Shown: positions 1 to 64,000 of the stretch, piece by piece
How positions within the stretch are numbered: position 1 is the stretch's first letter
How the letters are laid out: every line of letters starts with the position of its first letter
Source of the DNA: Pontibacter anaerobius
Lineage (GTDB): Bacteria; Bacteroidota; Bacteroidia; Cytophagales; Hymenobacteraceae
Length of the DNA: 64,000 nt
NCBI RefSeq assembly: GCF_026241195.1
Contig: NZ_JAPFQO010000004.1
Location: 62,001-126,000, forward strand
Direction of reading: 5' to 3'
Program-made: the position numbers and the translations under genes
Notes under the pieces: model-generated
The model's input: only the letters and a program-made list of their open reading frames with translations
The model's database searches: none
Told to the model about the DNA's origin: nothing

Positions 1-815
1 GCCCTGCCAAAACCTACTATACCAACGGCAACTTAGAAACGGAGGCTAACTATAGCAACGGCATGCTGCAAGGCTCTTATAAAACTTATTACGACAACGG
101 GCAGGTACAGACGGAGGTGCAGAACGTAGCCGGCGAAAAGCAGGGCACTTACAAGAGTTACTATCGTAGCGGCAAACTCAGCACCGAAGGGCAGTTTGCG
201 GCAGGCAAAATGAATGGCCCGGCCAAGTCATACTTCGAGGACGGCCAGCCACGAAGCATCATCAACTATAAAAACGGCGAGATAAACGGCACCGCCCAAT
301 ACTTTTATGAGGGCGGTAAGCTGAAGGAGGAGGTTACCGCCAGCGGCAATGGCACTTCCAGCAAGACACTGCGCTATTACCCATCTGGTAACCTACAGGC
401 AGAGGAGCAGCTGAAGGACAAGAAAAAGCACGGGAACTGGAAGGAGTATTATGACGCGCCAGGCAAAAAAGTAAGGCTCAGCGAGAACTACAAGGATAAC
501 CTGCTTACCGGTGAGCGCCTGAGCTACCACGATAATGGCCAGGTACAGGAGAAACATACGTACGAGAACGGAAAAATCATCGGCACCAGTTATACGTACT
601 ACCCGTCCGGCAAAGTAAAATCGGAGACAAACCACAAAGACGGACTGCGATTCGGGCCTTATAAGGCATACTTTGAGGACGGCAAAACCGAAGTGCTCGG
701 CCAGTTTAGAAACAACCGCGAAACAGGCACCTGGAAGTATCATAACCCGGAAGGCAAGGTGATAAAAACCCGCCTCTACCGCAACGGCCAGGTACTGGAA
801 GAGAAGGAGAAATAA
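1..815 (+). CDS. YwqK-family (MORN-like) repeat protein, 5' end outside the window
   Basis: The reading frame is open from the first bases (codons in phase with position 3) to a TAA at 813-815, so only the C-terminal 270 residues or so are visible. They consist almost entirely of a 22-24 residue repeat with the pattern G-x-(Y/W)-K-x-Y-(Y/F)-x-x-G-(Q/K), for example KTYYDNGQVQTE and KSYYRSGKLSTE, repeated about ten times. This is the pattern of COG2849, the YwqK-like antitoxin-like family related to MORN repeats, which is common and often exported in Bacteroidota. Function is unknown, and the antitoxin name is historical; no toxin is visible nearby. The start and any signal peptide lie upstream of the window. 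The ATG at 63 is internal and should not be taken as the start. Confidence 0.85.
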   Translation, partial: PAKTYYTNGNLETEANYSNGMLQGSYKTYYDNGQVQTEVQNVAGEKQGTYKSYYRSGKLSTEGQFAAGKMNGPAKSYFEDGQPRSIINYKNGEINGTAQYFYEGGKLKEEVTASGNGTSSKTLRYYPSGNLQAEEQLKDKKKHGNWKEYYDAPGKKVRLSENYKDNLLTGERLSYHDNGQVQEKHTYENGKIIGTSYTYYPSGKVKSETNHKDGLRFGPYKAYFEDGKTEVLGQFRNNRETGTWKYHNPEGKVIKTRLYRNGQVLEEKEK

Positions 816-834
816 GTATAAAAACCACTACAGT

Positions 835-863
835 AAAAGCACCCCCACCAGGGTGCTTTTTTT
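835..863 (+). terminator. Intrinsic terminator after the YwqK-like gene
   Basis: Arms 835-844 and 851-860 (AAAAGCACCC/GGGTGCTTTT) pair perfectly around a 6-nt loop and run into a T tract ending at 863. It lies 20 bases after the stop codon. Confidence 0.85.
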
Positions 864-984
864 GTTTTAAGCAATTTAAAGTGAGGAGCTTTTCTGTTGC
901 CGCCCCACATACGCCATGCATAACTATGATAGGTTGGCAGGCGTAACATCAGCAAAAGCAAAATATAAATTAAGAACTTAGAAG

Positions 985-2019
985 ATGACAACAGACGAAA
1001 ACAAACACAGCGGCACCCGCAAAGGTGTGGTCGTGATAACCGGGGCCTCTGCTGGTTTGGGCCGTGCCTGCGCCCGTGAGTTTGCCAAACAAGGGTATGA
1101 TGTTGGCCTGCTGGCCCGTGGTAAAGATGGTCTGGAAGGTGCCAAGCGCGAGGTAGAGGAAATGGGCCGCAAAGCTGTGTATGTGCAGGTAGATGTGGCC
1201 GATGCACAGGCAGTGGAAGACGCCGCTGCTAAAATAGAGCAGGAACTGGGCGAGATTGACGTGTGGGTGAATAACGCCATGAACAGTGTCTTCAGCCCGA
1301 TAAAGGAAATGGAGCCCGATGACTACAAGCGCGTGACCGATGTTACCTACCTGGGCCAGGTATACGGCACCCTCTCCGCCCTCAAGCGCATGCTGCCCCG
1401 CGACCGTGGCTCCATTGTGCTGGTGGGTTCGGCGCTTGCTTACCGCGGCATTCCGCTGCAGTCGGCTTACTGCGGGGCAAAGCACGCCATACAAGGCTTC
1501 TACGACTCGCTGCGTACCGAACTGATGCACGATAAAAGCAACGTGAAAGTGACGATGGTGCAGCTGCCTGCCATGAACACCACCCAGTTTGGCTTCGTGA
1601 AGTCACGGTTGCCAAACAAGCCACAGCCAATGGGTAAAATTTACCAGCCGGAACTAGCCGCCGAGATGATCGCGTATGCCGCCGAGCACGAGCGCCGCGA
1701 GTACCGTATGGGTTACCCTACCCTGCAAGCCATTATCGGCAACAAGATAGCCCCTTGGTTTGTAGACTACGTGCTGGCCAAAACCGGTTTTGAAGGGCAG
1801 CAAACTAACGAGCCTGAAGACCCGAACCGCAAAAACAACCTCTACGAACCCCTGCCCGGCGACCATGGCGCGCATGGCACTTTCGACGAAAAATCGACCT
1901 ATAGCAGCCCGCAAGCCTGGCTAAGCCTGCACCGCCAGGAGGTATTGACAGGCGCCGTGGCCCTTGGAGCCCTGGTGCTGGGCAGCCTTTTTGCCAACAA
2001 GTGGAATAATGAGGACTAG
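985..2019 (+). CDS. SDR family NAD(P)-dependent oxidoreductase with C-terminal membrane segment
   Basis: This 344-residue protein has a classical short-chain dehydrogenase fold. The cofactor motif TGASAGLG is at 19-26, NNA at 96-98, and the catalytic Ser149, Tyr162 and Lys166 (YCGAK) are all present, so it should be an active NAD(P)H-dependent oxidoreductase. It is about 80-90 residues longer than a minimal SDR. The extra C-terminal part ends in a hydrophobic stretch near 322-338 followed by a short charged tail, which suggests a tail-anchored inner-membrane protein. Such SDRs are usually annotated only by family, and the substrate cannot be read from the sequence. It stands alone between a terminator at 835-863 and a long hairpin at 2042-2086. 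Confidence 0.9.
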   Translation: MTTDENKHSGTRKGVVVITGASAGLGRACAREFAKQGYDVGLLARGKDGLEGAKREVEEMGRKAVYVQVDVADAQAVEDAAAKIEQELGEIDVWVNNAMNSVFSPIKEMEPDDYKRVTDVTYLGQVYGTLSALKRMLPRDRGSIVLVGSALAYRGIPLQSAYCGAKHAIQGFYDSLRTELMHDKSNVKVTMVQLPAMNTTQFGFVKSRLPNKPQPMGKIYQPELAAEMIAYAAEHERREYRMGYPTLQAIIGNKIAPWFVDYVLAKTGFEGQQTNEPEDPNRKNNLYEPLPGDHGAHGTFDEKSTYSSPQAWLSLHRQEVLTGAVALGALVLGSLFANKWNNED

Positions 2020-2041
2020 AAATCAAGCTGGATATACTTTA

Positions 2042-2086
2042 AACAGGAACGGGCCGCTACTTTTGAAGTAGCGGCCCGTTCCTGTT
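2042..2086. terminator. 21-bp perfect hairpin between convergent genes
   Basis: Arms 2042-2062 and 2066-2086 pair without a mismatch over 21 bp around a 3-nt loop. It lies between the SDR gene (stop at 2019) and the minus-strand cupin gene (stop at 2104), so it probably serves both directions. Neither side has a strong T tract, so termination is inferred from position and stability. Confidence 0.65.
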
Positions 2087-2103
2087 CAGGATGAGCATAG
2101 TAA

Positions 2104-2610
2104 CTAACGCCCGAAATCATCCTGCACGCGCACAATGTCTTCCTCGTCGGAGGGTTGGGTAGCATCGGTGTGCTGCCAGATCTCGGCCAGCACGCCCCAG
2201 TCTTTTAGGCCGACCAGGCGGTGGCGCTCACCCTGCTGCAGTTTAATCTGGTCGCCGGGATGCAGCGTCTTGTGTTCGCCTTCTTCATCTGTGTTGCTGG
2301 TTACCACAGCTACCGTACCGCTTACCGCACGCCATATCTCGGCCCTGCGGTGGTGGTACTGCCACGATAATCTTTTTCCAGGGGCTACTACCAGTATCTT
2401 AGGGCTCAGCTTGCCGGAAATCCTCAGGTCATCCACAGACATACCATCAAAGTAAGTATCTGCAAAGCGCTGGGCCTGAGCCTCGTCAATCACAAAAAAA
2501 CCTCCCCAGGGGCGTGAACGGTCCTGGCTTGCAATGTTAAACCCTTTTCCCCTCAGCTCCTGCTCCAAATCCTCAAAAAGCTTTGCCTTTGTTTCAGCTT
2601 CTGTTACCAT
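2104..2610 (-). CDS. Cupin protein related to type II mannose-6-phosphate isomerase
   Basis: The 168-residue product has the single-cupin core of the mannose-6-phosphate isomerase type II family. A PWGGF motif near 34 precedes the metal-binding strand with the HHRRAEIW motif (two His and a Glu), then a later His in GERHRLVG. Proteins like this are often labelled phosphoheptose isomerase in Bacteroidota, but the sequence only supports a metal-binding sugar-isomerase-like cupin. The N-terminal 30 residues are a charged helix not typical of the catalytic core. The gene is monocistronic: it converges on the SDR gene and lies downstream of the kinase gene's terminator at 2741-2775. Confidence 0.75.
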   Translation of the reverse strand: MVTEAETKAKLFEDLEQELRGKGFNIASQDRSRPWGGFFVIDEAQAQRFADTYFDGMSVDDLRISGKLSPKILVVAPGKRLSWQYHHRRAEIWRAVSGTVAVVTSNTDEEGEHKTLHPGDQIKLQQGERHRLVGLKDWGVLAEIWQHTDATQPSDEEDIVRVQDDFGR

Positions 2611-2740
2611 ATCTGTTTAATCGTTTGTTGCATCTATTTTAAGAAACGAATATAGTGATACGCATAAACCTAAATAAATATTCAACCAAATTTCCTGCGT
2701 CTGACTTAAGAAATTATACTTTTTCACTTCAGTTTAAAGC

Positions 2741-2775
2741 AAAAGAGCCCCTTCGGTAGCAGAAGAGGCTCTTTT
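2741..2775 (-). terminator. Terminator of the minus-strand kinase operon
   Basis: Arms AAAAGAGCC (2741-2749) and GGCTCTTTT (2767-2775) flank a 17-nt loop with partial internal pairing. The minus-strand copy ends in a short T run. It lies 37 bases past the stop of the hybrid kinase gene. Confidence 0.7.
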
Positions 2776-2811
2776 ATGATTAGAGAATGTCTGAGAATAT
2801 CCTATTCAAAA

Positions 2812-4533
2812 TCATACCTGGGTCCATTTCTTAAGCAAGGCCACTAACTCGCGGTTCGTAAAGGGTTTGCATAGGTGGTCATTCATGCCGGCGGCCATAC
2901 TTTTAGCAATATCGTCCTGGTAGGCATTGGCCGAAAACGCGATAATGGGAGTTGTGATATTAGCTTCCCGAAGCCTGTTCGTCGCCTCCATACCATCCAC
3001 ATCCGGCATCTGGATATCCATAAAAATAAGGTCGAACGGGTTAGCCAGCGCGATCTGCACTGCCTCCTCGCCGCCATGCGCCGTGGTTACCTGCGCACCA
3101 AAGCCCTCCAGCACCACTTGCATAAGCAGCACGTTAATATCATTATCGTCCACCACCAGTATGCTCATGTCCTTGTCCAGGGCAAAGTCTGGATCTATCT
3201 CATCGTCATCCAACGCAACGTCCTCCGCAGCCACCGTGTGAAGCCTCAGAGTAAACCAGATCGTAGCGCCGTCTGCACGGTCAGGTGCAGGGCTTACAAC
3301 CCCGATCTCCCCTCCCATCAGGTTTACCAGTTTCTTGCTGATGGTTAAGCCCAGGCCAAAACCGCCATACTTGCGCGTGGTGGACTGGTCTGACTGCGTA
3401 AAGGTATCGAACACAATGCCCTGCTTCTCCTCCGGAATGCCGATACCGGTATCTGTTACGGAAAACAGGAGTTCTACCGTGCCAGCATCCTTGCTTTCGG
3501 AGGCCACCGAACAATGTATGGCTATACTTCCAGTGTCCGTAAACTTGATGGCGTTGCTAACAAGGTTCACCAGCACCTGGTTTACCCGTACGGGATCGCC
3601 TATCACATGCTGCGGCACAGCCTCATCAAAAGTATAAGAAAAAGCCAGGTACTTGCCCTGCGCCAGGTGCTTATACGGCTCCAGGTGCGAGGCCACCGTT
3701 TCGCGCAGGTTAAACTGAATAGCCTCTATGGCTACCCTGTCCTGCTCGATGCGGTGTAGGTCCAGGATATCGTTGAGGAGTTTGGAAAGGTTGTTTCCCG
3801 ATGTTTTGATGAGGTTTACATACTTTGCCTGAGTTTCATTGAGCGCGGTGTCTTTGAGGATATTGGTAAAACCGATGATCCCGTTCAGTGGTGTCCGGAT
3901 CTCGTGGCTCATGCTGGATAGAAAGCTGCTCTTGGCCTCGTTGGCAGCCTCAGCTTTCTCCTTAGCCTCTTTCAGCTCCTGCTCTTTGGCCTTCAGCTCG
4001 GTTATATCCTTGGCAATAATCAAAATGCCGTCCTTCTCCTGCCTGTTGTTCCGGAGGTAAGACAAAGAGCAGGAAGTTGAAATGGTGCCGTCCTGCTGCA
4101 AGCGCAGCTTCAACTCCACATTCAGGCATTTTTCCTTTACCTCAAACTTTCGGAGTATCTCGTCCATGTTTGCGCTGCCTTTGTGCTGGAAAAGCTCCGC
4201 CACATGTAGGCCAACCAGATCGGCCTCTTTAAAGCCGGTGATCTCCTCAAAGGCTTCGTTCACATTCCGGATGGTATAGTCGGTATTCAGCACCAGCAGC
4301 ATGTCCACCACCCCCTGGTAGATGCTTTGCATAAAGTCGCGGGAAACGGTAGAACTCTTCAGCTCCTGCCCCAGCATGCTTACACCCGAGATAATAGCAT
4401 CTAACTCGTCGCCGGCCTCAGAAACATTCAGCTGATAGTCGAAGTTGCCATTGGCAACCTCAGCTATCAGTGTCATAATTTCCTCTATTCTTTCCTTAAG
4501 GACTTTCACGTTTTTGTTCTCTTTTGGCGGCAA
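2812..4533 (-). CDS. Soluble hybrid histidine kinase (HAMP-like/PAS/HisKA/HATPase/receiver)
   Basis: The 573 residues begin with a HAMP-like segment (about 12-60) but no membrane helix, then a PAS domain (65-180), a coiled coil, the H box with phospho-acceptor His210 in SMSHEIRTPLNG, an ATPase domain with the N box around 320-332, DTGIG (361-365) and GFGLGL (391-396), and a receiver domain from 457 with phospho-acceptor Asp506 in FMDIQMP. All catalytic residues are present. Without a transmembrane input it should sense something in the cytoplasm. It starts 6 bp after the stop of the alpha-oxoamine synthase fusion gene, so the two are almost surely co-transcribed and translationally linked. 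Synthase-plus-hybrid-kinase pairs are known for CqsA/CqsS and LqsA/LqsS; whether this pair works that way is inference. No DNA-binding output regulator is adjacent. Confidence 0.9.
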   Translation of the reverse strand: MPPKENKNVKVLKERIEEIMTLIAEVANGNFDYQLNVSEAGDELDAIISGVSMLGQELKSSTVSRDFMQSIYQGVVDMLLVLNTDYTIRNVNEAFEEITGFKEADLVGLHVAELFQHKGSANMDEILRKFEVKEKCLNVELKLRLQQDGTISTSCSLSYLRNNRQEKDGILIIAKDITELKAKEQELKEAKEKAEAANEAKSSFLSSMSHEIRTPLNGIIGFTNILKDTALNETQAKYVNLIKTSGNNLSKLLNDILDLHRIEQDRVAIEAIQFNLRETVASHLEPYKHLAQGKYLAFSYTFDEAVPQHVIGDPVRVNQVLVNLVSNAIKFTDTGSIAIHCSVASESKDAGTVELLFSVTDTGIGIPEEKQGIVFDTFTQSDQSTTRKYGGFGLGLTISKKLVNLMGGEIGVVSPAPDRADGATIWFTLRLHTVAAEDVALDDDEIDPDFALDKDMSILVVDDNDINVLLMQVVLEGFGAQVTTAHGGEEAVQIALANPFDLIFMDIQMPDVDGMEATNRLREANITTPIIAFSANAYQDDIAKSMAAGMNDHLCKPFTNRELVALLKKWTQV

Positions 4534-4539
4534 TTACCG

Positions 4540-6978
4540 TTAATCTTTTTCAATTACAAAGGTAGCCCCAATCATTTCCATCACAAAATTGTCTTTTGCC
4601 TGGTAATAGCCAACCTTGGCATATGGTGTTGCACCTATTTTTTTCTTCTCCATGGTGGCAGAAATGCCCATATTCACTTTTTTAACCCCCAAGCTGTTGG
4701 CTCTCTTGATCACCTGGTAAAGTGTCTGCCTGTATACTTTGTACTCCAGCAAGTAATCGTAGTCCATACCTATCAGCATGAAACTATACACCCCAGCAGC
4801 ATTTTTGTGGCAGAACCCCACTGATACAGCCTTTCTGTTAATGGAGTATTCCTCTTTAATGTACAAAACCACAAACTCCCACGCTTCGCTCTCATTGAGC
4901 AGGCGGAAGAGCTTTTCCGGGAAGAGAAAATTATTGATCGCAAAGTTGTTGCTTTTGACATACTTAAACAACCGGATCGCGTGCTGCAGTTCGTCTTCTG
5001 ACAAGCGGGACTTTACCTGCACATCATAGTAGGGCTCATACCTTTTGATCATTTGCACATAGTTCTCCCTGCCTTTCTTAGAAAGCCGCTTCCTGAACCC
5101 TTCTTCATCGGTCCAGCCCAGGTTCTCCACCACACAAGACTCCGGCAGGTCTAGTTTCACAAAGTCCTGCCCCACCATAAATTCATCCATTTCGGGGTCG
5201 TTGGCATCCAGGTCCCTGAGCAGTATGCTGGTGGCTTTCCCCTTCTCCTGGTCTTTGTACAGCTCACTCATCAGTGCCTTCAGAGCCTCTCTCCAATAAG
5301 GGCTTTCGCGGTCCAGGTACAGGTGGTTGCCCTCGGTAAACAAGCTGCCCAGCACCATTCCCGTGGAGGTGAGGTAGTAAGGGTTTGCCTCCCGCTCCCG
5401 CTCGATGGCTTTGGAAATGGAGGGTTGGGAAAACATGTCCTCTTTTAGCAAGCTAACCACCGCAAAGGTCATCAACACGGGCTTGCCCAGGGCGTCTTCC
5501 ACTACATAATACCGGAAGCCCCAATTATTCTCCTTCTCCGCATTGCCCGAAAAAGCCTCCTCCAAAAAGAAAAGCCCATCCCAATCGAACATGCCCCTAT
5601 GGCCCAGGTACTTGTTCCAGGGGGCTGCATCGAGCTCCCTGATGGTGGTGAAGCGTTTAACGGAAAGAGTATGGCCAACAACAAGCGCCGAATTGGCGGG
5701 TACTTGAGAAAGCGCAGGCATTTTAAACGCCTTCCGGATGTTGTCCTGCGTTTGGTTGGTGGCAGCCAGCGCCTCTTTAAAGTGCGTGTTCAGCTTGTTC
5801 ACCAGTTCCTCGATATCCTCATAGGAGTTAGAGAGAGATATGGTAATCCTGACGCCGATATTCTTGGCCGGTACCGCCGGGAAGGTAGCCAGGTTCACAT
5901 AAATGCCATCGTTTAGCAAGGCCTGCACCAGATGGTTGCCCATGTCCATGGTGCCGGTCCCGATAAAGAAGATCGGGCTTTCGCACTCGTGTACCAGCGG
6001 CAGGTCGGTTTGCCGGAGCAGGGTGTTGAAATAGGCGATCTTCTTCTGCAGCTCTTCCTGGTAAGTATAGATATCCTCGCTGAGGTGTATTTTGGCCGAG
6101 GCAATGGCCGCGCCCAGGGTAGCCGGCTCTATCTGCACCGAGAAAGTAAGCGGTCCGCCAAAGTTGTTCACCTTGTTGTACCACTCCTCGTTCGGGAACA
6201 GCGACAAACCTCCGCAGGCACCAAAGGCTTTCCCCAAATTTGCCGTCAGGATCATTTTACGGTAGAGGCCGTCCGGCATCTGGCTCATGGCATACCCGGT
6301 GCCGTTCCTGCCAGCCCAGCTCATGCCATGCGCGTCGTCTACGTACAAGTATAGCTGCTCATACTTCTCGGCCAGCGCAATCATGTCCTTGATAGGGGCA
6401 AAATCGCCATACATGGAGTACACGCTATCGGCCATGTACCAGATACGCCCGAACTTGCTCCGTTGCTTTTTAATGCGGTCTTCGAGCATCTCCAGGTTGT
6501 TGTGCCGGATCATCTCGACGGTAACGCCCTGGCTCAGGAGCTTTTTAACCGCCTCCTGCACGCTGGCATGCACCTGGTGGTCCAGGATAACGAGGTCGGA
6601 CTGCCGGATTATACTTGGGATAGTGGTGAGATGGGCCAGGGTGCAGTTTTTGGAAATGACCGCCGGCACCTGGTATAGCTGCCTCACCAAGCTCTCCAGC
6701 TCACTGTAGAGCGGGTTCGACACATAGGTGCGCGACATCGGGAACTGTGTGCCAAAGCGCTCGATCGCCTGGATGGCGCCACGTTTCACCTCCGGGTGAT
6801 GCTCCAGGCCCAGGTACCCGCAGGTGCCAAAGTGCAATACTTTCCTGCCGTTTAGCGTCAGGTGCTGCCCGCTAAGTGCCTCGTCTTCGGCGTGCAGGTG
6901 AATAATTCCCTTCTTTTTGGAAACAGCCAACACGGAGTCCACCGTATCTAAGATATTGTTGTGTCTTATTTTTGCCAC
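4540..6978 (-). CDS. Fusion of alpha-oxoamine synthase (PLP) and FemAB/GNAT-like acyltransferase
   Basis: The 812-residue protein joins two enzymes. Residues 1-420 are a fold-type I PLP enzyme of the alpha-oxoamine synthase family (BioF, serine palmitoyltransferase, CqsA): His137 in DHQVHAS stacks on the cofactor, DDAHG is at 214-218, and the Schiff-base Lys250 is in TANLGKAFG. These enzymes condense an amino acid with an acyl thioester and release CO2. Residues about 430-812 resemble a double-GNAT FemAB-like acyl- or aminoacyltransferase, without a motif I can assign firmly. The expected product is an N-acylated or otherwise modified alpha-amino ketone, such as a sphingoid or capnine-like lipid or a diffusible signal; which one is unknown. 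The start is GTG at 6978, with an in-frame stop just upstream. It heads an operon with the hybrid kinase. Confidence 0.85.
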   Translation of the reverse strand: MAKIRHNNILDTVDSVLAVSKKKGIIHLHAEDEALSGQHLTLNGRKVLHFGTCGYLGLEHHPEVKRGAIQAIERFGTQFPMSRTYVSNPLYSELESLVRQLYQVPAVISKNCTLAHLTTIPSIIRQSDLVILDHQVHASVQEAVKKLLSQGVTVEMIRHNNLEMLEDRIKKQRSKFGRIWYMADSVYSMYGDFAPIKDMIALAEKYEQLYLYVDDAHGMSWAGRNGTGYAMSQMPDGLYRKMILTANLGKAFGACGGLSLFPNEEWYNKVNNFGGPLTFSVQIEPATLGAAIASAKIHLSEDIYTYQEELQKKIAYFNTLLRQTDLPLVHECESPIFFIGTGTMDMGNHLVQALLNDGIYVNLATFPAVPAKNIGVRITISLSNSYEDIEELVNKLNTHFKEALAATNQTQDNIRKAFKMPALSQVPANSALVVGHTLSVKRFTTIRELDAAPWNKYLGHRGMFDWDGLFFLEEAFSGNAEKENNWGFRYYVVEDALGKPVLMTFAVVSLLKEDMFSQPSISKAIEREREANPYYLTSTGMVLGSLFTEGNHLYLDRESPYWREALKALMSELYKDQEKGKATSILLRDLDANDPEMDEFMVGQDFVKLDLPESCVVENLGWTDEEGFRKRLSKKGRENYVQMIKRYEPYYDVQVKSRLSEDELQHAIRLFKYVKSNNFAINNFLFPEKLFRLLNESEAWEFVVLYIKEEYSINRKAVSVGFCHKNAAGVYSFMLIGMDYDYLLEYKVYRQTLYQVIKRANSLGVKKVNMGISATMEKKKIGATPYAKVGYYQAKDNFVMEMIGATFVIEKD

Positions 6979-7044
6979 TTATTATGAGTAATATTGTGTT
7001 ATCAATGCCCGTAACACCTAAACTTTTAAATGTATTCGACTTGA
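6979..7044. promoter_or_regulatory. Short divergent promoter spacer
   Basis: Only 66 bp separate the GTG start of the synthase fusion from the ATG of the STAS-like gene on the other strand. The spacer is AT-rich and must carry promoters for both, so shared regulation is likely. I find no exact TAnnTTTG box in it. Confidence 0.35.
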
Positions 7045-7440
7045 ATGGCAAATTTCGAAAAAGATCCTAACATCAGATCAACGAAATATATAAACTTAGC
7101 TGTGGACAGCGGGATTTTGCACTGTGTTTATAAAGATATAGAGCTGCTGGACCTGGATATAGCTAAAATCTGTGTGCAGGACCGCCTGGAGTTTATCCAA
7201 GGGGAAACCTATCCCAGCTTGTTTGATATCACCAGAATAAAGCAATCGACAAAGGAAGCGCGGGACTACCTGGCCAACGAAGGCAATGACTTTGTGTCTG
7301 CCAGTGCCATCCTGATCAGCTCGCCGATGGTGAGAATGTCCGCCAATTTCTTTATCCAGGTAAACAAGCCCAAAAACCCCACGCGCATGTTTACCAACCA
7401 ACCTAGTGCGCTGGAGTGGCTGGCGCAGTATAAAGGCTAA
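7045..7440 (+). CDS. STAS/SpoIIAA-like small protein (DUF7793-type)
   Basis: This is a 131-residue soluble protein without signal peptide or membrane segment. The pattern, an N-terminal beta-rich half, a central SLFDITRIKQSTKEARDYLA helix region and a C-terminal AxxWLxxY ending, matches small Bacteroidota proteins with a STAS/SpoIIAA-like fold, which I recall as DUF7793. Such folds act as phosphorylatable switches or lipid binders in other families, but no conserved phospho-Ser is obvious here. It is transcribed divergently from the synthase/kinase operon across a 66-bp spacer, which links it to that module by position only. The protein from 7692-8135 has the same general layout and may be a distant paralogue. 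Confidence 0.6.
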   Translation: MANFEKDPNIRSTKYINLAVDSGILHCVYKDIELLDLDIAKICVQDRLEFIQGETYPSLFDITRIKQSTKEARDYLANEGNDFVSASAILISSPMVRMSANFFIQVNKPKNPTRMFTNQPSALEWLAQYKG

Positions 7441-7691
7441 TCCGCCGTCTCCCTCCCCTACCTCTTCCAGGGCACAAACTTATTTTTCTCGAACCTGACT
7501 TACACCTGGCTATACTTGGCACAGGCTGGCGGTTATACGCTATACTTTGCTTAAACTAGGCGGGGCGCCGTGTTTATACTTGCAAAACCAACGCAGCAGT
7601 AGATTTGTGGGATAGACCACAGGGGGTTGTTTATACTTGTTGTGATGGGATTTTCACTTTAAAAAGACTCTCTGTATAATCCGATTACACC

Positions 7692-8135
7692 TCAAGGCGT
7701 CTGCAGCCATTCTTTAGCCTCCTCATCCGTCAGGAAATACTGGGTTTCAAAGTATGGCGTTGCCTTTTTTACCTTATCGTCCAGCACCTCGTTTGTAAGT
7801 TGTTGCAGCATATTGGTAGACGATACGATAGCCAGCCGCTGCAGCTCGCTTCTGGAGATGACCTCTATCGAGATTTTTGCCAGCCATGCCTGGTCATCCA
7901 TGGTCAGTACACCCATCCGCTGGTTGTTTACCAATAGCTTTTTCAAGTTGTGAGCCAGAAGTATACGCCCTGTTTCTTCAATACCAAACCTGTACTCCTG
8001 GCTGACCACCGGCCGTAACCAGCGCACGGACAGCGCATCAATGCCTTTGTCAAGTATAATCTCCACAAAGTCAGTTGCATACATTATGAGTACACTATCT
8101 TCTGCCACCTTTATTTTTACACTGTTATAAGACAA
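7692..8135 (-). CDS. Second STAS/SEC14-like small protein
   Basis: The 147-residue product has no signal or membrane segment. Its layout resembles the 7045-7440 protein: a beta-rich start, a central region with helical IEETGRILLAHNLKKLLVNN and a C-terminal DEEAKEWL that mirrors the ALEWL ending of the neighbour. This suggests the STAS-like fold seen in other Bacteroidota signalling clusters; exact function is unknown. The 250-bp gap to the 7045-7440 gene holds four TATACTT motifs and no other gene. It is likely a single-gene transcription unit, with its promoter in 8136-8300. Confidence 0.5.
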   Translation of the reverse strand: MSYNSVKIKVAEDSVLIMYATDFVEIILDKGIDALSVRWLRPVVSQEYRFGIEETGRILLAHNLKKLLVNNQRMGVLTMDDQAWLAKISIEVISRSELQRLAIVSSTNMLQQLTNEVLDDKVKKATPYFETQYFLTDEEAKEWLQTP

Positions 8136-8366
8136 ATGGATACACCCGGAGTTTCAAAAAGCAGAAAAATACTCCGCCTGGCAGGTAGCGCCATACTTGG
8201 AAAGAGCACTTTCTAAAAATTACGCTTCTTAAACAAATTGTAGCACCCGTAACAGGCAATACGAATTTGCAACCAACTATGACTCAAAACTTTTCGGGTA
8301 GCCCACGCTCTTAAACAGACTATAATTTATATATTTAAGTATATTATACTTTTAACTTAAAAAACT

Positions 8367-9014
8367 ATGAAACGCAAACTACAGATTACAGGCAAGGGGA
8401 AACTAGCTGTGTCGCCGGACATTATTATACTTTCTTTTGAGGCCTCTGCCCATGAGTGGGAGTACGAGAAAACGGTGGATGCCCTGAACAGGAAAGTGGA
8501 AGAGCTCCGCAGGATAGCAGCGGAAGTAGGCGTGGAACGAAAGAACCTGAAGACGAAGGATTTCAGCATCCGGAAAGAAACCACTCGGAACAAGAAAACC
8601 GACAAGTATGAGTTCAACGGATTCAGGGCCTCACACAGCCTGGAACTGGAACTACCCCTGGACAAAAACATCATCAACCAACTGCTGGCCCGAATCGCCA
8701 AGGGAATGGATCACCTGGACTTCAGCATTGCCTTTGGGGTGAAGGATGCAGCAAAGCAGCAGCAACAGCTCATTCTGCAGGCTATCGCGAAAGCCAAAGA
8801 GAACGCCACCCTCATTGCCGGCGCCACCGGCGTAGAACTGCTGGACATCCTCGACATTGACTACTCCTACCGCGAGCTCACCATCCGCTCCCACCGCCAC
8901 GACTACCAGCTGTACGAAGCCGACATGATGACCACCTACGACGCCACCCCGGACTTTGAGCCCGACGACATTGACGTGACAGAAACCGTGACGATTACGT
9001 GGCGGATTGGATAG
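8367..9014 (+). CDS. SIMPL (DUF541) domain protein
   Basis: The 215 residues match the SIMPL/DUF541 family. The start ITGKGKLAVSPDIIILSF corresponds to the family's conserved G-x-G-x-(V/L)-x-x-x-P-D opening, followed by a long helix, the FRASHSLEL strand and the C-terminal ETVTITWRI strand. Members are usually periplasmic and poorly characterised, linked to oxidative stress or surface assembly. This one has no signal peptide, so it looks cytoplasmic, which is unusual. A His/Tyr/Asp-rich stretch at about 172-202 precedes the last strand. It is followed by a strong terminator at 9080-9116, so it is monocistronic. Confidence 0.8.
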   Translation: MKRKLQITGKGKLAVSPDIIILSFEASAHEWEYEKTVDALNRKVEELRRIAAEVGVERKNLKTKDFSIRKETTRNKKTDKYEFNGFRASHSLELELPLDKNIINQLLARIAKGMDHLDFSIAFGVKDAAKQQQQLILQAIAKAKENATLIAGATGVELLDILDIDYSYRELTIRSHRHDYQLYEADMMTTYDATPDFEPDDIDVTETVTITWRIG

Positions 9015-9079
9015 GTTAATTGGCACCAGGAGTTCCAGCGACCGAGTGAGGTATGGTTCCTCGTACTAGCATTAAGTAT

Positions 9080-9116
9080 AAAAACCCCTCGGCTAACACT
9101 TAGGGGTTTTTCTGTT
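9080..9116 (+). terminator. Terminator after the SIMPL gene
   Basis: AAAAACCCCT (9080-9089) pairs with AGGGGTTTTT (9102-9111) around a 12-nt loop and is followed by a T-rich tail. Confidence 0.85.
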
Positions 9117-9192
9117 TTAAACGCTTTGTTTGCCTGTTCCTAGTTGGCCTCGTAAATATAAAGTATGGAACCTTGGTTTATTTTCAGGCCGA

Positions 9193-9221
9193 GGCAACCG
9201 TTTTGGAATTCATTCCGTGAT
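9193..9221 (+). promoter_or_regulatory. Candidate ECF-type promoter upstream of the sigma factor gene
   Basis: GGCAACCGTTTT (from 9193) followed about 15 bp later by CCGTGAT (9215-9221) resembles the GCAACC...CCGT promoter layout I recall ahead of many Bacteroidota ECF sigma genes, consistent with autoregulation. It lies about 28 bp before the start codon. The assignment rests on similarity of pattern only. Confidence 0.4.
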
Positions 9222-9248
9222 GGGGACACATAGCTAATAAAAGGGCGA

Positions 9249-9821
9249 GTGAGGGTGAGTGAAGCTGAAAGCAAAGAGGTTGAAGATCTTCTCCGTGGTT
9301 GTCTGAAAGCGGACCGCGAAGCACAAAGAAAGCTATACAGGCATTTCTATGGCTATGCTATGAGCATCAGCATGCGCTACACAAAAGACGCAGAAGAAGC
9401 GAGGGATGTTCTGAACGATGGTTTCCTGAAGGTGTTCACGAAGCTGGAGAAATATGATCCGTCAAAACCCTTTAAAGGATGGATCAGACGCATTATGATC
9501 AACACCGCCCTGGACAATTACCGGCATAACCTGAAACATTATTATTTAATGGATATAGAAAGTGCCGAACCAGAGGCTGATAACTACAGTGTGGAACAGA
9601 AGATAAACTATGAATACCTGATAAGCCTGGTACAAGCCTTGTCGCCTGCCTACAGAGCGGTTTTTAACCTGTATGCGATAGATGGCCACACACATGAGGA
9701 AGTAGCAGAGATACTGGGCATTTCGGTTGGCACTTCCAAGTCGAACCTGGCCAAGGCAAGAGCAAATTTAAGAGCAAAATTACAACAAAGCAGTGTAGAT
9801 GAATACAGACAACATGCCTGA
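9249..9821 (+). CDS. ECF-type RNA polymerase sigma-70 factor
   Basis: The 190 residues contain sigma region 2 (about 25-95, with AEEARDVLNDGFLKVF and the FKGWIRRIMINTALDNYR segment for -10 recognition) and region 4 (about 125-180, with the helix-turn-helix HEEVAEILGISVGTSKSNLAKAR cut here only in description). Regions 1 and 3 are absent, as in ECF factors. The start is GTG at 9249 or the GTG two codons later; neither has a clear advantage. The downstream gene starts at 9799, inside this one, so the two are translationally coupled. That neighbour is the likely anti-sigma factor. Confidence 0.9.
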   Translation: MRVSEAESKEVEDLLRGCLKADREAQRKLYRHFYGYAMSISMRYTKDAEEARDVLNDGFLKVFTKLEKYDPSKPFKGWIRRIMINTALDNYRHNLKHYYLMDIESAEPEADNYSVEQKINYEYLISLVQALSPAYRAVFNLYAIDGHTHEEVAEILGISVGTSKSNLAKARANLRAKLQQSSVDEYRQHA

Positions 9822-11013
9822 TGATGAGCTCGACAAATTGTTCAGGAAGAGCGCTGATAGCTTTGATCCACCTTTTGATCCGGAAGCTTGGAAAGCTATG
9901 GAAAAGAAGCTGGACCATGCGCCAGGGGGGCATCGGTGGTGGTATAGTTACCTATACCCGTTACTGCTTATACTTTTAACCGGAACCGGGATAGCCGTCT
10001 TCAAGTTTTTGACAGAGCCTACCGATGCCCCTGAAGAGGTACAAATGGCAGTAGAGACACAGCCTGAAAGAGGGTCTAAGCATGGTGTAAACAGTACGGA
10101 AACAGAGAAAGGCTTATCCCCGGGAGGTAAAGAGGAGCCAATACTTACAGAGCCTGAAGGAAGTGAGTTGAGAGGAGAAGTAGCTTTGAAGAGTGTTAAG
10201 GAAAGTAGAGAGAAAAACACCCTGCAGCGGGTCTCACCCCCTGCTGCGGGGAACTCCTTACCGGCTAGAATGTCTTTTGCAGGTTCTCTTGCGCCTATTT
10301 CAACCCAGCTCCCACAGCCTCCTGCCCTACCCTTGGCAGTTGCACGGGAGAAGCAGAAGCCGCAACCGGACAGTAGCAGCCTGATACAGGAAAGGAAGCG
10401 CAGGAGTAAGTTTCTGAGCAGTCTTCAAATTACGTTGCTTGCTGCACCGGATGTGACAACCGTTAAATTCACAGAACCGGATGCCATTAGCACAAATACA
10501 GGTCTGCTGGTGGCCATCCCACTGACAAACAGGTTCAGTGTGGTAACTGGTGTGCTGTGGGCAGACAAAGTATATAAGGCAAAACCTGACGACTACGCAC
10601 CTTCTCCTGACTATTGGGATGGGCAAAAAAACCCTTCTTCCATAGATGCTGCATGCCGGGTACTTGATCTCCCCTTGAACATCCGGTACAAGCTGTTTGA
10701 GGGTGAAAAGAGCGTGGTAAGTATGCAGGCCGGCCTATCAAGCTACATTATGCTGGATGAGGAATATACTTACAACTACACGTATGGTACAAAACCTTAC
10801 AGTAAAACGAAGGAGATATCGCACGAGAACGAGCACTGGCTCGGTATTCAGAATATATCTGCGAGTTACAACCGTAAATTATCTCCTGCACTCTCAGTTG
10901 GAGTGGAGCCTTTTGTAAAAATTCCACTCTCAGGTATAGGAAACGGAAATGTAAAATTAACGAGTGCCGGCATTTTTATAACGGCAAGCTATACCATCCC
11001 ACTGAAGCGATAG
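9799..11013 (+). CDS. Anti-sigma-like protein fused to an outer-membrane beta-barrel-like domain
   Basis: The 404-residue product begins with an acidic cytoplasmic segment (DDELDKLFRKSADSFDPPFD, 9-28, then PEAWKAMEKKLD) that is typical of Bacteroidota anti-sigma partners, followed by a single membrane helix at about 53-70. A low-complexity linker rich in Glu, Pro and Ser (75-200) leads to a C-terminal region (205-404) of alternating beta-strands ending in an aromatic/basic TIPLKR, resembling the small porin-like barrels of OmpW/PorT-type proteins. It overlaps the sigma gene by 23 bp. The natural reading is a membrane-spanning regulator whose periplasmic part is barrel-like; whether that part inserts in the outer membrane cannot be seen. 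A terminator was not obvious before the next gene. Confidence 0.7.
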   Translation: MNTDNMPDDELDKLFRKSADSFDPPFDPEAWKAMEKKLDHAPGGHRWWYSYLYPLLLILLTGTGIAVFKFLTEPTDAPEEVQMAVETQPERGSKHGVNSTETEKGLSPGGKEEPILTEPEGSELRGEVALKSVKESREKNTLQRVSPPAAGNSLPARMSFAGSLAPISTQLPQPPALPLAVAREKQKPQPDSSSLIQERKRRSKFLSSLQITLLAAPDVTTVKFTEPDAISTNTGLLVAIPLTNRFSVVTGVLWADKVYKAKPDDYAPSPDYWDGQKNPSSIDAACRVLDLPLNIRYKLFEGEKSVVSMQAGLSSYIMLDEEYTYNYTYGTKPYSKTKEISHENEHWLGIQNISASYNRKLSPALSVGVEPFVKIPLSGIGNGNVKLTSAGIFITASYTIPLKR

Positions 11014-11133
11014 CATTTTTTACCTAACCTTTAAGCTAACATTTATTTCGGCTTAGCAGCACAGCCTGTTCTGTGCCAGGGTGCCCTTCTTTTTAACCAC
11101 ATGATATTTATAAAACCTTTAAACCCAAAAATC

Positions 11134-11646
11134 ATGAAACAATTCAGAAATTTATGGCTGATGATAGGTCTATTATTCAGCCTGACGCTTGTATTAAGCA
11201 GTTGCGACGATGACGACGATGATGGAACTATCGCCCCGGTAGATGAGGTAGCTTTCGAGAACATAGCCTTAACTGGGGAAGCAGAGGTACAGGACCAACC
11301 GGTAGTAACTGATGGATCTGGCACATTGCATGTTTTCTATAATATGGAAACCAATGTAATCAGGTACAATGTGACCTGGCAGTTAGGTAATGACGCTGAT
11401 GTAACAACAGGCATGCACTTTCATGGCCCTGCCACAACATCTGAGAGCGCTGAAATTGTAATAGGCATACCAATCTCGGGCAGCACCAGCGGCTATGATG
11501 AAGATGAGCCTAACAAAGGCGCCATATCAGGGCAGACCCGCCCATTAACCCAGCAGGAGGAGGAGCAGTTCCTGAGCGGACTGTGGTATCTTAATATTCA
11601 CAGTACCACGTACCCGGATGGTGAACTCAGAGGGCAGGTAGATTAA
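11134..11646 (+). CDS. CHRD-domain lipoprotein
   Basis: The start is placed at the ATG at 11134 rather than the upstream in-frame ATG at 11101, because it gives a proper lipoprotein signal: MKQFRNLWLMIGLLF, then lipobox LSSC with Cys24. The Cys is followed by six Asp residues, which fits the acidic surface-export signal described for Bacteroidota lipoproteins. The rest is one CHRD domain (about 45-168): GSGTLHVFYNMETN, the GMHFHGPAT core and the closing YPDGELRGQV. CHRD domains occur in extracellular proteins of unknown role. It follows the sigma/anti-sigma pair by about 120 bp and could be a target or a member of that unit. A 20-bp hairpin terminator follows. Confidence 0.85.
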   Translation: MKQFRNLWLMIGLLFSLTLVLSSCDDDDDDGTIAPVDEVAFENIALTGEAEVQDQPVVTDGSGTLHVFYNMETNVIRYNVTWQLGNDADVTTGMHFHGPATTSESAEIVIGIPISGSTSGYDEDEPNKGAISGQTRPLTQQEEEQFLSGLWYLNIHSTTYPDGELRGQVD

Positions 11647-11700
11647 AAGACTATCCCAGGAGTGCAAATCCTTACAAGAGTAAAAGCGTTGACATGGACA

Positions 11701-11746
11701 ACCAACAAAAGGAGGCTACCAGAAAGTAGCCTCCTTTTGTTGGTTT
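11701..11746. terminator. 20-bp perfect hairpin terminator
   Basis: Arms 11701-11720 and 11727-11746 pair perfectly around CAGAAA. It follows the CHRD gene by 55 bp. Confidence 0.75.
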
Positions 11747-11873
11747 AGAAGTACCTAAAGGCAAAACATACTTTGCTTGTGCTACAAATTTGCCCCAGCT
11801 AGATTTGCCTAAACCGGCAAAATCCGCCTTCATTCTTCCTAGCAGCTAAGAGGCTCCCTGAAACTATAAAAAC

Positions 11874-11908
11874 AAAAAAGCACTTACCCCAAAACGAGAT
11901 AAGTGCTT
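11874..11908 (-). terminator. Terminator of the tRNA transcript
   Basis: On the minus strand, AAGCACTTA (11908-11900) pairs with TAAGTGCTT (11886-11878) and runs into a T tract (11879-11874), ten bases downstream of the tRNA gene. Confidence 0.8.
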
Positions 11909-11917
11909 GATTTTCTG

Positions 11918-11991
11918 TGGGCCCACCTGGAATCGAACCAGGCACCTACTGATTATGAGTCAGTTGCTCTAACCGAATGAGCTATAGGCCC
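11918..11991 (-). tRNA. tRNA with CAU anticodon, probably tRNA-Ile2 (lysidine type)
   Basis: The minus strand folds as a complete cloverleaf: acceptor GGGCCTA/TGGGCCC, D arm GCTC...GAGC, anticodon stem ACTGA/TCAGT with loop CTCATAA (anticodon CAT), T arm CCTGG/CCAGG with TTCGATT loop, and discriminator A. CCA is not encoded. A CAU anticodon fits elongator Met, initiator Met or Ile2. The first acceptor pair is a normal G-C, unlike typical initiators, and the consecutive C4-G69 and C5-G68 pairs are those known to favour lysidine modification by TilS in E. coli, which points to Ile2. That last step is inference; elongator Met remains possible. A terminator follows at 11874-11908. Confidence 0.9.
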
Positions 11992-12086
11992 TTTCCTCTT
12001 CTTCGGAAGTGCTTCCTTTGAATTGGGAGTGCAATTTTACATATTTGCATTCAATATTTCAAATACTAACACATTATTTTTTTCAA

Positions 12087-12719
12087 GTGGACCTGACACA
12101 AATCAACAATATCATATTTGACCTGGGTGGCGTCATCATAAACCTGGACTACGACAAGAGCATACAGGAGCTGCAGAAGCTGTGCAAGAGTAACTGTAAC
12201 ATTGCCTACAGCCAGAAAGAGCAGTCGCACCTGTTCGACCTGCTGGAGACCGGCAACTGCTCTAACGAGGAGTTCCGCAATGGCCTGCGCGAGGCGTACC
12301 ACATAGATGCCACCGACCAGGAGATTGATGAGGCTTGGAACGCCATGCTACTTGACATACCGCAGGAGCGCATCGACCTGCTGCTGGACCTGGGCAAGAA
12401 GTACCGCATCTTCCTGCTGAGCAACACCAACGATATCCACCTGCAGCGCTTTAACCAGATCGTGGAGCACAGCTTCACCATACCGAGCCTCGACTCGCTT
12501 TTTGAGAAGAGCTATTACTCGCACCTGGTGGGCAAGCGCAAGCCGGATGCCGCCATTTTTGAGCAGATACTGGCCGAAAACAACCTGCAGAAAGCAGAAA
12601 CGCTTTTCATAGACGACAGCATACAGCACATTCATAGTGCCAACAACATAGGCCTGCACACGTTGCACCTGCAGTCGCCGCTCACCATCAATAAGTTTTT
12701 TGCGGATGCTGCAATCTAA
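12087..12719 (+). CDS. HAD superfamily hydrolase (YihX-like phosphatase)
   Basis: I place the start at the GTG at 12087, which gives a 210-residue protein opening with the HAD core (NNIIFDLGGVIINLD); the in-frame extension to 12009 is AT-rich and unlike the family. Motif I is FDLGGV with the nucleophile Asp, motif II is LLSNTND, motif III the Lys in GKRKPD, and motif IV is LFIDDS, all intact. The four-helix cap between about 20 and 85 makes it subclass IA, as in E. coli YihX (glucose-1-phosphate phosphatase); the real substrate is unknown. Its last codons overlap the start of the M50 protease gene, so the two are coupled. Confidence 0.85.
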   Translation: MDLTQINNIIFDLGGVIINLDYDKSIQELQKLCKSNCNIAYSQKEQSHLFDLLETGNCSNEEFRNGLREAYHIDATDQEIDEAWNAMLLDIPQERIDLLLDLGKKYRIFLLSNTNDIHLQRFNQIVEHSFTIPSLDSLFEKSYYSHLVGKRKPDAAIFEQILAENNLQKAETLFIDDSIQHIHSANNIGLHTLHLQSPLTINKFFADAAI

Positions 12720-13992
12720 ACGGCAGCAATACGGGCTTCACCTGCTGCTGTTCTGCCTCACGCTGGTAACCACTACCATCGCGGGGGCAGAATGGCGGTA
12801 CGGTAAATTGTTTTTCCTGGGTCCGGAGGGCTTCAGCTGGACGGGCACTTTTACCTGGGCGGAGTACGTGGGCGGTTTATACTTCTCGCTCCCCTTCCTG
12901 GGGGTGCTGACGGTGCATGAGTTCGGACATTATTTTACGGCCCGCTACTACCGCACCGCTGTTACGCTGCCTTACTACATTCCGCTGTGGTTTGGTATTA
13001 CCTCATCCATCGGTACTATGGGGGCTTTTATCCGGATAAAGGAGCGCATCTTCTCACGGAGGCAGTTCTTTGACATCGGGGTGGCTGGTCCGCTGGCGGG
13101 TTTTGTGGTGGCCGTGCCGCTGCTGGTCTATGCCTTTACACACCTGCCGCAGCCGGAGTACATCTTCAGCATACACCCGGAGTACGAGCAGTACGGCCTT
13201 AACTATGCGCAGCATGTATACCAGGATGGTTTCGGGAATTTTTCGCTGGGTAAAAACCTGTTGTTTATACTTTTTGAGGAGTATGTGGCAGATCCGGCCC
13301 TGGTGCCAAACCGCTATGAAATCATCCATTACCCTTTCGTGTTTGCGGGATTCCTGGCTTTGTTCTTTACGGCGCTTAACCTGCTCCCTATCGGGCAACT
13401 GGACGGAGGGCATGTGCTGTACGGCCTGATCGGTTACCGCCGTTTTAACCAGCTTTCGCCTATCTTTTTTGCGCTGTTTATACTTTATGCCGGCCTTGGG
13501 GTAATCTCGCCTTATACAGAGCCGATGTGGTCTGAAGAGCTGCTGGTGGTGTTCGCGCCCTTCGCTTACTGGGCTTACCTGAAGCTGCTGGGCAACCGCA
13601 ACTATGCCCTGGCCGCCACGATGGCCATGGTGCTGCTGCAGTATGGTTTGTCGGGCTTTTTTCCGGAGTTGGAGGCATACTTCTGGCTGTGGCCTTTTTA
13701 TGTGCTGTACCTGGTGTTTGTGCTGCAGCCTGCCGCGCCAAAGCTGACATATAGTTTATACCTGGCCGGGATAGTACTGGTGGCGCAGGTGCTTATCTCG
13801 CTGGTTTTTCCGGAGTCGGACGGTTACAGCGGCTGGCTGGTGTTTGGCTTGCTGCTCTCCCGCGTGATGGGCCTTTTCCACCCCTCCTGCCCCGACGAGC
13901 GGCCGCTTACGCCACTCCGCAAAGCACTGGGTATACTCGCTTTTATTATCTTCCTGCTCTGTTTTACGCCTACGCCGTTTATCATAGAGTAG
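12706..13992 (+). CDS. Site-2 protease family (M50) intramembrane metalloprotease
   Basis: With the ATG at 12706 the product is 428 residues, mostly membrane helices. The zinc site HEFGH is at 71-75 and the third ligand Asp is in IGQLDGGH near 233, so the protease should be active. There is no PDZ domain, unlike RseP, which places it with the compact SpoIVFB/S2P-like group. The C-terminal third adds several further helices of unknown role. Such proteases cut membrane-bound regulators, and anti-sigma factors are classic substrates; the two anti-sigma-like proteins in this window are possible but unproven clients. The gene overlaps the HAD gene by 14 bp and ends before a bidirectional hairpin. 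Confidence 0.85.
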   Translation: MLQSKRQQYGLHLLLFCLTLVTTTIAGAEWRYGKLFFLGPEGFSWTGTFTWAEYVGGLYFSLPFLGVLTVHEFGHYFTARYYRTAVTLPYYIPLWFGITSSIGTMGAFIRIKERIFSRRQFFDIGVAGPLAGFVVAVPLLVYAFTHLPQPEYIFSIHPEYEQYGLNYAQHVYQDGFGNFSLGKNLLFILFEEYVADPALVPNRYEIIHYPFVFAGFLALFFTALNLLPIGQLDGGHVLYGLIGYRRFNQLSPIFFALFILYAGLGVISPYTEPMWSEELLVVFAPFAYWAYLKLLGNRNYALAATMAMVLLQYGLSGFFPELEAYFWLWPFYVLYLVFVLQPAAPKLTYSLYLAGIVLVAQVLISLVFPESDGYSGWLVFGLLLSRVMGLFHPSCPDERPLTPLRKALGILAFIIFLLCFTPTPFIIE

Positions 13993-14016
13993 GGTTGCAG
14001 AGAGATTGCAATACGG

Positions 14017-14063
14017 ATATAAAAAGAGGGAGCAACCATTACAGTTGCTCCCTCTTTTTATAT
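14017..14063. terminator. 20-bp perfect bidirectional terminator
   Basis: Arms 14017-14036 and 14044-14063 pair perfectly around a 7-nt loop. A/T runs at both ends allow termination of the M50 gene from the left and of the rhodanese gene from the right. Confidence 0.85.
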
Positions 14064-14079
14064 GGATTATATGTTATAC

Positions 14080-14385
14080 TTATCCCTGGTACGCCATAAT
14101 GCCACCTACCAGGTTACGAACGTTGCCAAAGCCCTGCTGCATCAGGAAAGCCCTGGCAGAGGCGGAGCGGGCACCTGAGCGGCACTGCACAATCACTTCC
14201 TTATCTTTCAGGTTCTCCAGCTCATCGAGGCGCTGCGGCAATGCGCCGAGCGGTATGTTCTGCGCTCCTGGTATGCTTGCCTCCTGGTACTCCCAGTCTT
14301 CGCGTACATCTATAATAACAGGAGTTTCTCCCTTGTTCAAGCGCTCCTTCAGTTCTTCTGCGGTAATGTCTGCTGATGCGATCAT
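14080..14385 (-). CDS. Single-domain rhodanese-like protein
   Basis: This 101-residue protein is a single rhodanese domain: the conserved IIDVREDWEYQEASIPGA segment (24-41) and the active-site loop with Cys68 in VQCRSGARS are present, so it could carry a persulfide. It has no signal peptide. Its ATG overlaps the TGA of the upstream T9SS cargo gene (ATGA at 14385-14382), so it is translated by coupling from that mRNA. This pairing is curious because the partner is exported and this one is cytoplasmic. Confidence 0.88.
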   Translation of the reverse strand: MIASADITAEELKERLNKGETPVIIDVREDWEYQEASIPGAQNIPLGALPQRLDELENLKDKEVIVQCRSGARSASARAFLMQQGFGNVRNLVGGIMAYQG

Positions 14386-16205
14386 AGTTTAGTTAGAATT
14401 ATTTTTTTCGTGATTACTGCTTTTCTATTTTGAATACGCAAAGTATAAACTCCCGGTGACAAATGCCCTAATTCTAGCGGTTGTAGGTTTTTTTTATACT
14501 TCTGGCTGAATACTTGCCTCCCCAGCGCATCATACACCTGCACCAGCTCAAACGGCTCGCTTAGGTATACTTCGCCCCGACTCGGGTTCGGGAATACAAG
14601 CATAGCAGCACTGTACAAGTCATCCTCCACACCCAAAGGCTCCTCCCCCACCATTACGGGGCGCATCATAATGGCTCCCTCCAGCGATGTCTCCTCAGCC
14701 CAGCCACCTGATGCCGTGTAGGTAAACCGCCGGCCGGTGGCATTTTCGTTTTTATCGAACCCGATGTTGACATACCTGCTGCCTGGCTGCGTCCAGCCGA
14801 TGTAGAAGCTACCCTGCACCCGCACAGGCTGCGTCAGTTCCACCTCGTAAAAGCCATTCAACGAGTCTGAGTACTGTACCTGGAAGCTTTGCTGGTGCAG
14901 CGTTTTGCCAGGCACGCCGTTGTCATTCTCCCAAATCCTGAAAGTGAGGGACGTACCCGAGATATCATTCCCGACCCTCGGAAAGTATACCCGGAATGCC
15001 CTCACCTGATCTGTCAGGTTGAGGTCGAAGCGCTGGGCCACCTGCGTGTTGCCCGTGCCCAGAAAGCTAAAGCCTGCCTCAGCCGTCCCATCATCCAGGG
15101 CGTAATAATCGGCAAACGCTGTGCTGCGCTCGGTTACATCGTTGGCGCGCTGCTGTGCGTTTTGCTCCTTCGTATCGAGCCGGATGCCGTGCACGAGGGC
15201 AAAGCTGTCGCTGGCTGGCAGGTTGATGTTTTCCAGCGAAGGCGTACCACTGATCTCGTACTGTCGCGCCAGGCCCGGTATCAGGGCCTGCTCGCGCAGA
15301 AAGGTATCAGCGGCGGTAGCCCCTGCATTACGCATATAGCCTCTCCAGCTAATGGCACCCGGGAAATCGCCCAGGTTATTGAGCGTGGCCCGTACCTCTT
15401 CGGCCAACTCAGCCTCCGGATTCTCACGGAATTGCCGCGCAGGCATAGCGGTATAGTTTTTCAGGAGCCTGCTTATACTTTGGCTGATGCCGATGTCGCG
15501 GGTGGTATTCTGCCCCTTGCGGCGGTTTTTGTCCAGCTCCACGTAATCCACATTCCATACATCGGCCATACCATTGCGCAAGCCCACATTTCGGAACCTG
15601 AACCGGAAGCCGCTATGGAAAAATCTTGCCTCCTTCAGCCCCACAAAAACCTGAGCAAAGTCTGTTACCTCGCCTACAGCCGCTTGGCGCCATACTTCCT
15701 GCCAGGCACCGGTGTTATCCTGAAACTCCAGCGCCAGGTAACGCAGGTTGCTCTCCGTCTGGTCCGGCACATCGCCCAAACCACCTGACTGCCAGTAAAA
15801 GCTCAGGTATACCGAATCGGCAGGCGTGAGGCCGCCCAAAAGTATCGTTTCAGAAGTTAATGTATCGGAAGGACCGGCGGCTAAGGAATTGGTGGCATAG
15901 GCTCTGCCGTTGGCGTCCAGCCCATCAAATGTAGCCACGTTTATGGTGATGGGTGCGCGGGCATAACGGTTGTTGATGAAAACGCCCCGGCCATTCCAGC
16001 GGGTAGTGACAAGCGTATCAGCCTGGGCAAAATCATCAAAAAAAGGCAGGCTCTGCTCCGCCGCCTGCCGCAGCTGCTTTGCCGCCGGTTTATACTTTTG
16101 TGGCTGGCGCAACTCCTGCTGCAGGGGCTGCAACACGGCCTGTGCAGTGCCCTCTGCGGCAGCACAGCCAAGTATAAAAAGTATAAGCGCCAGCTGTTTT
16201 TTCAT
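14382..16205 (-). CDS. Secreted protein with type IX secretion C-terminal sorting domain
   Basis: The start is set at the ATG at 16205, which begins a signal peptide (MKKQLALILFILGCAAAEGT, with cleavage near AQA); the longer frame to 16256 has no such feature. The 607-residue product carries beta-sandwich-like regions and ends in a type A sorting domain (about 535-607): VFPNPSRGEVYL, VYDALGRQV, LSPGVYTLRI and a basic tail, as recognised by the Por/T9SS machinery. The cargo part looks adhesin- or propeptide-like, with no catalytic motif I recognise. It lies downstream of the PASTA gene and is coupled to the rhodanese gene. Confidence 0.85.
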   Translation of the reverse strand: MKKQLALILFILGCAAAEGTAQAVLQPLQQELRQPQKYKPAAKQLRQAAEQSLPFFDDFAQADTLVTTRWNGRGVFINNRYARAPITINVATFDGLDANGRAYATNSLAAGPSDTLTSETILLGGLTPADSVYLSFYWQSGGLGDVPDQTESNLRYLALEFQDNTGAWQEVWRQAAVGEVTDFAQVFVGLKEARFFHSGFRFRFRNVGLRNGMADVWNVDYVELDKNRRKGQNTTRDIGISQSISRLLKNYTAMPARQFRENPEAELAEEVRATLNNLGDFPGAISWRGYMRNAGATAADTFLREQALIPGLARQYEISGTPSLENINLPASDSFALVHGIRLDTKEQNAQQRANDVTERSTAFADYYALDDGTAEAGFSFLGTGNTQVAQRFDLNLTDQVRAFRVYFPRVGNDISGTSLTFRIWENDNGVPGKTLHQQSFQVQYSDSLNGFYEVELTQPVRVQGSFYIGWTQPGSRYVNIGFDKNENATGRRFTYTASGGWAEETSLEGAIMMRPVMVGEEPLGVEDDLYSAAMLVFPNPSRGEVYLSEPFELVQVYDALGRQVFSQKYKKNLQPLELGHLSPGVYTLRIQNRKAVITKKIILTKL

Positions 16206-16332
16206 CCGAAGTATAAAATTGAAGCAAAAGGTAGCATTTCCGCTACTCTGATGCAAACCATAAGGTTGCCAGTCTTTATAACGAAAGCGCCCGCCATTGC
16301 TGGCAGGCGCTCCTGTTTATACTTTAAAAAGC

Positions 16333-17109
16333 TTACTCAATCCCTTGCACCGGCTCCTGGCCAGCCACCCACAGGTCAACCAGCTCGCCAACGCGAATCG
16401 TAGCACCCACCTCTGCATAGGGGCGTTGCTTTACCACTGTTCCGTCCGGCTCATTGCTGCCCTGCACGTAAATAATGTTGCCGATCTGCAGCCCCTGCCC
16501 TACCAGCAGCACAGACGCCTCATCTACCGGCATTCCTACCACCTTCGGCATTTCAAACTCTGTATCACCCAAGCCATCGCCCACGTGCAGGTCCACCAAT
16601 GCACCTTTCGGCACCATGTCGCCTGGCTTTACCTCCTTGCCATCCACAAACTGCTTCAGAACGGCGTTTTGCTGCAGGTCCGGCACATAGGTGATTTTGC
16701 CTTTGCGCAGGTCATAGCTTTTCAGAATCAGCTCCGCGTTCTTTACCGACCCGTCAATCAATCTTGGCATCTTGATCATCGGCGGGTTTTTCATGTTCAC
16801 CGAGATGTAGATCTTACGGTTCTCCTTCACTTTGGAGCCCGGCGCCGGGTCCTGCGTCAGGATCTGAAAGGGCTCAAGGTCCGGCTTGTACGTGGAGTCG
16901 TTTATGAAGTAACGTAGGTTCTGCTCTTCCAGCAGGGTCTCGGCATCCTGCAACTGCATACCGGCTATTTTCGGCACCGAGATGCTTTCGCCATGGTTGG
17001 TGGTGGAAGGCAGGTAATAGTAGAAAAAGCCTAATATCAGAGCCGCCACAATTACGCCCATTACCAGGAGGTGTCCTATCACACCTAAAAATGAATTCGA
17101 TTTAAACAT
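16333..17109 (-). CDS. Membrane-anchored PASTA-domain protein
   Basis: The 258 residues start with one membrane helix (about 10-32), followed by three PASTA repeats in the periplasm (about 44-108, 110-178 and 187-252). Each shows the family pattern of a P-x-(V/I/L)-x-G start (for example VPKIAGM and MPKVVGM), a helix with the A-x-x-x-L pattern and a closing beta-strand. PASTA domains bind muropeptides or beta-lactams in Gram-positive kinases and PBPs. Here there is no kinase domain, as in other Bacteroidota where such genes sit next to D-Ala-D-Ala ligase. The 81-bp gap to the upstream ligase gene suggests one operon for peptidoglycan work. Confidence 0.85.
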   Translation of the reverse strand: MFKSNSFLGVIGHLLVMGVIVAALILGFFYYYLPSTTNHGESISVPKIAGMQLQDAETLLEEQNLRYFINDSTYKPDLEPFQILTQDPAPGSKVKENRKIYISVNMKNPPMIKMPRLIDGSVKNAELILKSYDLRKGKITYVPDLQQNAVLKQFVDGKEVKPGDMVPKGALVDLHVGDGLGDTEFEMPKVVGMPVDEASVLLVGQGLQIGNIIYVQGSNEPDGTVVKQRPYAEVGATIRVGELVDLWVAGQEPVQGIE

Positions 17110-17190
17110 TTGTATGCTTGGTTGCTGGTTGTTAGGTATCAGGATGATTTTTAAAATCTTTAACTCCCAAACTTGCTAACTTTCTAAATC

Positions 17191-19893
17191 TTAAATTTCT
17201 GCCTTCATGCGGGTGCGCTCTATGCCGTAGCTCAGAATGCGGTCAATGAAGTCGTATGGTTTATAGCCGTTGATGGCGGTCTGATGGAAGATGCAGGTAG
17301 CCGGCGTCATGCCTGGTAGCGAGTTCACCTCAATAATGATGGTCTCCACCTCGTCGTTCTCCAGCACGCGCACAAAGGCGTCGATACGGGCATAGCCCTC
17401 TATGTTCAAAATCTGAGCCACGTGCTTCAGGTCTTCCTTCACCTTGTCCGAGATCTTCTGGCGGCGCTCCGAGTCTGCAGCATAGCGGGCAGGCGTGATG
17501 TTCTGCCCCTCACCGGCCAGGAACTTCTCCTCCAGACTCAGCACCTCTCCCTCGGCCAAAGCCTCCGAGGCCTCAAACACCTCGTAATTCACGGTTCCGT
17601 CCGGGCTATACTTTGTCAGCAAACCGCCGGTAATCTCCAGGAAGTGCTTCGCGCCATTTCTGCTGATGAGCGTCTCCACCAGGAAGCCGGCCTTGTTCGG
17701 GAACTCCTCCTTAAAGCCCAGCGACAAGGTACGGGCACAGTCCGTGTCCAGCTCCTCCATCTCCCGGAAGATGAGCGTAGAGAAGGCATCCAGCTCCTGG
17801 CGGTTCTTAATCTTCTTCACCGCAGAGCTACAGCCGTCGTCGGCAGGCTTGGCGATGAACGGGTAATGGAACTCGGCCTCCAGGCTCTGATAAAAAGCCT
17901 CCTTATCACGCAACCAATCTTCCTTCATTGCCATTTTGTGGTGTGCTACCAGCACGCCGTGTTTGGCCAGAATTTCGTTAGTTTCATACTTGTTGATGGT
18001 GATCTGCGACGAGCGGATGCCGGAACCGTTGTACGGGATGTGCAGCTTCTCCAGTTCCTGCTGCAGCGCCCCATCCTCTCCCGGACGGCCGTGCAGGGCA
18101 ATGAAAACCACGTCCACCAGGTTTTTCAGCTGATCGTAGGTGATGCGCTGCGGGTCCTGCAGGCTGCGGCCCGTATACTTTTTCGTTATACTTGATGCCT
18201 CTTCTGTAATCTGGGCCAGCACCGGGTGCGGCTTCCCGCCCTGCTCAAAGTATAGCACCTTCTCCTTGATGTCGTCGGCGTTATCCTTCAGCATGATGTT
18301 GATCGGAATCGAGTACAAACGGTGAGCCTCGTTGCTTCCGGTCAGGAAGATGGGCAGCGGCTCATACTTTATAGAAGACGACAGCTTCTCGTAAATATTG
18401 CGTCCGGACTCCACCGAAATGTGGCGCTCGGAAGAATACCCACCCATGATCACCCCCACCCGGATTTTCTCCTGGCGGTGCGCCTGCTCGTCTTTTATAC
18501 TTTTATCCAGCTGCTGCAGCAGTCGCGTCAGCTTCACGGTATCCTTACCGGTCTTCAGGCGCTCTGCCACCGAGGTGCGGATAATGTAAGTCAGGAACTG
18601 CGACGGGTTCAGCCCGATCTCAGCGGCTTGGTGGAAGAAGAACGACGACGGCAGCATGCCCGAGGTCGTGTTCGGGTCGTTCAGGAAAATATCGCCGTTA
18701 TCAGTGATAAAGCCATCCAGACGGGCATACACGTTAAAGCCAAAGGCCTTAAAGAGTCTGCTGGTAGCTTGCCTTATACTTTGGATCTGCTCTGTTGGCA
18801 GGTTGATCGGCGTGATCTTGCGGCTCAGGCCCGGCAGGTACTTGGAGCGGTAATCGAACACCTCGCTGCCTTTCACAATCTCGGTTGGAGGCAACGCGAT
18901 CGGCTGTCCCTGCTCATCCTGCACCACAATGCAGGAGAACTCCTTGCCCTGGATAAATGCCTCCACCAGCACCTGCTGCTCGTGCTCCACGTTGGAGAGC
19001 GTGATGCTATCGGTAGCCGTTGTGCTGAAAGTATGGTTGATGTGGTTAAAAAGCTCCTCCGGGTGGTAGATGATCTGGCCATCCTCTAAAACCACCGGCA
19101 TGCCAATGCCCTCGCGGATATCCACCAACTGCTTCATGCTCATCAGCTGCTTCTCCTCGCCCATCACCAGCCAGTGGCTCTTGTAAATGGTTTTGGTGAA
19201 GAAGCTGCGCTCCACGCCGGCCTCAAACGCATTAAAATCATCTTCCTTGATAATGGAAACACCGATAGAAGACCCTTGGTGCGGCGCTTTGAGTACTAGC
19301 GGCAGGTTCAGGTCGGCCTTCAGTTGCTCGAATATCTGACGACGGTTTTGCTTGTCGCTCCAGTGAGCGTACTGTATGGTTCTGTAATCCGGAGTCGGGA
19401 AGCCATGCTGCTTGAGCATCTCTTTCTGCGCCGCCTTGTCGATACCGATGGCTGATGGAAGTATGCCCGAGCCTGAATACGGGATATGGTACCACTCCAG
19501 CAAGCCCTGTATGCTGCCATCCTCGCCGTAGGGGCCGTGCAGTGCCAGGAAAGCAAAGTCAAAGTGCTGCTTGAACTCGGTTGGTTGCAGGCGCTTGCCT
19601 GCTTTGGCGATGATCTTATCCTGCTCCTCGATGCTCAGTTCGCCCAGCGACTCCAGGTAAATTTGCAGGCCGTGCTCACTCTCCGGCAGCGCCTCCACCG
19701 GCGGATAAAAATCGCGGATAGTGCCTTTGTAAATAAACTGCCAGTCGAGCAGAATGAAATTGCCCAGGCTGTCCACAAACACAGGAACGGCCTCGAAAAG
19801 AGACTTGTCTAAATTATCGTATACCGTACGGCCACCAGCAAACGAGATCTCACGCTCGCGCGATGGGCCACCGAAAATGATTCCTACTTTCAT
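17191..19893 (-). CDS. ddl: Tandem D-alanine--D-alanine ligase (two Ddl domains fused)
   Basis: The 900 residues are two full D-Ala-D-Ala ligases joined head to tail (about 1-460 and 475-900). Each half has a Rossmann-like start (IIFGGPSREREIS and VIMGGYSSERHIS), the HGxxGEDG substrate loop (HGPYGEDG and HGRPGEDG) and an ATP-grasp core. The second half keeps the canonical metal-binding EVNSLPGMT, while the first half has DPNTTSGML at the same place: Glu becomes Asp and Pro becomes Ser. The first half may therefore be slower, altered in substrate, or regulatory. A normal Ddl is about 300-370 residues. It heads the minus-strand run with the PASTA gene and acts in the cytoplasm in peptidoglycan precursor synthesis. 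Confidence 0.88.
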   Translation of the reverse strand: MKVGIIFGGPSREREISFAGGRTVYDNLDKSLFEAVPVFVDSLGNFILLDWQFIYKGTIRDFYPPVEALPESEHGLQIYLESLGELSIEEQDKIIAKAGKRLQPTEFKQHFDFAFLALHGPYGEDGSIQGLLEWYHIPYSGSGILPSAIGIDKAAQKEMLKQHGFPTPDYRTIQYAHWSDKQNRRQIFEQLKADLNLPLVLKAPHQGSSIGVSIIKEDDFNAFEAGVERSFFTKTIYKSHWLVMGEEKQLMSMKQLVDIREGIGMPVVLEDGQIIYHPEELFNHINHTFSTTATDSITLSNVEHEQQVLVEAFIQGKEFSCIVVQDEQGQPIALPPTEIVKGSEVFDYRSKYLPGLSRKITPINLPTEQIQSIRQATSRLFKAFGFNVYARLDGFITDNGDIFLNDPNTTSGMLPSSFFFHQAAEIGLNPSQFLTYIIRTSVAERLKTGKDTVKLTRLLQQLDKSIKDEQAHRQEKIRVGVIMGGYSSERHISVESGRNIYEKLSSSIKYEPLPIFLTGSNEAHRLYSIPINIMLKDNADDIKEKVLYFEQGGKPHPVLAQITEEASSITKKYTGRSLQDPQRITYDQLKNLVDVVFIALHGRPGEDGALQQELEKLHIPYNGSGIRSSQITINKYETNEILAKHGVLVAHHKMAMKEDWLRDKEAFYQSLEAEFHYPFIAKPADDGCSSAVKKIKNRQELDAFSTLIFREMEELDTDCARTLSLGFKEEFPNKAGFLVETLISRNGAKHFLEITGGLLTKYSPDGTVNYEVFEASEALAEGEVLSLEEKFLAGEGQNITPARYAADSERRQKISDKVKEDLKHVAQILNIEGYARIDAFVRVLENDEVETIIIEVNSLPGMTPATCIFHQTAINGYKPYDFIDRILSYGIERTRMKAEI

Positions 19894-20249
19894 TGAAGCA
19901 AAGGTAATAAATGAGGGGCTTAAGTTAATTAGAATTTAGGAGCTTAAAAACGCAGCCCGGCTATACTTTCACTTGCAACACAATTGCAAAGCCAAAAGAG
20001 TTGCATAATGAGGATGGAATTATACTTTAGCTAGAGCTTTAGTCTATTTGTCAGAATCTTGATTTGCAGGGTAAGTTGTTGGAAAGGGTTGTTCAGCAAC
20101 ACGCTGTTTATTTCTGGCGCGCGTCTCCCGGCTCCTGTCCTACCAATGATGTGAAGTCTCCGACTTCACTGAGGCCGGAGGCATCAGGTTGGGTTCTGCA
20201 GGTGATTAACCTTGCACTTACAGGAAGTTAAGAGTTTAGAGCTGGGAAT
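19894..20249. other. Intergenic spacer upstream of ddl, with one hairpin
   Basis: No gene is supported in these 356 bp. They contain the ddl promoter region, two TATACTT motifs (near 19962 and 20020) and a small hairpin (arms 20151-20158 and 20162-20169, GTGAAGTC/GACTTCAC) similar in style to the hairpins of the repeat element that follows. Confidence 0.6.
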
Positions 20250-20960
20250 GATGAACCCACCCCTAACCCCTCCGAGGTGGGGAATTACAGTAAACGATTA
20301 TCCAACCACCCCTGCCCCTCAGAGCTACGCTCGCTACCTTCGAACTCACGTTCTCGGTAGTCCAAGGAGGGGAGTTTCACCTCTCCCCAACCCTCTCCTT
20401 TTCTCGAGGGCCCCTACCCCCAGAACAGGAGAGGGTGCCCAGCTCAAGCTCTTTCAGCGGCGGCTATTGAATATGATCCCAGTCTTTGGGTTGAGCGCCT
20501 TGTGAGATCCGGTGCCGCGCGAGCGGCAGCGCCCTGGCGCAGGAGGGAACACCGCGCGATGCCCGAAGACGAGCCCTCCCGGGCTGGAGGGAGCCAAGGT
20601 CGGAGATGCAACTGTAGGTATGTAAGACTGAGGATCAGCAGCAGCTAGCAAGAATAACTTGTTTCAAGCTAAAGGAAGCAGCGGCTAAAGTATAGACAAG
20701 TATAAAGTATAGCCAAAGTAAAAGTATGGCTTTAGAAGCCAGTTGAGTTACAAACTCAACTTCATTATAAGACACAAGTCTGGAGACTTGCGCTAGAGGG
20801 GCTTTGTGATGCAGGGAAGAAACGGCAAAAACAGCTTGCTTCAAGTATGAAGGAAGTAGCTTTTATGCAAGTATAAAGCTTACCTTACGCGGACTAGGAA
20901 ATCCGCGGCAGAGAGGTTCCGGACTAGGATATCCGGAACAGCGGGAGGGCCAGTATAGTC
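20250..20960 (+). repeat. Modular hairpin-rich intergenic repeat, copy A
   Basis: This segment matches two other places in the window (33647-34192, inverted, and 41722-42325). Modules in order: a C/G-rich block with CTCTCCTTTTCTCGAGGGCC (from 20394), a block from GATCCCAGTCTTT (20475) to TAAGACTGAGGAT (20635), the hairpins GGCTT-tag-AAGCC (20728-20740), GTTGAGTT-aca-AACTCAAC and CAAGTCT-gg-AGACTTG (20774-20789), then GCGGA...TCCGC and TTCCGGA...TCCGGAA (20888-20938). Short ORFs in it keep different frames between copies, so it is not coding. The last two groups of hairpins are in the opposite order to copies B and C. Confidence 0.8.
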
Positions 20961-21133
20961 TAAGTACCAAGTATAACTACCTCACTCAAAACCCACTAAA
21001 ACCAGAAAAGCCACTGGCTAGTGGCGCAGCGGCTAATCTTCCTTTGGCTATTCGTTTATAAGTTGATATACTTTGGCAATGTGGTTCTATAACGCACCTT
21101 ACTCAAGATCTATTGTCTTATGTTATTTATACA

Positions 21134-22717
21134 TTAAAATGGCGGTTCCTCATCGAAGCTAGAAGTAGGGAAACCTCCCCCGCTGCCGCCATCGTTCATG
21201 CGGCTACCTAAGCGTATGGCGCCCGGTGTTTCTGTATCAAAGGTACTGTTTGGCAGCGCATTAAAGCCACCCATACCATCACCTCCGCCGAAATCATCAT
21301 CCAGGTTGGTAAACTTAGTGTACTTTCCGATAAATTTCAACTGCACGTTCTCCAGCGAGCCGTTACGGTGCTTGGCAATGATCACCTCTCCCACGCCTGC
21401 CGTCGGGTTGCCCATCTCGTCTTCGGTGATGCCGTAATACTCCGGACGGTACAGGAAGCACACCATGTCGGCATCCTGCTCTATCGAACCGGATTCACGA
21501 AGGTCAGATAGCTGCGGGCGTTTGTCGCCGCCACGGGTCTCCACGGCACGGCTCAACTGCGACAGCGCAATAACCGGCACGTTCAGTTCCTTCGCCAGCA
21601 TCTTCAGGGCTCGTGAAATGGAGGCAATCTCCTGTTCACGGTTACCGCCACCCTTGCCGTCCGCATTACCGCTCATCAGCTGCAGATAGTCAATAATGAT
21701 CATCTGGATGTCGTACTGCGCCTTGAGACGGCGGCACTTAGTACGCAACTCACGGATGGAAAGTCCTGGGGTATCATCAATAAAGATCGGCGCCTCGGTA
21801 AGCTTTGCGATTTTATGGTTGAGCTGTGCCCACTCATACTCTTCCAGGCTGCCTTTCTTTATTTTCTCAGATTCCAGTTCTGCCTCGGATGAGATGAGAC
21901 GATTCACCAGCTGCAGCGAGGACATCTCCAGCGAGAATATCGCCACACCTTTGCCAAAGTCCACAGCGGCGTTGCGCATCACCGAAAGCACGAAGGCCGT
22001 TTTACCCATCGCAGGACGGGCGGCAAGTATAACCAGGTCAGATTTCTGCCAGCCGGACGTAACGCGGTCCAGCGCCGTCAGGCCAGTAGGCACACCGGTC
22101 AGACCGTCAGACTGCTTGCGCTTCTCCTCCAGTTCCTTGATGGCTTGGTGCATGAGCGATCGCATGTCGTCGAAGTTCTTGCGGATGTTGGATTCCGATA
22201 CCTCGTACAGCTTTGCCTCGGTCTTGTCGAGCAGCTCGAAAACGTCGGTGGTATCCTCGAAGGCGCTGGAAAGCACCTCGGATGAAATAGAAATGAGATC
22301 GCGCTTGATGGAGTTCTCCGTGATGATACGGGCGTGGTACTCGATGTTGGCGGCGGAGTTTACGCGTGTGGTCAGCTGCGTTACATAGTAAGCGCCCCCG
22401 GCCAGCTCCAGCTCCCCGTGCTCCCGCAGTTCCTGCGTCACTGTCAGGATATCGATTGGCTCCGATTTATCGAACAGGGCCAGAATTGCCTTAAAAATAC
22501 GCTGATGCGCCTCTTTGTAAAAACTCTGCGGACGCAGAATATCAATTACGTTCGTAAGCGCGTCTTTCTCCAGCATCAGAGCGCCTAACACGGCCTCTTC
22601 CAAATCAAGTGCCTGTGGCGGCTTCTTGCCTAGCTCCGAAATAACGGGGGCTTTTTTCTGCCATCCGTTGCGGTTGCCTGCTGGCCGCACATTCATTTTC
22701 ATCTCCTCCATAAGCAC
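21134..22717 (-). CDS. dnaB: Replicative DNA helicase DnaB
   Basis: The 527 residues have the DnaB N-terminal helicase-collar domain (about 35-140), a linker helix and the RecA-like hexameric motor with Walker A RPAMGKTA near 233-240, Walker B MIIIDYLQLM, and the H4 arginine-finger region LSQLSRAVETR. Length is as expected for Bacteroidota and there is no intein. The C-terminal 60 residues are Gly- and Asp-rich and disordered-looking. The start could be the ATG at 22717 or the third ATG at 22699. It diverges from mpl across a spacer with three DnaA-box-like sites, so its expression could be tied to DnaA. Confidence 0.97.
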   Translation of the reverse strand: MLMEEMKMNVRPAGNRNGWQKKAPVISELGKKPPQALDLEEAVLGALMLEKDALTNVIDILRPQSFYKEAHQRIFKAILALFDKSEPIDILTVTQELREHGELELAGGAYYVTQLTTRVNSAANIEYHARIITENSIKRDLISISSEVLSSAFEDTTDVFELLDKTEAKLYEVSESNIRKNFDDMRSLMHQAIKELEEKRKQSDGLTGVPTGLTALDRVTSGWQKSDLVILAARPAMGKTAFVLSVMRNAAVDFGKGVAIFSLEMSSLQLVNRLISSEAELESEKIKKGSLEEYEWAQLNHKIAKLTEAPIFIDDTPGLSIRELRTKCRRLKAQYDIQMIIIDYLQLMSGNADGKGGGNREQEIASISRALKMLAKELNVPVIALSQLSRAVETRGGDKRPQLSDLRESGSIEQDADMVCFLYRPEYYGITEDEMGNPTAGVGEVIIAKHRNGSLENVQLKFIGKYTKFTNLDDDFGGGDGMGGFNALPNSTFDTETPGAIRLGSRMNDGGSGGGFPTSSFDEEPPF

Positions 22718-22809
22718 AAAGATATATCCTTATATATCCCGCGCCCGAAAAATGTTCGTAAAAATTGCCAACCGGCCTTTCAACACAAACACGGCCAGCT
22801 TTGCACAGG

Positions 22810-22849
22810 ATATCCACACCAATATACACATATCCACAAAGTATCCACA
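22810..22849 (+). promoter_or_regulatory. Cluster of three DnaA-box-like sites
   Basis: TATCCACA occurs three times, as ATATCCACA (22810-22818), ATATCCACA (22830-22838) and GTATCCACA (22841-22849). Each differs from the DnaA consensus TTATCCACA only in the first base. All three point the same way and the sequence after them is AT-rich. This may be a DnaA-regulated promoter or an origin-associated cluster. Confidence 0.5.
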
Positions 22850-22887
22850 TATTAACGTATAGCTATTTTAAATTAGCTAAGTACTTA

Positions 22888-22895
22888 TAACTTTG
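22888..22895 (+). promoter_or_regulatory. -7 promoter box for the mpl operon
   Basis: TAACTTTG fits the Bacteroidota -7 consensus TAnnTTTG and lies 29 bp before the ATG of the ligase gene. The -33 element is not clear. Confidence 0.5.
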
Positions 22896-22923
22896 TCTGA
22901 TTGAGTATACCAAAGAGTTGCAT

Positions 22924-24309
22924 ATGGAGAAGAAGGATTTTCAGTACATACATCTTATTGCCATGGGCGGTAGCATCATGCACAACCTGGCGCTGGCTCT
23001 GCACGATAAGGGCCTGATAGTGACGGGTTCGGATGATGAGATTTACGAGCCAGCCAGAAGCCGCCTGGCCGCCGCTGGCATTCTGCCGGAGCAGGAAGGC
23101 TGGTTTCCGGAGAAACTGGACACCAAACCGGACGCGGTTATACTTGGCATGCACGCCCGCCCCGACAACCCGGAGCTGAAGCGTGCGCAGGAGCTGAACA
23201 TCTCGATCTACTCTTTCCCGGAGTTTATTTACGAGCAGAGCCGCGACAAGCAGCGCGTGGTGATTGGCGGCAGCCACGGCAAAACCACCATCACAAGTAT
23301 GATCATGCACGTGCTCCAGCACCTGGGCCGCAAATTCGACTATGCCGTGGGCGCGCAATTGGAAGGGTTTGACCGTATGGTGAAGTTGTCGGACGATGCG
23401 CCGGTGATTATTATTGAGGGCGATGAGTACCTTTCTGACCCGATCAAGCGAATCCCGAAATTCCACCTGTACTACCACCACATTGCCGTGATCAGCGGCA
23501 TCAGCTGGGATCACATCAATGTGTTCCCGGACCCGGACATATACCGCGACCAGTTCCGCATTTTTGCTGAGATGACGCCAAAGGCCGGAACGCTGATCTA
23601 CAACCAGGACGACGAGCAGGTGCAACTGGTGAGCGTGCCACGCAACCCGGCCGACATCTCCTACATCGGTTACGGCGTGCACGAGCATAGCATCCGCAAC
23701 GGCAAAACCATCCTGCACACCAAGAAAGAAGGTGATGTGGAGGTGCAGCTGTTCGGGGAGCACAACCTGCGCAACCTGAACGCGGCCAAGGAAGTGTGCA
23801 AAAAGATCGGCGTGAAAGCCCACGATTTTTACGAGGCCATGAAAACCTTTAAAGGAGCGGCCAAACGCATGCAGAAATTGGGTGAGTCGGCTACGGCCAA
23901 CATTTACCGCGATTTTGCCCATGCCCCATCCAAGGTAAAAGCTAGCACGGAGGCCGTGAAGAAACAGTTTCCGCAGCGTGAGCTGGTGGCGGTGCTGGAG
24001 CTCCATACCTTCAGCAGCCTCAACAAGAAGTTCATACCGCAGTATGCCGGAGCCCTGGACCTGGCTGATGAGCCGATCGTGTTCTTCAGCCCGAAAACCC
24101 TGGAGCACAAGCGCATGGAAATGCTGACAGAGCAGGAACTGAAAGACGCTTTCAGAAACCCTAACTTGAAAGTATACACCGACTCGGAGGCACTGCAGCA
24201 GCACCTGCTGGAGCACAACTGGCAGAACGCCAACCTGCTGCTGATGAGCTCAGGCACCTATAACAACATTAACCTGGAGGCGCTAACGCAGGCGGTTCTG
24301 AAAGCATAA
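22924..24309 (+). CDS. mpl: Mur ligase family, UDP-MurNAc tripeptide ligase (Mpl-like)
   Basis: With the ATG at 22924 the product is 461 residues with the three Mur-ligase domains: an N-terminal UDP-binding domain opening with IHLIAMGGSIMHNLA, the ATPase with P-loop GGSHGKTT near 117, and a C-terminal domain. The metal/ATP signature EGDEYLSD and SGISWDHINVF agree with Mpl, which recycles L-Ala-gamma-D-Glu-mesoDAP onto UDP-MurNAc, better than with MurC (which is longer in the C-terminal domain and opens with GxGGxGM). Bacteroidota genes of this kind are often just called peptidoglycan synthetase. Only 6 bp separate it from the exonuclease gene. Confidence 0.8.
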   Translation: MEKKDFQYIHLIAMGGSIMHNLALALHDKGLIVTGSDDEIYEPARSRLAAAGILPEQEGWFPEKLDTKPDAVILGMHARPDNPELKRAQELNISIYSFPEFIYEQSRDKQRVVIGGSHGKTTITSMIMHVLQHLGRKFDYAVGAQLEGFDRMVKLSDDAPVIIIEGDEYLSDPIKRIPKFHLYYHHIAVISGISWDHINVFPDPDIYRDQFRIFAEMTPKAGTLIYNQDDEQVQLVSVPRNPADISYIGYGVHEHSIRNGKTILHTKKEGDVEVQLFGEHNLRNLNAAKEVCKKIGVKAHDFYEAMKTFKGAAKRMQKLGESATANIYRDFAHAPSKVKASTEAVKKQFPQRELVAVLELHTFSSLNKKFIPQYAGALDLADEPIVFFSPKTLEHKRMEMLTEQELKDAFRNPNLKVYTDSEALQQHLLEHNWQNANLLLMSSGTYNNINLEALTQAVLKA

Positions 24310-24315
24310 CAACGT

Positions 24316-25122
24316 ATGAAACTACACCTCAAGCGCCCCATCGTATTCTTCGACCTCGAAACCACCGGCACCGATATTGGGAAGGACCGCATCGTGGAAC
24401 TGAGCGCTCTTAAAGTAATGCCGAACGGTGAGGAAATCCTGAAAACGCGCCGCATCAACCCCACTATTCCGATTCCGCTGGAGTCGAGCCTGATCCATAA
24501 GATCTATGACGAGGATGTGGCCGACTGCCCTACCTTTAAGCAGGTGGCCCACGACCTGAACAAGTTTCTGGAGGGCTGTGATCTGGGTGGCTACAACGTG
24601 CTGCGCTTCGATATTCCGTTGCTGGCAGAGGAGTTTCTGCGCTGCGACATTGACTTCGACATTGAGAACCGCAACATTGTGGATGCCTGCCGTATTTTCC
24701 ACCAGATGGAGCAGCGCACGCTGTCGGCGGCCTACAAGTTCTACTGTAACAAAACCCTGGACAACGCCCACAGCGCCGAGGCCGACACCGTGGCTACCTA
24801 TGAGATACTGAAAGCCCAGCTGGACCGCTACCAGGAAACGCCTTTTGAGACATCGGAAGGTACAACAGAGTACCCGGTGCAGAATGACATGGGTGCATTG
24901 CACAAGTTCACCTTCCAAAAAACCGCTGACCTGTCGGGTCGCATTGTGTACAACAACGCCGGCCAAGAGGTTTTTAACTTCGGGAAGTATAAGAATGTGC
25001 CGGTGGAGGAAGTGCTGCAGAAGGAGCCAAGCTATTACGACTGGATGATGAAAAGCGAATTCCCGCTTTTCACCAAAAAGATCCTGACGCGCATCAGGCT
25101 GCGTGGCATGCAGGTATCGTAA
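24316..25122 (+). CDS. DnaQ-like 3'-5' exonuclease with C-terminal DUF3820-like domain
   Basis: Residues 8-175 form a DEDDh exonuclease: Exo I FFDLETTG with Asp13 and Glu15, Exo II around GYNVLRFDIPLL, and Exo III NAHSAEADT with the catalytic His and Asp. The C-terminal part (about 215-265), with FNFGKYKNVPVEEVLQKEPSYYDW, resembles the small DUF3820 domain found in other exonucleases. This domain pairing is typical of a Bacteroidota repair-type exonuclease rather than the Pol III epsilon subunit proper. It is co-transcribed with mpl (6-bp gap) and ends at a 20-bp hairpin. Confidence 0.85.
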   Translation: MKLHLKRPIVFFDLETTGTDIGKDRIVELSALKVMPNGEEILKTRRINPTIPIPLESSLIHKIYDEDVADCPTFKQVAHDLNKFLEGCDLGGYNVLRFDIPLLAEEFLRCDIDFDIENRNIVDACRIFHQMEQRTLSAAYKFYCNKTLDNAHSAEADTVATYEILKAQLDRYQETPFETSEGTTEYPVQNDMGALHKFTFQKTADLSGRIVYNNAGQEVFNFGKYKNVPVEEVLQKEPSYYDWMMKSEFPLFTKKILTRIRLRGMQVS

Positions 25123-25142
25123 CTAAAGATTAAAGAGCAATA

Positions 25143-25185
25143 AAATGAGAAGGGGCAGCTAAAGTTTAGCTGCCCCTTCTCATTT
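25143..25185. terminator. 20-bp perfect bidirectional terminator
   Basis: Arms 25143-25162 and 25166-25185 pair perfectly around a 3-nt loop, between the exonuclease gene (plus) and the lipoprotein gene (minus). Confidence 0.8.
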
Positions 25186-25201
25186 AGAGTATAAATCATT
25201 C

Positions 25202-25831
25202 TTATCGATTTTTGCCATTCCGCTCACGGCTGGAGCGTACTGCCTGATCCTTCAGCAGGGTATTCCCTTCAGAGTAACGGTGCTCACAGTTATTTCCGGG
25301 AGCACGCGAGGAGCACTGGCAGCCTGTTATACGGTTACCCGAAAACGTGAAGTAACAGAAGCCACAGCCAGCGGAGGACTTACAAATATGACGGGCTCCT
25401 TTGCTGCTTAAGTACAGGCTATTGTCTGCGGCCAGGTCCAGCTCCAGCGCCATACTTCTGTAAGCGCCGTTCTGCATGCCCAAACCCACCAGGTAGTAAG
25501 CAGGCTCATCCTCCTTTGTCTCCTGCACTTTCCGGATCATCACTTTATCCACCACCGTACCATCTCCGAACTCACGGATAAAGGGCTGCATCAGCTGCTC
25601 TGTCGGCACAATGTAATCTACTGTATCAAACACGACCTGTGCCAAGAGCTTCCCGTCATAGGGTATCTCCGCCACCTCTTCAGCGTCTTCCGGGTTCACA
25701 GTACTTTCTTCCTGTATAAACTCACGGGTGGAGCAGGCCGAAGAGGCCAGAAGAAGAAAGAACAGCAGGTACAGCAACCTGCCCCTGTTCAGGGTAACGC
25801 CAAACGAGTGGCTTCTCTTGTCTGTGGTCAT
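25202..25831 (-). CDS. Lipoprotein with Cys-rich C-terminal region, unknown function
   Basis: The 209-residue product has a long basic n-region, a hydrophobic core and a lipobox (LASSAC, Cys33), so it should be a lipoprotein. I recognise no domain. The middle is a beta-rich stretch (about 60-150). The C-terminal part from about 155 holds seven Cys residues (HICKSSAGCGFCYF, then TGCQCSSR and NNCEH), which could bind metal or form disulfides. It ends in a very basic tail. It follows the M48 protease gene by 12 bp and is surely in its operon, so it may be a partner or substrate. Confidence 0.7.
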   Translation of the reverse strand: MTTDKRSHSFGVTLNRGRLLYLLFFLLLASSACSTREFIQEESTVNPEDAEEVAEIPYDGKLLAQVVFDTVDYIVPTEQLMQPFIREFGDGTVVDKVMIRKVQETKEDEPAYYLVGLGMQNGAYRSMALELDLAADNSLYLSSKGARHICKSSAGCGFCYFTFSGNRITGCQCSSRAPGNNCEHRYSEGNTLLKDQAVRSSRERNGKNR

Positions 25832-25843
25832 GTGGTAAGGTTT

Positions 25844-26638
25844 TTAGCGCTTGTAATACTGCAGCGCCTCAGGCATGTGCTTTTTCAGGTCTGCCTGCCT
25901 GGTACCGGCGCTTGGGTGTGTGGACAGGAACTCCGGCGGGGCCTGGCCTCCGCTCTTCGCCTCCATCCTCTGCCAGAAAGGTACAGCTTCTTCTGGATTA
26001 TATCCAGCCATCGCCATAAAAATTAAGCCAAGCCTGTCGGCCTCTGACTCCTGGGTACGTCCATACTTGAGTAGGCCTATCTGCGAACCTACTCCATATA
26101 CAGCCATCACCAGGTTCTGTGCCGTACCCGGCTGAGCACCAGCTAGTGCCGATAAGGTCTGGCCTCCGAACTGCTGCGCCAGCTGCTGGCTCATGCGCTC
26201 GTTACCGTGCTTGGCAATGGCGTGGGCAATCTCGTGGCCCATCACCACGGCAAGGCCCGTCTCGTTTTGGGCTACCGGAAGTATGCCGGTATAAACCACG
26301 GTTTTACCGCCTGCCATAGCCCATGCGTTCACCTGCTCATCCTCGATCAGGTTAAACTCCCACTGGAAGCCCTGCAGCTCCTGCGACAGGCCGTTGGCAG
26401 CCATGTATTCCTCCACGGCCCGCTGTATGCGCTGGCCGGCACGCTTCACCATAGCCGTAGCCTGGGCGTCGCGCGATAGTTTGTGTTCCTTCAGAAACTG
26501 ATCGTAGGCATCATAGCTCAGCGACTGCATCTGCGCATCAGACACCAGGTTTAGCTGTCGGCGGCCCGTAATCGGTACCGTTGTACAGGCCACAAACGTG
26601 ACCACAGCTATTGTAAACGCAATAATTTTCTTATACAT
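25844..26638 (-). CDS. M48 family metalloprotease lipoprotein (LoiP/BepA-like)
   Basis: The signal peptide ends in a lipobox (FVAC, Cys18). The zinc site HEIAH is at 135-139, and the third ligand Glu is in ESEADRLG near 195, both within the MGHEIAHAIAKHGNERMS context of M48C peptidases such as LoiP and BepA. At 264 residues it has only the protease domain and no TPR tail. It probably acts in the periplasm on outer-membrane proteins. It is the first gene of a two-gene operon with the Cys-rich lipoprotein. It starts from the 355-bp divergent spacer before the FAH-family gene. Confidence 0.9.
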   Translation of the reverse strand: MYKKIIAFTIAVVTFVACTTVPITGRRQLNLVSDAQMQSLSYDAYDQFLKEHKLSRDAQATAMVKRAGQRIQRAVEEYMAANGLSQELQGFQWEFNLIEDEQVNAWAMAGGKTVVYTGILPVAQNETGLAVVMGHEIAHAIAKHGNERMSQQLAQQFGGQTLSALAGAQPGTAQNLVMAVYGVGSQIGLLKYGRTQESEADRLGLIFMAMAGYNPEEAVPFWQRMEAKSGGQAPPEFLSTHPSAGTRQADLKKHMPEALQYYKR

Positions 26639-26993
26639 CTTCGTAAAATTTTAGTGGCTTTCTAAAACGGGCTTCAAATTTTGAACCAATTTTAAGAAAA
26701 CCTATCGCAATTATATGAACAAATTAGCATAAATCTATACTTCAAAAACCATTTTCTGAGCTGACATACTCAGTCTCAGCGGCTTTAAAGCAAGGTTCCT
26801 GCACAAGTATACGATACCTTGCCTTGTCAGAGTTATAATTCGTAGAGCCGGTATTATTGCACCTGATGTCAGCAGGAAAGTTTAGGTGCGGGCAACCATA
26901 ACACACTGTTCCGCAGATATTTTTTTCATCGATTTACTGGGCCTCTGCGTTATAAATCCTATTTTTGAAAATAGAACCGTAAAATTCCTTTAC
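26639..26993. other. Divergent promoter region
   Basis: There is no gene in these 355 bp. They carry promoters for the M48 operon (left) and for the FAH gene (right), AT-rich tracts and two copies of the AAGTATA/TATACTT motif (near 26736 and 26805). Confidence 0.6.
26960..26967 (+). promoter_or_regulatory. -7 promoter box for the FAH-family gene
   Basis: TATTTTTG matches TAnnTTTG exactly, 26 bp ahead of the ATG at 26994. It supports the short start rather than the in-frame ATG at 26886. Confidence 0.5.
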
Positions 26994-27605
26994 ATGAAAA
27001 TATTAGCCATCGGCAGGAACTATGCCGATCATATTGCCGAGCTTAAAAACGAGGTACCCGACGAGCCTGTGATATTTTTTAAACCCGACACAGCCGTGCT
27101 GCGCAACAATGAGCCCTTTTACTACCCGGAATACAGCAACGACATCCACCACGAGGTAGAACTGATTCTGCGCATCAGCCGCGAGGGCAAGAACATCGAG
27201 AAGAAATTCGCACATAAGTACTACGATGCCATAGGCCTGGGCATAGACTTTACGGCCCGCGACATACAGGCAAAAGCCAAAAGCAAAGGCCTGCCCTGGA
27301 CACTGGCCAAAGGCTTTAACGGCTCCGCTCCTGTTTCAGAGTTCCTGCCACTGTCAGATTTTCCGGATCTGCGGAACATAAACTTCAGGCTGGAGGTGAA
27401 CGGCGAGACAAAACAGCAGGGCAACTCAAAGATGATGATGAACGATTTTGACGACATCATTGCTTACATTTCTAAATTTATTACCCTGAAAAAGGGAGAT
27501 ATTATATATACAGGTACACCTGAGGGCGTAGGCCCCGTAAAAATTGGAGACAGGCTGGAAGGATATGTTGAAGACAAGAAACTCCTCGATTTTGAAGTTA
27601 AATAA
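26994..27605 (+). CDS. Fumarylacetoacetate hydrolase family protein
   Basis: The start at 26994 gives 203 residues beginning MKILAIGRNYADH, as in the family; the upstream extension lacks similarity and contains the promoter. The FAH core is intact: FFKPDTAVL, the metal-binding HHEVELILRI segment, the GxDFTARD loop (GIDFTARDIQ) and YTGTPEGVGPV. It resembles the short acylpyruvate hydrolase/YcgM-type members, which hydrolyse or decarboxylate acyl-ketoacids. The substrate is not determined by sequence. It overlaps the M23 peptidase gene by about 41 bp, so the two are co-transcribed although functionally unrelated. Confidence 0.9.
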   Translation: MKILAIGRNYADHIAELKNEVPDEPVIFFKPDTAVLRNNEPFYYPEYSNDIHHEVELILRISREGKNIEKKFAHKYYDAIGLGIDFTARDIQAKAKSKGLPWTLAKGFNGSAPVSEFLPLSDFPDLRNINFRLEVNGETKQQGNSKMMMNDFDDIIAYISKFITLKKGDIIYTGTPEGVGPVKIGDRLEGYVEDKKLLDFEVK

Positions 27606-29505
27606 GAAGCGGCTTGCCACAGCCATACTTACTGTGTTTACCGGCTTTGGCGCCATGGCGCAGATGCCCGCCGAACCGGCTATGCCCGCCCCGGCAGATT
27701 ATTTCCTGTTCCCGATAAAGCCGGGGGAGCGCAATTACCTGTCAGGTACGATGGGCGAGATACGCTCTAACCATTTCCACGGTGGGCTTGACATTAAAAC
27801 CGACCAGCGTGTGGGCTTAAACGTACACGCCGCCGCCGACGGCTATATCTCGCGGGTAAAGCAATCCAGCTACGGGTATGGCAACATCATTTACGTAACG
27901 CACCCGAACGGGCTGGTAACCACCTACGCCCACCTACTGGAGTACTACAAGCCGCTGGCCGACTACATGCTGCAGAAGCAGTACGAGAAGCAGGTATTTG
28001 ACCTGGAGCTTTTCCCGGAGCCGGGGCAGTTCCCTGTGAAACGTGGCGACGTGATCGGCCTGTCGGGCAACACCGGCGGCTCAGGTGGCCCGCACCTGCA
28101 TTTTGAGATCCGGGATAAGGAGGACCGCCTTTACAACCCGCTCCGCTATACTTTTAAAGAGGTACTCGACACCACCCCACCAGATATTTATAGTATAGGC
28201 ATTTCGCCGCTTAACATACATGCCCGTGTAGGCAATGCATTTGAGCGGGCCGAGCTGCGCACAAAGCAGGTGGGCACCAACTATAGCCTGGCCGATACCG
28301 TGTTTGCCCATGGCCTGGTCGGGTTAGAGCTGCAGACCATTGACCGCCTGGACGGCGCCACAAACAAAAACGGCACCCAGGAGGTAACGCTGTTTGTAAA
28401 CGGCGAGCAGCTGTACACCCACTACATCGACAGGGTGCCTTTTGAGCTTTCGCGTCAAGTGTCGCAGCACATAAACTACGACCAGTACAAACGCCGTGGC
28501 CGAACGTTCCAGAAAGCCTTTGTGGACCACGGCAACGACCTGCCACTCTACAAAGCCAATGGGTATGATGGCCGACTAAAAGTGCAGCCGGATTCAGTGT
28601 ACCAGGTAAAACTGGTGGCCCGCGATTCTTATAACAACACCTCTACCCTCAGCTTTACGGTAAAGGGGCAGAAACCCTCGTTTACACAAACCAAGTCTGC
28701 CAGTGTAAAGAAACCGGACATTGCTTATGAAGTGATCGGGAATGTGCTGAAGATAAGCGCTACTGACACCAGCAGCACACCACAGAACATCGAGTTGTTT
28801 AAGGGCGGAAAGACGATGATGTTGGTACCGAGTTATATCAACAACTCCGTATCGGTAAGCCTGTATGACCTGCGTGCCGGAATACCGGACTCCATGCGCT
28901 TCTGCGGCCTGAACACCAGTATTGGCCTGGAGCAGATGGTTCCGCCGGCGCAGGATTTCCAGTTTAGAAACGATTACCTGAAGGTGTCCTTCGACAAGCA
29001 GTCGCTGTACGATACGCTGTACCTGCATACCAACCTGGACAAGGGCGTGTACACGATCGGCGATTACTTTACCCCCCTGCACAAGGCCGTGAAAGTGACC
29101 ATTAAGGCAGACACTACCGGTATAGACAAGCGTAAGGCGGCGGTATACTTCCTGGGCACCGGGCGGGGCCGTGGCTTTACCGGCGGCAAATGGGAGGGCA
29201 ACACCATCACCTTCTACACCAAAAACATGGGTAAGTTTAAAGTGCTCGAAGATACCAAGGAGCCTTACATCAGGTTAATCAGCAAGAGCCGTAACGGCAT
29301 CAGCTTTAAAATCTCAGATGACCTGTCAGGCTTGAACTCGTTTAACGCGTGGGTAGACGGAAAATGGATACTGATGAAGTATGAGCACAAAAACGCCACC
29401 ATCTGGTCCGAGAAGTTGGACAAAAGTATACCTTTGTCCGGTGAGGTAGTTTTGAAGGTGAAGGATAACGCCGGCAACGAAGCCACCTATACTACCAGAA
29501 TTTGA
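27565..29505 (+). CDS. M23 family metallopeptidase (LytM-type endopeptidase)
   Basis: The ATG at 27565 gives 646 residues with a signal peptide (basic n-region, then LATAILTVFTGFGAMAQ). The LytM domain (about 50-190) has the zinc ligands in NHFHGGLD and in the HxH GPHLHFEI, plus the TYAHL motif, so it should be active on peptidoglycan cross-links. About 450 residues of beta-rich C-terminal region follow, with Ig-like character in the last part (ISDDLSGLNSF, VVLKVKDNAGNEATY). This large-periplasmic M23 layout is common in Bacteroidota. It overlaps the end of the FAH gene. Confidence 0.9.
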   Translation: MLKTRNSSILKLNKKRLATAILTVFTGFGAMAQMPAEPAMPAPADYFLFPIKPGERNYLSGTMGEIRSNHFHGGLDIKTDQRVGLNVHAAADGYISRVKQSSYGYGNIIYVTHPNGLVTTYAHLLEYYKPLADYMLQKQYEKQVFDLELFPEPGQFPVKRGDVIGLSGNTGGSGGPHLHFEIRDKEDRLYNPLRYTFKEVLDTTPPDIYSIGISPLNIHARVGNAFERAELRTKQVGTNYSLADTVFAHGLVGLELQTIDRLDGATNKNGTQEVTLFVNGEQLYTHYIDRVPFELSRQVSQHINYDQYKRRGRTFQKAFVDHGNDLPLYKANGYDGRLKVQPDSVYQVKLVARDSYNNTSTLSFTVKGQKPSFTQTKSASVKKPDIAYEVIGNVLKISATDTSSTPQNIELFKGGKTMMLVPSYINNSVSVSLYDLRAGIPDSMRFCGLNTSIGLEQMVPPAQDFQFRNDYLKVSFDKQSLYDTLYLHTNLDKGVYTIGDYFTPLHKAVKVTIKADTTGIDKRKAAVYFLGTGRGRGFTGGKWEGNTITFYTKNMGKFKVLEDTKEPYIRLISKSRNGISFKISDDLSGLNSFNAWVDGKWILMKYEHKNATIWSEKLDKSIPLSGEVVLKVKDNAGNEATYTTRI

Positions 29506-29517
29506 TTTGACACCGAA

Positions 29518-29575
29518 ATACGTAGCACGACATCAAAAGCTTGACATCTCGGGCTACGAGATACCTAAAAAAGAA
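29518..29575. repeat. Intergenic element with CGTAGCACGAC
   Basis: ATACGTAGCACGAC and a later GGCTACGAGATAC share their words with the interleaved inverted repeat at 62878-62968 (GTAGCACGAC, ACGAGATAC). GTAGC/GCTAC can pair. It sits between the M23 and bcp genes. Confidence 0.4.
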
Positions 29576-29577
29576 CT

Positions 29578-30027
29578 ATGACACTCAACATCGGAGACAA
29601 AGCGCCTGAGTTTGAAGGCAAAGATCAGAATGGAAACACCGTGAAGCTGAGCGACTACCGCGGCAAGAAAGTGGTTTTATACTTCTACCCCAAAGACAAC
29701 ACCCCCGGCTGCACCGCCCAGAGCTGCAACCTGCGCGACAACTACAGCAACCTGCAGCAGGAAGGCTACGAAGTGATCGGGGTAAGTATAGACGGGGAGA
29801 AATCGCACCAGAACTTTATCGGCAAGTATGAGCTGCCCTTCACCCTGATCGCCGACACCGATAAGCAGATCGTGGAGCAATATGGCGTTTGGCAGGAGAA
29901 ATCGATGTATGGCCGCAAATACATGGGCACCATGCGCTATACTTTCGTCATTGATGAGAACGGCACCATCCAGAACATCATCACGAAAGTGAAAACCAAG
30001 GACCATGCCTCCCAGATTTTGAAGTAA
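29578..30027 (+). CDS. bcp: Thioredoxin-dependent thiol peroxidase (BCP-type peroxiredoxin)
   Basis: The 149-residue product has the peroxiredoxin-Q/BCP signature PKDNTPGCTAQSCNLRD, with peroxidatic Cys45 and a resolving Cys50 at the E. coli BCP spacing. It is cytoplasmic and reduces hydroperoxides using thioredoxin. It stands alone, followed by a strong terminator. Frame and length are typical of the family. Confidence 0.95.
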   Translation: MTLNIGDKAPEFEGKDQNGNTVKLSDYRGKKVVLYFYPKDNTPGCTAQSCNLRDNYSNLQQEGYEVIGVSIDGEKSHQNFIGKYELPFTLIADTDKQIVEQYGVWQEKSMYGRKYMGTMRYTFVIDENGTIQNIITKVKTKDHASQILK

Positions 30028-30032
30028 AACAT

Positions 30033-30068
30033 AAACGCAGCTGCCACCTTCCGCAGCTGCGTTTTTTT
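30033..30068 (+). terminator. Terminator of bcp
   Basis: AAACGCAGCTGC (30033-30044) pairs with GCAGCTGCGTTT (30053-30064) and runs into a seven-T tract. Confidence 0.9.
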
Positions 30069-30131
30069 GTTATATTTGGAAATCAGTACAAGTATACCTG
30101 TTGCAGGGTATGAGTTTAAAGCGCCGCTGGA

Positions 30132-30151
30132 TTTATACTTTGAAGTATAAA
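30132..30151. repeat. Palindrome of the 7-mer (TTTATACTT/AAGTATAAA)
   Basis: Two copies of the overrepresented motif face each other with a 2-nt loop: TTTATACTT at 30132-30140 and AAGTATAAA at 30143-30151. It lies between bcp and the transketolase gene. Confidence 0.75.
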
Positions 30152-30213
30152 CCAGACAATTAGAAACCCGGCAACAAAGCAATTATACCGTTTAACCAAA
30201 ACAATAAACTAAC

Positions 30214-31071
30214 GTGAATCCACATAACCTAAGCATCGAAGAGCTGAAGCAGACCGCCGCGCAGGTTCGCCGCGACATAGTGCGCATGGTGCACGCCGTA
30301 AACTCAGGCCACCCAGGTGGTTCCCTTGGCTGCACAGACTACTTCGTGTCGCTGTATTTCCGGATGATGAACTACAGCACCGACTTTACGATGGACGGAC
30401 AGGGCGAAGACCTTTTCTTCCTCTCAAACGGGCACATTTCCCCGGTTTGGTACAGCACACTGGCGCGCGCCGGCTTCTTCGACATAAAAGAGCTTGCCAC
30501 CTTCCGTAAGCTTAACTCACGGTTACAGGGCCACCCTACTACCCATGAGGGGCTTCCGGGCGTTCGCATTTCCTCCGGCTCACTGGGCCAGGGTTTGTCA
30601 GCAGCTCTCGGGGCGGCGCAGACTAAGAAACTGAATAAAGACAAAAGCCTGGTGTATGTGCTGATGGGCGACGGCGAGTTGGAGGAAGGCCAGATCTGGG
30701 AAGCCGCCATGTATGCCGCACATCATAAGGTAGACAACATCATCGCCACAGTGGACAGAAACGGCCAGCAGATAGACGGTTCTACCGAGGAGGTAATGAG
30801 CCTGGGTGACCTTGCTGCCAAGTTCAGAGCTTTTGGCTGGCATGTGCTGGAGGCCGACGGCAACAACTTCGAGCTGCTGCTACCCGCCCTGGAACATGCT
30901 AAGGCGGCCACAGGAAACGGCAAGCCGGTCATAATCCTAATGGACACAGAGATGGGCTACGGGGTAGACTTTATGATGGGCTCGCACAAGTGGCACGGCG
31001 TGGCACCAAACGATGAGCAGCTGGAGATAGCCCTGCAGCAGCTTGCCGTGGAATCAGCATCCGACTATTAA
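30214..31071 (+). CDS. Transketolase, N-terminal (TPP-binding) subunit
   Basis: The 285-residue product (GTG start) is the first half of a transketolase: HPGGSLG near 31-37, the SNGHISP loop, and the TPP/Mg motif GDGELEEGQIWEA around 149-161 followed by an Asn within 30 residues. Two-gene transketolases are known in archaea and many bacteria and form an alpha2-beta2 enzyme of the non-oxidative pentose phosphate pathway. Here the second half is not directly adjacent: a 1.4-kb VWA gene lies between them. Confidence 0.93.
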   Translation: MNPHNLSIEELKQTAAQVRRDIVRMVHAVNSGHPGGSLGCTDYFVSLYFRMMNYSTDFTMDGQGEDLFFLSNGHISPVWYSTLARAGFFDIKELATFRKLNSRLQGHPTTHEGLPGVRISSGSLGQGLSAALGAAQTKKLNKDKSLVYVLMGDGELEEGQIWEAAMYAAHHKVDNIIATVDRNGQQIDGSTEEVMSLGDLAAKFRAFGWHVLEADGNNFELLLPALEHAKAATGNGKPVIILMDTEMGYGVDFMMGSHKWHGVAPNDEQLEIALQQLAVESASDY

Positions 31072-31119
31072 TTTTTACTTGCATAGCCTGACCCCATACA
31101 CCCCTTCTGGTTTTAGCGC

Positions 31120-32511
31120 ATGGTAAGCTGGAGCAAAAGTATAGCCGCCCTCCTTTTATTGCTGATGTTCTCGGCAACAGGGGCTGCTTTTGCCCAGGAG
31201 AAAAAACCACAGCCTAAAACACGCATCCTTTTTCTGCTGGATGCCTCCGGAAGTATGATGGCCAAGTGGGAGAACAGCGACCGCATGGCCGTAGCCAAAA
31301 ACCTGCTGAGCCACCTGGTGGACTCGCTGGACCGCTACGAAAACGTGGAGGTGGCGCTACGGGCGTATGGCCACCAGTACGGGCGCGAGCGAAACGACTG
31401 CAAAGACACCAAACTGGAGGTACCTTTTGGCGAGAACAATGCCGAGGCCATTAAAAAAGAGCTGAAGGCGATCGTGCCCCGGGGCAATACCCCGATCACC
31501 TACTCGCTGCAGCAGGCCGCAGGCGATTTTCCGGAAGACCGCTCCCGCAACGTGGTCATACTTATTACGGATGGATTGGAGTCTTGCGGCGGTGACCCGT
31601 GCGCCACCTCGGAGGCACTGCAGAAGAAGCGTATTTTCCTGCGCCCCTTCGTGATCGGTATCGGCATTGAGCCGGAGCAGGAGCAGCAGCTCAACTGCAT
31701 CGGCCAGTACTTCAACGCCGCCGATATCAAAACCTTCGAAACGGTGCTGACCGAGATCGTGACGCAAACGCTGAGCAAAACAACCGTGAGCGTGGAGCTG
31801 CTGGATGAGGAGGGCCGCCCTCGCGAAACAGGCGTGAACATGACCTTTGTGAACACACTGACCGGTGAGGCGGAGTATGATTACGTGCACTTCCTGGACG
31901 ACAAGGGCAAAACCGACGTGCTGGATGTGGATGCACTCCTGCCTTACCACCTGCTGGTGAACACCACACCACCGGTGCTGGAACGCAACCTCAAGATTAA
32001 GCCCGGCAAGCACAACGTGATAAAGGTTAAAGCACCGCAGGGGGAGCTCTACCTGCGCCAAGATGGCCCATCGCCGTACCGCATCCTGAACACCATTGTG
32101 CGCCCCGCAGGCTCTGACAAAACGCTTAACGTGCAAACCTTCGGTTACAAACACAAGTATCTGGCTGGCAAGTATGATTTGGAAATCCTGACAATGCCGC
32201 GCATCATCATGCGCAACGTGGAAGTAAAGCAAGGAGAGACCAATACCATCACCATCCCGCCACCCGGGCAATTGGCCATACCATCGCAGGTTCAGGGCTA
32301 CGGCAGCGTGTATGAGCTGCACGAGAGCGGTGCCCAGCGCTGGTTATGCAACCTGCCGGAAGATAACAGCAAACTAACCATGGCGCTGCAGCCTGGCAAG
32401 TATAAACTGGTGTACAGAATGAAGTCCTCGCAATCAAGTAAGTTCACTTTTGTGCAGGACTTTACCATCCGGTCGGGCGCAACAACAACCGTAAAGATTT
32501 TTAACAGATAA
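31120..32511 (+). CDS. Secreted von Willebrand factor A domain protein
   Basis: The 463 residues start with a signal peptide (cleavage after about 24, AFAQE). The VWA domain (about 32-205) opens with RILFLLDASGSMMAKW and carries an intact MIDAS (Asp-x-Ser-x-Ser, a Thr in NTPIT and Asp in ITDGLESCGGD). The rest (205-463) is beta-rich with several Ig-like strands and no motif I recognise. It sits on the same strand between the two transketolase subunits, with gaps of 48 and 64 bp, so it is likely co-transcribed with them. A functional link to sugar metabolism is not evident; it may simply have inserted. Confidence 0.85.
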   Translation: MVSWSKSIAALLLLLMFSATGAAFAQEKKPQPKTRILFLLDASGSMMAKWENSDRMAVAKNLLSHLVDSLDRYENVEVALRAYGHQYGRERNDCKDTKLEVPFGENNAEAIKKELKAIVPRGNTPITYSLQQAAGDFPEDRSRNVVILITDGLESCGGDPCATSEALQKKRIFLRPFVIGIGIEPEQEQQLNCIGQYFNAADIKTFETVLTEIVTQTLSKTTVSVELLDEEGRPRETGVNMTFVNTLTGEAEYDYVHFLDDKGKTDVLDVDALLPYHLLVNTTPPVLERNLKIKPGKHNVIKVKAPQGELYLRQDGPSPYRILNTIVRPAGSDKTLNVQTFGYKHKYLAGKYDLEILTMPRIIMRNVEVKQGETNTITIPPPGQLAIPSQVQGYGSVYELHESGAQRWLCNLPEDNSKLTMALQPGKYKLVYRMKSSQSSKFTFVQDFTIRSGATTTVKIFNR

Positions 32512-32575
32512 AGAGGCCTTCCTGAAGTATAAACTGAGAGAGCGGCCCTCCATAAGCTTTAGAAAAAACACACAG

Positions 32576-33532
32576 ATGAAAGAGTATACTTATACAGAGA
32601 AAAAAGACACGCGCTCCGGCTTTGGCGACGGTCTGCTGGAGCTGGGCCGCAAAAACCCGAACGTGGTAGGCCTTTGCGCCGACCTTATCGGATCCCTTAA
32701 AATGGGTGCCTTCCAGAAAGAGTTTCCGGAGCGTTTCTTCCAGGTAGGTATAGCCGAGGCCAACATGATCGGCCTGGCCGCAGGTATGACCATAGGAGGC
32801 AAGATTCCGTTTACCGGTACCTTCGCCAATTTCTCTACCGGCCGCGTGTACGACCAGATCCGCCAGTCGGTGGCCTACTCCGGCAAAAACGTGAAGATCT
32901 GTGCCTCGCACGCAGGCCTTACCCTGGGCGAGGACGGTGCCACGCACCAGATCCTGGAAGACATCGGCATGATGAAAATGCTGCCCGGCATGACCGTGAT
33001 CAACCCGTGTGATTATAACCAGACCAAAGCCGCCACACTGGCCATCGCCGAGCACGAGGGTCCGGTTTACCTGCGCTTCGGCCGTCCCGTAGTGCCTATC
33101 TTCACCCCTGCCGACCAGAAGTTTGAGATCGGTAAAGCGGTGATGCTGAACGAGGGAACGGATGTAAGTATATTCGCCACCGGCCATCTGGTTTGGAAAG
33201 CCATACTTGCCGGTAAGCTACTGGCAGACAAAGGCATTTCGGCTGAGATCATCAACATCCATACGATCAAGCCACTGGATACGGAGGCTGTACTGAAGTC
33301 TGTAGCCAAGACGGGCTGCGTGGTATCGGCAGAGGAGCACAACCGCCTCGGTGGCCTCGGCGACAGCATTGCACAGGCACTGGCCACCACCCAACCTGCC
33401 CCGCAGGAGTATGTGGCCGTAAACGACACCTTCGGGGAGTCTGGCACGCCAGAAGAGCTGATGGAAAAGTATGGCCTGACCGAGAATGACATTGTGGCCG
33501 CCGTGGAGCGCGTCATCAGCAGAAAGAAATAG
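32576..33532 (+). CDS. Transketolase, C-terminal subunit
   Basis: The 318-residue product has the transketolase pyrimidine-binding domain with the catalytic Glu in VGIAEANMIGLAAGM (about 60) and the SHAGLTLGEDGATHQ loop, then the C-terminal transketolase domain from about 190 (GTDVSIFATGHLV, AEEHNRLGGLGD). It completes the enzyme begun at 30214. A strong terminator at 33554-33588 ends the unit. Confidence 0.93.
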   Translation: MKEYTYTEKKDTRSGFGDGLLELGRKNPNVVGLCADLIGSLKMGAFQKEFPERFFQVGIAEANMIGLAAGMTIGGKIPFTGTFANFSTGRVYDQIRQSVAYSGKNVKICASHAGLTLGEDGATHQILEDIGMMKMLPGMTVINPCDYNQTKAATLAIAEHEGPVYLRFGRPVVPIFTPADQKFEIGKAVMLNEGTDVSIFATGHLVWKAILAGKLLADKGISAEIINIHTIKPLDTEAVLKSVAKTGCVVSAEEHNRLGGLGDSIAQALATTQPAPQEYVAVNDTFGESGTPEELMEKYGLTENDIVAAVERVISRKK

Positions 33533-33553
33533 GTTTTATACCGTAGATAATTG

Positions 33554-33588
33554 GAGGGAGGTGCCGCGGCATCTCCCTCTTTTTTTAT
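33554..33588 (+). terminator. Terminator of the transketolase operon
   Basis: GAGGGAG and CTCCCTC enclose a GC-rich inner stem (TGCC/GGCA), followed by eight T. Confidence 0.88.
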
Positions 33589-33646
33589 TTACTTGCTGTT
33601 TACCCAAGGGAGATCTGCTATTTCAAGCTAAAGTATAAACCTTTTC

Positions 33647-34192
33647 TTGCGCAAGTATTTATACTTGTGTCTTTTATGGTGTTGAGTTTGCAATGCAACT
33701 GTAGCCCTATTTTATACTTTGACGATGATTTATACCTGTCGATTTATACTTTGACCGCTGCTTCCTTTAACTTGAGCTAAGCTACCCGCTGTTCCGGACA
33801 TCCTTGTCCGGAACCTTTCTGCCGCGGATTTCCCAATCCGCATACTTATACTTCCCTAGCTGCTGCTTTACACAAACTATACTTACTAGTTACTGCTCAT
33901 CCTCAGTCTTACAAACCTACCGTTTCACCTCTGGCCTTGGCTCCCTCCAGCCCGGGAGGGCTCGTCTTCCCGCATCGCGCGGTGTTCCCTCCTGCGCCAG
34001 GGCGCTGCCGCTCGCGCGGCACCGGATCTCACAAGGCGCTCAACGGAAAGACTGGGATCAGATTCGATAGCCATCACTATACTACTTGAACCGGACTCCC
34101 TCTCCTGTTTTGGGGGTAGGGGCCCTCGAGAAAAGGAGAGGGCTGGGGAGAGGTGAAATTCCCCTCCCCGGCGGGGGCGGGGGTGGGTTAAT
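33647..34192 (-). repeat. Modular hairpin-rich intergenic repeat, copy B (inverted)
   Basis: Read on the minus strand, this matches copies A and C: the C/G-rich block (34190-34095), the GATCCCAG...TAAGACTGAGGAT block (34053-33899), GCGGATT...AATCCGC and TTCCGGACA...TGTCCGGAA (about 33840-33794), and the CAAGTAT-aa-ATACTTG hairpin (33667-33652). The order equals copy C. The remaining 813-bp gap 33533-34345 holds no gene; small ORFs there are frame artefacts of the repeat. Confidence 0.8.
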
Positions 34193-34335
34193 CATCTCCC
34201 GAAAACTCCCTCCCCTGCTTTAGTTGATGACAATCATCAGCAGAAAGCCCCCGCCTCGGAGGTGCAAGAGAAATCAGAACTCTCAACTCTGGGCTAAAGA
34301 TTAGAACTAACTGCCAAACCTTTAGGCAAAGCCAT

Positions 34336-34343
34336 TATATTTG
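34336..34343 (+). promoter_or_regulatory. -7 box touching the sigma factor start codon
   Basis: TATATTTG is an exact TAnnTTTG match ending two bases before the ATG at 34346. Transcription would then begin at or inside the first codons, so the mRNA is leaderless or the true start lies downstream, for example the TTG at 34406. Confidence 0.5.
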
Positions 34344-34345
34344 CA

Positions 34346-34945
34346 ATGAAGGAGAAAAATAGCAAGTACTGCTACTCCCAACATCTCCCCTGCAGCCGTC
34401 ATACCTTGGAAGACAAAGAGCTACTTGAGAAATTCGCCCAGCCCGAGAGCCGCAACATGGCTTTTAACCAACTTGTGCGCAAGTACCAGGAGAAGATCTA
34501 CTGGCACATCCGCAAGATGGTGATAGACCATGACGATGCCGACGACCTGACCCAGGACGTGTTTCTGAAAGTATGGAAAAACCTGGACAATTTCCGCCAG
34601 GATTCCCAGCTCTATACCTGGGTTTACCGTATTGCCACCAACGAGTGCCTCTCCTTCCTTTCAAGCAAAAAAAGAAAATTTTTCCTGCCCCTGAACGATG
34701 TTACCGCAGAGTTGATGGAAAAGGTGGAGTCGAGCCCGGAACTGGCTGGCGATGAGGTGCAGCAGAAGCTGCAGAAGGCTATCCTACGCCTGCCCGACAA
34801 GCAGCGGCTGGTGTTTAACATGAAGTATTTTGACGAGATGAAGTATGAGGAGATGTCCGACATACTGGGTACATCCGTAGGGGCTTTGAAGGCATCTTAC
34901 CACATCGCCGTAAAAAAAATCGAAGAATTTCTGAAGGAGGATTAA
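34346..34945 (+). CDS. ECF-type RNA polymerase sigma-70 factor
   Basis: The 199-residue product has sigma region 2 (about 38-110, with DHDDADDLTQDVFLKVWKNL and WVYRIATNECL) and region 4 (about 130-190, with LPDKQRLVFNMKYFDEM and the helix-turn-helix YEEMSDILGTSVGALKAS). Regions 1 and 3 are absent. The first 20 residues (rich in Cys, His, Ser) do not match the family; an alternative start at the TTG at 34406 would give MEDKELLEKF and fits the promoter position better. It leads a three-gene unit with an anti-sigma-like and a Spy-like gene. Confidence 0.88.
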   Translation: MKEKNSKYCYSQHLPCSRHTLEDKELLEKFAQPESRNMAFNQLVRKYQEKIYWHIRKMVIDHDDADDLTQDVFLKVWKNLDNFRQDSQLYTWVYRIATNECLSFLSSKKRKFFLPLNDVTAELMEKVESSPELAGDEVQQKLQKAILRLPDKQRLVFNMKYFDEMKYEEMSDILGTSVGALKASYHIAVKKIEEFLKED

Positions 34946-34989
34946 ACTATAAAGTATAAGCTTACTCTAATAGATAGAGTCATTCAAGA

Positions 34990-35421
34990 ATGAAGAAAGA
35001 ATTTAAGCTCAGCGACATACCAAAACGCAACCCTTACCAGGTGCCGGACGGCTACTTTGACCGCCTGCCCATGCGCGTGATGGAGCGAACTGCCTCCCGC
35101 GGGCAGGAACAGGCCTGGCTGCCTAACCTATGGCGCCCACTGCGCCTGGCCGTGGCCCCGCTGCTACTAATGCTGCTGTTTGTGGGCGTGTACTTTTATA
35201 GCATGCCAACGCAGCCCGAAGAGCAGATCGTGAACCTGGCCGCAGTGTCTGACACAGCCATAGTGGACTACCTGAGCACCTACGCCACACTGGAGACAAC
35301 CGACTTCGCCGAGCTGAACACGCTGCGCGAGCAGGAGCTGCCGGCCGAAGTGCTAAATGTTAGTGCCACCGCTGCCGAAGAGGAGTTGGAATACTATAAC
35401 CTACACGACATTGATTACTAA
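34990..35421 (+). CDS. Anti-sigma-like single-pass membrane protein
   Basis: The 143-residue product has a cytoplasmic N-terminus with the pattern IPKRNPYQVPDGYFDRLPMRVM (shown only in part: VPDGYFDRLP, 18-27) that is typical of proteins encoded after Bacteroidota ECF sigma genes, a membrane helix at about 56-75 and an acidic periplasmic tail ending in EELEYYNLHDIDY. It lies 44 bp after the sigma gene and 7 bp before the Spy-like gene. Its role as anti-sigma factor is inferred from position and layout. Confidence 0.75.
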   Translation: MKKEFKLSDIPKRNPYQVPDGYFDRLPMRVMERTASRGQEQAWLPNLWRPLRLAVAPLLLMLLFVGVYFYSMPTQPEEQIVNLAAVSDTAIVDYLSTYATLETTDFAELNTLREQELPAEVLNVSATAAEEELEYYNLHDIDY

Positions 35422-35428
35422 TTCACCC

Positions 35429-35878
35429 ATGAAGCATTATACCTTGTTTTTATTTTTATGCTGTGCCCTGGTTTTTGGCAGCACCGCCGCCATGGCCCAG
35501 GACAGCCGCACCCATGAGCGCAGAGAGAACGTGGAGGCTGCCAAAACAGCGTTCCTAACCGACAAGATGGGCCTTAGCGCCGAGCAATCGCAGAAGTTCT
35601 GGCCGCTCTACAACGAGTATGAGGCCAAGCGCCGCACCCTGATCAAAGGCTACCGCAGCGGCTACCGCCAGGATGTGGAGGAGCTCAGCGACCAGGAGGC
35701 CAAAACCCGGATCGACAACATGTTCGTAACCAAGGAGAAAGAGCTGGAACTGGAGAAAGAGTATGCGGATAAGTACCTGAAGATCATATCTTACAAGCAG
35801 CTCATTAAACTATACCGCGGTGAGCGGGACTTCACAAAAATGCTGTTAAAGCGCCTCGACAAGAGGGCTAGCAACTAA
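35429..35878 (+). CDS. Spy/CpxP-like periplasmic protein
   Basis: The ATG at 35429 gives 149 residues with a signal peptide (cleavage after AMAQ, about 22). The mature part is almost entirely helical and charged, with LTDKMGLSAEQSQKFWPLYN near 39-58, the LTxxQ-like motif of the Spy/CpxP family (here LSAEQSQKFWPLY). Such proteins are periplasmic chaperones or stress sensors. As the third gene after a sigma and an anti-sigma factor, it is probably a sensor or an induced stress protein of that system. Confidence 0.75.
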   Translation: MKHYTLFLFLCCALVFGSTAAMAQDSRTHERRENVEAAKTAFLTDKMGLSAEQSQKFWPLYNEYEAKRRTLIKGYRSGYRQDVEELSDQEAKTRIDNMFVTKEKELELEKEYADKYLKIISYKQLIKLYRGERDFTKMLLKRLDKRASN

Positions 35879-35905
35879 GAGTAAATTTGGCTAAAGTTGA
35901 GAGTG

Positions 35906-35938
35906 AAAAGGGCACTACCATGAAGGAGTGCCTTTTTC
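35906..35938 (+). terminator. Terminator after the ECF/Spy operon
   Basis: GGCACT (35911-35916) pairs with AGTGCC (35927-35932); the flanking A and T runs extend the stem and give a five-T tail. Confidence 0.65.
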
Positions 35939-35972
35939 AATTTCTGCTAATTTATAATTTCTAAAATGGGGA

Positions 35973-36704
35973 CTAAGCCTCATATACTTCAAGCAGGAAG
36001 TTCAGGTCATCAGACGGTTTGAATTCCATTGGCTTTTCAGACTGAAGGAAAACACGTGCCGAATGAGGCCCCATCAACGTCATCCTATCGCCCTGCACAC
36101 GCAGCATGCTGCCCTCCCGCAACCCGATCACCGGCTGCCGGTTATGGTTGTGGAACTCCGCGATGCGGGTGTCGCGCGTTTCGCCCATATGCGTGGAGTT
36201 CGGGTCCGGGTCCTGGAAGTGCGGGTTGATGTTGAACGGCACCAGTTGCAGCGCATCGAAGGTCTTGACATGCACGATCGGCATATCGTTGGTGGTGCCA
36301 ATGGTTCTGCCCGCCACATTGGTGCCGGCGCTCGTGCCCATGTAGGGCATGCCCTTCTGCACACGTTCCCGCAGCGGCTCTACCAGCTTGTTCTGGTACA
36401 GCTGGCGCAGCAGCACAAACGTGTTTCCGCCGCCAATAAAGACAGCCTCCGCCTCTTTCACGGCCTTTACCGGGTCGTCATACTCGTGCACACCGCTCAC
36501 ACTGATGCCCCACTTCTCAAAAGCCTCACGCGCCTTGGCCGTGTAATCCTTGTGCGACGTACCGCCCGGACGGGCATAGGGTATAAACAAAATGCTTTTT
36601 TTACCCTCCAGCAGGGTCTTTACCTGCTGCTCCGCATGCTCCAGGTAACCGGTGCCGTGCGTGGTAGAGGTGCTTATCAAAAGTAAGTTTCTGCTCATAC
36701 CCAA
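35973..36704 (-). CDS. pepE: Dipeptidase E (peptidase family S51)
   Basis: The 243-residue product has the PepE core: ISTSTTHGTGYL at the N-terminus, FIGGGNTFVLL around 89-99, the nucleophile Ser125 in MGTSAGTNVAG, and a His in the C-terminal third (LVPFNINPHFQDP). PepE hydrolyses Asp-X dipeptides in the cytoplasm. The start is the ATG at 36704 or, two codons on, 36698. No signal peptide. It is separated from the next minus-strand gene by about 207 bp without a visible gene. Confidence 0.9.
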   Translation of the reverse strand: MGMSRNLLLISTSTTHGTGYLEHAEQQVKTLLEGKKSILFIPYARPGGTSHKDYTAKAREAFEKWGISVSGVHEYDDPVKAVKEAEAVFIGGGNTFVLLRQLYQNKLVEPLRERVQKGMPYMGTSAGTNVAGRTIGTTNDMPIVHVKTFDALQLVPFNINPHFQDPDPNSTHMGETRDTRIAEFHNHNRQPVIGLREGSMLRVQGDRMTLMGPHSARVFLQSEKPMEFKPSDDLNFLLEVYEA

Positions 36705-36911
36705 AGATAGGCATTTTGGAGATGTGGTGGCAGTGATATTTGTGTGTAAGGATTTGAGGAAGTGCAGAAAGCCCAGGATAATACTTGCAGGGGAAATAAG
36801 GAATGAGCCTCAACTTGCGCCGACGGCATTTATACTTGCTGAGGCAGGCGCACGCTGCCCGGCCTGTGGCAGCCGCTATGAAAAGTACACGTTAAAGCCA
36901 GCCTTTACAGC

Positions 36912-37172
36912 TTAGTTATCTTTCTTCTGGGTCTTCAGTTTAAGTTTGATGGTTTCGAGGTAAGGCTCCAGTTGGCGGTTGCTGGTGAGAGCGCGCACGA
37001 GGCCAATGCTCTTCAGGTCATACAGAAACCAGAGTTCCACATAAAAATCGTGAAGCCAGTAAAGGTCAATTTTACACCACCCTTTAATGCGGTGATGCAG
37101 GTAATGGCCCTGGTCTATGGCCAGTGTTGCCTGCAAGTGTGGCGGCAACTCATTAAATTCTTCGGCACTCAT
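36912..37172 (-). CDS. Small protein of unknown function
   Basis: The 86-residue product has no signal peptide or membrane segment. It is rich in aromatic residues in the middle (GWCKIDLYWLHDFYVELWFLY), and basic at the end. I do not recognise a family. The codon usage and typical Bacteroidota base composition support it being real, as does the lack of any other feature in this stretch. It has no operon partner. Confidence 0.6.
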   Translation of the reverse strand: MSAEEFNELPPHLQATLAIDQGHYLHHRIKGWCKIDLYWLHDFYVELWFLYDLKSIGLVRALTSNRQLEPYLETIKLKLKTQKKDN

Positions 37173-37215
37173 GATGGGTAAAAATCTACGCTACACTATC
37201 CAACAATTAGGTTAT

Positions 37216-37241
37216 AAAAAAGGCTGCCCGAGGCAGCCTTT
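37216..37241 (-). terminator. Terminator of the 37272-37532 gene
   Basis: AAAGGCTGCC (37219-37228) and GGCAGCCTTT (37232-37241) pair around a 3-nt loop; on the minus strand the hairpin is followed by five T. Confidence 0.8.
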
Positions 37242-37271
37242 ATAGTTTAACGTAAATTTCCAGATTTTGGT

Positions 37272-37532
37272 CTAGTTCAGGTGAAGGGTATACAGTTCGA
37301 AGCGGGTGGAAGCGAAACTCCAGTGCGACGGCGACGGATGGATCTCGATCCCATCCTCATCCATGATCGTTACAGCAAATCCCTCGCCCTGGTTCAGGGG
37401 CTCCGTGAAGTGCTTTACCGGGTACACCTTTCCTTCCTCAATCCACTCTTCAGGCTCGAAGGCTGGCATGGTCGCATCTACGCACTTCGCGTAAACGGCC
37501 ATATAGCTTGGGGGTACGAATAAATTAACCAT
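37272..37532 (-). CDS. Small protein of unknown function
   Basis: The frame is open from 37640, but the stretch before the ATG at 37532 reads like a non-coding leader, so I take 37532 as the start (86 residues, MVNLFVPPSYMAVYAKCVDA). It is acidic, without signal or membrane segment; residues 20-86 are compact and could be a small beta-rich domain (VYPVKHFTEPLNQGEGFAVT, MDEDGIEIHPSPS). No family is recognised. Its terminator lies 31 bp downstream. Confidence 0.55.
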   Translation of the reverse strand: MVNLFVPPSYMAVYAKCVDATMPAFEPEEWIEEGKVYPVKHFTEPLNQGEGFAVTIMDEDGIEIHPSPSHWSFASTRFELYTLHLN

Positions 37533-37764
37533 ATTAAGTAAACTTTGCTCCAATATAAATAATTCCTGCAAAACAGGAAACTCTGCAACTGCTTTTACCG
37601 GCAGCCTACCACATCGAGTACAAAAAGTATGCCTCCTCAAGTATAAACCCTGCCAGGCTTACAATTTAAGTATAAAAACAACTGGTCTTGCCACTTTTGG
37701 CAGCTTAAGAGGCAGATGTTCCGTAAGTACAAGTTCAGGTTCATTTTTACATAATAACAAGCTT

Positions 37765-38859
37765 ATGGAGGCAACATCAGCGCGGAACATAACCGGCAAT
37801 CAACACACCTTTACCGCTGCCCCACGGGTGTGGGGCCTCAAAACAGTTTTTGTAAACCTATACTTTGTAGCAAACCCCGATGGCTCCTGGGTGCTGATAG
37901 ACACGGGAGTGCCCGGTTCGGCAGGCAAGATAAAACAGGCCGCCGCCGAAATTTTTGGCCAGGATGCCAGGCCGGGTGCCATAATTCTTACCCACGGCCA
38001 CTTTGACCACATCGGCGCTGTAAAAGAGCTGGCAGAGGAATGGGATGTGCCCGTATATGCCCACCCAATGGAGTTGCCGTACCTGACAGGCCAATCGAAC
38101 TACCCGCCACCAGACCCGAGTGTGGGGGGCGGCGCCATGGCTTACATGTCTTTTTCTTACCCTAAGAAGCCGATCAACATCAGGAACCGCATAGAACTGC
38201 TACCCACAGATGGCAGCGTGCCGGTTTTGGAAGGGTGGCGCTGGATACACACGCCGGGGCATAGCCCAGGACACATTTCCCTCTTCAGGGAAGAGGACCG
38301 GGTGTTGATTGTAGGGGATGCCTTTGTGACCCGCAACGGAGAATCAGCCCTGGCCGTGATGACGGAGAAAAAAGAGGTGCATGGCCCGCCGGCCTACTAT
38401 ACTCCAGACTGGGGCTCTGCCCACCACTCCGTAGAAGAGCTGAATAACCTGAAACCGGAGATAGCCGCAGCCGGCCACGGTATGCCGATGCGAGGCGCAG
38501 AGCTGCGCGAGCAGTTAGACCACCTAGTGCATAACTTCTGGCTTGTGGCTGTACCCAAACACGGCCGCTATGTGCATGAGCCGGCCGTTGTGGATGAGTA
38601 TGGTGTAGTATCGGTACCCCCGCCTGTAGGTAACCCGGTGCCGAAGATATTGGCCGTGGCTGGCGCAGTAGCGCTTGCAGGGCTAGCCTGGTCGGCGTGG
38701 AGCAAGCGCAGCCAAAACAAGAAGTATGGGTACAGCAAACAATCGCGCCATCGTCTGGCACAGCGGCCATACTCCCACAACAGGGTGCTTCGCGATACCC
38801 CTCCTGCCATAGACCCTGACTACGATGACCCGACCGAGCACACAAACAATTACCCGTAA
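37765..38859 (+). CDS. MBL-fold metallo-hydrolase with C-terminal membrane segment
   Basis: The 364 residues contain a metallo-beta-lactamase fold: VLIDTGVPGS, the zinc motif THGHFDHIGAV near 72-82, a His in IHTPGHSPGH, an Asp in IVGDAF and the final His in AAGHGMP. It belongs to the broad glyoxalase II-like/lactonase-like group; the substrate is unknown. After the catalytic domain there is a linker, a short hydrophobic helix (about 292-312) and a basic, Pro/Arg-rich tail, an unusual addition for this family, suggesting attachment to the membrane. The stop codon is inside the stem of the following hairpin. Confidence 0.85.
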   Translation: MEATSARNITGNQHTFTAAPRVWGLKTVFVNLYFVANPDGSWVLIDTGVPGSAGKIKQAAAEIFGQDARPGAIILTHGHFDHIGAVKELAEEWDVPVYAHPMELPYLTGQSNYPPPDPSVGGGAMAYMSFSYPKKPINIRNRIELLPTDGSVPVLEGWRWIHTPGHSPGHISLFREEDRVLIVGDAFVTRNGESALAVMTEKKEVHGPPAYYTPDWGSAHHSVEELNNLKPEIAAAGHGMPMRGAELREQLDHLVHNFWLVAVPKHGRYVHEPAVVDEYGVVSVPPPVGNPVPKILAVAGAVALAGLAWSAWSKRSQNKKYGYSKQSRHRLAQRPYSHNRVLRDTPPAIDPDYDDPTEHTNNYP

Positions 38860-38906
38860 ACAGAAAAAGGGGCCAGGATTTATACCTGGCCCCTTTTTCT
38901 GTTTAC
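38856..38906. terminator. 22-bp perfect terminator containing the MBL stop codon
   Basis: Arms 38856-38877 and 38885-38906 pair perfectly around a 7-nt loop. The TAA of the MBL gene (38857-38859) lies in the first arm. It serves the MBL gene and, in the other direction, the small stress protein gene. Confidence 0.85.
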
Positions 38907-38915
38907 GCTAAATTA

Positions 38916-39101
38916 TTAATCGGAATGACTCTTTCTGCCGGATCCGCTTTTCTTGCCGCCGCCGTCCTGCTTGTTAACAGTGGCCCAGGCACGTTTCTCG
39001 GCTTCTTTGTGGCTAACGCCGCGTTTCTCGTATCCTTCCTCAATATGTTCTGCTTTACGTTTCTGCTTATCTGTGTAAGCCGACTTATCTCCTTGTGGCA
39101 T
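38916..39101 (-). CDS. Small plasmid-stabilization-like/stress protein
   Basis: The ATG at 39101 gives 61 residues, MPQGDKSAYTDKQKRKAEHI at the start, then EEGYEKRG, the AEKRAWATVNKQ helix and a Gly/Lys/Ser tail. I recognise this as the small conserved protein often labelled plasmid stabilization protein in Bacteroidota and Proteobacteria; the label is historical and the function is not known. The upstream extension to 39272 has a weak ORF without similarity. It is monocistronic. Confidence 0.75.
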   Translation of the reverse strand: MPQGDKSAYTDKQKRKAEHIEEGYEKRGVSHKEAEKRAWATVNKQDGGGKKSGSGRKSHSD

Positions 39102-39596
39102 GTTTTTCTCCTTTCTATTAAGTGATACATCGATCTGTATTCTCCATGCTGATTTTATTGTACGGGTATTTTTGGCAGAATGATTAAAATGTACTCGTAA
39201 AGCTTTTCCTTCATGAGCCAAAGTATAACCTGACTGACTCCTTATACTTTTAATTTTCTTCCACCACCCCAAGTATTACTATTCGGTTTTGCTAAGAAGC
39301 AAGTGTTATACTTTATGGCGAGGAAAGAAAAGAGTGTCTTCCGGTAAGGCTTTTACGTAAACTTTTCAACAGCACGGGCTAGTATGGCAGGATGCAACCC
39401 ATGAATTACTGTGTGAGCCAGGGCAACAAAAGTATACTTACCTAACAGAAGGGTAGTATCGTTTCATTCTCTCCTTTTTGTCATCCTGAAAGGATCCTGT
39501 GGGCCTGCAGCGAAAGTTTAACCTTCCGGGGTAAGGACTAGCTTTTTAGCCTAAGGTTGTTAACAGAATGACAGTGATAACTAAAGAACAGCAGTT
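39102..39596. other. Intergenic spacer with several AAGTATA motifs
   Basis: I see no gene in these 495 bp. They contain the promoter of the small stress gene, four or five AAGTATA/TATACTT motifs (near 39222, 39243, 39307 and 39431) and AT-rich stretches. The final 60 bp before the SDR gene contain a weak hairpin-like stretch but no clear terminator. Confidence 0.5.
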
Positions 39597-40406
39597 ATGG
39601 AGCAGGTAAAGTATGATTTTCAGGATAAGGTGGTGCTGGTAACTGGCGGCACCTCGGGTATTGGCCTGGCCACGGCCCAACAGTTTGCCCAGGCCGGAGC
39701 GAAGGTTATACTTACGGGCAGAGACGCCGCGAAGGCAGAGCACGCCCTCAGAGCCATCTCACCTACCGCCCATGCCGCCCATTATATCCAAACAGACAAC
39801 AGCCAGCCCGAAAGTGTACTGGACCTGTTCAGCGAGATCCGCAAAGTATACGGCACCCTGGATTATGCCGTGAACAACGCCGCCGACACGCAGGGCATCG
39901 GTGCGCCGCTGCATGGGTTCGAGATCAGCGAGTTTGACATGGCCATGGCCGCCAACTTGAAGGGCGTCTGGCTCTGTATGCAGCAGGAGATCAGGATGAT
40001 GCTGGACAAAACTACTCCGGCCGGTGCCATCGTGAATGTTTCGAGCGTGAACGGGCTGGGCGGGGCACCGATGGGTTCGCTGTATGCCGCCGCCAAGGCC
40101 GGCGTGATAGCCCTCTCCAAATCTGCAGCCCAGGAACTGGCCACCGCCGGTATTCGCATCAACGTGGTAGCGCCCGGCGCGCACGATACGCCCATGCTCC
40201 GGCACGCCTTTGAGGTGCAGGCCGGCAAAGACTTTGAAAAGCAGCAGCAGATAAAAGAGGCTTACCTCTCCTTCATCCCCCAAAAGCGGCTGGGGGAGCC
40301 TGCCGAGGCTGCGTCCGCCATCCTGTGGCTCTGCTCCGATGCCGCCGGCTTTGTAACCGGGCACACCATGATCGTGGATGGTGGCATGAGTTCCATGGTA
40401 CGCTAG
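39597..40406 (+). CDS. SDR family NAD(P)-dependent oxidoreductase
   Basis: The 269-residue product is a classical SDR: cofactor motif TGGTSGIG at 16-23, the NNAADTQG segment near 91-98, catalytic Ser in NVSSVNGLGG and the Y-x-x-x-K motif YAAAKAG near 162-166, and INVVAPGA. The C-terminal part (GEPAEAASAILWLCSDAAGF, then GHTMIVDGGMS) is the common ending. The substrate is unknown. The aminotransferase gene follows after 47 bp with its own promoter box, so co-transcription is only partial. Confidence 0.93.
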   Translation: MEQVKYDFQDKVVLVTGGTSGIGLATAQQFAQAGAKVILTGRDAAKAEHALRAISPTAHAAHYIQTDNSQPESVLDLFSEIRKVYGTLDYAVNNAADTQGIGAPLHGFEISEFDMAMAANLKGVWLCMQQEIRMMLDKTTPAGAIVNVSSVNGLGGAPMGSLYAAAKAGVIALSKSAAQELATAGIRINVVAPGAHDTPMLRHAFEVQAGKDFEKQQQIKEAYLSFIPQKRLGEPAEAASAILWLCSDAAGFVTGHTMIVDGGMSSMVR

Positions 40407-40441
40407 CCCCTGCCCTATTCCCTCTTTCATACTTATTTCCG

Positions 40442-40449
40442 TACCTTTG
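40442..40449 (+). promoter_or_regulatory. -7 box just upstream of the aminotransferase start codon
   Basis: TACCTTTG fits TAnnTTTG and ends four bases before the ATG at 40454. It implies a leaderless or nearly leaderless transcript, or initiation at the second Met (40463). Confidence 0.55.
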
Positions 40450-40453
40450 CACC

Positions 40454-41653
40454 ATGATTTCGATGAGGCAATTGTTTCTGCAGCATGTGGCGCAGACATC
40501 AGACTTCCCGCTGATGATTGAGGTGGAGAAGGCAGAGGGAGTATACATGTATGGTGCCAACGGCGACCGCTACCTGGACCTGATCTCGGGCATAGGTGTG
40601 AGCAATGTAGGCCACCGGCACCCGCGCGTGCTCAAGGCCATACACGAGCAGTTGGACAAGTACATGCACCTGATGGTGTACGGCGAGTTTGTGCAGGCCC
40701 CGCAGGCGCAACTGGCACAGGCCATTACCAGCACTCTGCCCGATCGCCTGAACAACGTATACTTGCTGAATTCCGGAACCGAGGCTGTGGAGGGCGCCAT
40801 GAAGCTGGCTAAACGCTACACAGGCCGCACCGAGTTCGTCTCCTGCCGCAACGCTTACCACGGCTCCACGCAGGGCGCATTGTCTGTTAACGGCAGCGAG
40901 GGCTTTAAAAACGCCTTCCGCCCGCTGCTCCCCGATGTACGCCACATCCAATACAACCACCTCCCCGACCTGCAGGACATCACCAACCGCACCGCAGCGG
41001 TAATTATAGAGACGGTGCAGGGCGAGGCCGGCGTTCGTGTGCCGGAGAACGATTATCTGAAGCACCTGCGAGACCGCTGTACCGAAGTCGGTGCCCTGCT
41101 GATACTGGATGAGATACAATGCGGGTTTGGCCGCACCGGCACCTTCTGGGCTTTTGAGCAATTTGGCATTGAGCCTGATATCCTGCTTTGCGCCAAGGGC
41201 ATGGGCGGCGGTATGCCGATCGGGGCTTTTATTGCTCCGCAGGAGATCATGGCGGCTTTTAAAACAGACCCAATCCTTGGGCACTGCACCACGTTTGGCG
41301 GTCACCCGGTAAGCTGCGCCGCCTCGCTGGCCACCCTGCAGACGATACAGGACGAGAATTTGCTGGAGGCAGTCGCCCGTAAAGCCGCGCTTTTCAGGGA
41401 GCTGCTCGTGCACCCGCGCATCAAGGAAGTTCGGAATTGCGGCCTGATGATGGCAGCCGAATTCGAAAGTTTTGAGGTACTGAAAGCCGTGATTGACCGC
41501 GCCATCCTCAACGGCGTACTCACAGACTGGTTCCTGTTCTGCGACAACTCCATGCGCATCGCACCGCCCCTGGTTATCACAGAGAATGAGATCAGAGAGG
41601 CCTGTGCCGTTATACTGCGCTCTATAGACGAAGCAACCGGAGATAAGTCCTGA
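40454..41653 (+). CDS. Class III (acetylornithine-type) PLP aminotransferase
   Basis: The ATG at 40454 gives 399 residues. It has the class III core: YLDLISGIGVSNVGHRHP near 35-52, the LNSGTEAVEGAMKLAKRYTG PLP-phosphate loop near 100-119, the DEIQCGFGRTG motif around 219-229 and the Schiff-base Lys in LLCAKGMGGGMPIGA near 245-250. Members include acetylornithine, ornithine and GABA aminotransferases; in Bacteroidota this form is annotated simply as aspartate aminotransferase family. No arginine-pathway gene is adjacent, so the substrate is open. It ends at a 23-bp hairpin made of motif copies. Confidence 0.92.
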   Translation: MISMRQLFLQHVAQTSDFPLMIEVEKAEGVYMYGANGDRYLDLISGIGVSNVGHRHPRVLKAIHEQLDKYMHLMVYGEFVQAPQAQLAQAITSTLPDRLNNVYLLNSGTEAVEGAMKLAKRYTGRTEFVSCRNAYHGSTQGALSVNGSEGFKNAFRPLLPDVRHIQYNHLPDLQDITNRTAAVIIETVQGEAGVRVPENDYLKHLRDRCTEVGALLILDEIQCGFGRTGTFWAFEQFGIEPDILLCAKGMGGGMPIGAFIAPQEIMAAFKTDPILGHCTTFGGHPVSCAASLATLQTIQDENLLEAVARKAALFRELLVHPRIKEVRNCGLMMAAEFESFEVLKAVIDRAILNGVLTDWFLFCDNSMRIAPPLVITENEIREACAVILRSIDEATGDKS

Positions 41654-41670
41654 TGTGAGAGATTTAAGTG

Positions 41671-41720
41671 GGTTTATACTTGAAGAGACGCAATACATTG
41701 CGTCTCTTCAAGTATAAACC
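41671..41720. terminator. 23-bp perfect hairpin built on a TATACTT/AAGTATA inverted pair
   Basis: Arms 41671-41693 and 41698-41720 pair perfectly around TACA. Each arm contains the overrepresented 7-mer. Position after the aminotransferase gene suggests a terminator. Confidence 0.8.
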
Positions 41721-41721
41721 T

Positions 41722-42325
41722 GCCCCTCCGAGGAGGGGAATCATACCTCTCCACAGCCCTCTCCTTTTCTCGAGGGCCCCTACCCCCAAAACAGGAGAGG
41801 GAGTCCGATTCATGTTGCATCAGCTTAGGCTATCGAACTGATCCCAGTCTTTCCGTTGAGCGCCTTTGGAGTTTTTCCGGTGCCGAGCGGGAGCGAAGGC
41901 AGCCCGAGGCACGAGGGCAGGAAAAGCTCCCAGCGCGATGCGGGAAGACGAGCCCTCCCGGGCTGGAGGGAGCCAAGGCCGGAAGTGCAACGAGTCGCTT
42001 GTAAGACTGAGGATGAACAGTAGCAAAATAGGATAGCTTGAGTCAAGCTACAGGAAGCAGCAGCTAGGGAAGTATAAGTATGCGGATTAGGAAATCCGCG
42101 GCAGAAAGGTTCCGGACAGGGATGTCCGGAACAGCGGGATAAAGTATAGCTAAAGTGCTAAGTATGGCTTTGCAAGCCAGTTGAGTTACAAACTCAACAC
42201 CATAAAAGGACACAAGTATAAATACTTGCGCCAGGAAGGGATAAAACAAGCTGCTCGTAAGAGTGAGGATCAACAGCAGCTAGTAAGGATAACTTGGTCC
42301 GGTTGCGGGAAGCAGCAGCTATGAA
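41722..42325 (+). repeat. Modular hairpin-rich intergenic repeat, copy C
   Basis: Modules in order: C/G-rich block with CTCTCCTTTTCTCGAGGGCC (41759 on), GATCCCAG...TAAGACTGAGGAT block (41840-42014), GCGGATT...AATCCGC and TTCCGGACA...TGTCCGGAA (42081-42131), GGCTT-tgc-AAGCC, GTTGAGTT-aca-AACTCAAC (42181-42199) and CAAGTAT-aa-ATACTTG (42213-42228), then a second partial copy of the GAGGATCAACAGCAGC segment (42263 on). The whole 41654-42541 gap holds no gene; the small ORFs there do not agree in frame with those of the other copies. Confidence 0.8.
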
Positions 42326-42345
42326 AGTGTAAATGAACAAGTATA

Positions 42346-42390
42346 AAAGTATAGCCAAAGTATAGCCAAAGTATAGCCAAAGTATAAACC
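42346..42390 (+). repeat. Tandem 11-bp repeat AAAGTATAGCC
   Basis: Three perfect units (42346-42356, 42357-42367, 42368-42378) and a diverged fourth (42379-42390). Each contains the window-wide AAGTATA motif. Confidence 0.9.
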
Positions 42391-42541
42391 CGAACAGCAA
42401 TCAGGAAGTATAGCGGGAGCTTAAGTACAGCCCATCCCCCTTTACAAACCCAACACTACAGCAGCAACCGCAGCGGTGATTGCACGTAAAAACCGGGGCT
42501 ATACTTTACTCCTGAGGTATAAGCACATCAACCGGAACCTT

Positions 42542-44299
42542 ATGGAAATAGCCCTTGTGCTGACACTGCTGGTGATTGCTGTGGTGCTGTTTGCCACAGA
42601 GAAGCTCTCGATCGAGATCGTGACGCTGCTTATGCTTATCATACTAGCAAGCAGCCGCATTATCACAGCCGAGGAGGCTTTTAAGGGCTTCAGCAGCGAC
42701 TTCATCATCATCATTGCCGCCATATTTATACTTAGCGCCGCCCTGCAGGAGACAGGTATACTTGATTTTGCCGTGGTTCGGATGGTGCGCCTGGCCCACC
42801 AAAGCACCAGCCTGATGCTCCTCACTGTTATGGTGGTAACCGGTTTTGTATCAGCTTTTATGAATAACACTACGGTTACGGCCATGTTCGTAACACCTTT
42901 GGTGGGCCTCTCCAAACGCATTAACACCAGCCCCTCCAAACTCCTGATGCCGCTCGCTTTTGCAGCCATACTTGGTGGCACCTGCACGCTCATCGGCACC
43001 TCTACCAACGTGGCCGTGAGCGGCTACATCGCAAAAACGGGCCTCCCTCCCATCGGCATCTTTGAGATTTCAGGCATTGGCTTCGTCATTTTTGTGATCG
43101 GATTAATTTACATGCTCACCGCTGGCCAGCGCATGTTGCCCAGCCACGAAGACCAGCAGCTGGCCGAGGAGTACAAATTGCAGAAATATCTCACAGAGAT
43201 CGTGGTGCGCCCAGATTCGCCGTTGGTGGGGCAGCTTGTCTTTGCTTCTGACCTCACCACGCTCAGCTTTCGAATACTCAACATAATCCGGGGGAAAGAC
43301 AACTTCCTGCCTGACTTCCGTACCCGAATCCGGGAAAACGATGTGCTGCTGGTAGAAGGAGACCTGGACAACCTGATAAAGGTAAAGGAGACAAAGGGCA
43401 TTGACATTATGGCCGATGTGATCCTGGAGAAAGACCTGGAAACGGACAACATACGGCTGGCGGAGCTGCTGGTGGTGCGCCAGTCCGACCTGATCGGCCG
43501 GACGGTTAAGGAGATTAACTTTCTGCAGCGATACGGGCTGGTGGTGATAGCCATTTCCCGCTACGGCGAAACGCTACGCACCAAAATCGGCAGTATACAG
43601 CTGCAGCTCGGGGACCTGCTGTTGGTGCAGGGCTCCCCGGAGCGGCTCGTGCAGCTACGGAACTCCAACAACCTGGCGCTGCTGGGAGAGTTTGAGCCGC
43701 TGCTCTTTAAAAAGCGGAAGGGCATTATTGCTATCTCCTGCTTCGTGATCGCCATACTTTTAGGGACACTTGATGTACTGCCACTCTCCATCGCCTTTTT
43801 GCTGGCTGCCCTGTGCACTATCCTTTTCCGGTGCATCAGCTCCGAAAGGGCCTACGCCTCTATCGATTTTAAGCTGCTTATACTTATTGGAGGCATGACG
43901 GCCTTTGGTACAGCCATGGAAAATTCCGGGGCCGCTGATTTTCTAGCAGAGGGGATCGTTGACGTGTTGGGGCCCATGGGCAAGCTGGCCGTACTGGCTG
44001 GCTTTGTAGTGCTCACGGTTATACTTACCCAGCCCATGTCTAACGCGGCGGCGGCTTTGGTCATTGTGCCGGTGGCTCTGCGTACGGCCGAGTCGCTGGG
44101 GTCTGACCCGCGGGCCTTTGCCATTGCCATTATGCTGTCGGCCTCTGTATCGCTGGTAACACCGTTTGAGCCAGCCTGTATACTAGTCTACAGCCCTGGC
44201 AAATACCGCTTCTGGGATTTCATCAAGGTAGGCTCACCGCTTACACTGCTGCTCATCATCGCCATACTTATCATGACCCCGATCATCTGGCCGCTGTAA
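42542..44299 (+). CDS. SLC13-family transporter with two RCK_C (TrkA-C) domains
   Basis: The ATG at 42542 gives 585 residues; a GTG at 42476 would add 22 less likely ones. It has about ten membrane helices in two blocks, with the two RCK_C regulatory domains between them (about 205-285 and 295-385), the layout of the SLC13/DASS permeases of CitT/YbiR type. The second half has SLC13-like motifs such as TLDVLPLSIAFLLAA and the MSNAAAALVIVP segment near the C-terminus. Members carry dicarboxylates, sulfate, phosphate or citrate; the substrate is not shown. It begins after repeat copy C and stands alone. Confidence 0.88.
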   Translation: MEIALVLTLLVIAVVLFATEKLSIEIVTLLMLIILASSRIITAEEAFKGFSSDFIIIIAAIFILSAALQETGILDFAVVRMVRLAHQSTSLMLLTVMVVTGFVSAFMNNTTVTAMFVTPLVGLSKRINTSPSKLLMPLAFAAILGGTCTLIGTSTNVAVSGYIAKTGLPPIGIFEISGIGFVIFVIGLIYMLTAGQRMLPSHEDQQLAEEYKLQKYLTEIVVRPDSPLVGQLVFASDLTTLSFRILNIIRGKDNFLPDFRTRIRENDVLLVEGDLDNLIKVKETKGIDIMADVILEKDLETDNIRLAELLVVRQSDLIGRTVKEINFLQRYGLVVIAISRYGETLRTKIGSIQLQLGDLLLVQGSPERLVQLRNSNNLALLGEFEPLLFKKRKGIIAISCFVIAILLGTLDVLPLSIAFLLAALCTILFRCISSERAYASIDFKLLILIGGMTAFGTAMENSGAADFLAEGIVDVLGPMGKLAVLAGFVVLTVILTQPMSNAAAALVIVPVALRTAESLGSDPRAFAIAIMLSASVSLVTPFEPACILVYSPGKYRFWDFIKVGSPLTLLLIIAILIMTPIIWPL

Positions 44300-44347
44300 C
44301 AGCATGCCTGTAAAGGCAGTACAGTAGAAATACAAAACAACCATAAA

Positions 44348-44977
44348 ATGAAGCACTTACCAATATACTTACTGCCGCTCTGCCTATTGGCCTGTTCCCC
44401 TGAAAACGAAGAAGTACAGGACGAGCATGTGCAGGTAGCCCCTCCGGCCAAAGCGCTGGACTCGATTGCCAACGTGGAGAAAGACGCGGTGAAAACCGAT
44501 GAGAACGAAATCTCCCCGACGCTGCCCCTACCTCCTCCGGTTATGCAATTACTCGCAGAGAAGTATCCGGGCTGGGAGCGCCCTACGCTTGCGGGAAACG
44601 CTGAGCAGCTGGCAGAGGAGCACCCCGGCAGCCCTGCCATAGCCCGGGGTGATTTTGATGGCGACAACCGCCAGGATGTGGCTCTGCAATTGCAGCAAGG
44701 CAAAGAACTGGTGATAGTGGCCGCCCTGCAGCAGCAGGAAGAGAAATACACGTTGGTGGAGCTGAAGCGGGATATTCTGTTTAACGAGCGGGGCAAACTC
44801 ACCAGCCTATACTACCTGTACCGGATAGCCCAGGGAGAGCAGGTGCAGGATACAAGCACCATGGCTGAGGTAGAGCTGCCACACGATGCTGTTGCCGTTG
44901 CCGTAGGAAACGAAAGGAGCGTGTACGTTTACCAGGACGGCAGTTTCCGTAGCTATGCAATAGAGGAGGAAGAATAA
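44348..44977 (+). CDS. Lipoprotein with FG-GAP/VCBS-like calcium-binding motif
   Basis: The 209-residue product has a lipobox (LLAC, Cys16) after a short hydrophobic core. A single motif IARGDFDGDNRQDVALQL near 98-115 has the Asp-rich DxDxDxxxD pattern of FG-GAP/VCBS repeats. The rest is unrecognised, rich in Gln and Glu. It follows the transporter by 48 bp on the same strand, so it may be part of its unit. The function is unknown; surface or periplasmic location is likely. Confidence 0.7.
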   Translation: MKHLPIYLLPLCLLACSPENEEVQDEHVQVAPPAKALDSIANVEKDAVKTDENEISPTLPLPPPVMQLLAEKYPGWERPTLAGNAEQLAEEHPGSPAIARGDFDGDNRQDVALQLQQGKELVIVAALQQQEEKYTLVELKRDILFNERGKLTSLYYLYRIAQGEQVQDTSTMAEVELPHDAVAVAVGNERSVYVYQDGSFRSYAIEEEE

Positions 44978-45047
44978 AATTATACTTTACTAAACAAAAG
45001 GAATTTGCCGGAAGAGGCACCCAGAGGGCTAAACCCTGTGTTACCAA

Positions 45048-45359
45048 CTACATAAACCTGTTAAGGAAAAGTATGGAGGCCACGGCCAGCGCTATGACAA
45101 CCCCGGCACTTACGGCGTAGGTACTTAAGCGCAGCACCCGGCTTCTATCCACCCGCGACAAAGTATAAATACGCCTGCGGGTGTAATAGAGCACCAAAAG
45201 TACGGCCAGCAAAAAGCTACAGAACCAGAAAGTGCTGAAGCGGAGCAGGAACACCAGCGGCTGGTACTCAGCAGACAGGAAATAGGCAGCCACCGCCATC
45301 AGCAGGCCACCGTAAAGCGATAATATCAGGAACAGGAAAGAGTTTTCGTTTTGCCTCAT
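45048..45359 (-). CDS. Small three-helix membrane protein, unknown function
   Basis: The 103-residue product has three predicted membrane helices (about 9-30, 35-58 and 78-100), and a basic loop (TRRRIYTLSRVDRSRVLR, 60-77) that probably faces the cytoplasm. I recognise no family. It has no neighbour on its strand within 90 bp, and no strong terminator. Reading frame and hydrophobic pattern support a real gene. Confidence 0.6.
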   Translation of the reverse strand: MRQNENSFLFLILSLYGGLLMAVAAYFLSAEYQPLVFLLRFSTFWFCSFLLAVLLVLYYTRRRIYTLSRVDRSRVLRLSTYAVSAGVVIALAVASILFLNRFM

Positions 45360-45453
45360 TGGGCTAAGAGCAATTTTAGCGTGTACCTTCTGGTATATAC
45401 GTGCCCGGGGCAGGTCTTTACTGCCTATAGAATAAAGTATAAATATGATTTTA

Positions 45454-45882
45454 TCAGTAATTTAAGAAAGCCTGCGCCTCACGTTTTATACTGTCGCGCG
45501 TCAGTCCGTCCTTCACCCCCATCGTGATCTTGCGCACCAGCACCCCCACAATAGTTTTCTTAAAGCCAAGCTTTGAGGCCATGTTAATGCAGAAATCCAT
45601 TTCGCTCTCGTCCACAATGCCGTCGGCCAGCATCATCTCCACCAGGTCATAGATCTGGTCGAAGCGCTCGGAGTCGTTGGTGGGCAATTGTGGCGCCTTT
45701 ACCTTAACATCCGACAGCAACTCGCGCACCTCATCCGGTTTCATGCCGTGCTTTTCCCCGATCGCGATGATAAATTTCATCTCGGTAGGATCCAAGTGGC
45801 CGTCCACCTTTGCCAGTGCCCCAAGATTAGAGATATGGCTTTTTAATCTTTTTGTCTCTTCACTCTCAAAAAAACCGAACAT
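45454..45882 (-). CDS. TerB-like (tellurite-resistance-type) protein
   Basis: The 142-residue product is helical, with the paired acidic motifs of the TerB family: LAKVDGHLDPTEMKFI (21-36) and LADGIVDESEMDFCIN (92-107), each resembling an EF-hand-like D-G-x-(L/V)-D-x-x-E pattern. TerB proteins bind calcium in some genomes. No TerC or TerD gene is near, so a stand-alone role is likely. It lies upstream of the pfkA promoter region on the other strand. Confidence 0.75.
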   Translation of the reverse strand: MFGFFESEETKRLKSHISNLGALAKVDGHLDPTEMKFIIAIGEKHGMKPDEVRELLSDVKVKAPQLPTNDSERFDQIYDLVEMMLADGIVDESEMDFCINMASKLGFKKTIVGVLVRKITMGVKDGLTRDSIKREAQAFLNY

Positions 45883-46189
45883 ACGTTGCCTCTGTAGGTT
45901 AAATTAGTTTACTTGGGTTCCAATTTGTGCTGACTCAATTCCTGCACCAAAACTTTAGGGATAAACCAGTAGTCTTTAAGCCTGCCACCCTTGCCTTTAA
46001 GGCCAGGGTACAGCGTGCCGATTTAACATACGGTTTTCTCTATTTAAAGTCGCATAATATCGTCAGTTTTTACAAGTGCTGCAAAACTATAACGTTTTGA
46101 GCTGCAGTCTCGCATAAATTAAAGTTTAGATAACATTCGTTTTTCGGATTTTGAGTAACATTACCACAACTAACAGACACAACAACACC
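45883..46189. other. Divergent promoter region before pfkA
   Basis: No gene is visible in these 307 bp. They hold the promoters of the TerB-like gene (left) and pfkA (right). No AAGTATA/TATACTT motif occurs here, which is unusual for the window. Confidence 0.5.
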
Positions 46190-47161
46190 ATGAAGAGGAT
46201 AGGAGTATTTACTTCAGGCGGCGACTCGCCAGGCATGAACGCATGCATCAGAGCTATTGTACGAGCGGCCGTTTATCATGGGGTAGAGATATACGGTATC
46301 CACCGTGGCTATAAAGGCATGATCAAGGGTGAGATCTACAAAATGGACTCTCACTCGGTAAGCAACATCATACAGAAGGGCGGCACCATCCTCCGCTCTG
46401 CCCGCAGCAAGGAGTTTATGACCCCCGAGGGGCGCAAGCAGGCCTATGAGCAGCTGATGAAGCATGGCATCGAGGGGCTTGTCTGCATCGGCGGGGACGG
46501 TACTTTTACCGGTGCCAACATCTTCTTTGAAGAGTTCGGCATACCGACAGTGGGCGCGCCCGGCACTATAGACAACGACCTGTACGGCACGGACTATACT
46601 ATCGGCTACGACACGGCCGTGAACACTGCCCTCGATGCCATCGATAAAATTCGCGATACGGCAGACAGCCACGACCGCGTGTTCTTTATAGAGGTGATGG
46701 GCCGCGACTCTGGCTACATTGCCATACCGTGCGCCATTGGCGGCGGTGCCGAGATCGTGATGATACCGGAGGCCGAGACAAGTATAGAGCACGTGGTGGA
46801 TACGCTGCGCACCGGCTGGAACCGCTCCAAAACATCTTTCATCGTGATTGTGGCCGAGGGCGACGAGGCCGGAAACGCCAACGATGTAGCGCACAAAGTA
46901 CAGCAGGAGTTGCCACACATGGACGCCCGCGTAACCATACTTGGCCACGTGCAGCGCGGTGGAGCGCCAACCGCCGCAGACCGTATGCTGGCCAGCCAGT
47001 TGGGTATTGCCTGCGTGGAGGGCCTGCTGCAAGGCCGTAAGTGCGAGATGGCCGGCATCATTAACGGGGACCTGGTGTACACGCCGTTTATCGAGACCAT
47101 CACAAAAGACAAATTGATCAACCCGCATTACCTGCAGATGGTAAACATCCTCTCTGTGTAA
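46190..47161 (+). CDS. pfkA: ATP-dependent 6-phosphofructokinase
   Basis: The ATG at 46190 gives 323 residues starting MKRIGVFTSGGDSPGMNA, the family's opening; the TTG at 46151 adds an unmatched leader. The core has IGGDGTFTGAN near 102, PGTIDNDLYGTDYTIGYDTA near 125-144 with the catalytic Asp, and the VMGRDSGYIA segment near 168. It is the standard bacterial allosteric PfkA of glycolysis. It is monocistronic, ending at a terminator at 47218-47260. Confidence 0.97.
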   Translation: MKRIGVFTSGGDSPGMNACIRAIVRAAVYHGVEIYGIHRGYKGMIKGEIYKMDSHSVSNIIQKGGTILRSARSKEFMTPEGRKQAYEQLMKHGIEGLVCIGGDGTFTGANIFFEEFGIPTVGAPGTIDNDLYGTDYTIGYDTAVNTALDAIDKIRDTADSHDRVFFIEVMGRDSGYIAIPCAIGGGAEIVMIPEAETSIEHVVDTLRTGWNRSKTSFIVIVAEGDEAGNANDVAHKVQQELPHMDARVTILGHVQRGGAPTAADRMLASQLGIACVEGLLQGRKCEMAGIINGDLVYTPFIETITKDKLINPHYLQMVNILSV

Positions 47162-47217
47162 GTATAAACTCAGCTGCTGCACCTGTTCCCAGCTGCAGCA
47201 AGTATAAAGTACAGGGC

Positions 47218-47260
47218 GCGCCCCGGCTAAAGTATAGATCTTTGGCCGGGGCGCTTTTTT
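47218..47260 (+). terminator. Terminator of pfkA
   Basis: GCGCCCCGGC (47218-47227) pairs with GCCGGGGCGC (47245-47254), and the inner TAAAG/CTTTG extends the stem; six or seven T follow. Confidence 0.88.
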
Positions 47261-47370
47261 GTACCCGCCATAGCCCCCCAACAAGCTGCCTTCTTCAAAA
47301 ATCACTATCGCCATTGTAGCCGTACAGCCTGTGGGGCTAACCCTAAATTGGCATCCGTCTGATAAAAAAG

Positions 47371-50300
47371 GTGCCAAACATTCCAAAAACCCTATCCCCA
47401 AACATCATTTTCCGTAAAAGCAAAAGCACAAACTTAAACCCAAGACATATCGCATCTGCCAAACATATAACTAAGATCATCCTAAAGGTCATACTTTGGC
47501 CACTTGCCGTAATAGTGGGCCTGCTTCTACTTATTATTATTGCCCTGCAGTTTCAGGGGGTGCAAAACTATTTAGCCAGGCAAGGCGAGAACTACCTGCA
47601 GAAAACCCTGGCAACAGAGGTGAATATCGGCGGCTTCACCACCGACTGGCGCAACGCATTGGTACTGACGGATGTGTATGTGGAAGACCAGCAGCAGGAT
47701 ACCCTTTGGTACTCCGAACGGCTGGGCGTGGACATGGCCATACTTTCGCTTATCAAAGGTGAGGTGAACATCAGCAAAGTGGACCTCGACAACGCCACCC
47801 TCAAGCTACACATCCGCGAAGACAGCACCACCAACTTCGATTTTATTGCAGAGGCTTTTGCCACCGACACTGCCACCGCCCAACCTGCCGACACCGCTTC
47901 GGCCATGCAGATTACCCTGGGCACCATAAACCTGGACAATGTGTATGTCGTGTTTCGGGATGAGGCCGGCGGTAATTACATCCGGACCCGCGTGGGTGAA
48001 CTGACCACCACCATGGACGAGCTGAACCTGGAGGAGCAGCGTTACCTGGTGGACGAAGTACGGCTGGCGGATACCTGGGTAGATTACGAACAAACAAAGC
48101 TCCCCCCTCCCGACACCTCCGCCTACGAGCCGCTGGAGATGGATTTCGGGCTGAACCGGCTGGCGCTGGAGAACATACGTCTGAGCTTCCTGAGTCGCCC
48201 GGCCGACCAGCGCATCGAACTGGCACTCGGTGAATCGGAGGTGGTATCGGATAACATTGACCTGAAAAATGCGAAGGTGGCTCTCAAAAGCTTTGCCCTG
48301 CACAATACAGACCTGACTTACGTGCAGGAAAAGTATAAACCCTCCGACTCGCTGGCCGTGAACCCGGAGCGCACTGCAGAGGAGTTGAACAGATCAGTGG
48401 AGCAGGCACAGGGGCAGCCCGTAAACTGGGTACTTACGCTGGGCGAGCTGGACGTGACTGACCTGGATGTGGTATTCGATAACTTTAACGCGCCCAAGCA
48501 GCCCCGCGGCATGGACTACGACCACCTGAAGTTCACCGATGTGGTCATGGACGCACAGGACATCAGCTACAGCCTCAACCGCACCCAGGTAGACCTGAAC
48601 CAGCTCGCCCTGAAAGAGCAGAGTGGCTTTGTGCTGGAAAACTTTGAGGCCGGAATCCTTATTGACTCCACCCACGCCAGCCTCACCAACCTCGACCTGA
48701 AGACAGGTAACAGCCACCTGCAAAACGACCTGGCCATGACCTACCCCTCACTGGAGGCCATCGCAGAAAACCCGGAGCAGGTGGGCCTGAACGTAGACAT
48801 CAACAACAGTTACATCGGGATGCAGGATGTGCTATACTTTATGCCGGACATGGCCCAGAACCCTTCCTTTAGAAGTATAGCAAACTCCAACATCAGGGTA
48901 ACGGCCAAGGCCGAGGGCAAGATAGAGAACCTGCGCATCCAAACCCTGCAGCTGGCCGGCTTAAAAGATACAAGGGTTGATGTAAAGGGTACGGTGCGCA
49001 ACGCCATGGATCCCGACAATTTATACCTGGACCTGGACATAAATCGCTTCGCCACCACCCGCACCGATGTGCAGGCGCTGGTGCCGGCAGGTACTATTCC
49101 CCCTGACTTCAGGTTACCGCCACAGATGAGCCTGACGGGTAACTATAAAGGGAGCCTCACCGCCTTCGATGCCAACGCCGATCTCCGTACCTCTTTCGGC
49201 AATGTGGTAGCCGATGTGGACATGGGTGCGAATGAGAGCTTCACGGCTACGGTGCGCAGCGGCGGCTTTGACCTGAGCCAGCTGATGGCAGACAGCCTGG
49301 GGCTGGGCAGGGTGGCGCTGGAGGCAAAGGCCAAAGGCACCGGCCTAACCCCCGAAACCATGCGGGCCGATGTGCAGGCCAACGTAAAGCTTTTCGACTA
49401 CAATAACTACAGGTACAACAACATCAACCTGGATGCGAACATAAACCGGAACCTGTACAGCATAGAGGCCACTGCCGACGATAAGAACCTGGCCTTTGAC
49501 CTGTCAGGCAAGTTTAACCTCCGCGATACCACGCAGCCCGCCTATACTTTTGACCTGGACCTAGAGAAAGCCGACCTGCAGGCCCTGAACCTATACCCTG
49601 AGCCATTAAGTATAAAAGGCCAGTTGCAGGGTAACTTTACAGGGGCTGACGCAGCAACCCTGAGCGGCCGGCTGGAGGGCCAGGAACTTTTGGTGATCCA
49701 GGAGGGGCAATCCACCCCGATCGACTCGCTGGTGATGACTCTACAACAAAGAGGCGAGACGGCTGAGGTCATGGTGCAGTCTGATGTGGTGGACGCCGAC
49801 ATGCAGTTTAACAACTCCCTGGCAACCCTGCCCACCGCCCTGCAGAAACACTTCTCCAACTATTTAGACCTGCAGCCGGACCCGCCCTACCCTGCCAACC
49901 TGAATCTCAACGATTTTACCGCCACCATCGACCTGAAGAAGACCGGGCTGATCACCTCCTTTGTGCCTGGCCTGTACCAGCTGCAGCCAGCCACTCCTAT
50001 CACAGCCACTTACAACGGCGACAACCATCAACTGGAGCTGGATGGCAGCATCAGCAAAATAGTATACACCGATTATACTTTGCAGAACCTGGACCTGGCA
50101 GTAGACGGCAATAGAAACGAGCTGGCGTATAAACTGAACCTGCAGAAACTCATCTCGCCTTCGCTTACCATGGACAACATCAGCCTGGACGGGGCAGCAA
50201 GAGACAATGAGTTGGCCGTGCGTTTGGCTGTTGCCGGCGACAGTGCCCAGCAGAGCGAGCGACTGGTAATTGGGGGCATACTTAATAGCCTGGGCACCGG

Positions 50301-52551
50301 CTACCGCTTCTCCTTTAACCCCGACCAGCTGGTAATTAACGGGGATGACTGGGACGTACCGCAGGACAACTACCTGCAGTTCGACACCAACTTACTATAT
50401 GCCAACAACATCCGGCTGCAGCACAACAACCAGTCTATACTTCTGAACAGCTCCGGCCCCGTGGCGCCCAATGCGCCGCTGCAGGCTGAGTTCGAAAACG
50501 TGGACATAGCCTATATCATGCGTACTTTTCAGGCACCCGAGGATAGCCTGATAGCTGGTACCATAAATGGCACAGCCACCGTCCGTAACATCCTTTTAGA
50601 TAACATGGCCTTCACCTCCGACCTGACCGTGACAGACTTTGCGTACGAGGGCGTACCGGTAGGTGATCTGGCCCTGAATGCCAGCAGCGAAGCCGGAAAC
50701 CGCTACAACATAGACGCCCGCCTGACCGGCAACAGCAACCAGGTAACGGTAAACGGTTTCATGGAAATGCAACCGGATGCCACCCTCCTCAACATGAACG
50801 CCAACATCGCGCGCCTCAACATAGCCTCGCTGGAGGGCTTTATGGCCGGCATGGTAGATCAGCTGGACGGCAACGCAACCGGCGACCTGCGCATCAGCGG
50901 CACACTGGAGCAGCCAGAAATTCTGGGTCAGCTTAATTTTAACCAGGCGCAGTTTAACCTCACCATGCTGGGCTCGGTGTTTACGCTGGAGAACGAAAGG
51001 CTGGAGTTTACCGAGCAGGGCATCAGCTTCCCTAACTTCACCATTACAGATTCTTTAGGCAACGACCTGGTCATTACCGGAAACATACTTACGGAGACGT
51101 ACACTGATTTTGAGTTTGGGATGGATGTGGCAACGAAGCGCTTCCTGGCGCTCAACTCCACTGCCCAGGACAACAGCCTTTTCTACGGCACTGTGTACGT
51201 GGCCGCAGATGCCTCCATTACCGGCAACATGCTGCTGCCGGTAATCAAAGTAGATGCCCGTGTGCTGGATGGCTCTGACTTCACCACCATTATACCTGCT
51301 GATGAGGTGGGTGCCGCCGAGCGGGACGGTATAGTGGAGTTTGTTAACCTGAATCCTGAAATGACCCGGATTGTAAGGGAACAGCAGGCGGACTCTGCCG
51401 AGATAAAAGGTTTTGAGGGAGCCGATATAGAAGCCCAGATCACCGTGACCGATGCCACCCCGATCACGATTGTGATAGACCCGACCACTGGCGATCAGCT
51501 TACCGTGCGTGGCTCCGCTGACCCGCTGTTCATAGGTATGCGCCCTAGTGGTGAGATTAACATGAGCGGGCGCTTTACAGTAACAGATGGCAAGTATAGC
51601 ATGGATTTCTACGACCTGGCCTCCCGTGAGCTGGACATTGCCGAAGGCAGCTATATTAACTGGACCGGGGACCCGCTGCTGGCCAACATGGACATCACAG
51701 CCATTTATACTGTAGAGACGGCGCCACAGGAACTCGTAGCCTCGCAGGCCGCTACCTACGAAGACCCAGCTCTCAAAAACCAGGTCCCTTTCCAGGTATA
51801 TGTGTTTGTGCGGGGCGATATTCTGACACCGGAAATAAGCTTTGACATACAGATGCCGGAGGAGGAGCGTGGCAACGTGCCGCCAATTGTGACCAGTAGC
51901 CTGGGCAACCTGCGCCAGGACGATGCGGAGCTGAACAAGCAGGTGTTCTCGTTGCTGGTGCTCAACCGCTTTATGGCCCCCGACCCGCTTACCAGCTCCG
52001 GCGGCGGCTTCGAGTCAACGGCACGAAACAGTTTAGGACAGGTGATGACGGACCAACTGAACCAGCTGACGAACCGCTATGCCGGCGGCCTGGGCCTGGA
52101 GTTGGGTGTGGACTCTTACCAGGACTATTCCTCCGGTTCGGCAGAAGGTCGCACCGATCTTAACGTGGCCATGCGCCAGCAGTTCCTCAACGACAGGCTT
52201 ACCGTGCGTGTCGGCACCGATATCGGGTTGGAGGGTGGCAGCCAGTCTAACCAGACCATGAGCGGCTTTGGCGGCGATATCTCCGTGGAATATTCGCTTA
52301 CTGAAGATGGGCGCCTGCGGGTGCGTGGATTCCAGCGCAACCAGTATGAAGGCATTATTGAGGGCGGCGACGTAAGGGCCACCGGCGTATCGCTGATCTA
52401 TGTGCGCGAATACAACAACTTCTCTGACCTGTTCCGTGACCTGGAAAGCCGCCGCGCCCGCGATGCACAGCGCAGGCTGGAGGCCGCCCAGAAAATCAGG
52501 GAAGAGGAAAAAGAAGTAGAAGCAGAACTTGAAGAAGAAGGTACAAAATAA
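47371..52551 (+). CDS. tamB: TamB-like translocation/assembly protein (DUF490)
   Basis: The 1726-residue product (GTG start, no Met upstream of the helix) has one N-terminal membrane anchor (about 36-60), then a very long beta-helical region of the AsmA/TamB type, and a C-terminal TamB (DUF490) domain in the last 400 residues or so (GEINMSGRFTVTDGKYSMDF and the closing ...NNFSDLF). It should span the periplasm from the inner membrane to TamL and move phospholipids or outer-membrane proteins. The C-terminal 40 residues form a charged coiled coil rich in Arg/Glu/Lys, an addition typical of Bacteroidota. It runs 4 bp into the TamL gene. Confidence 0.93.
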   Translation: MPNIPKTLSPNIIFRKSKSTNLNPRHIASAKHITKIILKVILWPLAVIVGLLLLIIIALQFQGVQNYLARQGENYLQKTLATEVNIGGFTTDWRNALVLTDVYVEDQQQDTLWYSERLGVDMAILSLIKGEVNISKVDLDNATLKLHIREDSTTNFDFIAEAFATDTATAQPADTASAMQITLGTINLDNVYVVFRDEAGGNYIRTRVGELTTTMDELNLEEQRYLVDEVRLADTWVDYEQTKLPPPDTSAYEPLEMDFGLNRLALENIRLSFLSRPADQRIELALGESEVVSDNIDLKNAKVALKSFALHNTDLTYVQEKYKPSDSLAVNPERTAEELNRSVEQAQGQPVNWVLTLGELDVTDLDVVFDNFNAPKQPRGMDYDHLKFTDVVMDAQDISYSLNRTQVDLNQLALKEQSGFVLENFEAGILIDSTHASLTNLDLKTGNSHLQNDLAMTYPSLEAIAENPEQVGLNVDINNSYIGMQDVLYFMPDMAQNPSFRSIANSNIRVTAKAEGKIENLRIQTLQLAGLKDTRVDVKGTVRNAMDPDNLYLDLDINRFATTRTDVQALVPAGTIPPDFRLPPQMSLTGNYKGSLTAFDANADLRTSFGNVVADVDMGANESFTATVRSGGFDLSQLMADSLGLGRVALEAKAKGTGLTPETMRADVQANVKLFDYNNYRYNNINLDANINRNLYSIEATADDKNLAFDLSGKFNLRDTTQPAYTFDLDLEKADLQALNLYPEPLSIKGQLQGNFTGADAATLSGRLEGQELLVIQEGQSTPIDSLVMTLQQRGETAEVMVQSDVVDADMQFNNSLATLPTALQKHFSNYLDLQPDPPYPANLNLNDFTATIDLKKTGLITSFVPGLYQLQPATPITATYNGDNHQLELDGSISKIVYTDYTLQNLDLAVDGNRNELAYKLNLQKLISPSLTMDNISLDGAARDNELAVRLAVAGDSAQQSERLVIGGILNSLGTGYRFSFNPDQLVINGDDWDVPQDNYLQFDTNLLYANNIRLQHNNQSILLNSSGPVAPNAPLQAEFENVDIAYIMRTFQAPEDSLIAGTINGTATVRNILLDNMAFTSDLTVTDFAYEGVPVGDLALNASSEAGNRYNIDARLTGNSNQVTVNGFMEMQPDATLLNMNANIARLNIASLEGFMAGMVDQLDGNATGDLRISGTLEQPEILGQLNFNQAQFNLTMLGSVFTLENERLEFTEQGISFPNFTITDSLGNDLVITGNILTETYTDFEFGMDVATKRFLALNSTAQDNSLFYGTVYVAADASITGNMLLPVIKVDARVLDGSDFTTIIPADEVGAAERDGIVEFVNLNPEMTRIVREQQADSAEIKGFEGADIEAQITVTDATPITIVIDPTTGDQLTVRGSADPLFIGMRPSGEINMSGRFTVTDGKYSMDFYDLASRELDIAEGSYINWTGDPLLANMDITAIYTVETAPQELVASQAATYEDPALKNQVPFQVYVFVRGDILTPEISFDIQMPEEERGNVPPIVTSSLGNLRQDDAELNKQVFSLLVLNRFMAPDPLTSSGGGFESTARNSLGQVMTDQLNQLTNRYAGGLGLELGVDSYQDYSSGSAEGRTDLNVAMRQQFLNDRLTVRVGTDIGLEGGSQSNQTMSGFGGDISVEYSLTEDGRLRVRGFQRNQYEGIIEGGDVRATGVSLIYVREYNNFSDLFRDLESRRARDAQRRLEAAQKIREEEKEVEAELEEEGTK

Positions 52552-52555
52552 AACT

Positions 52556-54934
52556 ATGTTGAAAAATCACTCCCGGATCAGGCTGAAACACGCCTGCGCA
52601 TTACCCTTGCTGCTGGCGCTGCTGCTGCTTACCGGCTGCAGCGTAACTAAAACCGTACCCGAGGATGATGCCCTGTTTACAGGCTATGAGGTAAAGGTGG
52701 AAGGTGAGAACGATAGCAGCAACCGCAGTGCCGACCTGGAGACAGAACTAAGCGCGACCGTACGTCCGGAACCCAACGCATCCATACTTGGGCTGCGTCC
52801 TAAGCTGGCTATTTACAACGCATTCTACACAGAGAAAGAGAAAGGGCTGAGCCACTGGATCATGACAAAGCTTGGGGAGCCCCCTGTGCTCATCTCGCAG
52901 GTTGATACCGGCAGCTTAAGTCAGGTGATGAGCAACCGGCTACATAACCGGGGCTATTTTAACAACTTCGTAAGCAGCACCACCGAGGTAAAGAAAAAGA
53001 AAGCCACCATTAACTGGACAGCCCGTGTGGGGGAACCGTATCGCCTGCGCAACATAAAGTATACTTTAAATGACTCGCTGGCGGTACACCAGGCCATAGA
53101 GCAGGCAAAGGCAGAGTCGCTGTTGAAGCCAGGCGAACCCTATGACCTGAGTATAATGACGGACGAGCGCATTCGGATTGACGGCACCCTAAAGAACAAA
53201 GGCTACTACTACTTCAGCCCTGATCTGCTAATTTTTAGCGTGGATACCACCGTAGGCAACCGCCAGGCCGATGTGCTGATGCGCGTTAAGCAAATGGCGG
53301 CGTCCAGGGCGCTGCAACCTTATGAACTGGATGATATCTTCATCTTTGCCAACTACTCGCTCGGCGACAGCCTCTCCACCAACGACACCATCGATTTTCA
53401 AGGATATCATTATATCCCCAACGAGAACTATGTGCGGGCGCGACACCTGTTGGACGGCGTATTTCTGGAGCAGGACAGCCTTTATACCCGCGAAGACCAT
53501 CTGCTTACGATCAAGCGTCTCTCCGGCCTTGCCGCATACAAATACGTGAACATCGACTATGAGCCTGACACCACCGGGAGCGGAAAACTGGATGCCTTTG
53601 TATACCTCACCCCATCCCTAAAAAAATCGTTGCGGGCGGAGGCGCAGATGGTAACCAAGTCAAACAATTTTGCAGGACCAGGCCTGAAGGTGTCTTTCCG
53701 GAACCGGAATACCTTTAAAGGGTCTGAGGTTCTTACCGTGGAATTCACGGGCAGCTTTGAATCGCAAGTGGGGGGCACGGGCACTGGTACGGCCCCTGAA
53801 GGCGTGGAAGTCCCGGAAAACACGAACCTCACCTCCTATGAGTTAGGAGTACAGGCCAACCTGGCCATTCCGCGGATTGTATCACCGTTTAACCTACGCA
53901 ACCTCCGCACCGAGTTTGTACCGCAAACCCGCATCGGCCTTGGGTTTAACTTCCTGAGCCGCTCCGGCTACTACCGCATGAACTCCTACAACGCCTCTTA
54001 TGGCTATTCCTGGCGGCCAAAAGAAACATTGACCTTTGATGCTACCCCGATTAACCTGCAGTATGTGCGGCTCACGGATAGCACAGAGGTTTTCTCGGAC
54101 TTCCTGGAGGATAACCCTTTTTTACAACGTAGTTTTGAAAGTCAGTTTATTGTAGGCTCTATTTACCAGCTAACCTACACCACCCAAATGTATAAAGACC
54201 GGACCAGCAACATCTTTGATAAGGTGACGCTGGATATTTCCGGCAACCTGGTGAGCGGCATACAGTCGTTGGCAGGAGCCCACACCCCTACAGACGATAA
54301 TCCCCGTACCTTATTTGGGGATAGGTATGCGCAATATGCGTTGTTGGATAACGACTTCCGGCATTATTTAAACTTAAGTGAAGAAAGCCAGCTGGTGTGG
54401 CGCCTGGTAACGGGTGTGGGCTATTCTTACGGCAACTCCTCCACCATGCCCTATGTCAAGCAGTTCTCTATCGGAGGTCCTAACAGTATCCGGGCTTTCC
54501 GGGCCAGGAGTATTGGCCCGGGCAGTTATGAGCCGACAACAACAGAAACGTTCTCGTTTTTTGACCAGACCGGCGACATCAGACTGGAGACCAATTTAGA
54601 ATACCGTTTCCCTATTTTCGGGTTCTTTAAGGGCGCTGTGTTTACAGATGCAGGTAATATATGGCTGCTGCGCCAAACCTACAGAGATGACGGAACCCCG
54701 GTAAAACCTGGCGGTACCTTCGAAGCCAATAACTTTCTGAATGAGCTGGCGATAGGCACGGGCGTTGGCTTGCGCATCGATGTGGAGTTCTTCGTGATCC
54801 GACTTGACTTAGGTATACCTGTACGCGTGCCTTACCTGCCCAAAGGCGAACGCTTCGTGCTTTCAGACTTTAACGGCAGCTTCAGCGGCGAGAACAGCAT
54901 GGTGCTCAATATCGCCATCGGCTATCCTTTCTAA
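52556..54934 (+). CDS. tamL: TamL, Omp85-type lipoprotein partner of TamB
   Basis: The ATG at 52556 gives 792 residues with a lipoprotein signal (LLLTGC, Cys28). Three or so POTRA-like domains follow (about 30-400) and the C-terminal 380 residues are an Omp85 beta-barrel with the conserved IGGPNSIRAFRARSIGPG motif near 640-657 and a final aromatic residue (IAIGYPF). Bacteroidota replace TamA with this lipoprotein form, TamL. It is 4 bp downstream of tamB, and the two are one operon. It sits in the outer membrane. Confidence 0.92.
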   Translation: MLKNHSRIRLKHACALPLLLALLLLTGCSVTKTVPEDDALFTGYEVKVEGENDSSNRSADLETELSATVRPEPNASILGLRPKLAIYNAFYTEKEKGLSHWIMTKLGEPPVLISQVDTGSLSQVMSNRLHNRGYFNNFVSSTTEVKKKKATINWTARVGEPYRLRNIKYTLNDSLAVHQAIEQAKAESLLKPGEPYDLSIMTDERIRIDGTLKNKGYYYFSPDLLIFSVDTTVGNRQADVLMRVKQMAASRALQPYELDDIFIFANYSLGDSLSTNDTIDFQGYHYIPNENYVRARHLLDGVFLEQDSLYTREDHLLTIKRLSGLAAYKYVNIDYEPDTTGSGKLDAFVYLTPSLKKSLRAEAQMVTKSNNFAGPGLKVSFRNRNTFKGSEVLTVEFTGSFESQVGGTGTGTAPEGVEVPENTNLTSYELGVQANLAIPRIVSPFNLRNLRTEFVPQTRIGLGFNFLSRSGYYRMNSYNASYGYSWRPKETLTFDATPINLQYVRLTDSTEVFSDFLEDNPFLQRSFESQFIVGSIYQLTYTTQMYKDRTSNIFDKVTLDISGNLVSGIQSLAGAHTPTDDNPRTLFGDRYAQYALLDNDFRHYLNLSEESQLVWRLVTGVGYSYGNSSTMPYVKQFSIGGPNSIRAFRARSIGPGSYEPTTTETFSFFDQTGDIRLETNLEYRFPIFGFFKGAVFTDAGNIWLLRQTYRDDGTPVKPGGTFEANNFLNELAIGTGVGLRIDVEFFVIRLDLGIPVRVPYLPKGERFVLSDFNGSFSGENSMVLNIAIGYPF

Positions 54935-54938
54935 TTTT

Positions 54939-55083
54939 GAATGGGTGACTATGTGACTGAGTGATTGTCCTTTAGACTTCTGAAATTATACTTTAGAAAC
55001 AGCGACAGTAGCTCCTAAGAAGCAAACCCACATTCCCGGGGTTTACAGACCCTTTACTCACACGTGCACTTAGTCACTCATTC
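54939..55083. repeat. Imperfect long inverted repeat between tamL and miaA
   Basis: Arms 54939-54955 and 55067-55083 match over 17 bp with two mismatches, 111 nt apart; the right arm includes the miaA stop codon. It may act as a weak bidirectional terminator. One TATACTT lies between the arms. Confidence 0.5.
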
Positions 55084-55993
55084 GCTCATTTATAAAAGCG
55101 ATGATCTCCCCCTGTTGCGCCGGATGAAACCAGGCATACTCCTGCGGGTTTTTATGGAACCACGTGAGTTGGCGTTTGGCGTAGCGGCGACTGTTGCGCT
55201 TTAACAGGCGCACGGCCTCTTCCCAATCATACTTGCCTTCCATGAAATCGAAGATCTCTTTGTAGCCTACTGTCTGCAGGGCGTTGTGCTGACGGTACGG
55301 GTACAGTTGTTTTGCCTCCTCCTGCAGCCCCTGCGCCAGCATCTGGTCCATGCGCTGGTCTATGCGGCTGTAGAGTTCTGCCCGGTCTCGGTTCAAGGCT
55401 ATTTTGATGCTATAAAAGGGACGTTCCTGCTTTTCGCTAGACCTGAAAGACGAGTAAGGCCTGCCGCTGCTCAGGCATACTTCCAGCGCCCGCACCACGC
55501 GCTGCGGGTTGGCTTTATCCACTTGCTCAAAGTATAGCGGGTCCAGTTCCTGCAGTTTATCCAACAGCGGCTGAAGCCCCTGCAGCTCGTACTGTTTGGT
55601 TAACGCCTCCCGCACCTGCGGGTCTGTCTCGGGCATCTCGTCCATACCTTCCAGCACGGCGCGCACATACAGCCCCGATCCTCCTGTCATGATCACAACG
55701 TCATGCTCCTGAAACAGCTGCTCCAGAAGCTCCAGCACATCCTGCTCAAACGCACCTGCACTATACTCCTCGGTTATACTATGCGAATCCACGAAGTGGT
55801 GCTTCACCCCTTGCTGCTCTTCGGGGCTGGGCTTGGCGGTACCAATGCTCATTTCCCTGAAAAACTGGCGTGAATCTGCGGAGATAATCTCGGTGCCAAA
55901 GTGCTTTGCAAGTTGTACGCAAAGGTCTGTTTTGCCCACGGCCGTAGGCCCTACCACCACCACCAGGTACTTCTGCTTGTTCTTACTTTTCAT
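55070..55993 (-). CDS. miaA: tRNA dimethylallyltransferase
   Basis: The 307 residues include the Walker A motif VGPTAVGKTDL near 14-24, DSRQFFREMSIGTAKP near 41-56 and the GGSGLYVRAVLEGMD segment near 101-115. These are the signatures of MiaA, which isopentenylates A37 of tRNAs reading UNN codons. Length is normal. It converges on tamL and is on its own. Confidence 0.95.
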   Translation of the reverse strand: MKSKNKQKYLVVVVGPTAVGKTDLCVQLAKHFGTEIISADSRQFFREMSIGTAKPSPEEQQGVKHHFVDSHSITEEYSAGAFEQDVLELLEQLFQEHDVVIMTGGSGLYVRAVLEGMDEMPETDPQVREALTKQYELQGLQPLLDKLQELDPLYFEQVDKANPQRVVRALEVCLSSGRPYSSFRSSEKQERPFYSIKIALNRDRAELYSRIDQRMDQMLAQGLQEEAKQLYPYRQHNALQTVGYKEIFDFMEGKYDWEEAVRLLKRNSRRYAKRQLTWFHKNPQEYAWFHPAQQGEIIAFINERMSD

Positions 55994-56227
55994 ACTTTTC
56001 CGTGAGCTGTCTAGGGTTGCTGTGCCTCACAAACTATACTATAAAATTCTAAACGCCTCTGCACCAGCAAAAGGCACAAACTGCGCCAGGGTTTTGTTAT
56101 ACTTTGGATGAGCGATAGCCTTCGAAGCATTTTTTTGCTAAATTATCGCTTTATTTAAGAAATTAGCATAGGCGTTGCGTCTGGTCCGGTGCAATTCGCA
56201 TACTGTCATACTTATAGAAAACAACAC

Positions 56228-59200
56228 ATGCCCCATTCAACCATACGGCAACCTGACGAGAAATCAGTACAATCAGCCTCCAACCTGCTGCAGGTGCTGG
56301 TGCAGCTGGCAAAACCAGCGCATGGCGTGGTAGTGGCACAGCCAAATGGCCTGGTGCTGGCCGCCAATGCGCAAACCACCAACTACAAAGTTGCTGACTC
56401 TGACTTTAGCACCACCCGCAGCCTGCGCAGCCTGTTTGGCATTTCGCAGGATCAGTTTAACCAACTGATGGAGGAACTGCAGCACCAGCGCAAACTGACA
56501 GGCTTTGTAGATGTGAATGAGGAAGATGAATCCTGCAGCCCTTTTACCTATAGTTGCCGCATGGTGCACTGCCAGGGCGAAACCTTTGTGTGCGTGGAAC
56601 TGGCCAACGTAGGCCAGGCCACAGCGCTACTGCCCTACGACGGCGACAGCTACCATGATGTGTTTGAGGAGAATGCCGAGCCAATGTTCCTGCTCGACTG
56701 CGACGGGCACTTTATCGATATCAACCAATCGGCTTTGCAGCTGGTAAAACAGGACAAAGAACAGCTAACGGGCAAGTCTATTTTTAAGGCCTTTAAGCTG
56801 AACCTTTTCGAACGGGTGGCCCTGAAGGGACAACTGAAGAAAGCCCTGGAAGAGGGCAAGCAGCGCTTTGAGTGGTGGCTGCACGAAGACCAGCACGAGC
56901 TGTTGCCCGTGGAAATTACGCTGCAGCGAGGCAGGTTCAAGACAGAGGATATACTTTATGGCTCCGTAAAGAACCTGAACGAGCTGATAGAGACCGAGCA
57001 GGATGTGCGTTTCCGTAACCACCAACTGGAGTTCGTGAACCAGCTCATCACCAACCTTTCCTCCTCCGACAGCCAGTACGACATACTACACAATACCCTG
57101 GATGAGCTCCTGGAGAAAAGCGATGTAAAGGGAGGTTGCGTATACTTGCTCAACACCTTCGATAGTATAGCCAGGCTCTCCTACTCTGCCGGAGAGGTGG
57201 GCAATCCTACCCTGCCAGATGAACTGCAGCTGGACCAATCACAACTCCAGCAGCTGCACACCCAGAATAAACGTCGGGTTGTGGTTAGCCTACAGGAGCA
57301 CCTGCAGAAAAAGCTGCACAGGTCGCTCACCATCGTACCAATCACAACAAACAACAAGGCACTGGCCCTGATATTGATCTGGCCAAACAGCGAGCCCCGT
57401 ATGACGCAGTCATTCGTCTCGCTCTTAGATTTTATCGGCAATGCTATCGGCAACTACATAGACCGCCACCAGCTGCAACAACAGCTAATAAACACCGAAG
57501 ACAAGTATAAACTGCTGTTCGAGGCCTCTTATGATGCTATACTTTTGTTTAAGGATGGTGTGGTGAAAGAGTGCAACGACAAGGCCATAGAGTTTTTCCG
57601 CTGCACCCGCGAAGACCTGATCGGTAAATCCCCGGTGGACTTTTCTCCGGAGTACCAGCCGGACGGGGAGCGCTCCGCGGACAAGACCGAGCGCCTGATG
57701 CGCGAAGTGCTGGAAACAGGTCGCTCCATTACGTTTGAGTGGAAAAACCGCCGTAAAGATGGCACCCTCTTCGATGCAGAGCTGACCGTGAACCGGCTTA
57801 TACTTGATGGGGAGGCCTACATCCAGGTGTTTAAACGGGACATTACACAGCGTAAGCTGGCACAGCAGACAAGGCGCCGCGCAGAAGTGCTGCACGAGTC
57901 TATGAACCAGTTCCGCAGCTTCCTGGACAAAGTAAACCTGATCTACTACAGCCTTGACAAGGAAGGCAACATTGCCTTCGCGAACGATTACTTCATGAAG
58001 TATGTGGAGTACCCCGAGGACGAGTTGATCGGCCAGAACTTCTACGAGCTGCTGGTTCCCAAACAGGAGCGTATGCAGCGCCTGCTGGATTTCAGGAATT
58101 CGCTGGAGACGAAGCAGCTTAGCTCCTACTACGAGCGCGATGTGGTGACTAAGTCTGGGCAGCTGAAGACTATCCGCTGGAACTGTATGTTCGAGTATAA
58201 CTCGGAGGGGCAGGTTACCGGCGTCACCAGCGTGGGCAAGGACATGACCGACAAGCGCATTGCCATGGAGGCCCTGAAGGACAACAAGATACGCCTGCAG
58301 GACCTTTTCGACAATGCCCATGACCTGATTCAGAATATCTCTGTAGACAATAAGTTCATCTTCGTAAACAAAGCCTGGAAAGACCGCCTCGGCTACACAG
58401 ACCACGATATTGAGTCGCTGACACTGAACGACATTGTGCACCCTTACTACAAGGCCAAGCTGATTTACCAGCTGCGTAACCTGTATAAGGGCGAGAATGT
58501 GAACAAAATTGAGACGGTATTCCTGACCAAGGCTGGCAAGCCGGTGCACCTGATCGGAAGTATAACCTGCAGCTGGCAGGAAGGCCAACCTGTAGCTACC
58601 CGCGCTATTCTGCACGACATCACAGACCGCATCAAGGCTGAGCGCCTGCAGAAAGTATACTACAGCATCGCAAACCTGGCCATCAGCAGTAAAGACCTTA
58701 ACTCGCTCTACTCGGCCATCCACCGCGAGCTAAGCAAGATTATCGAGACGCGCAACATCTATATCGCCCTGTGCGACAACGAGCATAAGCAGCTCAACTT
58801 TGTGTACCTGGTAGACCAGTTTGTGGATAAAGCCTCGAAAGCCCAAATGAAGCGCCCGTTCTCGCAGGGCCTTTCGGAGTACATCATTAAAACCGGCAAG
58901 CCGCTATACATGCAAAAGCAGGAGCTGCTGGAGCTGTCAGAGCGGGAGAATCTTTCTATTTTCGGGGCTGTGCCGGAGGTTATACTTTGCTCCCCGCTTG
59001 CTATCGGCGACCGCATCATCGGTGTTATTACGCTACAGGATTACCAGAACCCGGAAGCCTATGTGAGCACAGATATTGAGATACTCCATTTTATCTCGAA
59101 CCAGGTGGCCCTGGCTATTGAGCGAAAGCGAAACGAGGAGCAGATTAATACCCAGAACGCCCGCCTCAATGCCATTTTTGAGTCCGGAACGCACCATATG

Positions 59201-61456
59201 TGGTCACTCAACCGCAACTATGAGTTAACCTCGTTCAACCGCAACTTCAGCCAGGCCTTTAAAGACCGCAGCGGCCAAGAACTGGAACCGTACATCCGCA
59301 TCGATGATGAATCGATGGTGCATGAGAACTCCTACGCTTTCTGGGAAGACAAGTATAAACAGGCGTTTGCAGGCCACCCACAGCACTTTGAGATACACCT
59401 GAACCACCCGGAGAGCTGGCGCGAAGTGTACCTGAACCCGATTTACCTGGAAAATGGCACCTTTGAGGAAATCTCAGGCATCGCTCTGGATATAACCGAT
59501 AAGAAGAAGTCGCAGCTGGCCCTGGCCCAGAACGAGGAGAAGTTCCGTAACATTTTTGAGTCGTTTCAGGATGTATTCTACCGGGCCTCCATGGGCAACA
59601 TACTCGAGATTGTCAGCCCTTCCATCGCGCAGCTGCTTGGCTACGAGGAAAAAGAGGTGCTGGGCAAGAGCACCACCAGGTTCTACGCCAATCCTAAGGA
59701 CCAGCCGTACATTATCGAAAAAGTTCTTGCAGAGCAAAGCATCCGGGATGTAGAGGTAGAAATGGTATGCAAGGACGGCACACACAAAACCGTGGTACTG
59801 GACTCCAGGCTGGTGTATAACGAGCAAGGCGAGCCGGTGGCACTGGAGGGTGTGGTACGAGACGTATCCGAGCTGAAGCGCACGCAGATGGCCTTGCTCC
59901 GCGCCAAGGAAGAGGCCGAAAACCTGCTGAAGGTGAAGACACAGTTCCTGGCCAACATGAGCCACGAACTCCGCACACCGATGAACGGCATTATTGGCAT
60001 GATCGACCTGATGAGCCAGATCAACACAGACCCGGAGCAGCGCGAGTATATCGATACACTCCGCAAGTCATCAGACGCCCTCCTGGCCATCCTGAACGAC
60101 ATCCTGGACCTGAGCAAGATTCAGGCGGGTAAGCTGGTGCTGCACGAGAGCGGCGTAGACCTGGATGAAACCCTGAACAAAATTCACTCACTGTTCGTGA
60201 ACCGGGCGCAACAGAAAGACCTTAACTTTACCTACACCATTACCCCGGATGTACCGCGCCATATCTTCACGGACGAAACCAGGCTGCTGCAGGTGCTGTC
60301 TAATCTTACATCCAACGCCATTAAATTTACCAATGCCGGCGATGTAAGTATACATGTAAGCGCCGACCAACTGGACCGAGAATACTACAGGCTAAATGTG
60401 CGCGTGAAAGACTCCGGTATAGGCATTTCGCCGGAAGACCAGCAACTGCTGTTCACCGACTTTACGCAGCTCGACAACTCCTCCACGAAGACATTTGGCG
60501 GAACCGGCCTTGGGTTAGCCATCTCCAAGCAACTCACCCACCTGCTGGGCGGCGACATTGGAGTAGAGTCGAACCCGGGCGACGGCAGTGTGTTCTGGTT
60601 TAACATAAAGGTGCGCGTGGCAACTGCTTCGGAAGTAGAAGAGCAGAAGCTGCGCCAGCAACAGCAGCACCAGGAGGTTGGCTCGCTGGAGTTTACCCCA
60701 TACGTGCTGCTGGTAGATGATAACCAGATAAACCAGAAAGTAGCCCAGAAGCAACTGGAGCGCCTTGGCTGCATTACCGACATTGCCTCTAACGGCTTCG
60801 AGGCCATTGACCACGCCACCAAAAACAAGTATGACATTATTTTTATGGACATACAGATGCCGGAGATGGATGGTGTGACGGCAACCAGGCACATCAAGGA
60901 ACAACTCGGAGCGGACTGTCCGCCTATCATCGCCATGACGGCCTATTCCATGAAAGATGATGCTGAGAAGTTTATGAACCAGGGCATGGATGACTATGTA
61001 TCAAAGCCGGTTAAGAGCTCCGATCTACATGCCATGATCAGCAAATGGGAAAGCAATTCCTGGGAACCGGCAGTGGAAGAGGCCGCCGCAAAGGAACAAG
61101 AGCCCAACAACCAGGAGCCCATTATTGACCTGACCATAGTAGAGCAGTTAAAAGAGATAGGCGGAGAGGATTTTACCAAGCAATTATATACCGAGTTTGA
61201 GGAAGAAGCCGCCGGATTGCTAGAGGAAGCCAAAAAAGAACTGGATGTACAACATTACAAAGGTATTTTAAGTACATTGCATCAGCTTAAAGGTACGGGC
61301 TTCACGTTGGGTATAAACCCGCTGGCAGAACTGGCCAAGCAATTGGAACACGATATTAAGAATGATAACCTGGAACAGGTCGAACAGAACTTCTCCAGAT
61401 TACAGACGCAGTACGAAAACTATAAAAAAACTTATAAGGACATTATATTCAGTTAG
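56228..61456 (+). CDS. Giant multi-PAS/GAF hybrid histidine kinase with receiver and HPt
   Basis: The ATG at 56228 gives 1742 residues without any membrane helix. The order is PAS (about 150-265), GAF (290-425), PAS (430-560), PAS (570-690), PAS (695-810), GAF (815-970), PAS (985-1105), PAS (1110-1225), HisKA with phospho-acceptor His1246 (NMSHELRTPMNG), HATPase_c (DSGIGISPE, then GTGLGLAISK), receiver with Asp1541 (FMDIQMPEMDG) and an HPt domain with His1685 (LHQLKGTG). All relay residues are present, so one protein can pass phosphate His-Asp-His. It precedes a stand-alone receiver gene by 3 bp, the likely acceptor. The input is cytoplasmic and multi-signal, such as redox, small molecules or light. 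Confidence 0.93.
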   Translation: MPHSTIRQPDEKSVQSASNLLQVLVQLAKPAHGVVVAQPNGLVLAANAQTTNYKVADSDFSTTRSLRSLFGISQDQFNQLMEELQHQRKLTGFVDVNEEDESCSPFTYSCRMVHCQGETFVCVELANVGQATALLPYDGDSYHDVFEENAEPMFLLDCDGHFIDINQSALQLVKQDKEQLTGKSIFKAFKLNLFERVALKGQLKKALEEGKQRFEWWLHEDQHELLPVEITLQRGRFKTEDILYGSVKNLNELIETEQDVRFRNHQLEFVNQLITNLSSSDSQYDILHNTLDELLEKSDVKGGCVYLLNTFDSIARLSYSAGEVGNPTLPDELQLDQSQLQQLHTQNKRRVVVSLQEHLQKKLHRSLTIVPITTNNKALALILIWPNSEPRMTQSFVSLLDFIGNAIGNYIDRHQLQQQLINTEDKYKLLFEASYDAILLFKDGVVKECNDKAIEFFRCTREDLIGKSPVDFSPEYQPDGERSADKTERLMREVLETGRSITFEWKNRRKDGTLFDAELTVNRLILDGEAYIQVFKRDITQRKLAQQTRRRAEVLHESMNQFRSFLDKVNLIYYSLDKEGNIAFANDYFMKYVEYPEDELIGQNFYELLVPKQERMQRLLDFRNSLETKQLSSYYERDVVTKSGQLKTIRWNCMFEYNSEGQVTGVTSVGKDMTDKRIAMEALKDNKIRLQDLFDNAHDLIQNISVDNKFIFVNKAWKDRLGYTDHDIESLTLNDIVHPYYKAKLIYQLRNLYKGENVNKIETVFLTKAGKPVHLIGSITCSWQEGQPVATRAILHDITDRIKAERLQKVYYSIANLAISSKDLNSLYSAIHRELSKIIETRNIYIALCDNEHKQLNFVYLVDQFVDKASKAQMKRPFSQGLSEYIIKTGKPLYMQKQELLELSERENLSIFGAVPEVILCSPLAIGDRIIGVITLQDYQNPEAYVSTDIEILHFISNQVALAIERKRNEEQINTQNARLNAIFESGTHHMWSLNRNYELTSFNRNFSQAFKDRSGQELEPYIRIDDESMVHENSYAFWEDKYKQAFAGHPQHFEIHLNHPESWREVYLNPIYLENGTFEEISGIALDITDKKKSQLALAQNEEKFRNIFESFQDVFYRASMGNILEIVSPSIAQLLGYEEKEVLGKSTTRFYANPKDQPYIIEKVLAEQSIRDVEVEMVCKDGTHKTVVLDSRLVYNEQGEPVALEGVVRDVSELKRTQMALLRAKEEAENLLKVKTQFLANMSHELRTPMNGIIGMIDLMSQINTDPEQREYIDTLRKSSDALLAILNDILDLSKIQAGKLVLHESGVDLDETLNKIHSLFVNRAQQKDLNFTYTITPDVPRHIFTDETRLLQVLSNLTSNAIKFTNAGDVSIHVSADQLDREYYRLNVRVKDSGIGISPEDQQLLFTDFTQLDNSSTKTFGGTGLGLAISKQLTHLLGGDIGVESNPGDGSVFWFNIKVRVATASEVEEQKLRQQQQHQEVGSLEFTPYVLLVDDNQINQKVAQKQLERLGCITDIASNGFEAIDHATKNKYDIIFMDIQMPEMDGVTATRHIKEQLGADCPPIIAMTAYSMKDDAEKFMNQGMDDYVSKPVKSSDLHAMISKWESNSWEPAVEEAAAKEQEPNNQEPIIDLTIVEQLKEIGGEDFTKQLYTEFEEEAAGLLEEAKKELDVQHYKGILSTLHQLKGTGFTLGINPLAELAKQLEHDIKNDNLEQVEQNFSRLQTQYENYKKTYKDIIFS

Positions 61457-61459
61457 AAA

Positions 61460-61840
61460 ATGGCAGAAAACAAAACTATTTTGATCGCTGAGGATAGCTC
61501 CGTTATCCTGAACCTAACGAAGAAGATCCTGGAACTGCAGAACTACAAGATCCTGACAGCCAAGAACGGCGGCGAGGTTCTAAAGCAGGTAGAGGCCGGC
61601 AAGATCGACGCTATCCTGATGGACCTGAACATCCCGGTAAAGAATGGCATGGACTGCACCAAGGAGATTCGCGCCAGCAAAAACCCTGAGATTGCCAACA
61701 TTCCGATCATCGCGGTAACGGGTAACGCCAACAACTACAGCATGGAAGACTTTAAGGCCGTGGGCATTAACGACTACCTGCCTAAGCCACTGGATTTTGA
61801 CATGCTGGTGGAAACAGTAAAGAAGTATACAGTAAAGTAA
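61460..61840 (+). CDS. Stand-alone receiver-domain response regulator
   Basis: The 126-residue product is a receiver domain only: acidic pair EDSS at 11-14, phospho-acceptor Asp55 in LMDLNIPVKNG, and the conserved Lys in YLPKPLD near 115. It starts 3 bp after the giant kinase gene, so it is almost certainly its partner in a phosphorelay and has no DNA-binding output. It is followed immediately (no gap) by the unknown 91-residue protein. Confidence 0.9.
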   Translation: MAENKTILIAEDSSVILNLTKKILELQNYKILTAKNGGEVLKQVEAGKIDAILMDLNIPVKNGMDCTKEIRASKNPEIANIPIIAVTGNANNYSMEDFKAVGINDYLPKPLDFDMLVETVKKYTVK

Positions 61841-62116
61841 ATGCAGCTTAAGTACACAAGGCCATTCTTAAACAAGCTGGAGGATATTTTTGCAGAGTCG
61901 GATTTTGTGCTGCGCTACGAGAAAGGCAACTTTAAAGCCGGCTACTGTGTGCTGAGAGATATGAAGGTGGCGGTAGTGAACAAATACTACAGCCTGGAGG
62001 GGAAGATAAACTGCCTTTACGATATCCTTCGCACTATTTCTGTGGATGAAAGCCGCCTGAGCGACAAAAACAGGCAGCTTTACCAGGAAATCCGAAACGA
62101 GGAGAACGCCAATTGA
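61841..62116 (+). CDS. Small protein of unknown function in the phosphorelay operon
   Basis: The 91-residue product starts directly after the receiver's stop codon. It has no signal or membrane segment. The pattern CVLRDMKVAVVNKYYSLEGK (about 37-56) and ILRTISVDESRLSDK (63-77) suggests a mixed alpha/beta domain. I do not recognise the family. Its stop overlaps the start of the MBL gene, so it is translated from the same mRNA as the relay genes. Confidence 0.7.
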   Translation: MQLKYTRPFLNKLEDIFAESDFVLRYEKGNFKAGYCVLRDMKVAVVNKYYSLEGKINCLYDILRTISVDESRLSDKNRQLYQEIRNEENAN

Positions 62117-62874
62117 AAATAACATTATTAGGCACGGGCACCTCGCAGGGCGTACCAGTAATTGGGTGCACTTGCGAGGTTTGCCGTTCTGTAGACTACC
62201 GAGACCAGCGCCTGCGCGTATCGGTGCACCTGCAGGTCGATGGCAAGAGCATTATCATTGACTCGGGCCCTGATTTCCGGCAGCAGGTGCTGCGTGAGCG
62301 CATTAAATCGCTCGATGCCCTGGTATTCACGCATGAGCACAAAGACCACACCGCCGGCCTAGACGACATCCGCGCCTACAACTTCTCGCAGCACAAAGAC
62401 ATGCCCCTGTATGGCGAAGAGCGCGTGCTGGAGCAACTGAAGCGGGAGTTTGCCTACATCTTCTCCGACTACAAGTATCCCGGCATTCCGCAGGTGGAGC
62501 TGCACACCATTTCCGAGGAACCTTTTGAGGTAGAGGGCGTGGAGTTTATACCTATCCGTGTGATGCACTACAAACTGCCCGTGCTGGGCTTCCGCATCGG
62601 CGACTTTACCTACATTACCGACGCCAACCACATCTCTGAGGAAGAGAAGGAGAAAATACGCGGCTCCAAAGTGGTGGTTGTAAATGCGCTGCGCCAGGAG
62701 AAGCACATCTCCCACTTCTCGCTGAAAGAGGCCGTGGACCTGCTGGAAGACCTGCAGCCAGAAAAAGCGTACCTCACCCACATCAGCCACCTGATGGGAC
62801 TGCACCGCGAAGTGGAGCTGCAGCTGCCCGATTTCGTGCGCCTCGCTTACGACGGCCTGCAAATTGAAGTATAA
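62113..62874 (+). CDS. MBL-fold hydrolase of the PhnP-like group
   Basis: The 253-residue product (TTG start at 62113, overlapping the previous stop) has MKITLLGTGTSQGVPVIGCT, where GCTCEVC (18-24) places a Cys pair as in PhnP-type enzymes, and the zinc motif FTHEHKDHTAGL near 75-86, then YITDANHIS and THISHLMGLH. It probably cleaves cyclic phosphodiesters or RNA-like substrates, but the substrate is unproven. It closes the phosphorelay operon by overlap. Confidence 0.85.
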   Translation: MKITLLGTGTSQGVPVIGCTCEVCRSVDYRDQRLRVSVHLQVDGKSIIIDSGPDFRQQVLRERIKSLDALVFTHEHKDHTAGLDDIRAYNFSQHKDMPLYGEERVLEQLKREFAYIFSDYKYPGIPQVELHTISEEPFEVEGVEFIPIRVMHYKLPVLGFRIGDFTYITDANHISEEEKEKIRGSKVVVVNALRQEKHISHFSLKEAVDLLEDLQPEKAYLTHISHLMGLHREVELQLPDFVRLAYDGLQIEV

Positions 62875-62877
62875 TCC

Positions 62878-62968
62878 GTAGCACGACACACGTATCAGGT
62901 ATCAAGACTTTCTTTAAAAGATTAAACCTGAGTTGATAATAAGGTCGTGCTACTTGATACGAGATACG
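62878..62968. repeat. Interleaved inverted repeats (pseudoknot-like arrangement)
   Basis: Arm L1 GTAGCACGAC (62878-62887) pairs with R1 GTCGTGCTAC (62944-62953). Arm L2 (62891-62906, CGTATCAGGTATCAAG) pairs with R2 (62953-62968, CTTGATACGAGATACG) over 14 of 16 positions. The order L1-L2-R1-R2 makes a nested hairpin impossible. Confidence 0.7.
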
Positions 62969-62987
62969 TAATACGCACCCCATAACT

Positions 62988-64000
62988 ATGCACCTTAACT
63001 TTTACTTTCTACGGCAACTGTCGCAGGCACTCAAGCATAAGCTTGTAGGTATGCAGGTGGTGACGGCTTTCAGCCAGAACAAGGCGGAGCTTATACTTGG
63101 CTTTACCCGTGAGCAGGAGGAGCTATACATCAGGGCACAATTGGGGTCGCATTTCACCTCCCTCTCCTTCCCCACTGCGTTTAAAAGAGCCCGCGCCAAC
63201 ACCATAGAGCTGCTGCAGGAGATGCAGGGGCAGACCGTGGAGGACGTGGTGCAGCACCAGAACGAGCGCAGCTTTTATCTTCTACTTTCGGGGGGCTACC
63301 TGCTGCTGTTCAAGATGTTCGGCAACCGCTCCAACATTGTGCTGTACCAGCATGGGGAGGCGTTAAGGCTTTTCCTGAAAAAATTTCCGTCTGATGCCGA
63401 ACTGGACCCGCTGCAGATGGATAGGCCGCTGCTGCAGAACTTCGCGGCTTTTGCCGCTGCCGACGGAAACCTGCGCAAAGTATACCCTACCTTTGGCGAC
63501 GTGCCCGCTTTATACTTAGAGGAGCGTGGTTACAGTCAGGCAACCTTGGTAGAGAAATGGGAGCTGGTGCAAAGTATGCTGGATGTGCTGGAAGCACCAG
63601 AAGTATACTACATTATCCGTTTAAAAGGCAAGCTGCGCCTCTCGCTGCTGCCGCTCGGCGAGGTGGTTTATACTTACCCGGATCCGCTGGAGGCTTCGAA
63701 TCAGTTTACCCGTTTATACTTATCCGAAACAGGATTTAAGCGCCAGTACGAGCAGGCACAGCAGCAGCTGGAGCGTAAGCGCCACGTTACCAATACAGTG
63801 ATGGAGCAAAGCGAGGAGAAGCTGCAGGAGCTGCGCAACAACCGCTCCTATTCCCAGACTGCTGACGTCATCATGGCCAACCTCACTAATATTCCGCCGC
63901 GTGCCTCCGAGGTAGAGCTCTACGACTTTTACACCGACCAGAACCGTACCTATACTTTAAAACAGAACGAAACGCCACAAAAGTTTGCCGAGCGCCTCTA
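62988..64000 (+). CDS. NFACT (Rqc2/RqcH-like) family protein, 3' end outside the window
   Basis: The ATG at 62988 opens a frame that stays open to the window end, giving 337 residues. It begins MHLNFYFLRQLSQALKHKLV, then LILGF, and matches the N-terminal NFACT domain of RqcH/FbpA-like proteins, which bind stalled 50S-peptidyl-tRNA and, in many bacteria, add Ala tails. A coiled coil (about 250-285, EQAQQQLERKRHVTN and onwards) follows, as in the family. The RNA-binding C-terminal part is missing here. It sits alone after the interleaved repeat. Confidence 0.85.
   Translation, partial: MHLNFYFLRQLSQALKHKLVGMQVVTAFSQNKAELILGFTREQEELYIRAQLGSHFTSLSFPTAFKRARANTIELLQEMQGQTVEDVVQHQNERSFYLLLSGGYLLLFKMFGNRSNIVLYQHGEALRLFLKKFPSDAELDPLQMDRPLLQNFAAFAAADGNLRKVYPTFGDVPALYLEERGYSQATLVEKWELVQSMLDVLEAPEVYYIIRLKGKLRLSLLPLGEVVYTYPDPLEASNQFTRLYLSETGFKRQYEQAQQQLERKRHVTNTVMEQSEEKLQELRNNRSYSQTADVIMANLTNIPPRASEVELYDFYTDQNRTYTLKQNETPQKFAERL

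What the first reader, a model, noticed from the sequence alone, without database searches (positions are those of the whole stretch)
1..64000. A 7-mer, AAGTATA/TATACTT, is about twenty times overrepresented inside and outside genes
By hand I count about 19 copies on either strand in 1-10,000 and about 19 in 14,000-20,050. Base composition predicts on the order of one per 10 kb. Copies occur in coding sequence in both orientations, where they force rare codons such as ATA, AGT and CTT (for example Ile-Leu as ATACTT), and in spacers. A short non-palindromic motif spread like this, also used in inverted pairs at gene ends (41671-41720, 30132-30151), behaves like DNA uptake sequences of Haemophilus and Neisseria or like the HIP1 motif of cyanobacteria. 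No such signal is known to me for this lineage. Its role here is inference.
Basis: partly seen in the sequence, partly recalled or inferred. Interest (0 to 1): 0.85.

Follow-up and report, generated by a model that had tools for sequence, protein, structure and literature searches.

The report
Genome-wide DNA-uptake-like signal in Pontibacter
Many bacteria of the genus Pontibacter carry thousands of copies of one 7-letter DNA word, and relatives carry differently spelled versions, much like the 'take up my own DNA' tags of Neisseria and Haemophilus, which would be new for this group of bacteria if uptake experiments confirm it.

Summary
The window is Pontibacter (Bacteroidota). AAGTATA/TATACTT occurs 146 times in it (6.2 expected from composition, 23 from an order-3 Markov model) and 8,810 times in the 4.65-Mb genome, against 385 for the reversed word. 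Shuffling synonymous codons does not explain it (546 copies in sampled coding DNA against 64).

Across 50 Pontibacter genomes the word is replaced, largely clade by clade, by one- or two-letter variants: AAGTATA(A/G) alone in 20, AGGTATAG in 12, AACTATAG in 4, AAG plus AAC in 3; 11 have none of the three in large numbers. Copies arise by substitution, are kept within a dialect and mostly lost outside it, are scarce in low-GC genes and on two of three plasmid-like contigs, and show no replication-strand bias. Other words in Spirosoma, Rhabdobacter and a further genus may be related.

I favour a DNA-uptake signal with dialects (0.62), read by an unknown receptor. ComEC, DprA and ComEA-like genes occur throughout the 50 genomes (broken in one or two); no type IV pilus motor was recognised. 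A methyltransferase/repair (HIP1-like) origin is the main rival. Uptake itself is untested.

The parts
1..64000 (.). 146 copies of AAGTATA/TATACTT spread over the window, mean spacing 435 bases
   Evidence: 92 wholly in long ORFs, 52 wholly outside
41666..41725 (.). Hairpin of an inverted pair (TATACTT at 41675, AAGTATA at 41710) with a long further complementary stem, just downstream of the aminotransferase ORF that ends at 41653
   Evidence: fold -41.4 kcal/mol, 13 further inner and 4 outer complementary bases; ORF, Aminotran_3
30126..30160 (.). Inverted pair (TATACTT at 30134, AAGTATA at 30143)
   Evidence: fold -11.6 kcal/mol; positions
42339..42412 (+). Cluster of six forward copies (42339, 42347, 42358, 42369, 42380, 42406), four of them at 11-base spacing
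33631..33751 (.). Cluster of four copies in both orientations (33631, 33660, 33713, 33745) in a spacer
53057..53066 (.). Two overlapping copies making the palindrome AAGTATACTT; a second example at 39430-39439
   Evidence: 18 such overlaps in 484 kb of this genome
21134..22717 (-). dnaB ORF, used to find named relatives (not part of the signal itself)
   Evidence: TIGR00665 E 1.7e-166; 97% identical to P. litorisediminis

Best explanation
The word is a genomic DNA-uptake signal with clade-specific dialects. A sequence-selective DNA receptor of unknown type, probably not a type IV pilin, prefers fragments that carry the local word. They enter through the ComEA-like/ComEC route and recombine through DprA and RecA. 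Alleles carrying the word are therefore re-imported more often, so copies build up by point mutation at permissive sites (molecular drive). When the receptor's preference shifts by a letter, copies of the old word decay and the new word accumulates, giving dialects. Shown: the excess, the dialects, their phylogenetic pattern, origin by substitution, retention within a dialect, depletion in foreign-like DNA, and presence of ComEC, ComEA-like and DprA genes. Inferred: receptor, uptake bias, drive, and competence itself.
For: Codon-shuffle excess 8.5-fold in genes, in all frames and both orientations. Three dialects differing by one or two letters, nearly exclusive across 50 genomes; AGG is one clade (96/99) and AAC with two mixed genomes is one clade (100/100) on a ComEC tree. 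Same-dialect orthologs keep copies more than random 7-mers (35.5 vs 21.5%, 68 vs 34%, 46 vs 30%); genomes of another of the three dialects or without any keep 1-7% vs 13-19%. Gaps at copies 0-7% vs 1.4-3.8% at random windows. O/E in genes rises with GC from 1.4 to 12.7. Plasmid-like contigs 0.18-0.52/kb vs 0.80-1.40/kb on chromosome samples. Convergent spacers richest. No strand polarity. ComEC, DprA 50 of 50; ComEA-like protein of 304-346 aa in 49 of 50, broken in G022. G022 has comEC, dprA and the ComEA-like gene broken and a low density of 1.00/kb. Known uptake signals show dialects, two-dialect genomes, origin by substitution and recent competence-gene defects (PMC3630211, PMC1626085). R. 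columbina, same phylum, prefers its own DNA (PMC7965970, passages).
Against: No uptake experiment. The nine or so Pontibacter genomes without a clear word still have ComEC, ComEA-like and DprA genes. G020 has the lowest density (0.82/kb) with comEC and dprA intact, and G009 has broken comEC and dprA but a high AGG count. Single-mismatch forms other than A7G are hardly enriched, whereas Neisseriaceae have more one-off than exact DUS (PMC3630211). Inverted pairs are not preferred. No pilus motor was recognised, and DUF5689 of the Riemerella machinery is absent here. Replacement in place between dialects is not above the raw control rate (5.2 vs 4.8% for AAG to AGG). AGG copies are kept in the two mixed AAG+AAC genomes more than random (22 vs 16%). 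One of three 20-kb pieces of the G020 second contig has 20 copies, as dense as chromosome.
Confidence: 0.62

Rival explanations
1. HIP1-like origin: a solitary DNA methyltransferase recognises the word, and methylation-dependent mismatch repair creates and keeps it; dialects reflect changes of methyltransferase specificity.
For: In cyanobacteria HIP1 and alternate HIPs go with cognate methyltransferases, and one-letter deviations fall at the word's ends (PMC4390886, abstract); here tolerated changes also fall mainly at the ends (positions 7-8, and 1 in some dialects). Sharp specificity with little halo suits an enzyme.
Against: HIPs are palindromes and this word is not. Precursors differ at all seven positions. 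Plasmid-like contigs in the same cells mostly lack the word, though recent arrival would explain that too. Dialects are inherited over deep divergence, whereas methyltransferase genes are often mobile (general knowledge). Methyltransferase genes were not searched.
Confidence: 0.17
2. Chi-like or KOPS-like site: the word steers a recombination or segregation enzyme, and dialects follow that enzyme's evolution.
For: Chi sites are short, non-palindromic, over-represented and differ between species (recalled; also noted in PMC3630211). Depletion in foreign-like genes and on plasmid-like contigs would fit a self mark.
Against: Strand use is even in 22 stretches of this genome (chi-square 21.1 on 22, p 0.52), while such sites are usually polarised along the replichore (recalled). 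Density of about 1.9/kb is high for Chi (recalled).
Confidence: 0.09
3. Another DNA-binding role, such as nucleoid protein sites or transcription end signals.
For: Highest density between convergent genes (8.06/kb vs 4.79 tandem, 3.94 divergent); real hairpins at some gene ends.
Against: Most window copies are inside ORFs (92 of 146), in all frames and both orientations; inverted pairs are not preferred.
Confidence: 0.08
4. No dedicated system: composition, codon choice, mutation bias or copying of small repeats makes the excess.
For: An order-5 Markov model reproduces the window counts; small tandem clusters and hairpins exist.
Against: Codon shuffling fails in all frames; low-GC genes are depleted for an AT-rich word; flanks show no longer repeat; gaps at copies are few; copies are retained within dialects; the reversed word is 23 times rarer in the genome.
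Confidence: 0.04

Closest known systems
DNA uptake sequence (DUS) dialects of Neisseriaceae (Frye et al. 2013, PMC3630211; abstract and sections 6 and 11 read)
   Same: Thousands of copies of a short non-palindromic word; single-letter dialects around a fixed core, following phylogeny; a genome with two dialects; relatives with none; copies in genes and spacers; hairpin pairs at gene ends.
   Different: Other phylum; 7-8 instead of 10-12 letters; fixed letters are T-A at positions 4-5, not CTG; no preference for inverted pairs; few one-mismatch forms; no pilus motor recognised; uptake untested.
Uptake signal sequences (USS) of Pasteurellaceae (Redfield et al. 2006, PMC1626085; abstract and section 7 read)
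   Same: Subclade-specific words, origin by substitution rather than insertion, occasional recent competence-gene defects.
   Different: Longer word (AAGTGCGGT, ACAAGCGGT) with AT-rich flanks; uptake preference shown by experiment there.
HIP1 and alternate HIPs of cyanobacteria (Elhai 2015, PMC4390886; abstract and search passages seen)
   Same: Genome-wide word, replaced by another word in some relatives, relaxed end letters.
   Different: HIPs are GC-rich palindromes tied to methyltransferases; this word is AT-rich and asymmetric; methylation not tested here.
Natural transformation of Riemerella (PMC8459023, abstract and sections 19-20; PMC7965970, passages; PMC8383284, abstract)
   Same: Same phylum; ComEC, DprA and a helix-hairpin-helix protein are essential there; R. 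columbina prefers its own DNA; no pilus machinery named among the essential genes.
   Different: No strong word established there (k-mers at about 0.5/kb, function open); DUF5689, part of its machinery, is missing from this genome and from 28 of 50 Pontibacter.

Membership tests
DNA uptake sequence (DUS/USS) | Short word far above chance across the genome, in genes and spacers | tested here: met
   8,810 vs 385 reversed; codon null 546 vs 64, spacers 349 vs 29.6
DNA uptake sequence (DUS/USS) | Word arises by substitution, not insertion | tested here: met
   Gaps at 0-7% of copies vs 1.4-3.8% of random windows; precursors at all positions
DNA uptake sequence (DUS/USS) | Lineage-specific dialects that follow phylogeny | tested here: met
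   11 label changes vs 26.0 in shuffles
DNA uptake sequence (DUS/USS) | Many inverted pairs at terminators | tested here: not met
   Examples exist, but 32 inverted vs 58 direct pairs in spacers. Not a defining feature in the strict sense: about 10% of uptake sequences occur as inverted repeats (PMC1939737, passage)
DNA uptake sequence (DUS/USS) | No orientation bias along the chromosome | tested here: met
   p 0.52 over 22 stretches
DNA uptake sequence (DUS/USS) | Competence genes present | tested here: met
   ComEC and DprA families 50 of 50, ComEA-like 49 intact-looking of 50; comEC and dprA broken in G022 and G009
DNA uptake sequence (DUS/USS) | Type IV pilus with a word-binding pilin | tested here: inconclusive
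   T2SSE gives only about 60-residue marginal matches, 3 of 50 over the cut-off by at most 1 bit; pilins were not searched
DNA uptake sequence (DUS/USS) | Preferential uptake of DNA carrying the word | not testable with these tools
   needs an experiment
HIP1-type highly iterated palindrome | Word is a palindrome | tested here: not met
   AAGTATA, AGGTATAG and AACTATAG are not palindromes
HIP1-type highly iterated palindrome | Cognate solitary methyltransferase | not tested
   no methyltransferase search or methylome was made
Chi / KOPS | Orientation polarised by replication | tested here: not met
   one genome, 22 stretches
Vsr-like short-patch repair product | One mutant form depleted and one change dominating | tested here: not met
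   lowest single-mutant O/E 0.73 in genes and 0.53 in spacers; AAG vs motif-less differences by position 6, 7, 6, 2, 6, 11, 3
Dispersed mobile repeat (REP/MITE-like) | Conserved sequence beyond the word and gaps in relatives | tested here: not met

The most novel reading that the evidence does not exclude
Cytophagales (Bacteroidota) have a DNA-uptake signal system of their own, not based on type IV pili and read by an unidentified receptor. It has at least three dialects inside Pontibacter (AAGTATR, AGGTATAG, AACTATAG) and probably others in Spirosoma (ACGTAGC), Rhabdobacter (AAGTACC) and a further genus of the family (ACCTAGG), most fitting A-N-(G/C)-T-A, and the dialects act as barriers to recombination between species.
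Probability: 0.48. Interest if true: 0.93.

Novelty: new variant of a known kind. Interest (0 to 1): 0.84.

Why it matters
Uptake signals shown by experiment are known to me from Neisseriaceae and Pasteurellaceae, which use type IV pili. A third system in another phylum, apparently without that pilus motor, would imply a new class of sequence-reading DNA receptor and an independent origin of self-DNA recognition. One genus with several close dialects, mixed-dialect genomes, motif-less genomes and a genome with three broken competence genes is a natural experiment on how such signals start, change and decay. It also makes a practical prediction: DNA carrying the local word should transform these bacteria better.

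Tried and rejected
Rejected: order-5 Markov as a null (it contains the motif). Codon bias. Spread of longer repeats. Vsr-like repair. Chi/KOPS-like polarity. DUF5689 as obligate receptor: 22 of 50 genomes, not in G000. A recognisable type IV pilus motor.

Left open or set aside: AACATTG in Dyadobacter luticola (52 vs 11.5 in coding DNA), too weak. GGGGTAG in Hymenobacter sediminis: 31 copies spread over one 21-kb locus but 2, 5, 4 and 2 in four other 20-kb samples, which come from contigs of 63-128 kb that may be mobile. GGAGAAT in MAG L029 (23 spread copies in 21 kb). AGGTAGA in G027 is mainly a local 8-base tandem repeat. Words in G038 and G039 were taken for local repeats; spacing was looked at only for G039 (L123). 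Of 20 order-level samples (one of 1.5 kb skipped by the script) I saw no convincing dispersed word. The G022 retention test (1 of 6 ancestral-looking sites kept; siblings 3/5, 3/8, 3/6, 4/6, 1/2) points to decay but is too small. In-place re-spelling between dialects: among single-difference windows the dialect letter is over-represented for AAG to AGG, AAG to AAC and AAC to AAG (43-46% vs 15-17%), not for AGG to AAG (18 vs 17%), and the raw rate equals the control, so I do not claim it.

Dropped rows and limits: G009 was left out of the ComEC tree because no open frame covered its match. The ortholog test kept hits of at least 35% identity and 70% of the query aligned, 26 genes in two neighbourhoods; pairs of genomes are not independent. 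Gene calls are long ORFs taken greedily, not a trained gene finder. Dialect labels for the tree were set by me; G095 (labelled AAG) also has 907 AACTATAG and G074 (labelled AAC) also 2,125 AAGTATAA. The ACGTAGCA and pattern tallies are whole-genome; the other words outside Pontibacter rest on samples of 20-102 kb. L273 (2.5 kb) was fetched but not analysed.
Full report
What the window is. DnaB in the window is 97% identical to that of Pontibacter litorisediminis, and the ten next-best named loci are Pontibacter or the related Botryobacter. The window lies in G000, 4.65 Mb in 29 contigs. A T9SS sorting domain fits Bacteroidota.

The observation. AAGTATA/TATACTT occurs 146 times, 70 and 76 by strand, against 6.2 expected from composition and 23 from an order-3 model. 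The genome has 8,810 copies against 385 for the reversed word. An order-5 model gives 61.5 and 67.5, but it is built from 6-mers that are mostly the motif, so it cannot serve as a null. I therefore shuffled synonymous codons, keeping proteins and codon usage. In 464 kb of this genome coding sequence holds 546 copies against 64 expected, spacers 349 against 29.6 (order-2). All six frame placements are enriched; density is 1.39/kb in genes and 4.88/kb in spacers. The 8-mer AAGTATAA is 27 times over expectation in 484 kb.

The shape of the word. Among single-letter changes of AAGTATA only A7G is strongly enriched (5.9-fold in genes, 5.5-fold in spacers); A2G, G3C and A1T are 1.6-2.0-fold in both, the others near 1 or uneven. 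Position 8 prefers A or G, then C, and avoids T. Flanks beyond that carry little information.

Dialects. In 37 Pontibacter genomes (G000 and 36 others) AAGTATA ranges from 786 to 11,818 copies while the reversed word stays below about 1,000. Several low genomes have another word. A scan of 80 named loci showed AGGTATA in Pontibacter sp. BT731, confirmed on 98 kb: AGGTATAG 76 against 2.9 in coding DNA. Samples of other low genomes showed AACTATA, for example 78 against 2.9 in 20 kb of G018. Whole-genome counts in 50 Pontibacter genomes, tallied above 1,500 copies of the 8-mers, give AAG alone in 20, AGG alone in 12, AAC alone in 4, AAG plus AAC in 3, and none of the three in 11. Two of the 11 have weaker candidates in samples: G036 (GGTATAA 21 vs 2.6 in 20 kb) and G060 (TATATAA 65 vs 14.1 in 60 kb). 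G007 and some others show small excesses of more than one word.

Phylogeny. On a ComEC protein tree of 49 genomes the 11 AGG rows are one clade (96/99), and AAC with two mixed AAG/AAC genomes is one clade (100/100). AAG occurs in a 15-genome group (91/96) and in several deep lineages. All labels need 11 changes against 26.0 in shuffles. In the six sets with enough data, changes at T4 or A5 reach at most 3.9-fold, against 10- to 51-fold for the exact 8-mer.

Outside Pontibacter. Among 150 genomes of the family the excess of AAGTATAA is confined to Pontibacter; elsewhere it is at most about 2.4 times its control (genus g24). Other words appear in Rhabdobacter roseus (AAGTACC, 136 vs 18 in coding DNA) and Spirosoma profusum (ACGTAGC, 126 vs 13.7), and in two of five analysed genomes of genus g25 (ACCTAGG: 76 vs 5.0 in 60 kb of G062, 31 vs 1.8 in 20 kb of G071). 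ACCTAGG contains the palindrome CCTAGG and the Rhabdobacter words contain GTAC, so these could have another cause. ACGTAGCA in 390 genomes of the order is most frequent in genus g33, probably Spirosoma (G422 5,462, G475 1,756, G450 1,625, G388 479, G379 376; controls 122-223), then genus g122 (G461 522, G456 401). A few other genomes have small counts with high ratios (such as G293, 141 vs 35). Most of these words fit A-N-(G/C)-T-A, but the G060 word does not.

How copies evolve. In codon alignments of 26 genes from two neighbourhoods, same-dialect pairs keep the word more than random 7-mers (AAG 35.5 vs 21.5%, AGG 68 vs 34%, AAC 46 vs 30%). Genomes of another of the three dialects or without any keep it in 1-7% against 13-19%, and differ at four or more positions in 26-53% against 12-18%. 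Gaps occur at 0-7% of copies against 1.4-3.8% of random windows. Copies therefore arise by substitution at permissive sites and are kept while the dialect lasts. An exception is that AGG copies are kept in the two mixed AAG+AAC genomes more than random (22 vs 16%). Single-letter differences from motif-less genomes fall at all seven positions.

Where copies sit. O/E in genes rises from 1.4 below 40% GC to 12.7 above 56%, although the word is AT-rich. A surface-polysaccharide cluster has 0.4/kb. Plasmid-like second contigs of three AAG genomes have 0.30, 0.18 and 0.52/kb against 1.26, 1.40 and 0.80 in samples of their main contigs; chance predicts 0.12-0.18. In the third, one of three 20-kb pieces holds 20 of the 31 copies. 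Spacers between convergent genes are richest (8.06/kb), divergent ones poorest (3.94). Strand use is even in 22 stretches (p 0.52). Inverted pairs with long stems exist (eight in 484 kb with at least 12 paired bases, seven in spacers), including 41666-41725, but inverted pairs are fewer than direct ones (32 vs 58).

Machinery. ComEC and DprA families match in 50 of 50 Pontibacter genomes. A ComEA-like protein of 304-346 aa with HHH_3 repeats is seen in 49 and is broken in G022. T2SSE matches cover about 60 of 370 positions, three over the cut-off by at most one bit, so I recognise no type IV pilus motor; pilins were not searched. DUF5689, needed in Riemerella, is in 22 of 50 and not in G000. 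In G022 comEC, dprA and the ComEA-like gene are all broken while five genes near comEC are intact. Its density (1.00/kb) is second lowest of the 12 AAG-clade genomes compared, but G020 is lower (0.82) with comEC and dprA intact, and G009, with comEC and dprA broken, has 5,041 AGGTATAG. The link to competence is suggestive only.

Mechanism and rivals. The pattern matches known uptake signals except for the pilus, the inverted-pair preference, the small one-mismatch halo and the missing uptake assay. Neisseriaceae have dialects around a fixed core, a genome with two dialects and relatives with none (PMC3630211, abstract and two sections). Pasteurellaceae have subclade-specific words, origin by substitution and recent competence-gene defects (PMC1626085, abstract and one section). 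[quoted passage not shown]). The main rival is a methyltransferase-linked, HIP-like origin (PMC4390886, abstract), which I could not test.

Novelty. Searches of the open-access library for the words themselves, for uptake sequences in Bacteroidetes or Bacteroidota and for transformation, competence or uptake with Pontibacter, Spirosoma or Cytophagales listed no report of this signal. For one search I saw 8 of 322 papers. The library lacks most subscription papers and holds no bioRxiv preprints, so this is not proof of novelty. I rate it a new variant of a known kind.

Noticed in passing
window 17191-19893 (-): A 900-aa ORF with D-alanine--D-alanine ligase matches in both its first and second half (for example residues 2-219 and 580-889), a likely tandem ligase fusion.
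   Followed up: no
window 30214-33532: Two ORFs matching the first and the last part of transketolase (30214-31071 and 32576-33532) with a VWA-domain ORF (31120-32511) between them.
   Followed up: no
window 4540-6978 (-): An 812-aa ORF whose first 400 residues match BioF/serine palmitoyltransferase-like enzymes; the second half had no match listed in NCBIfam.
   Followed up: no
G020:C1:1944098-1946633 (Pontibacter): AGGTATAG recurs every 64-69 bases, 39 listed copies, as in a CRISPR array; it inflates that genome's forward count.
   Followed up: no
G009 and G022 (Pontibacter): comEC and dprA are broken in both, and the ComEA-like gene also in G022, while most neighbours of comEC look intact.
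   Followed up: partly
L123 (G039:C1, from 3716): GGAGTAC recurs in pairs at about 72-base spacing, 218 copies in 20 kb: a large tandem repeat.
   Followed up: partly
L018 (Hymenobacter sediminis dnaB locus): GGGGTAG 31 times over 21 kb, but 2-5 times in each of four other 20-kb samples; perhaps a further word missing from small contigs.
   Followed up: partly
L029 (MAG Bacteroidia bacterium Co_bin.384): GGAGAAT/ATTCTCC 23 times over 21 kb, 22 in coding DNA against 3.6 expected; perhaps another dispersed word.
   Followed up: partly
L246:14844-16247 (G000 near comEC): Two ORFs of 29-34% GC without Pfam match in a stretch without the motif from 14,006 to 17,378: a small foreign-looking island.
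   Followed up: partly
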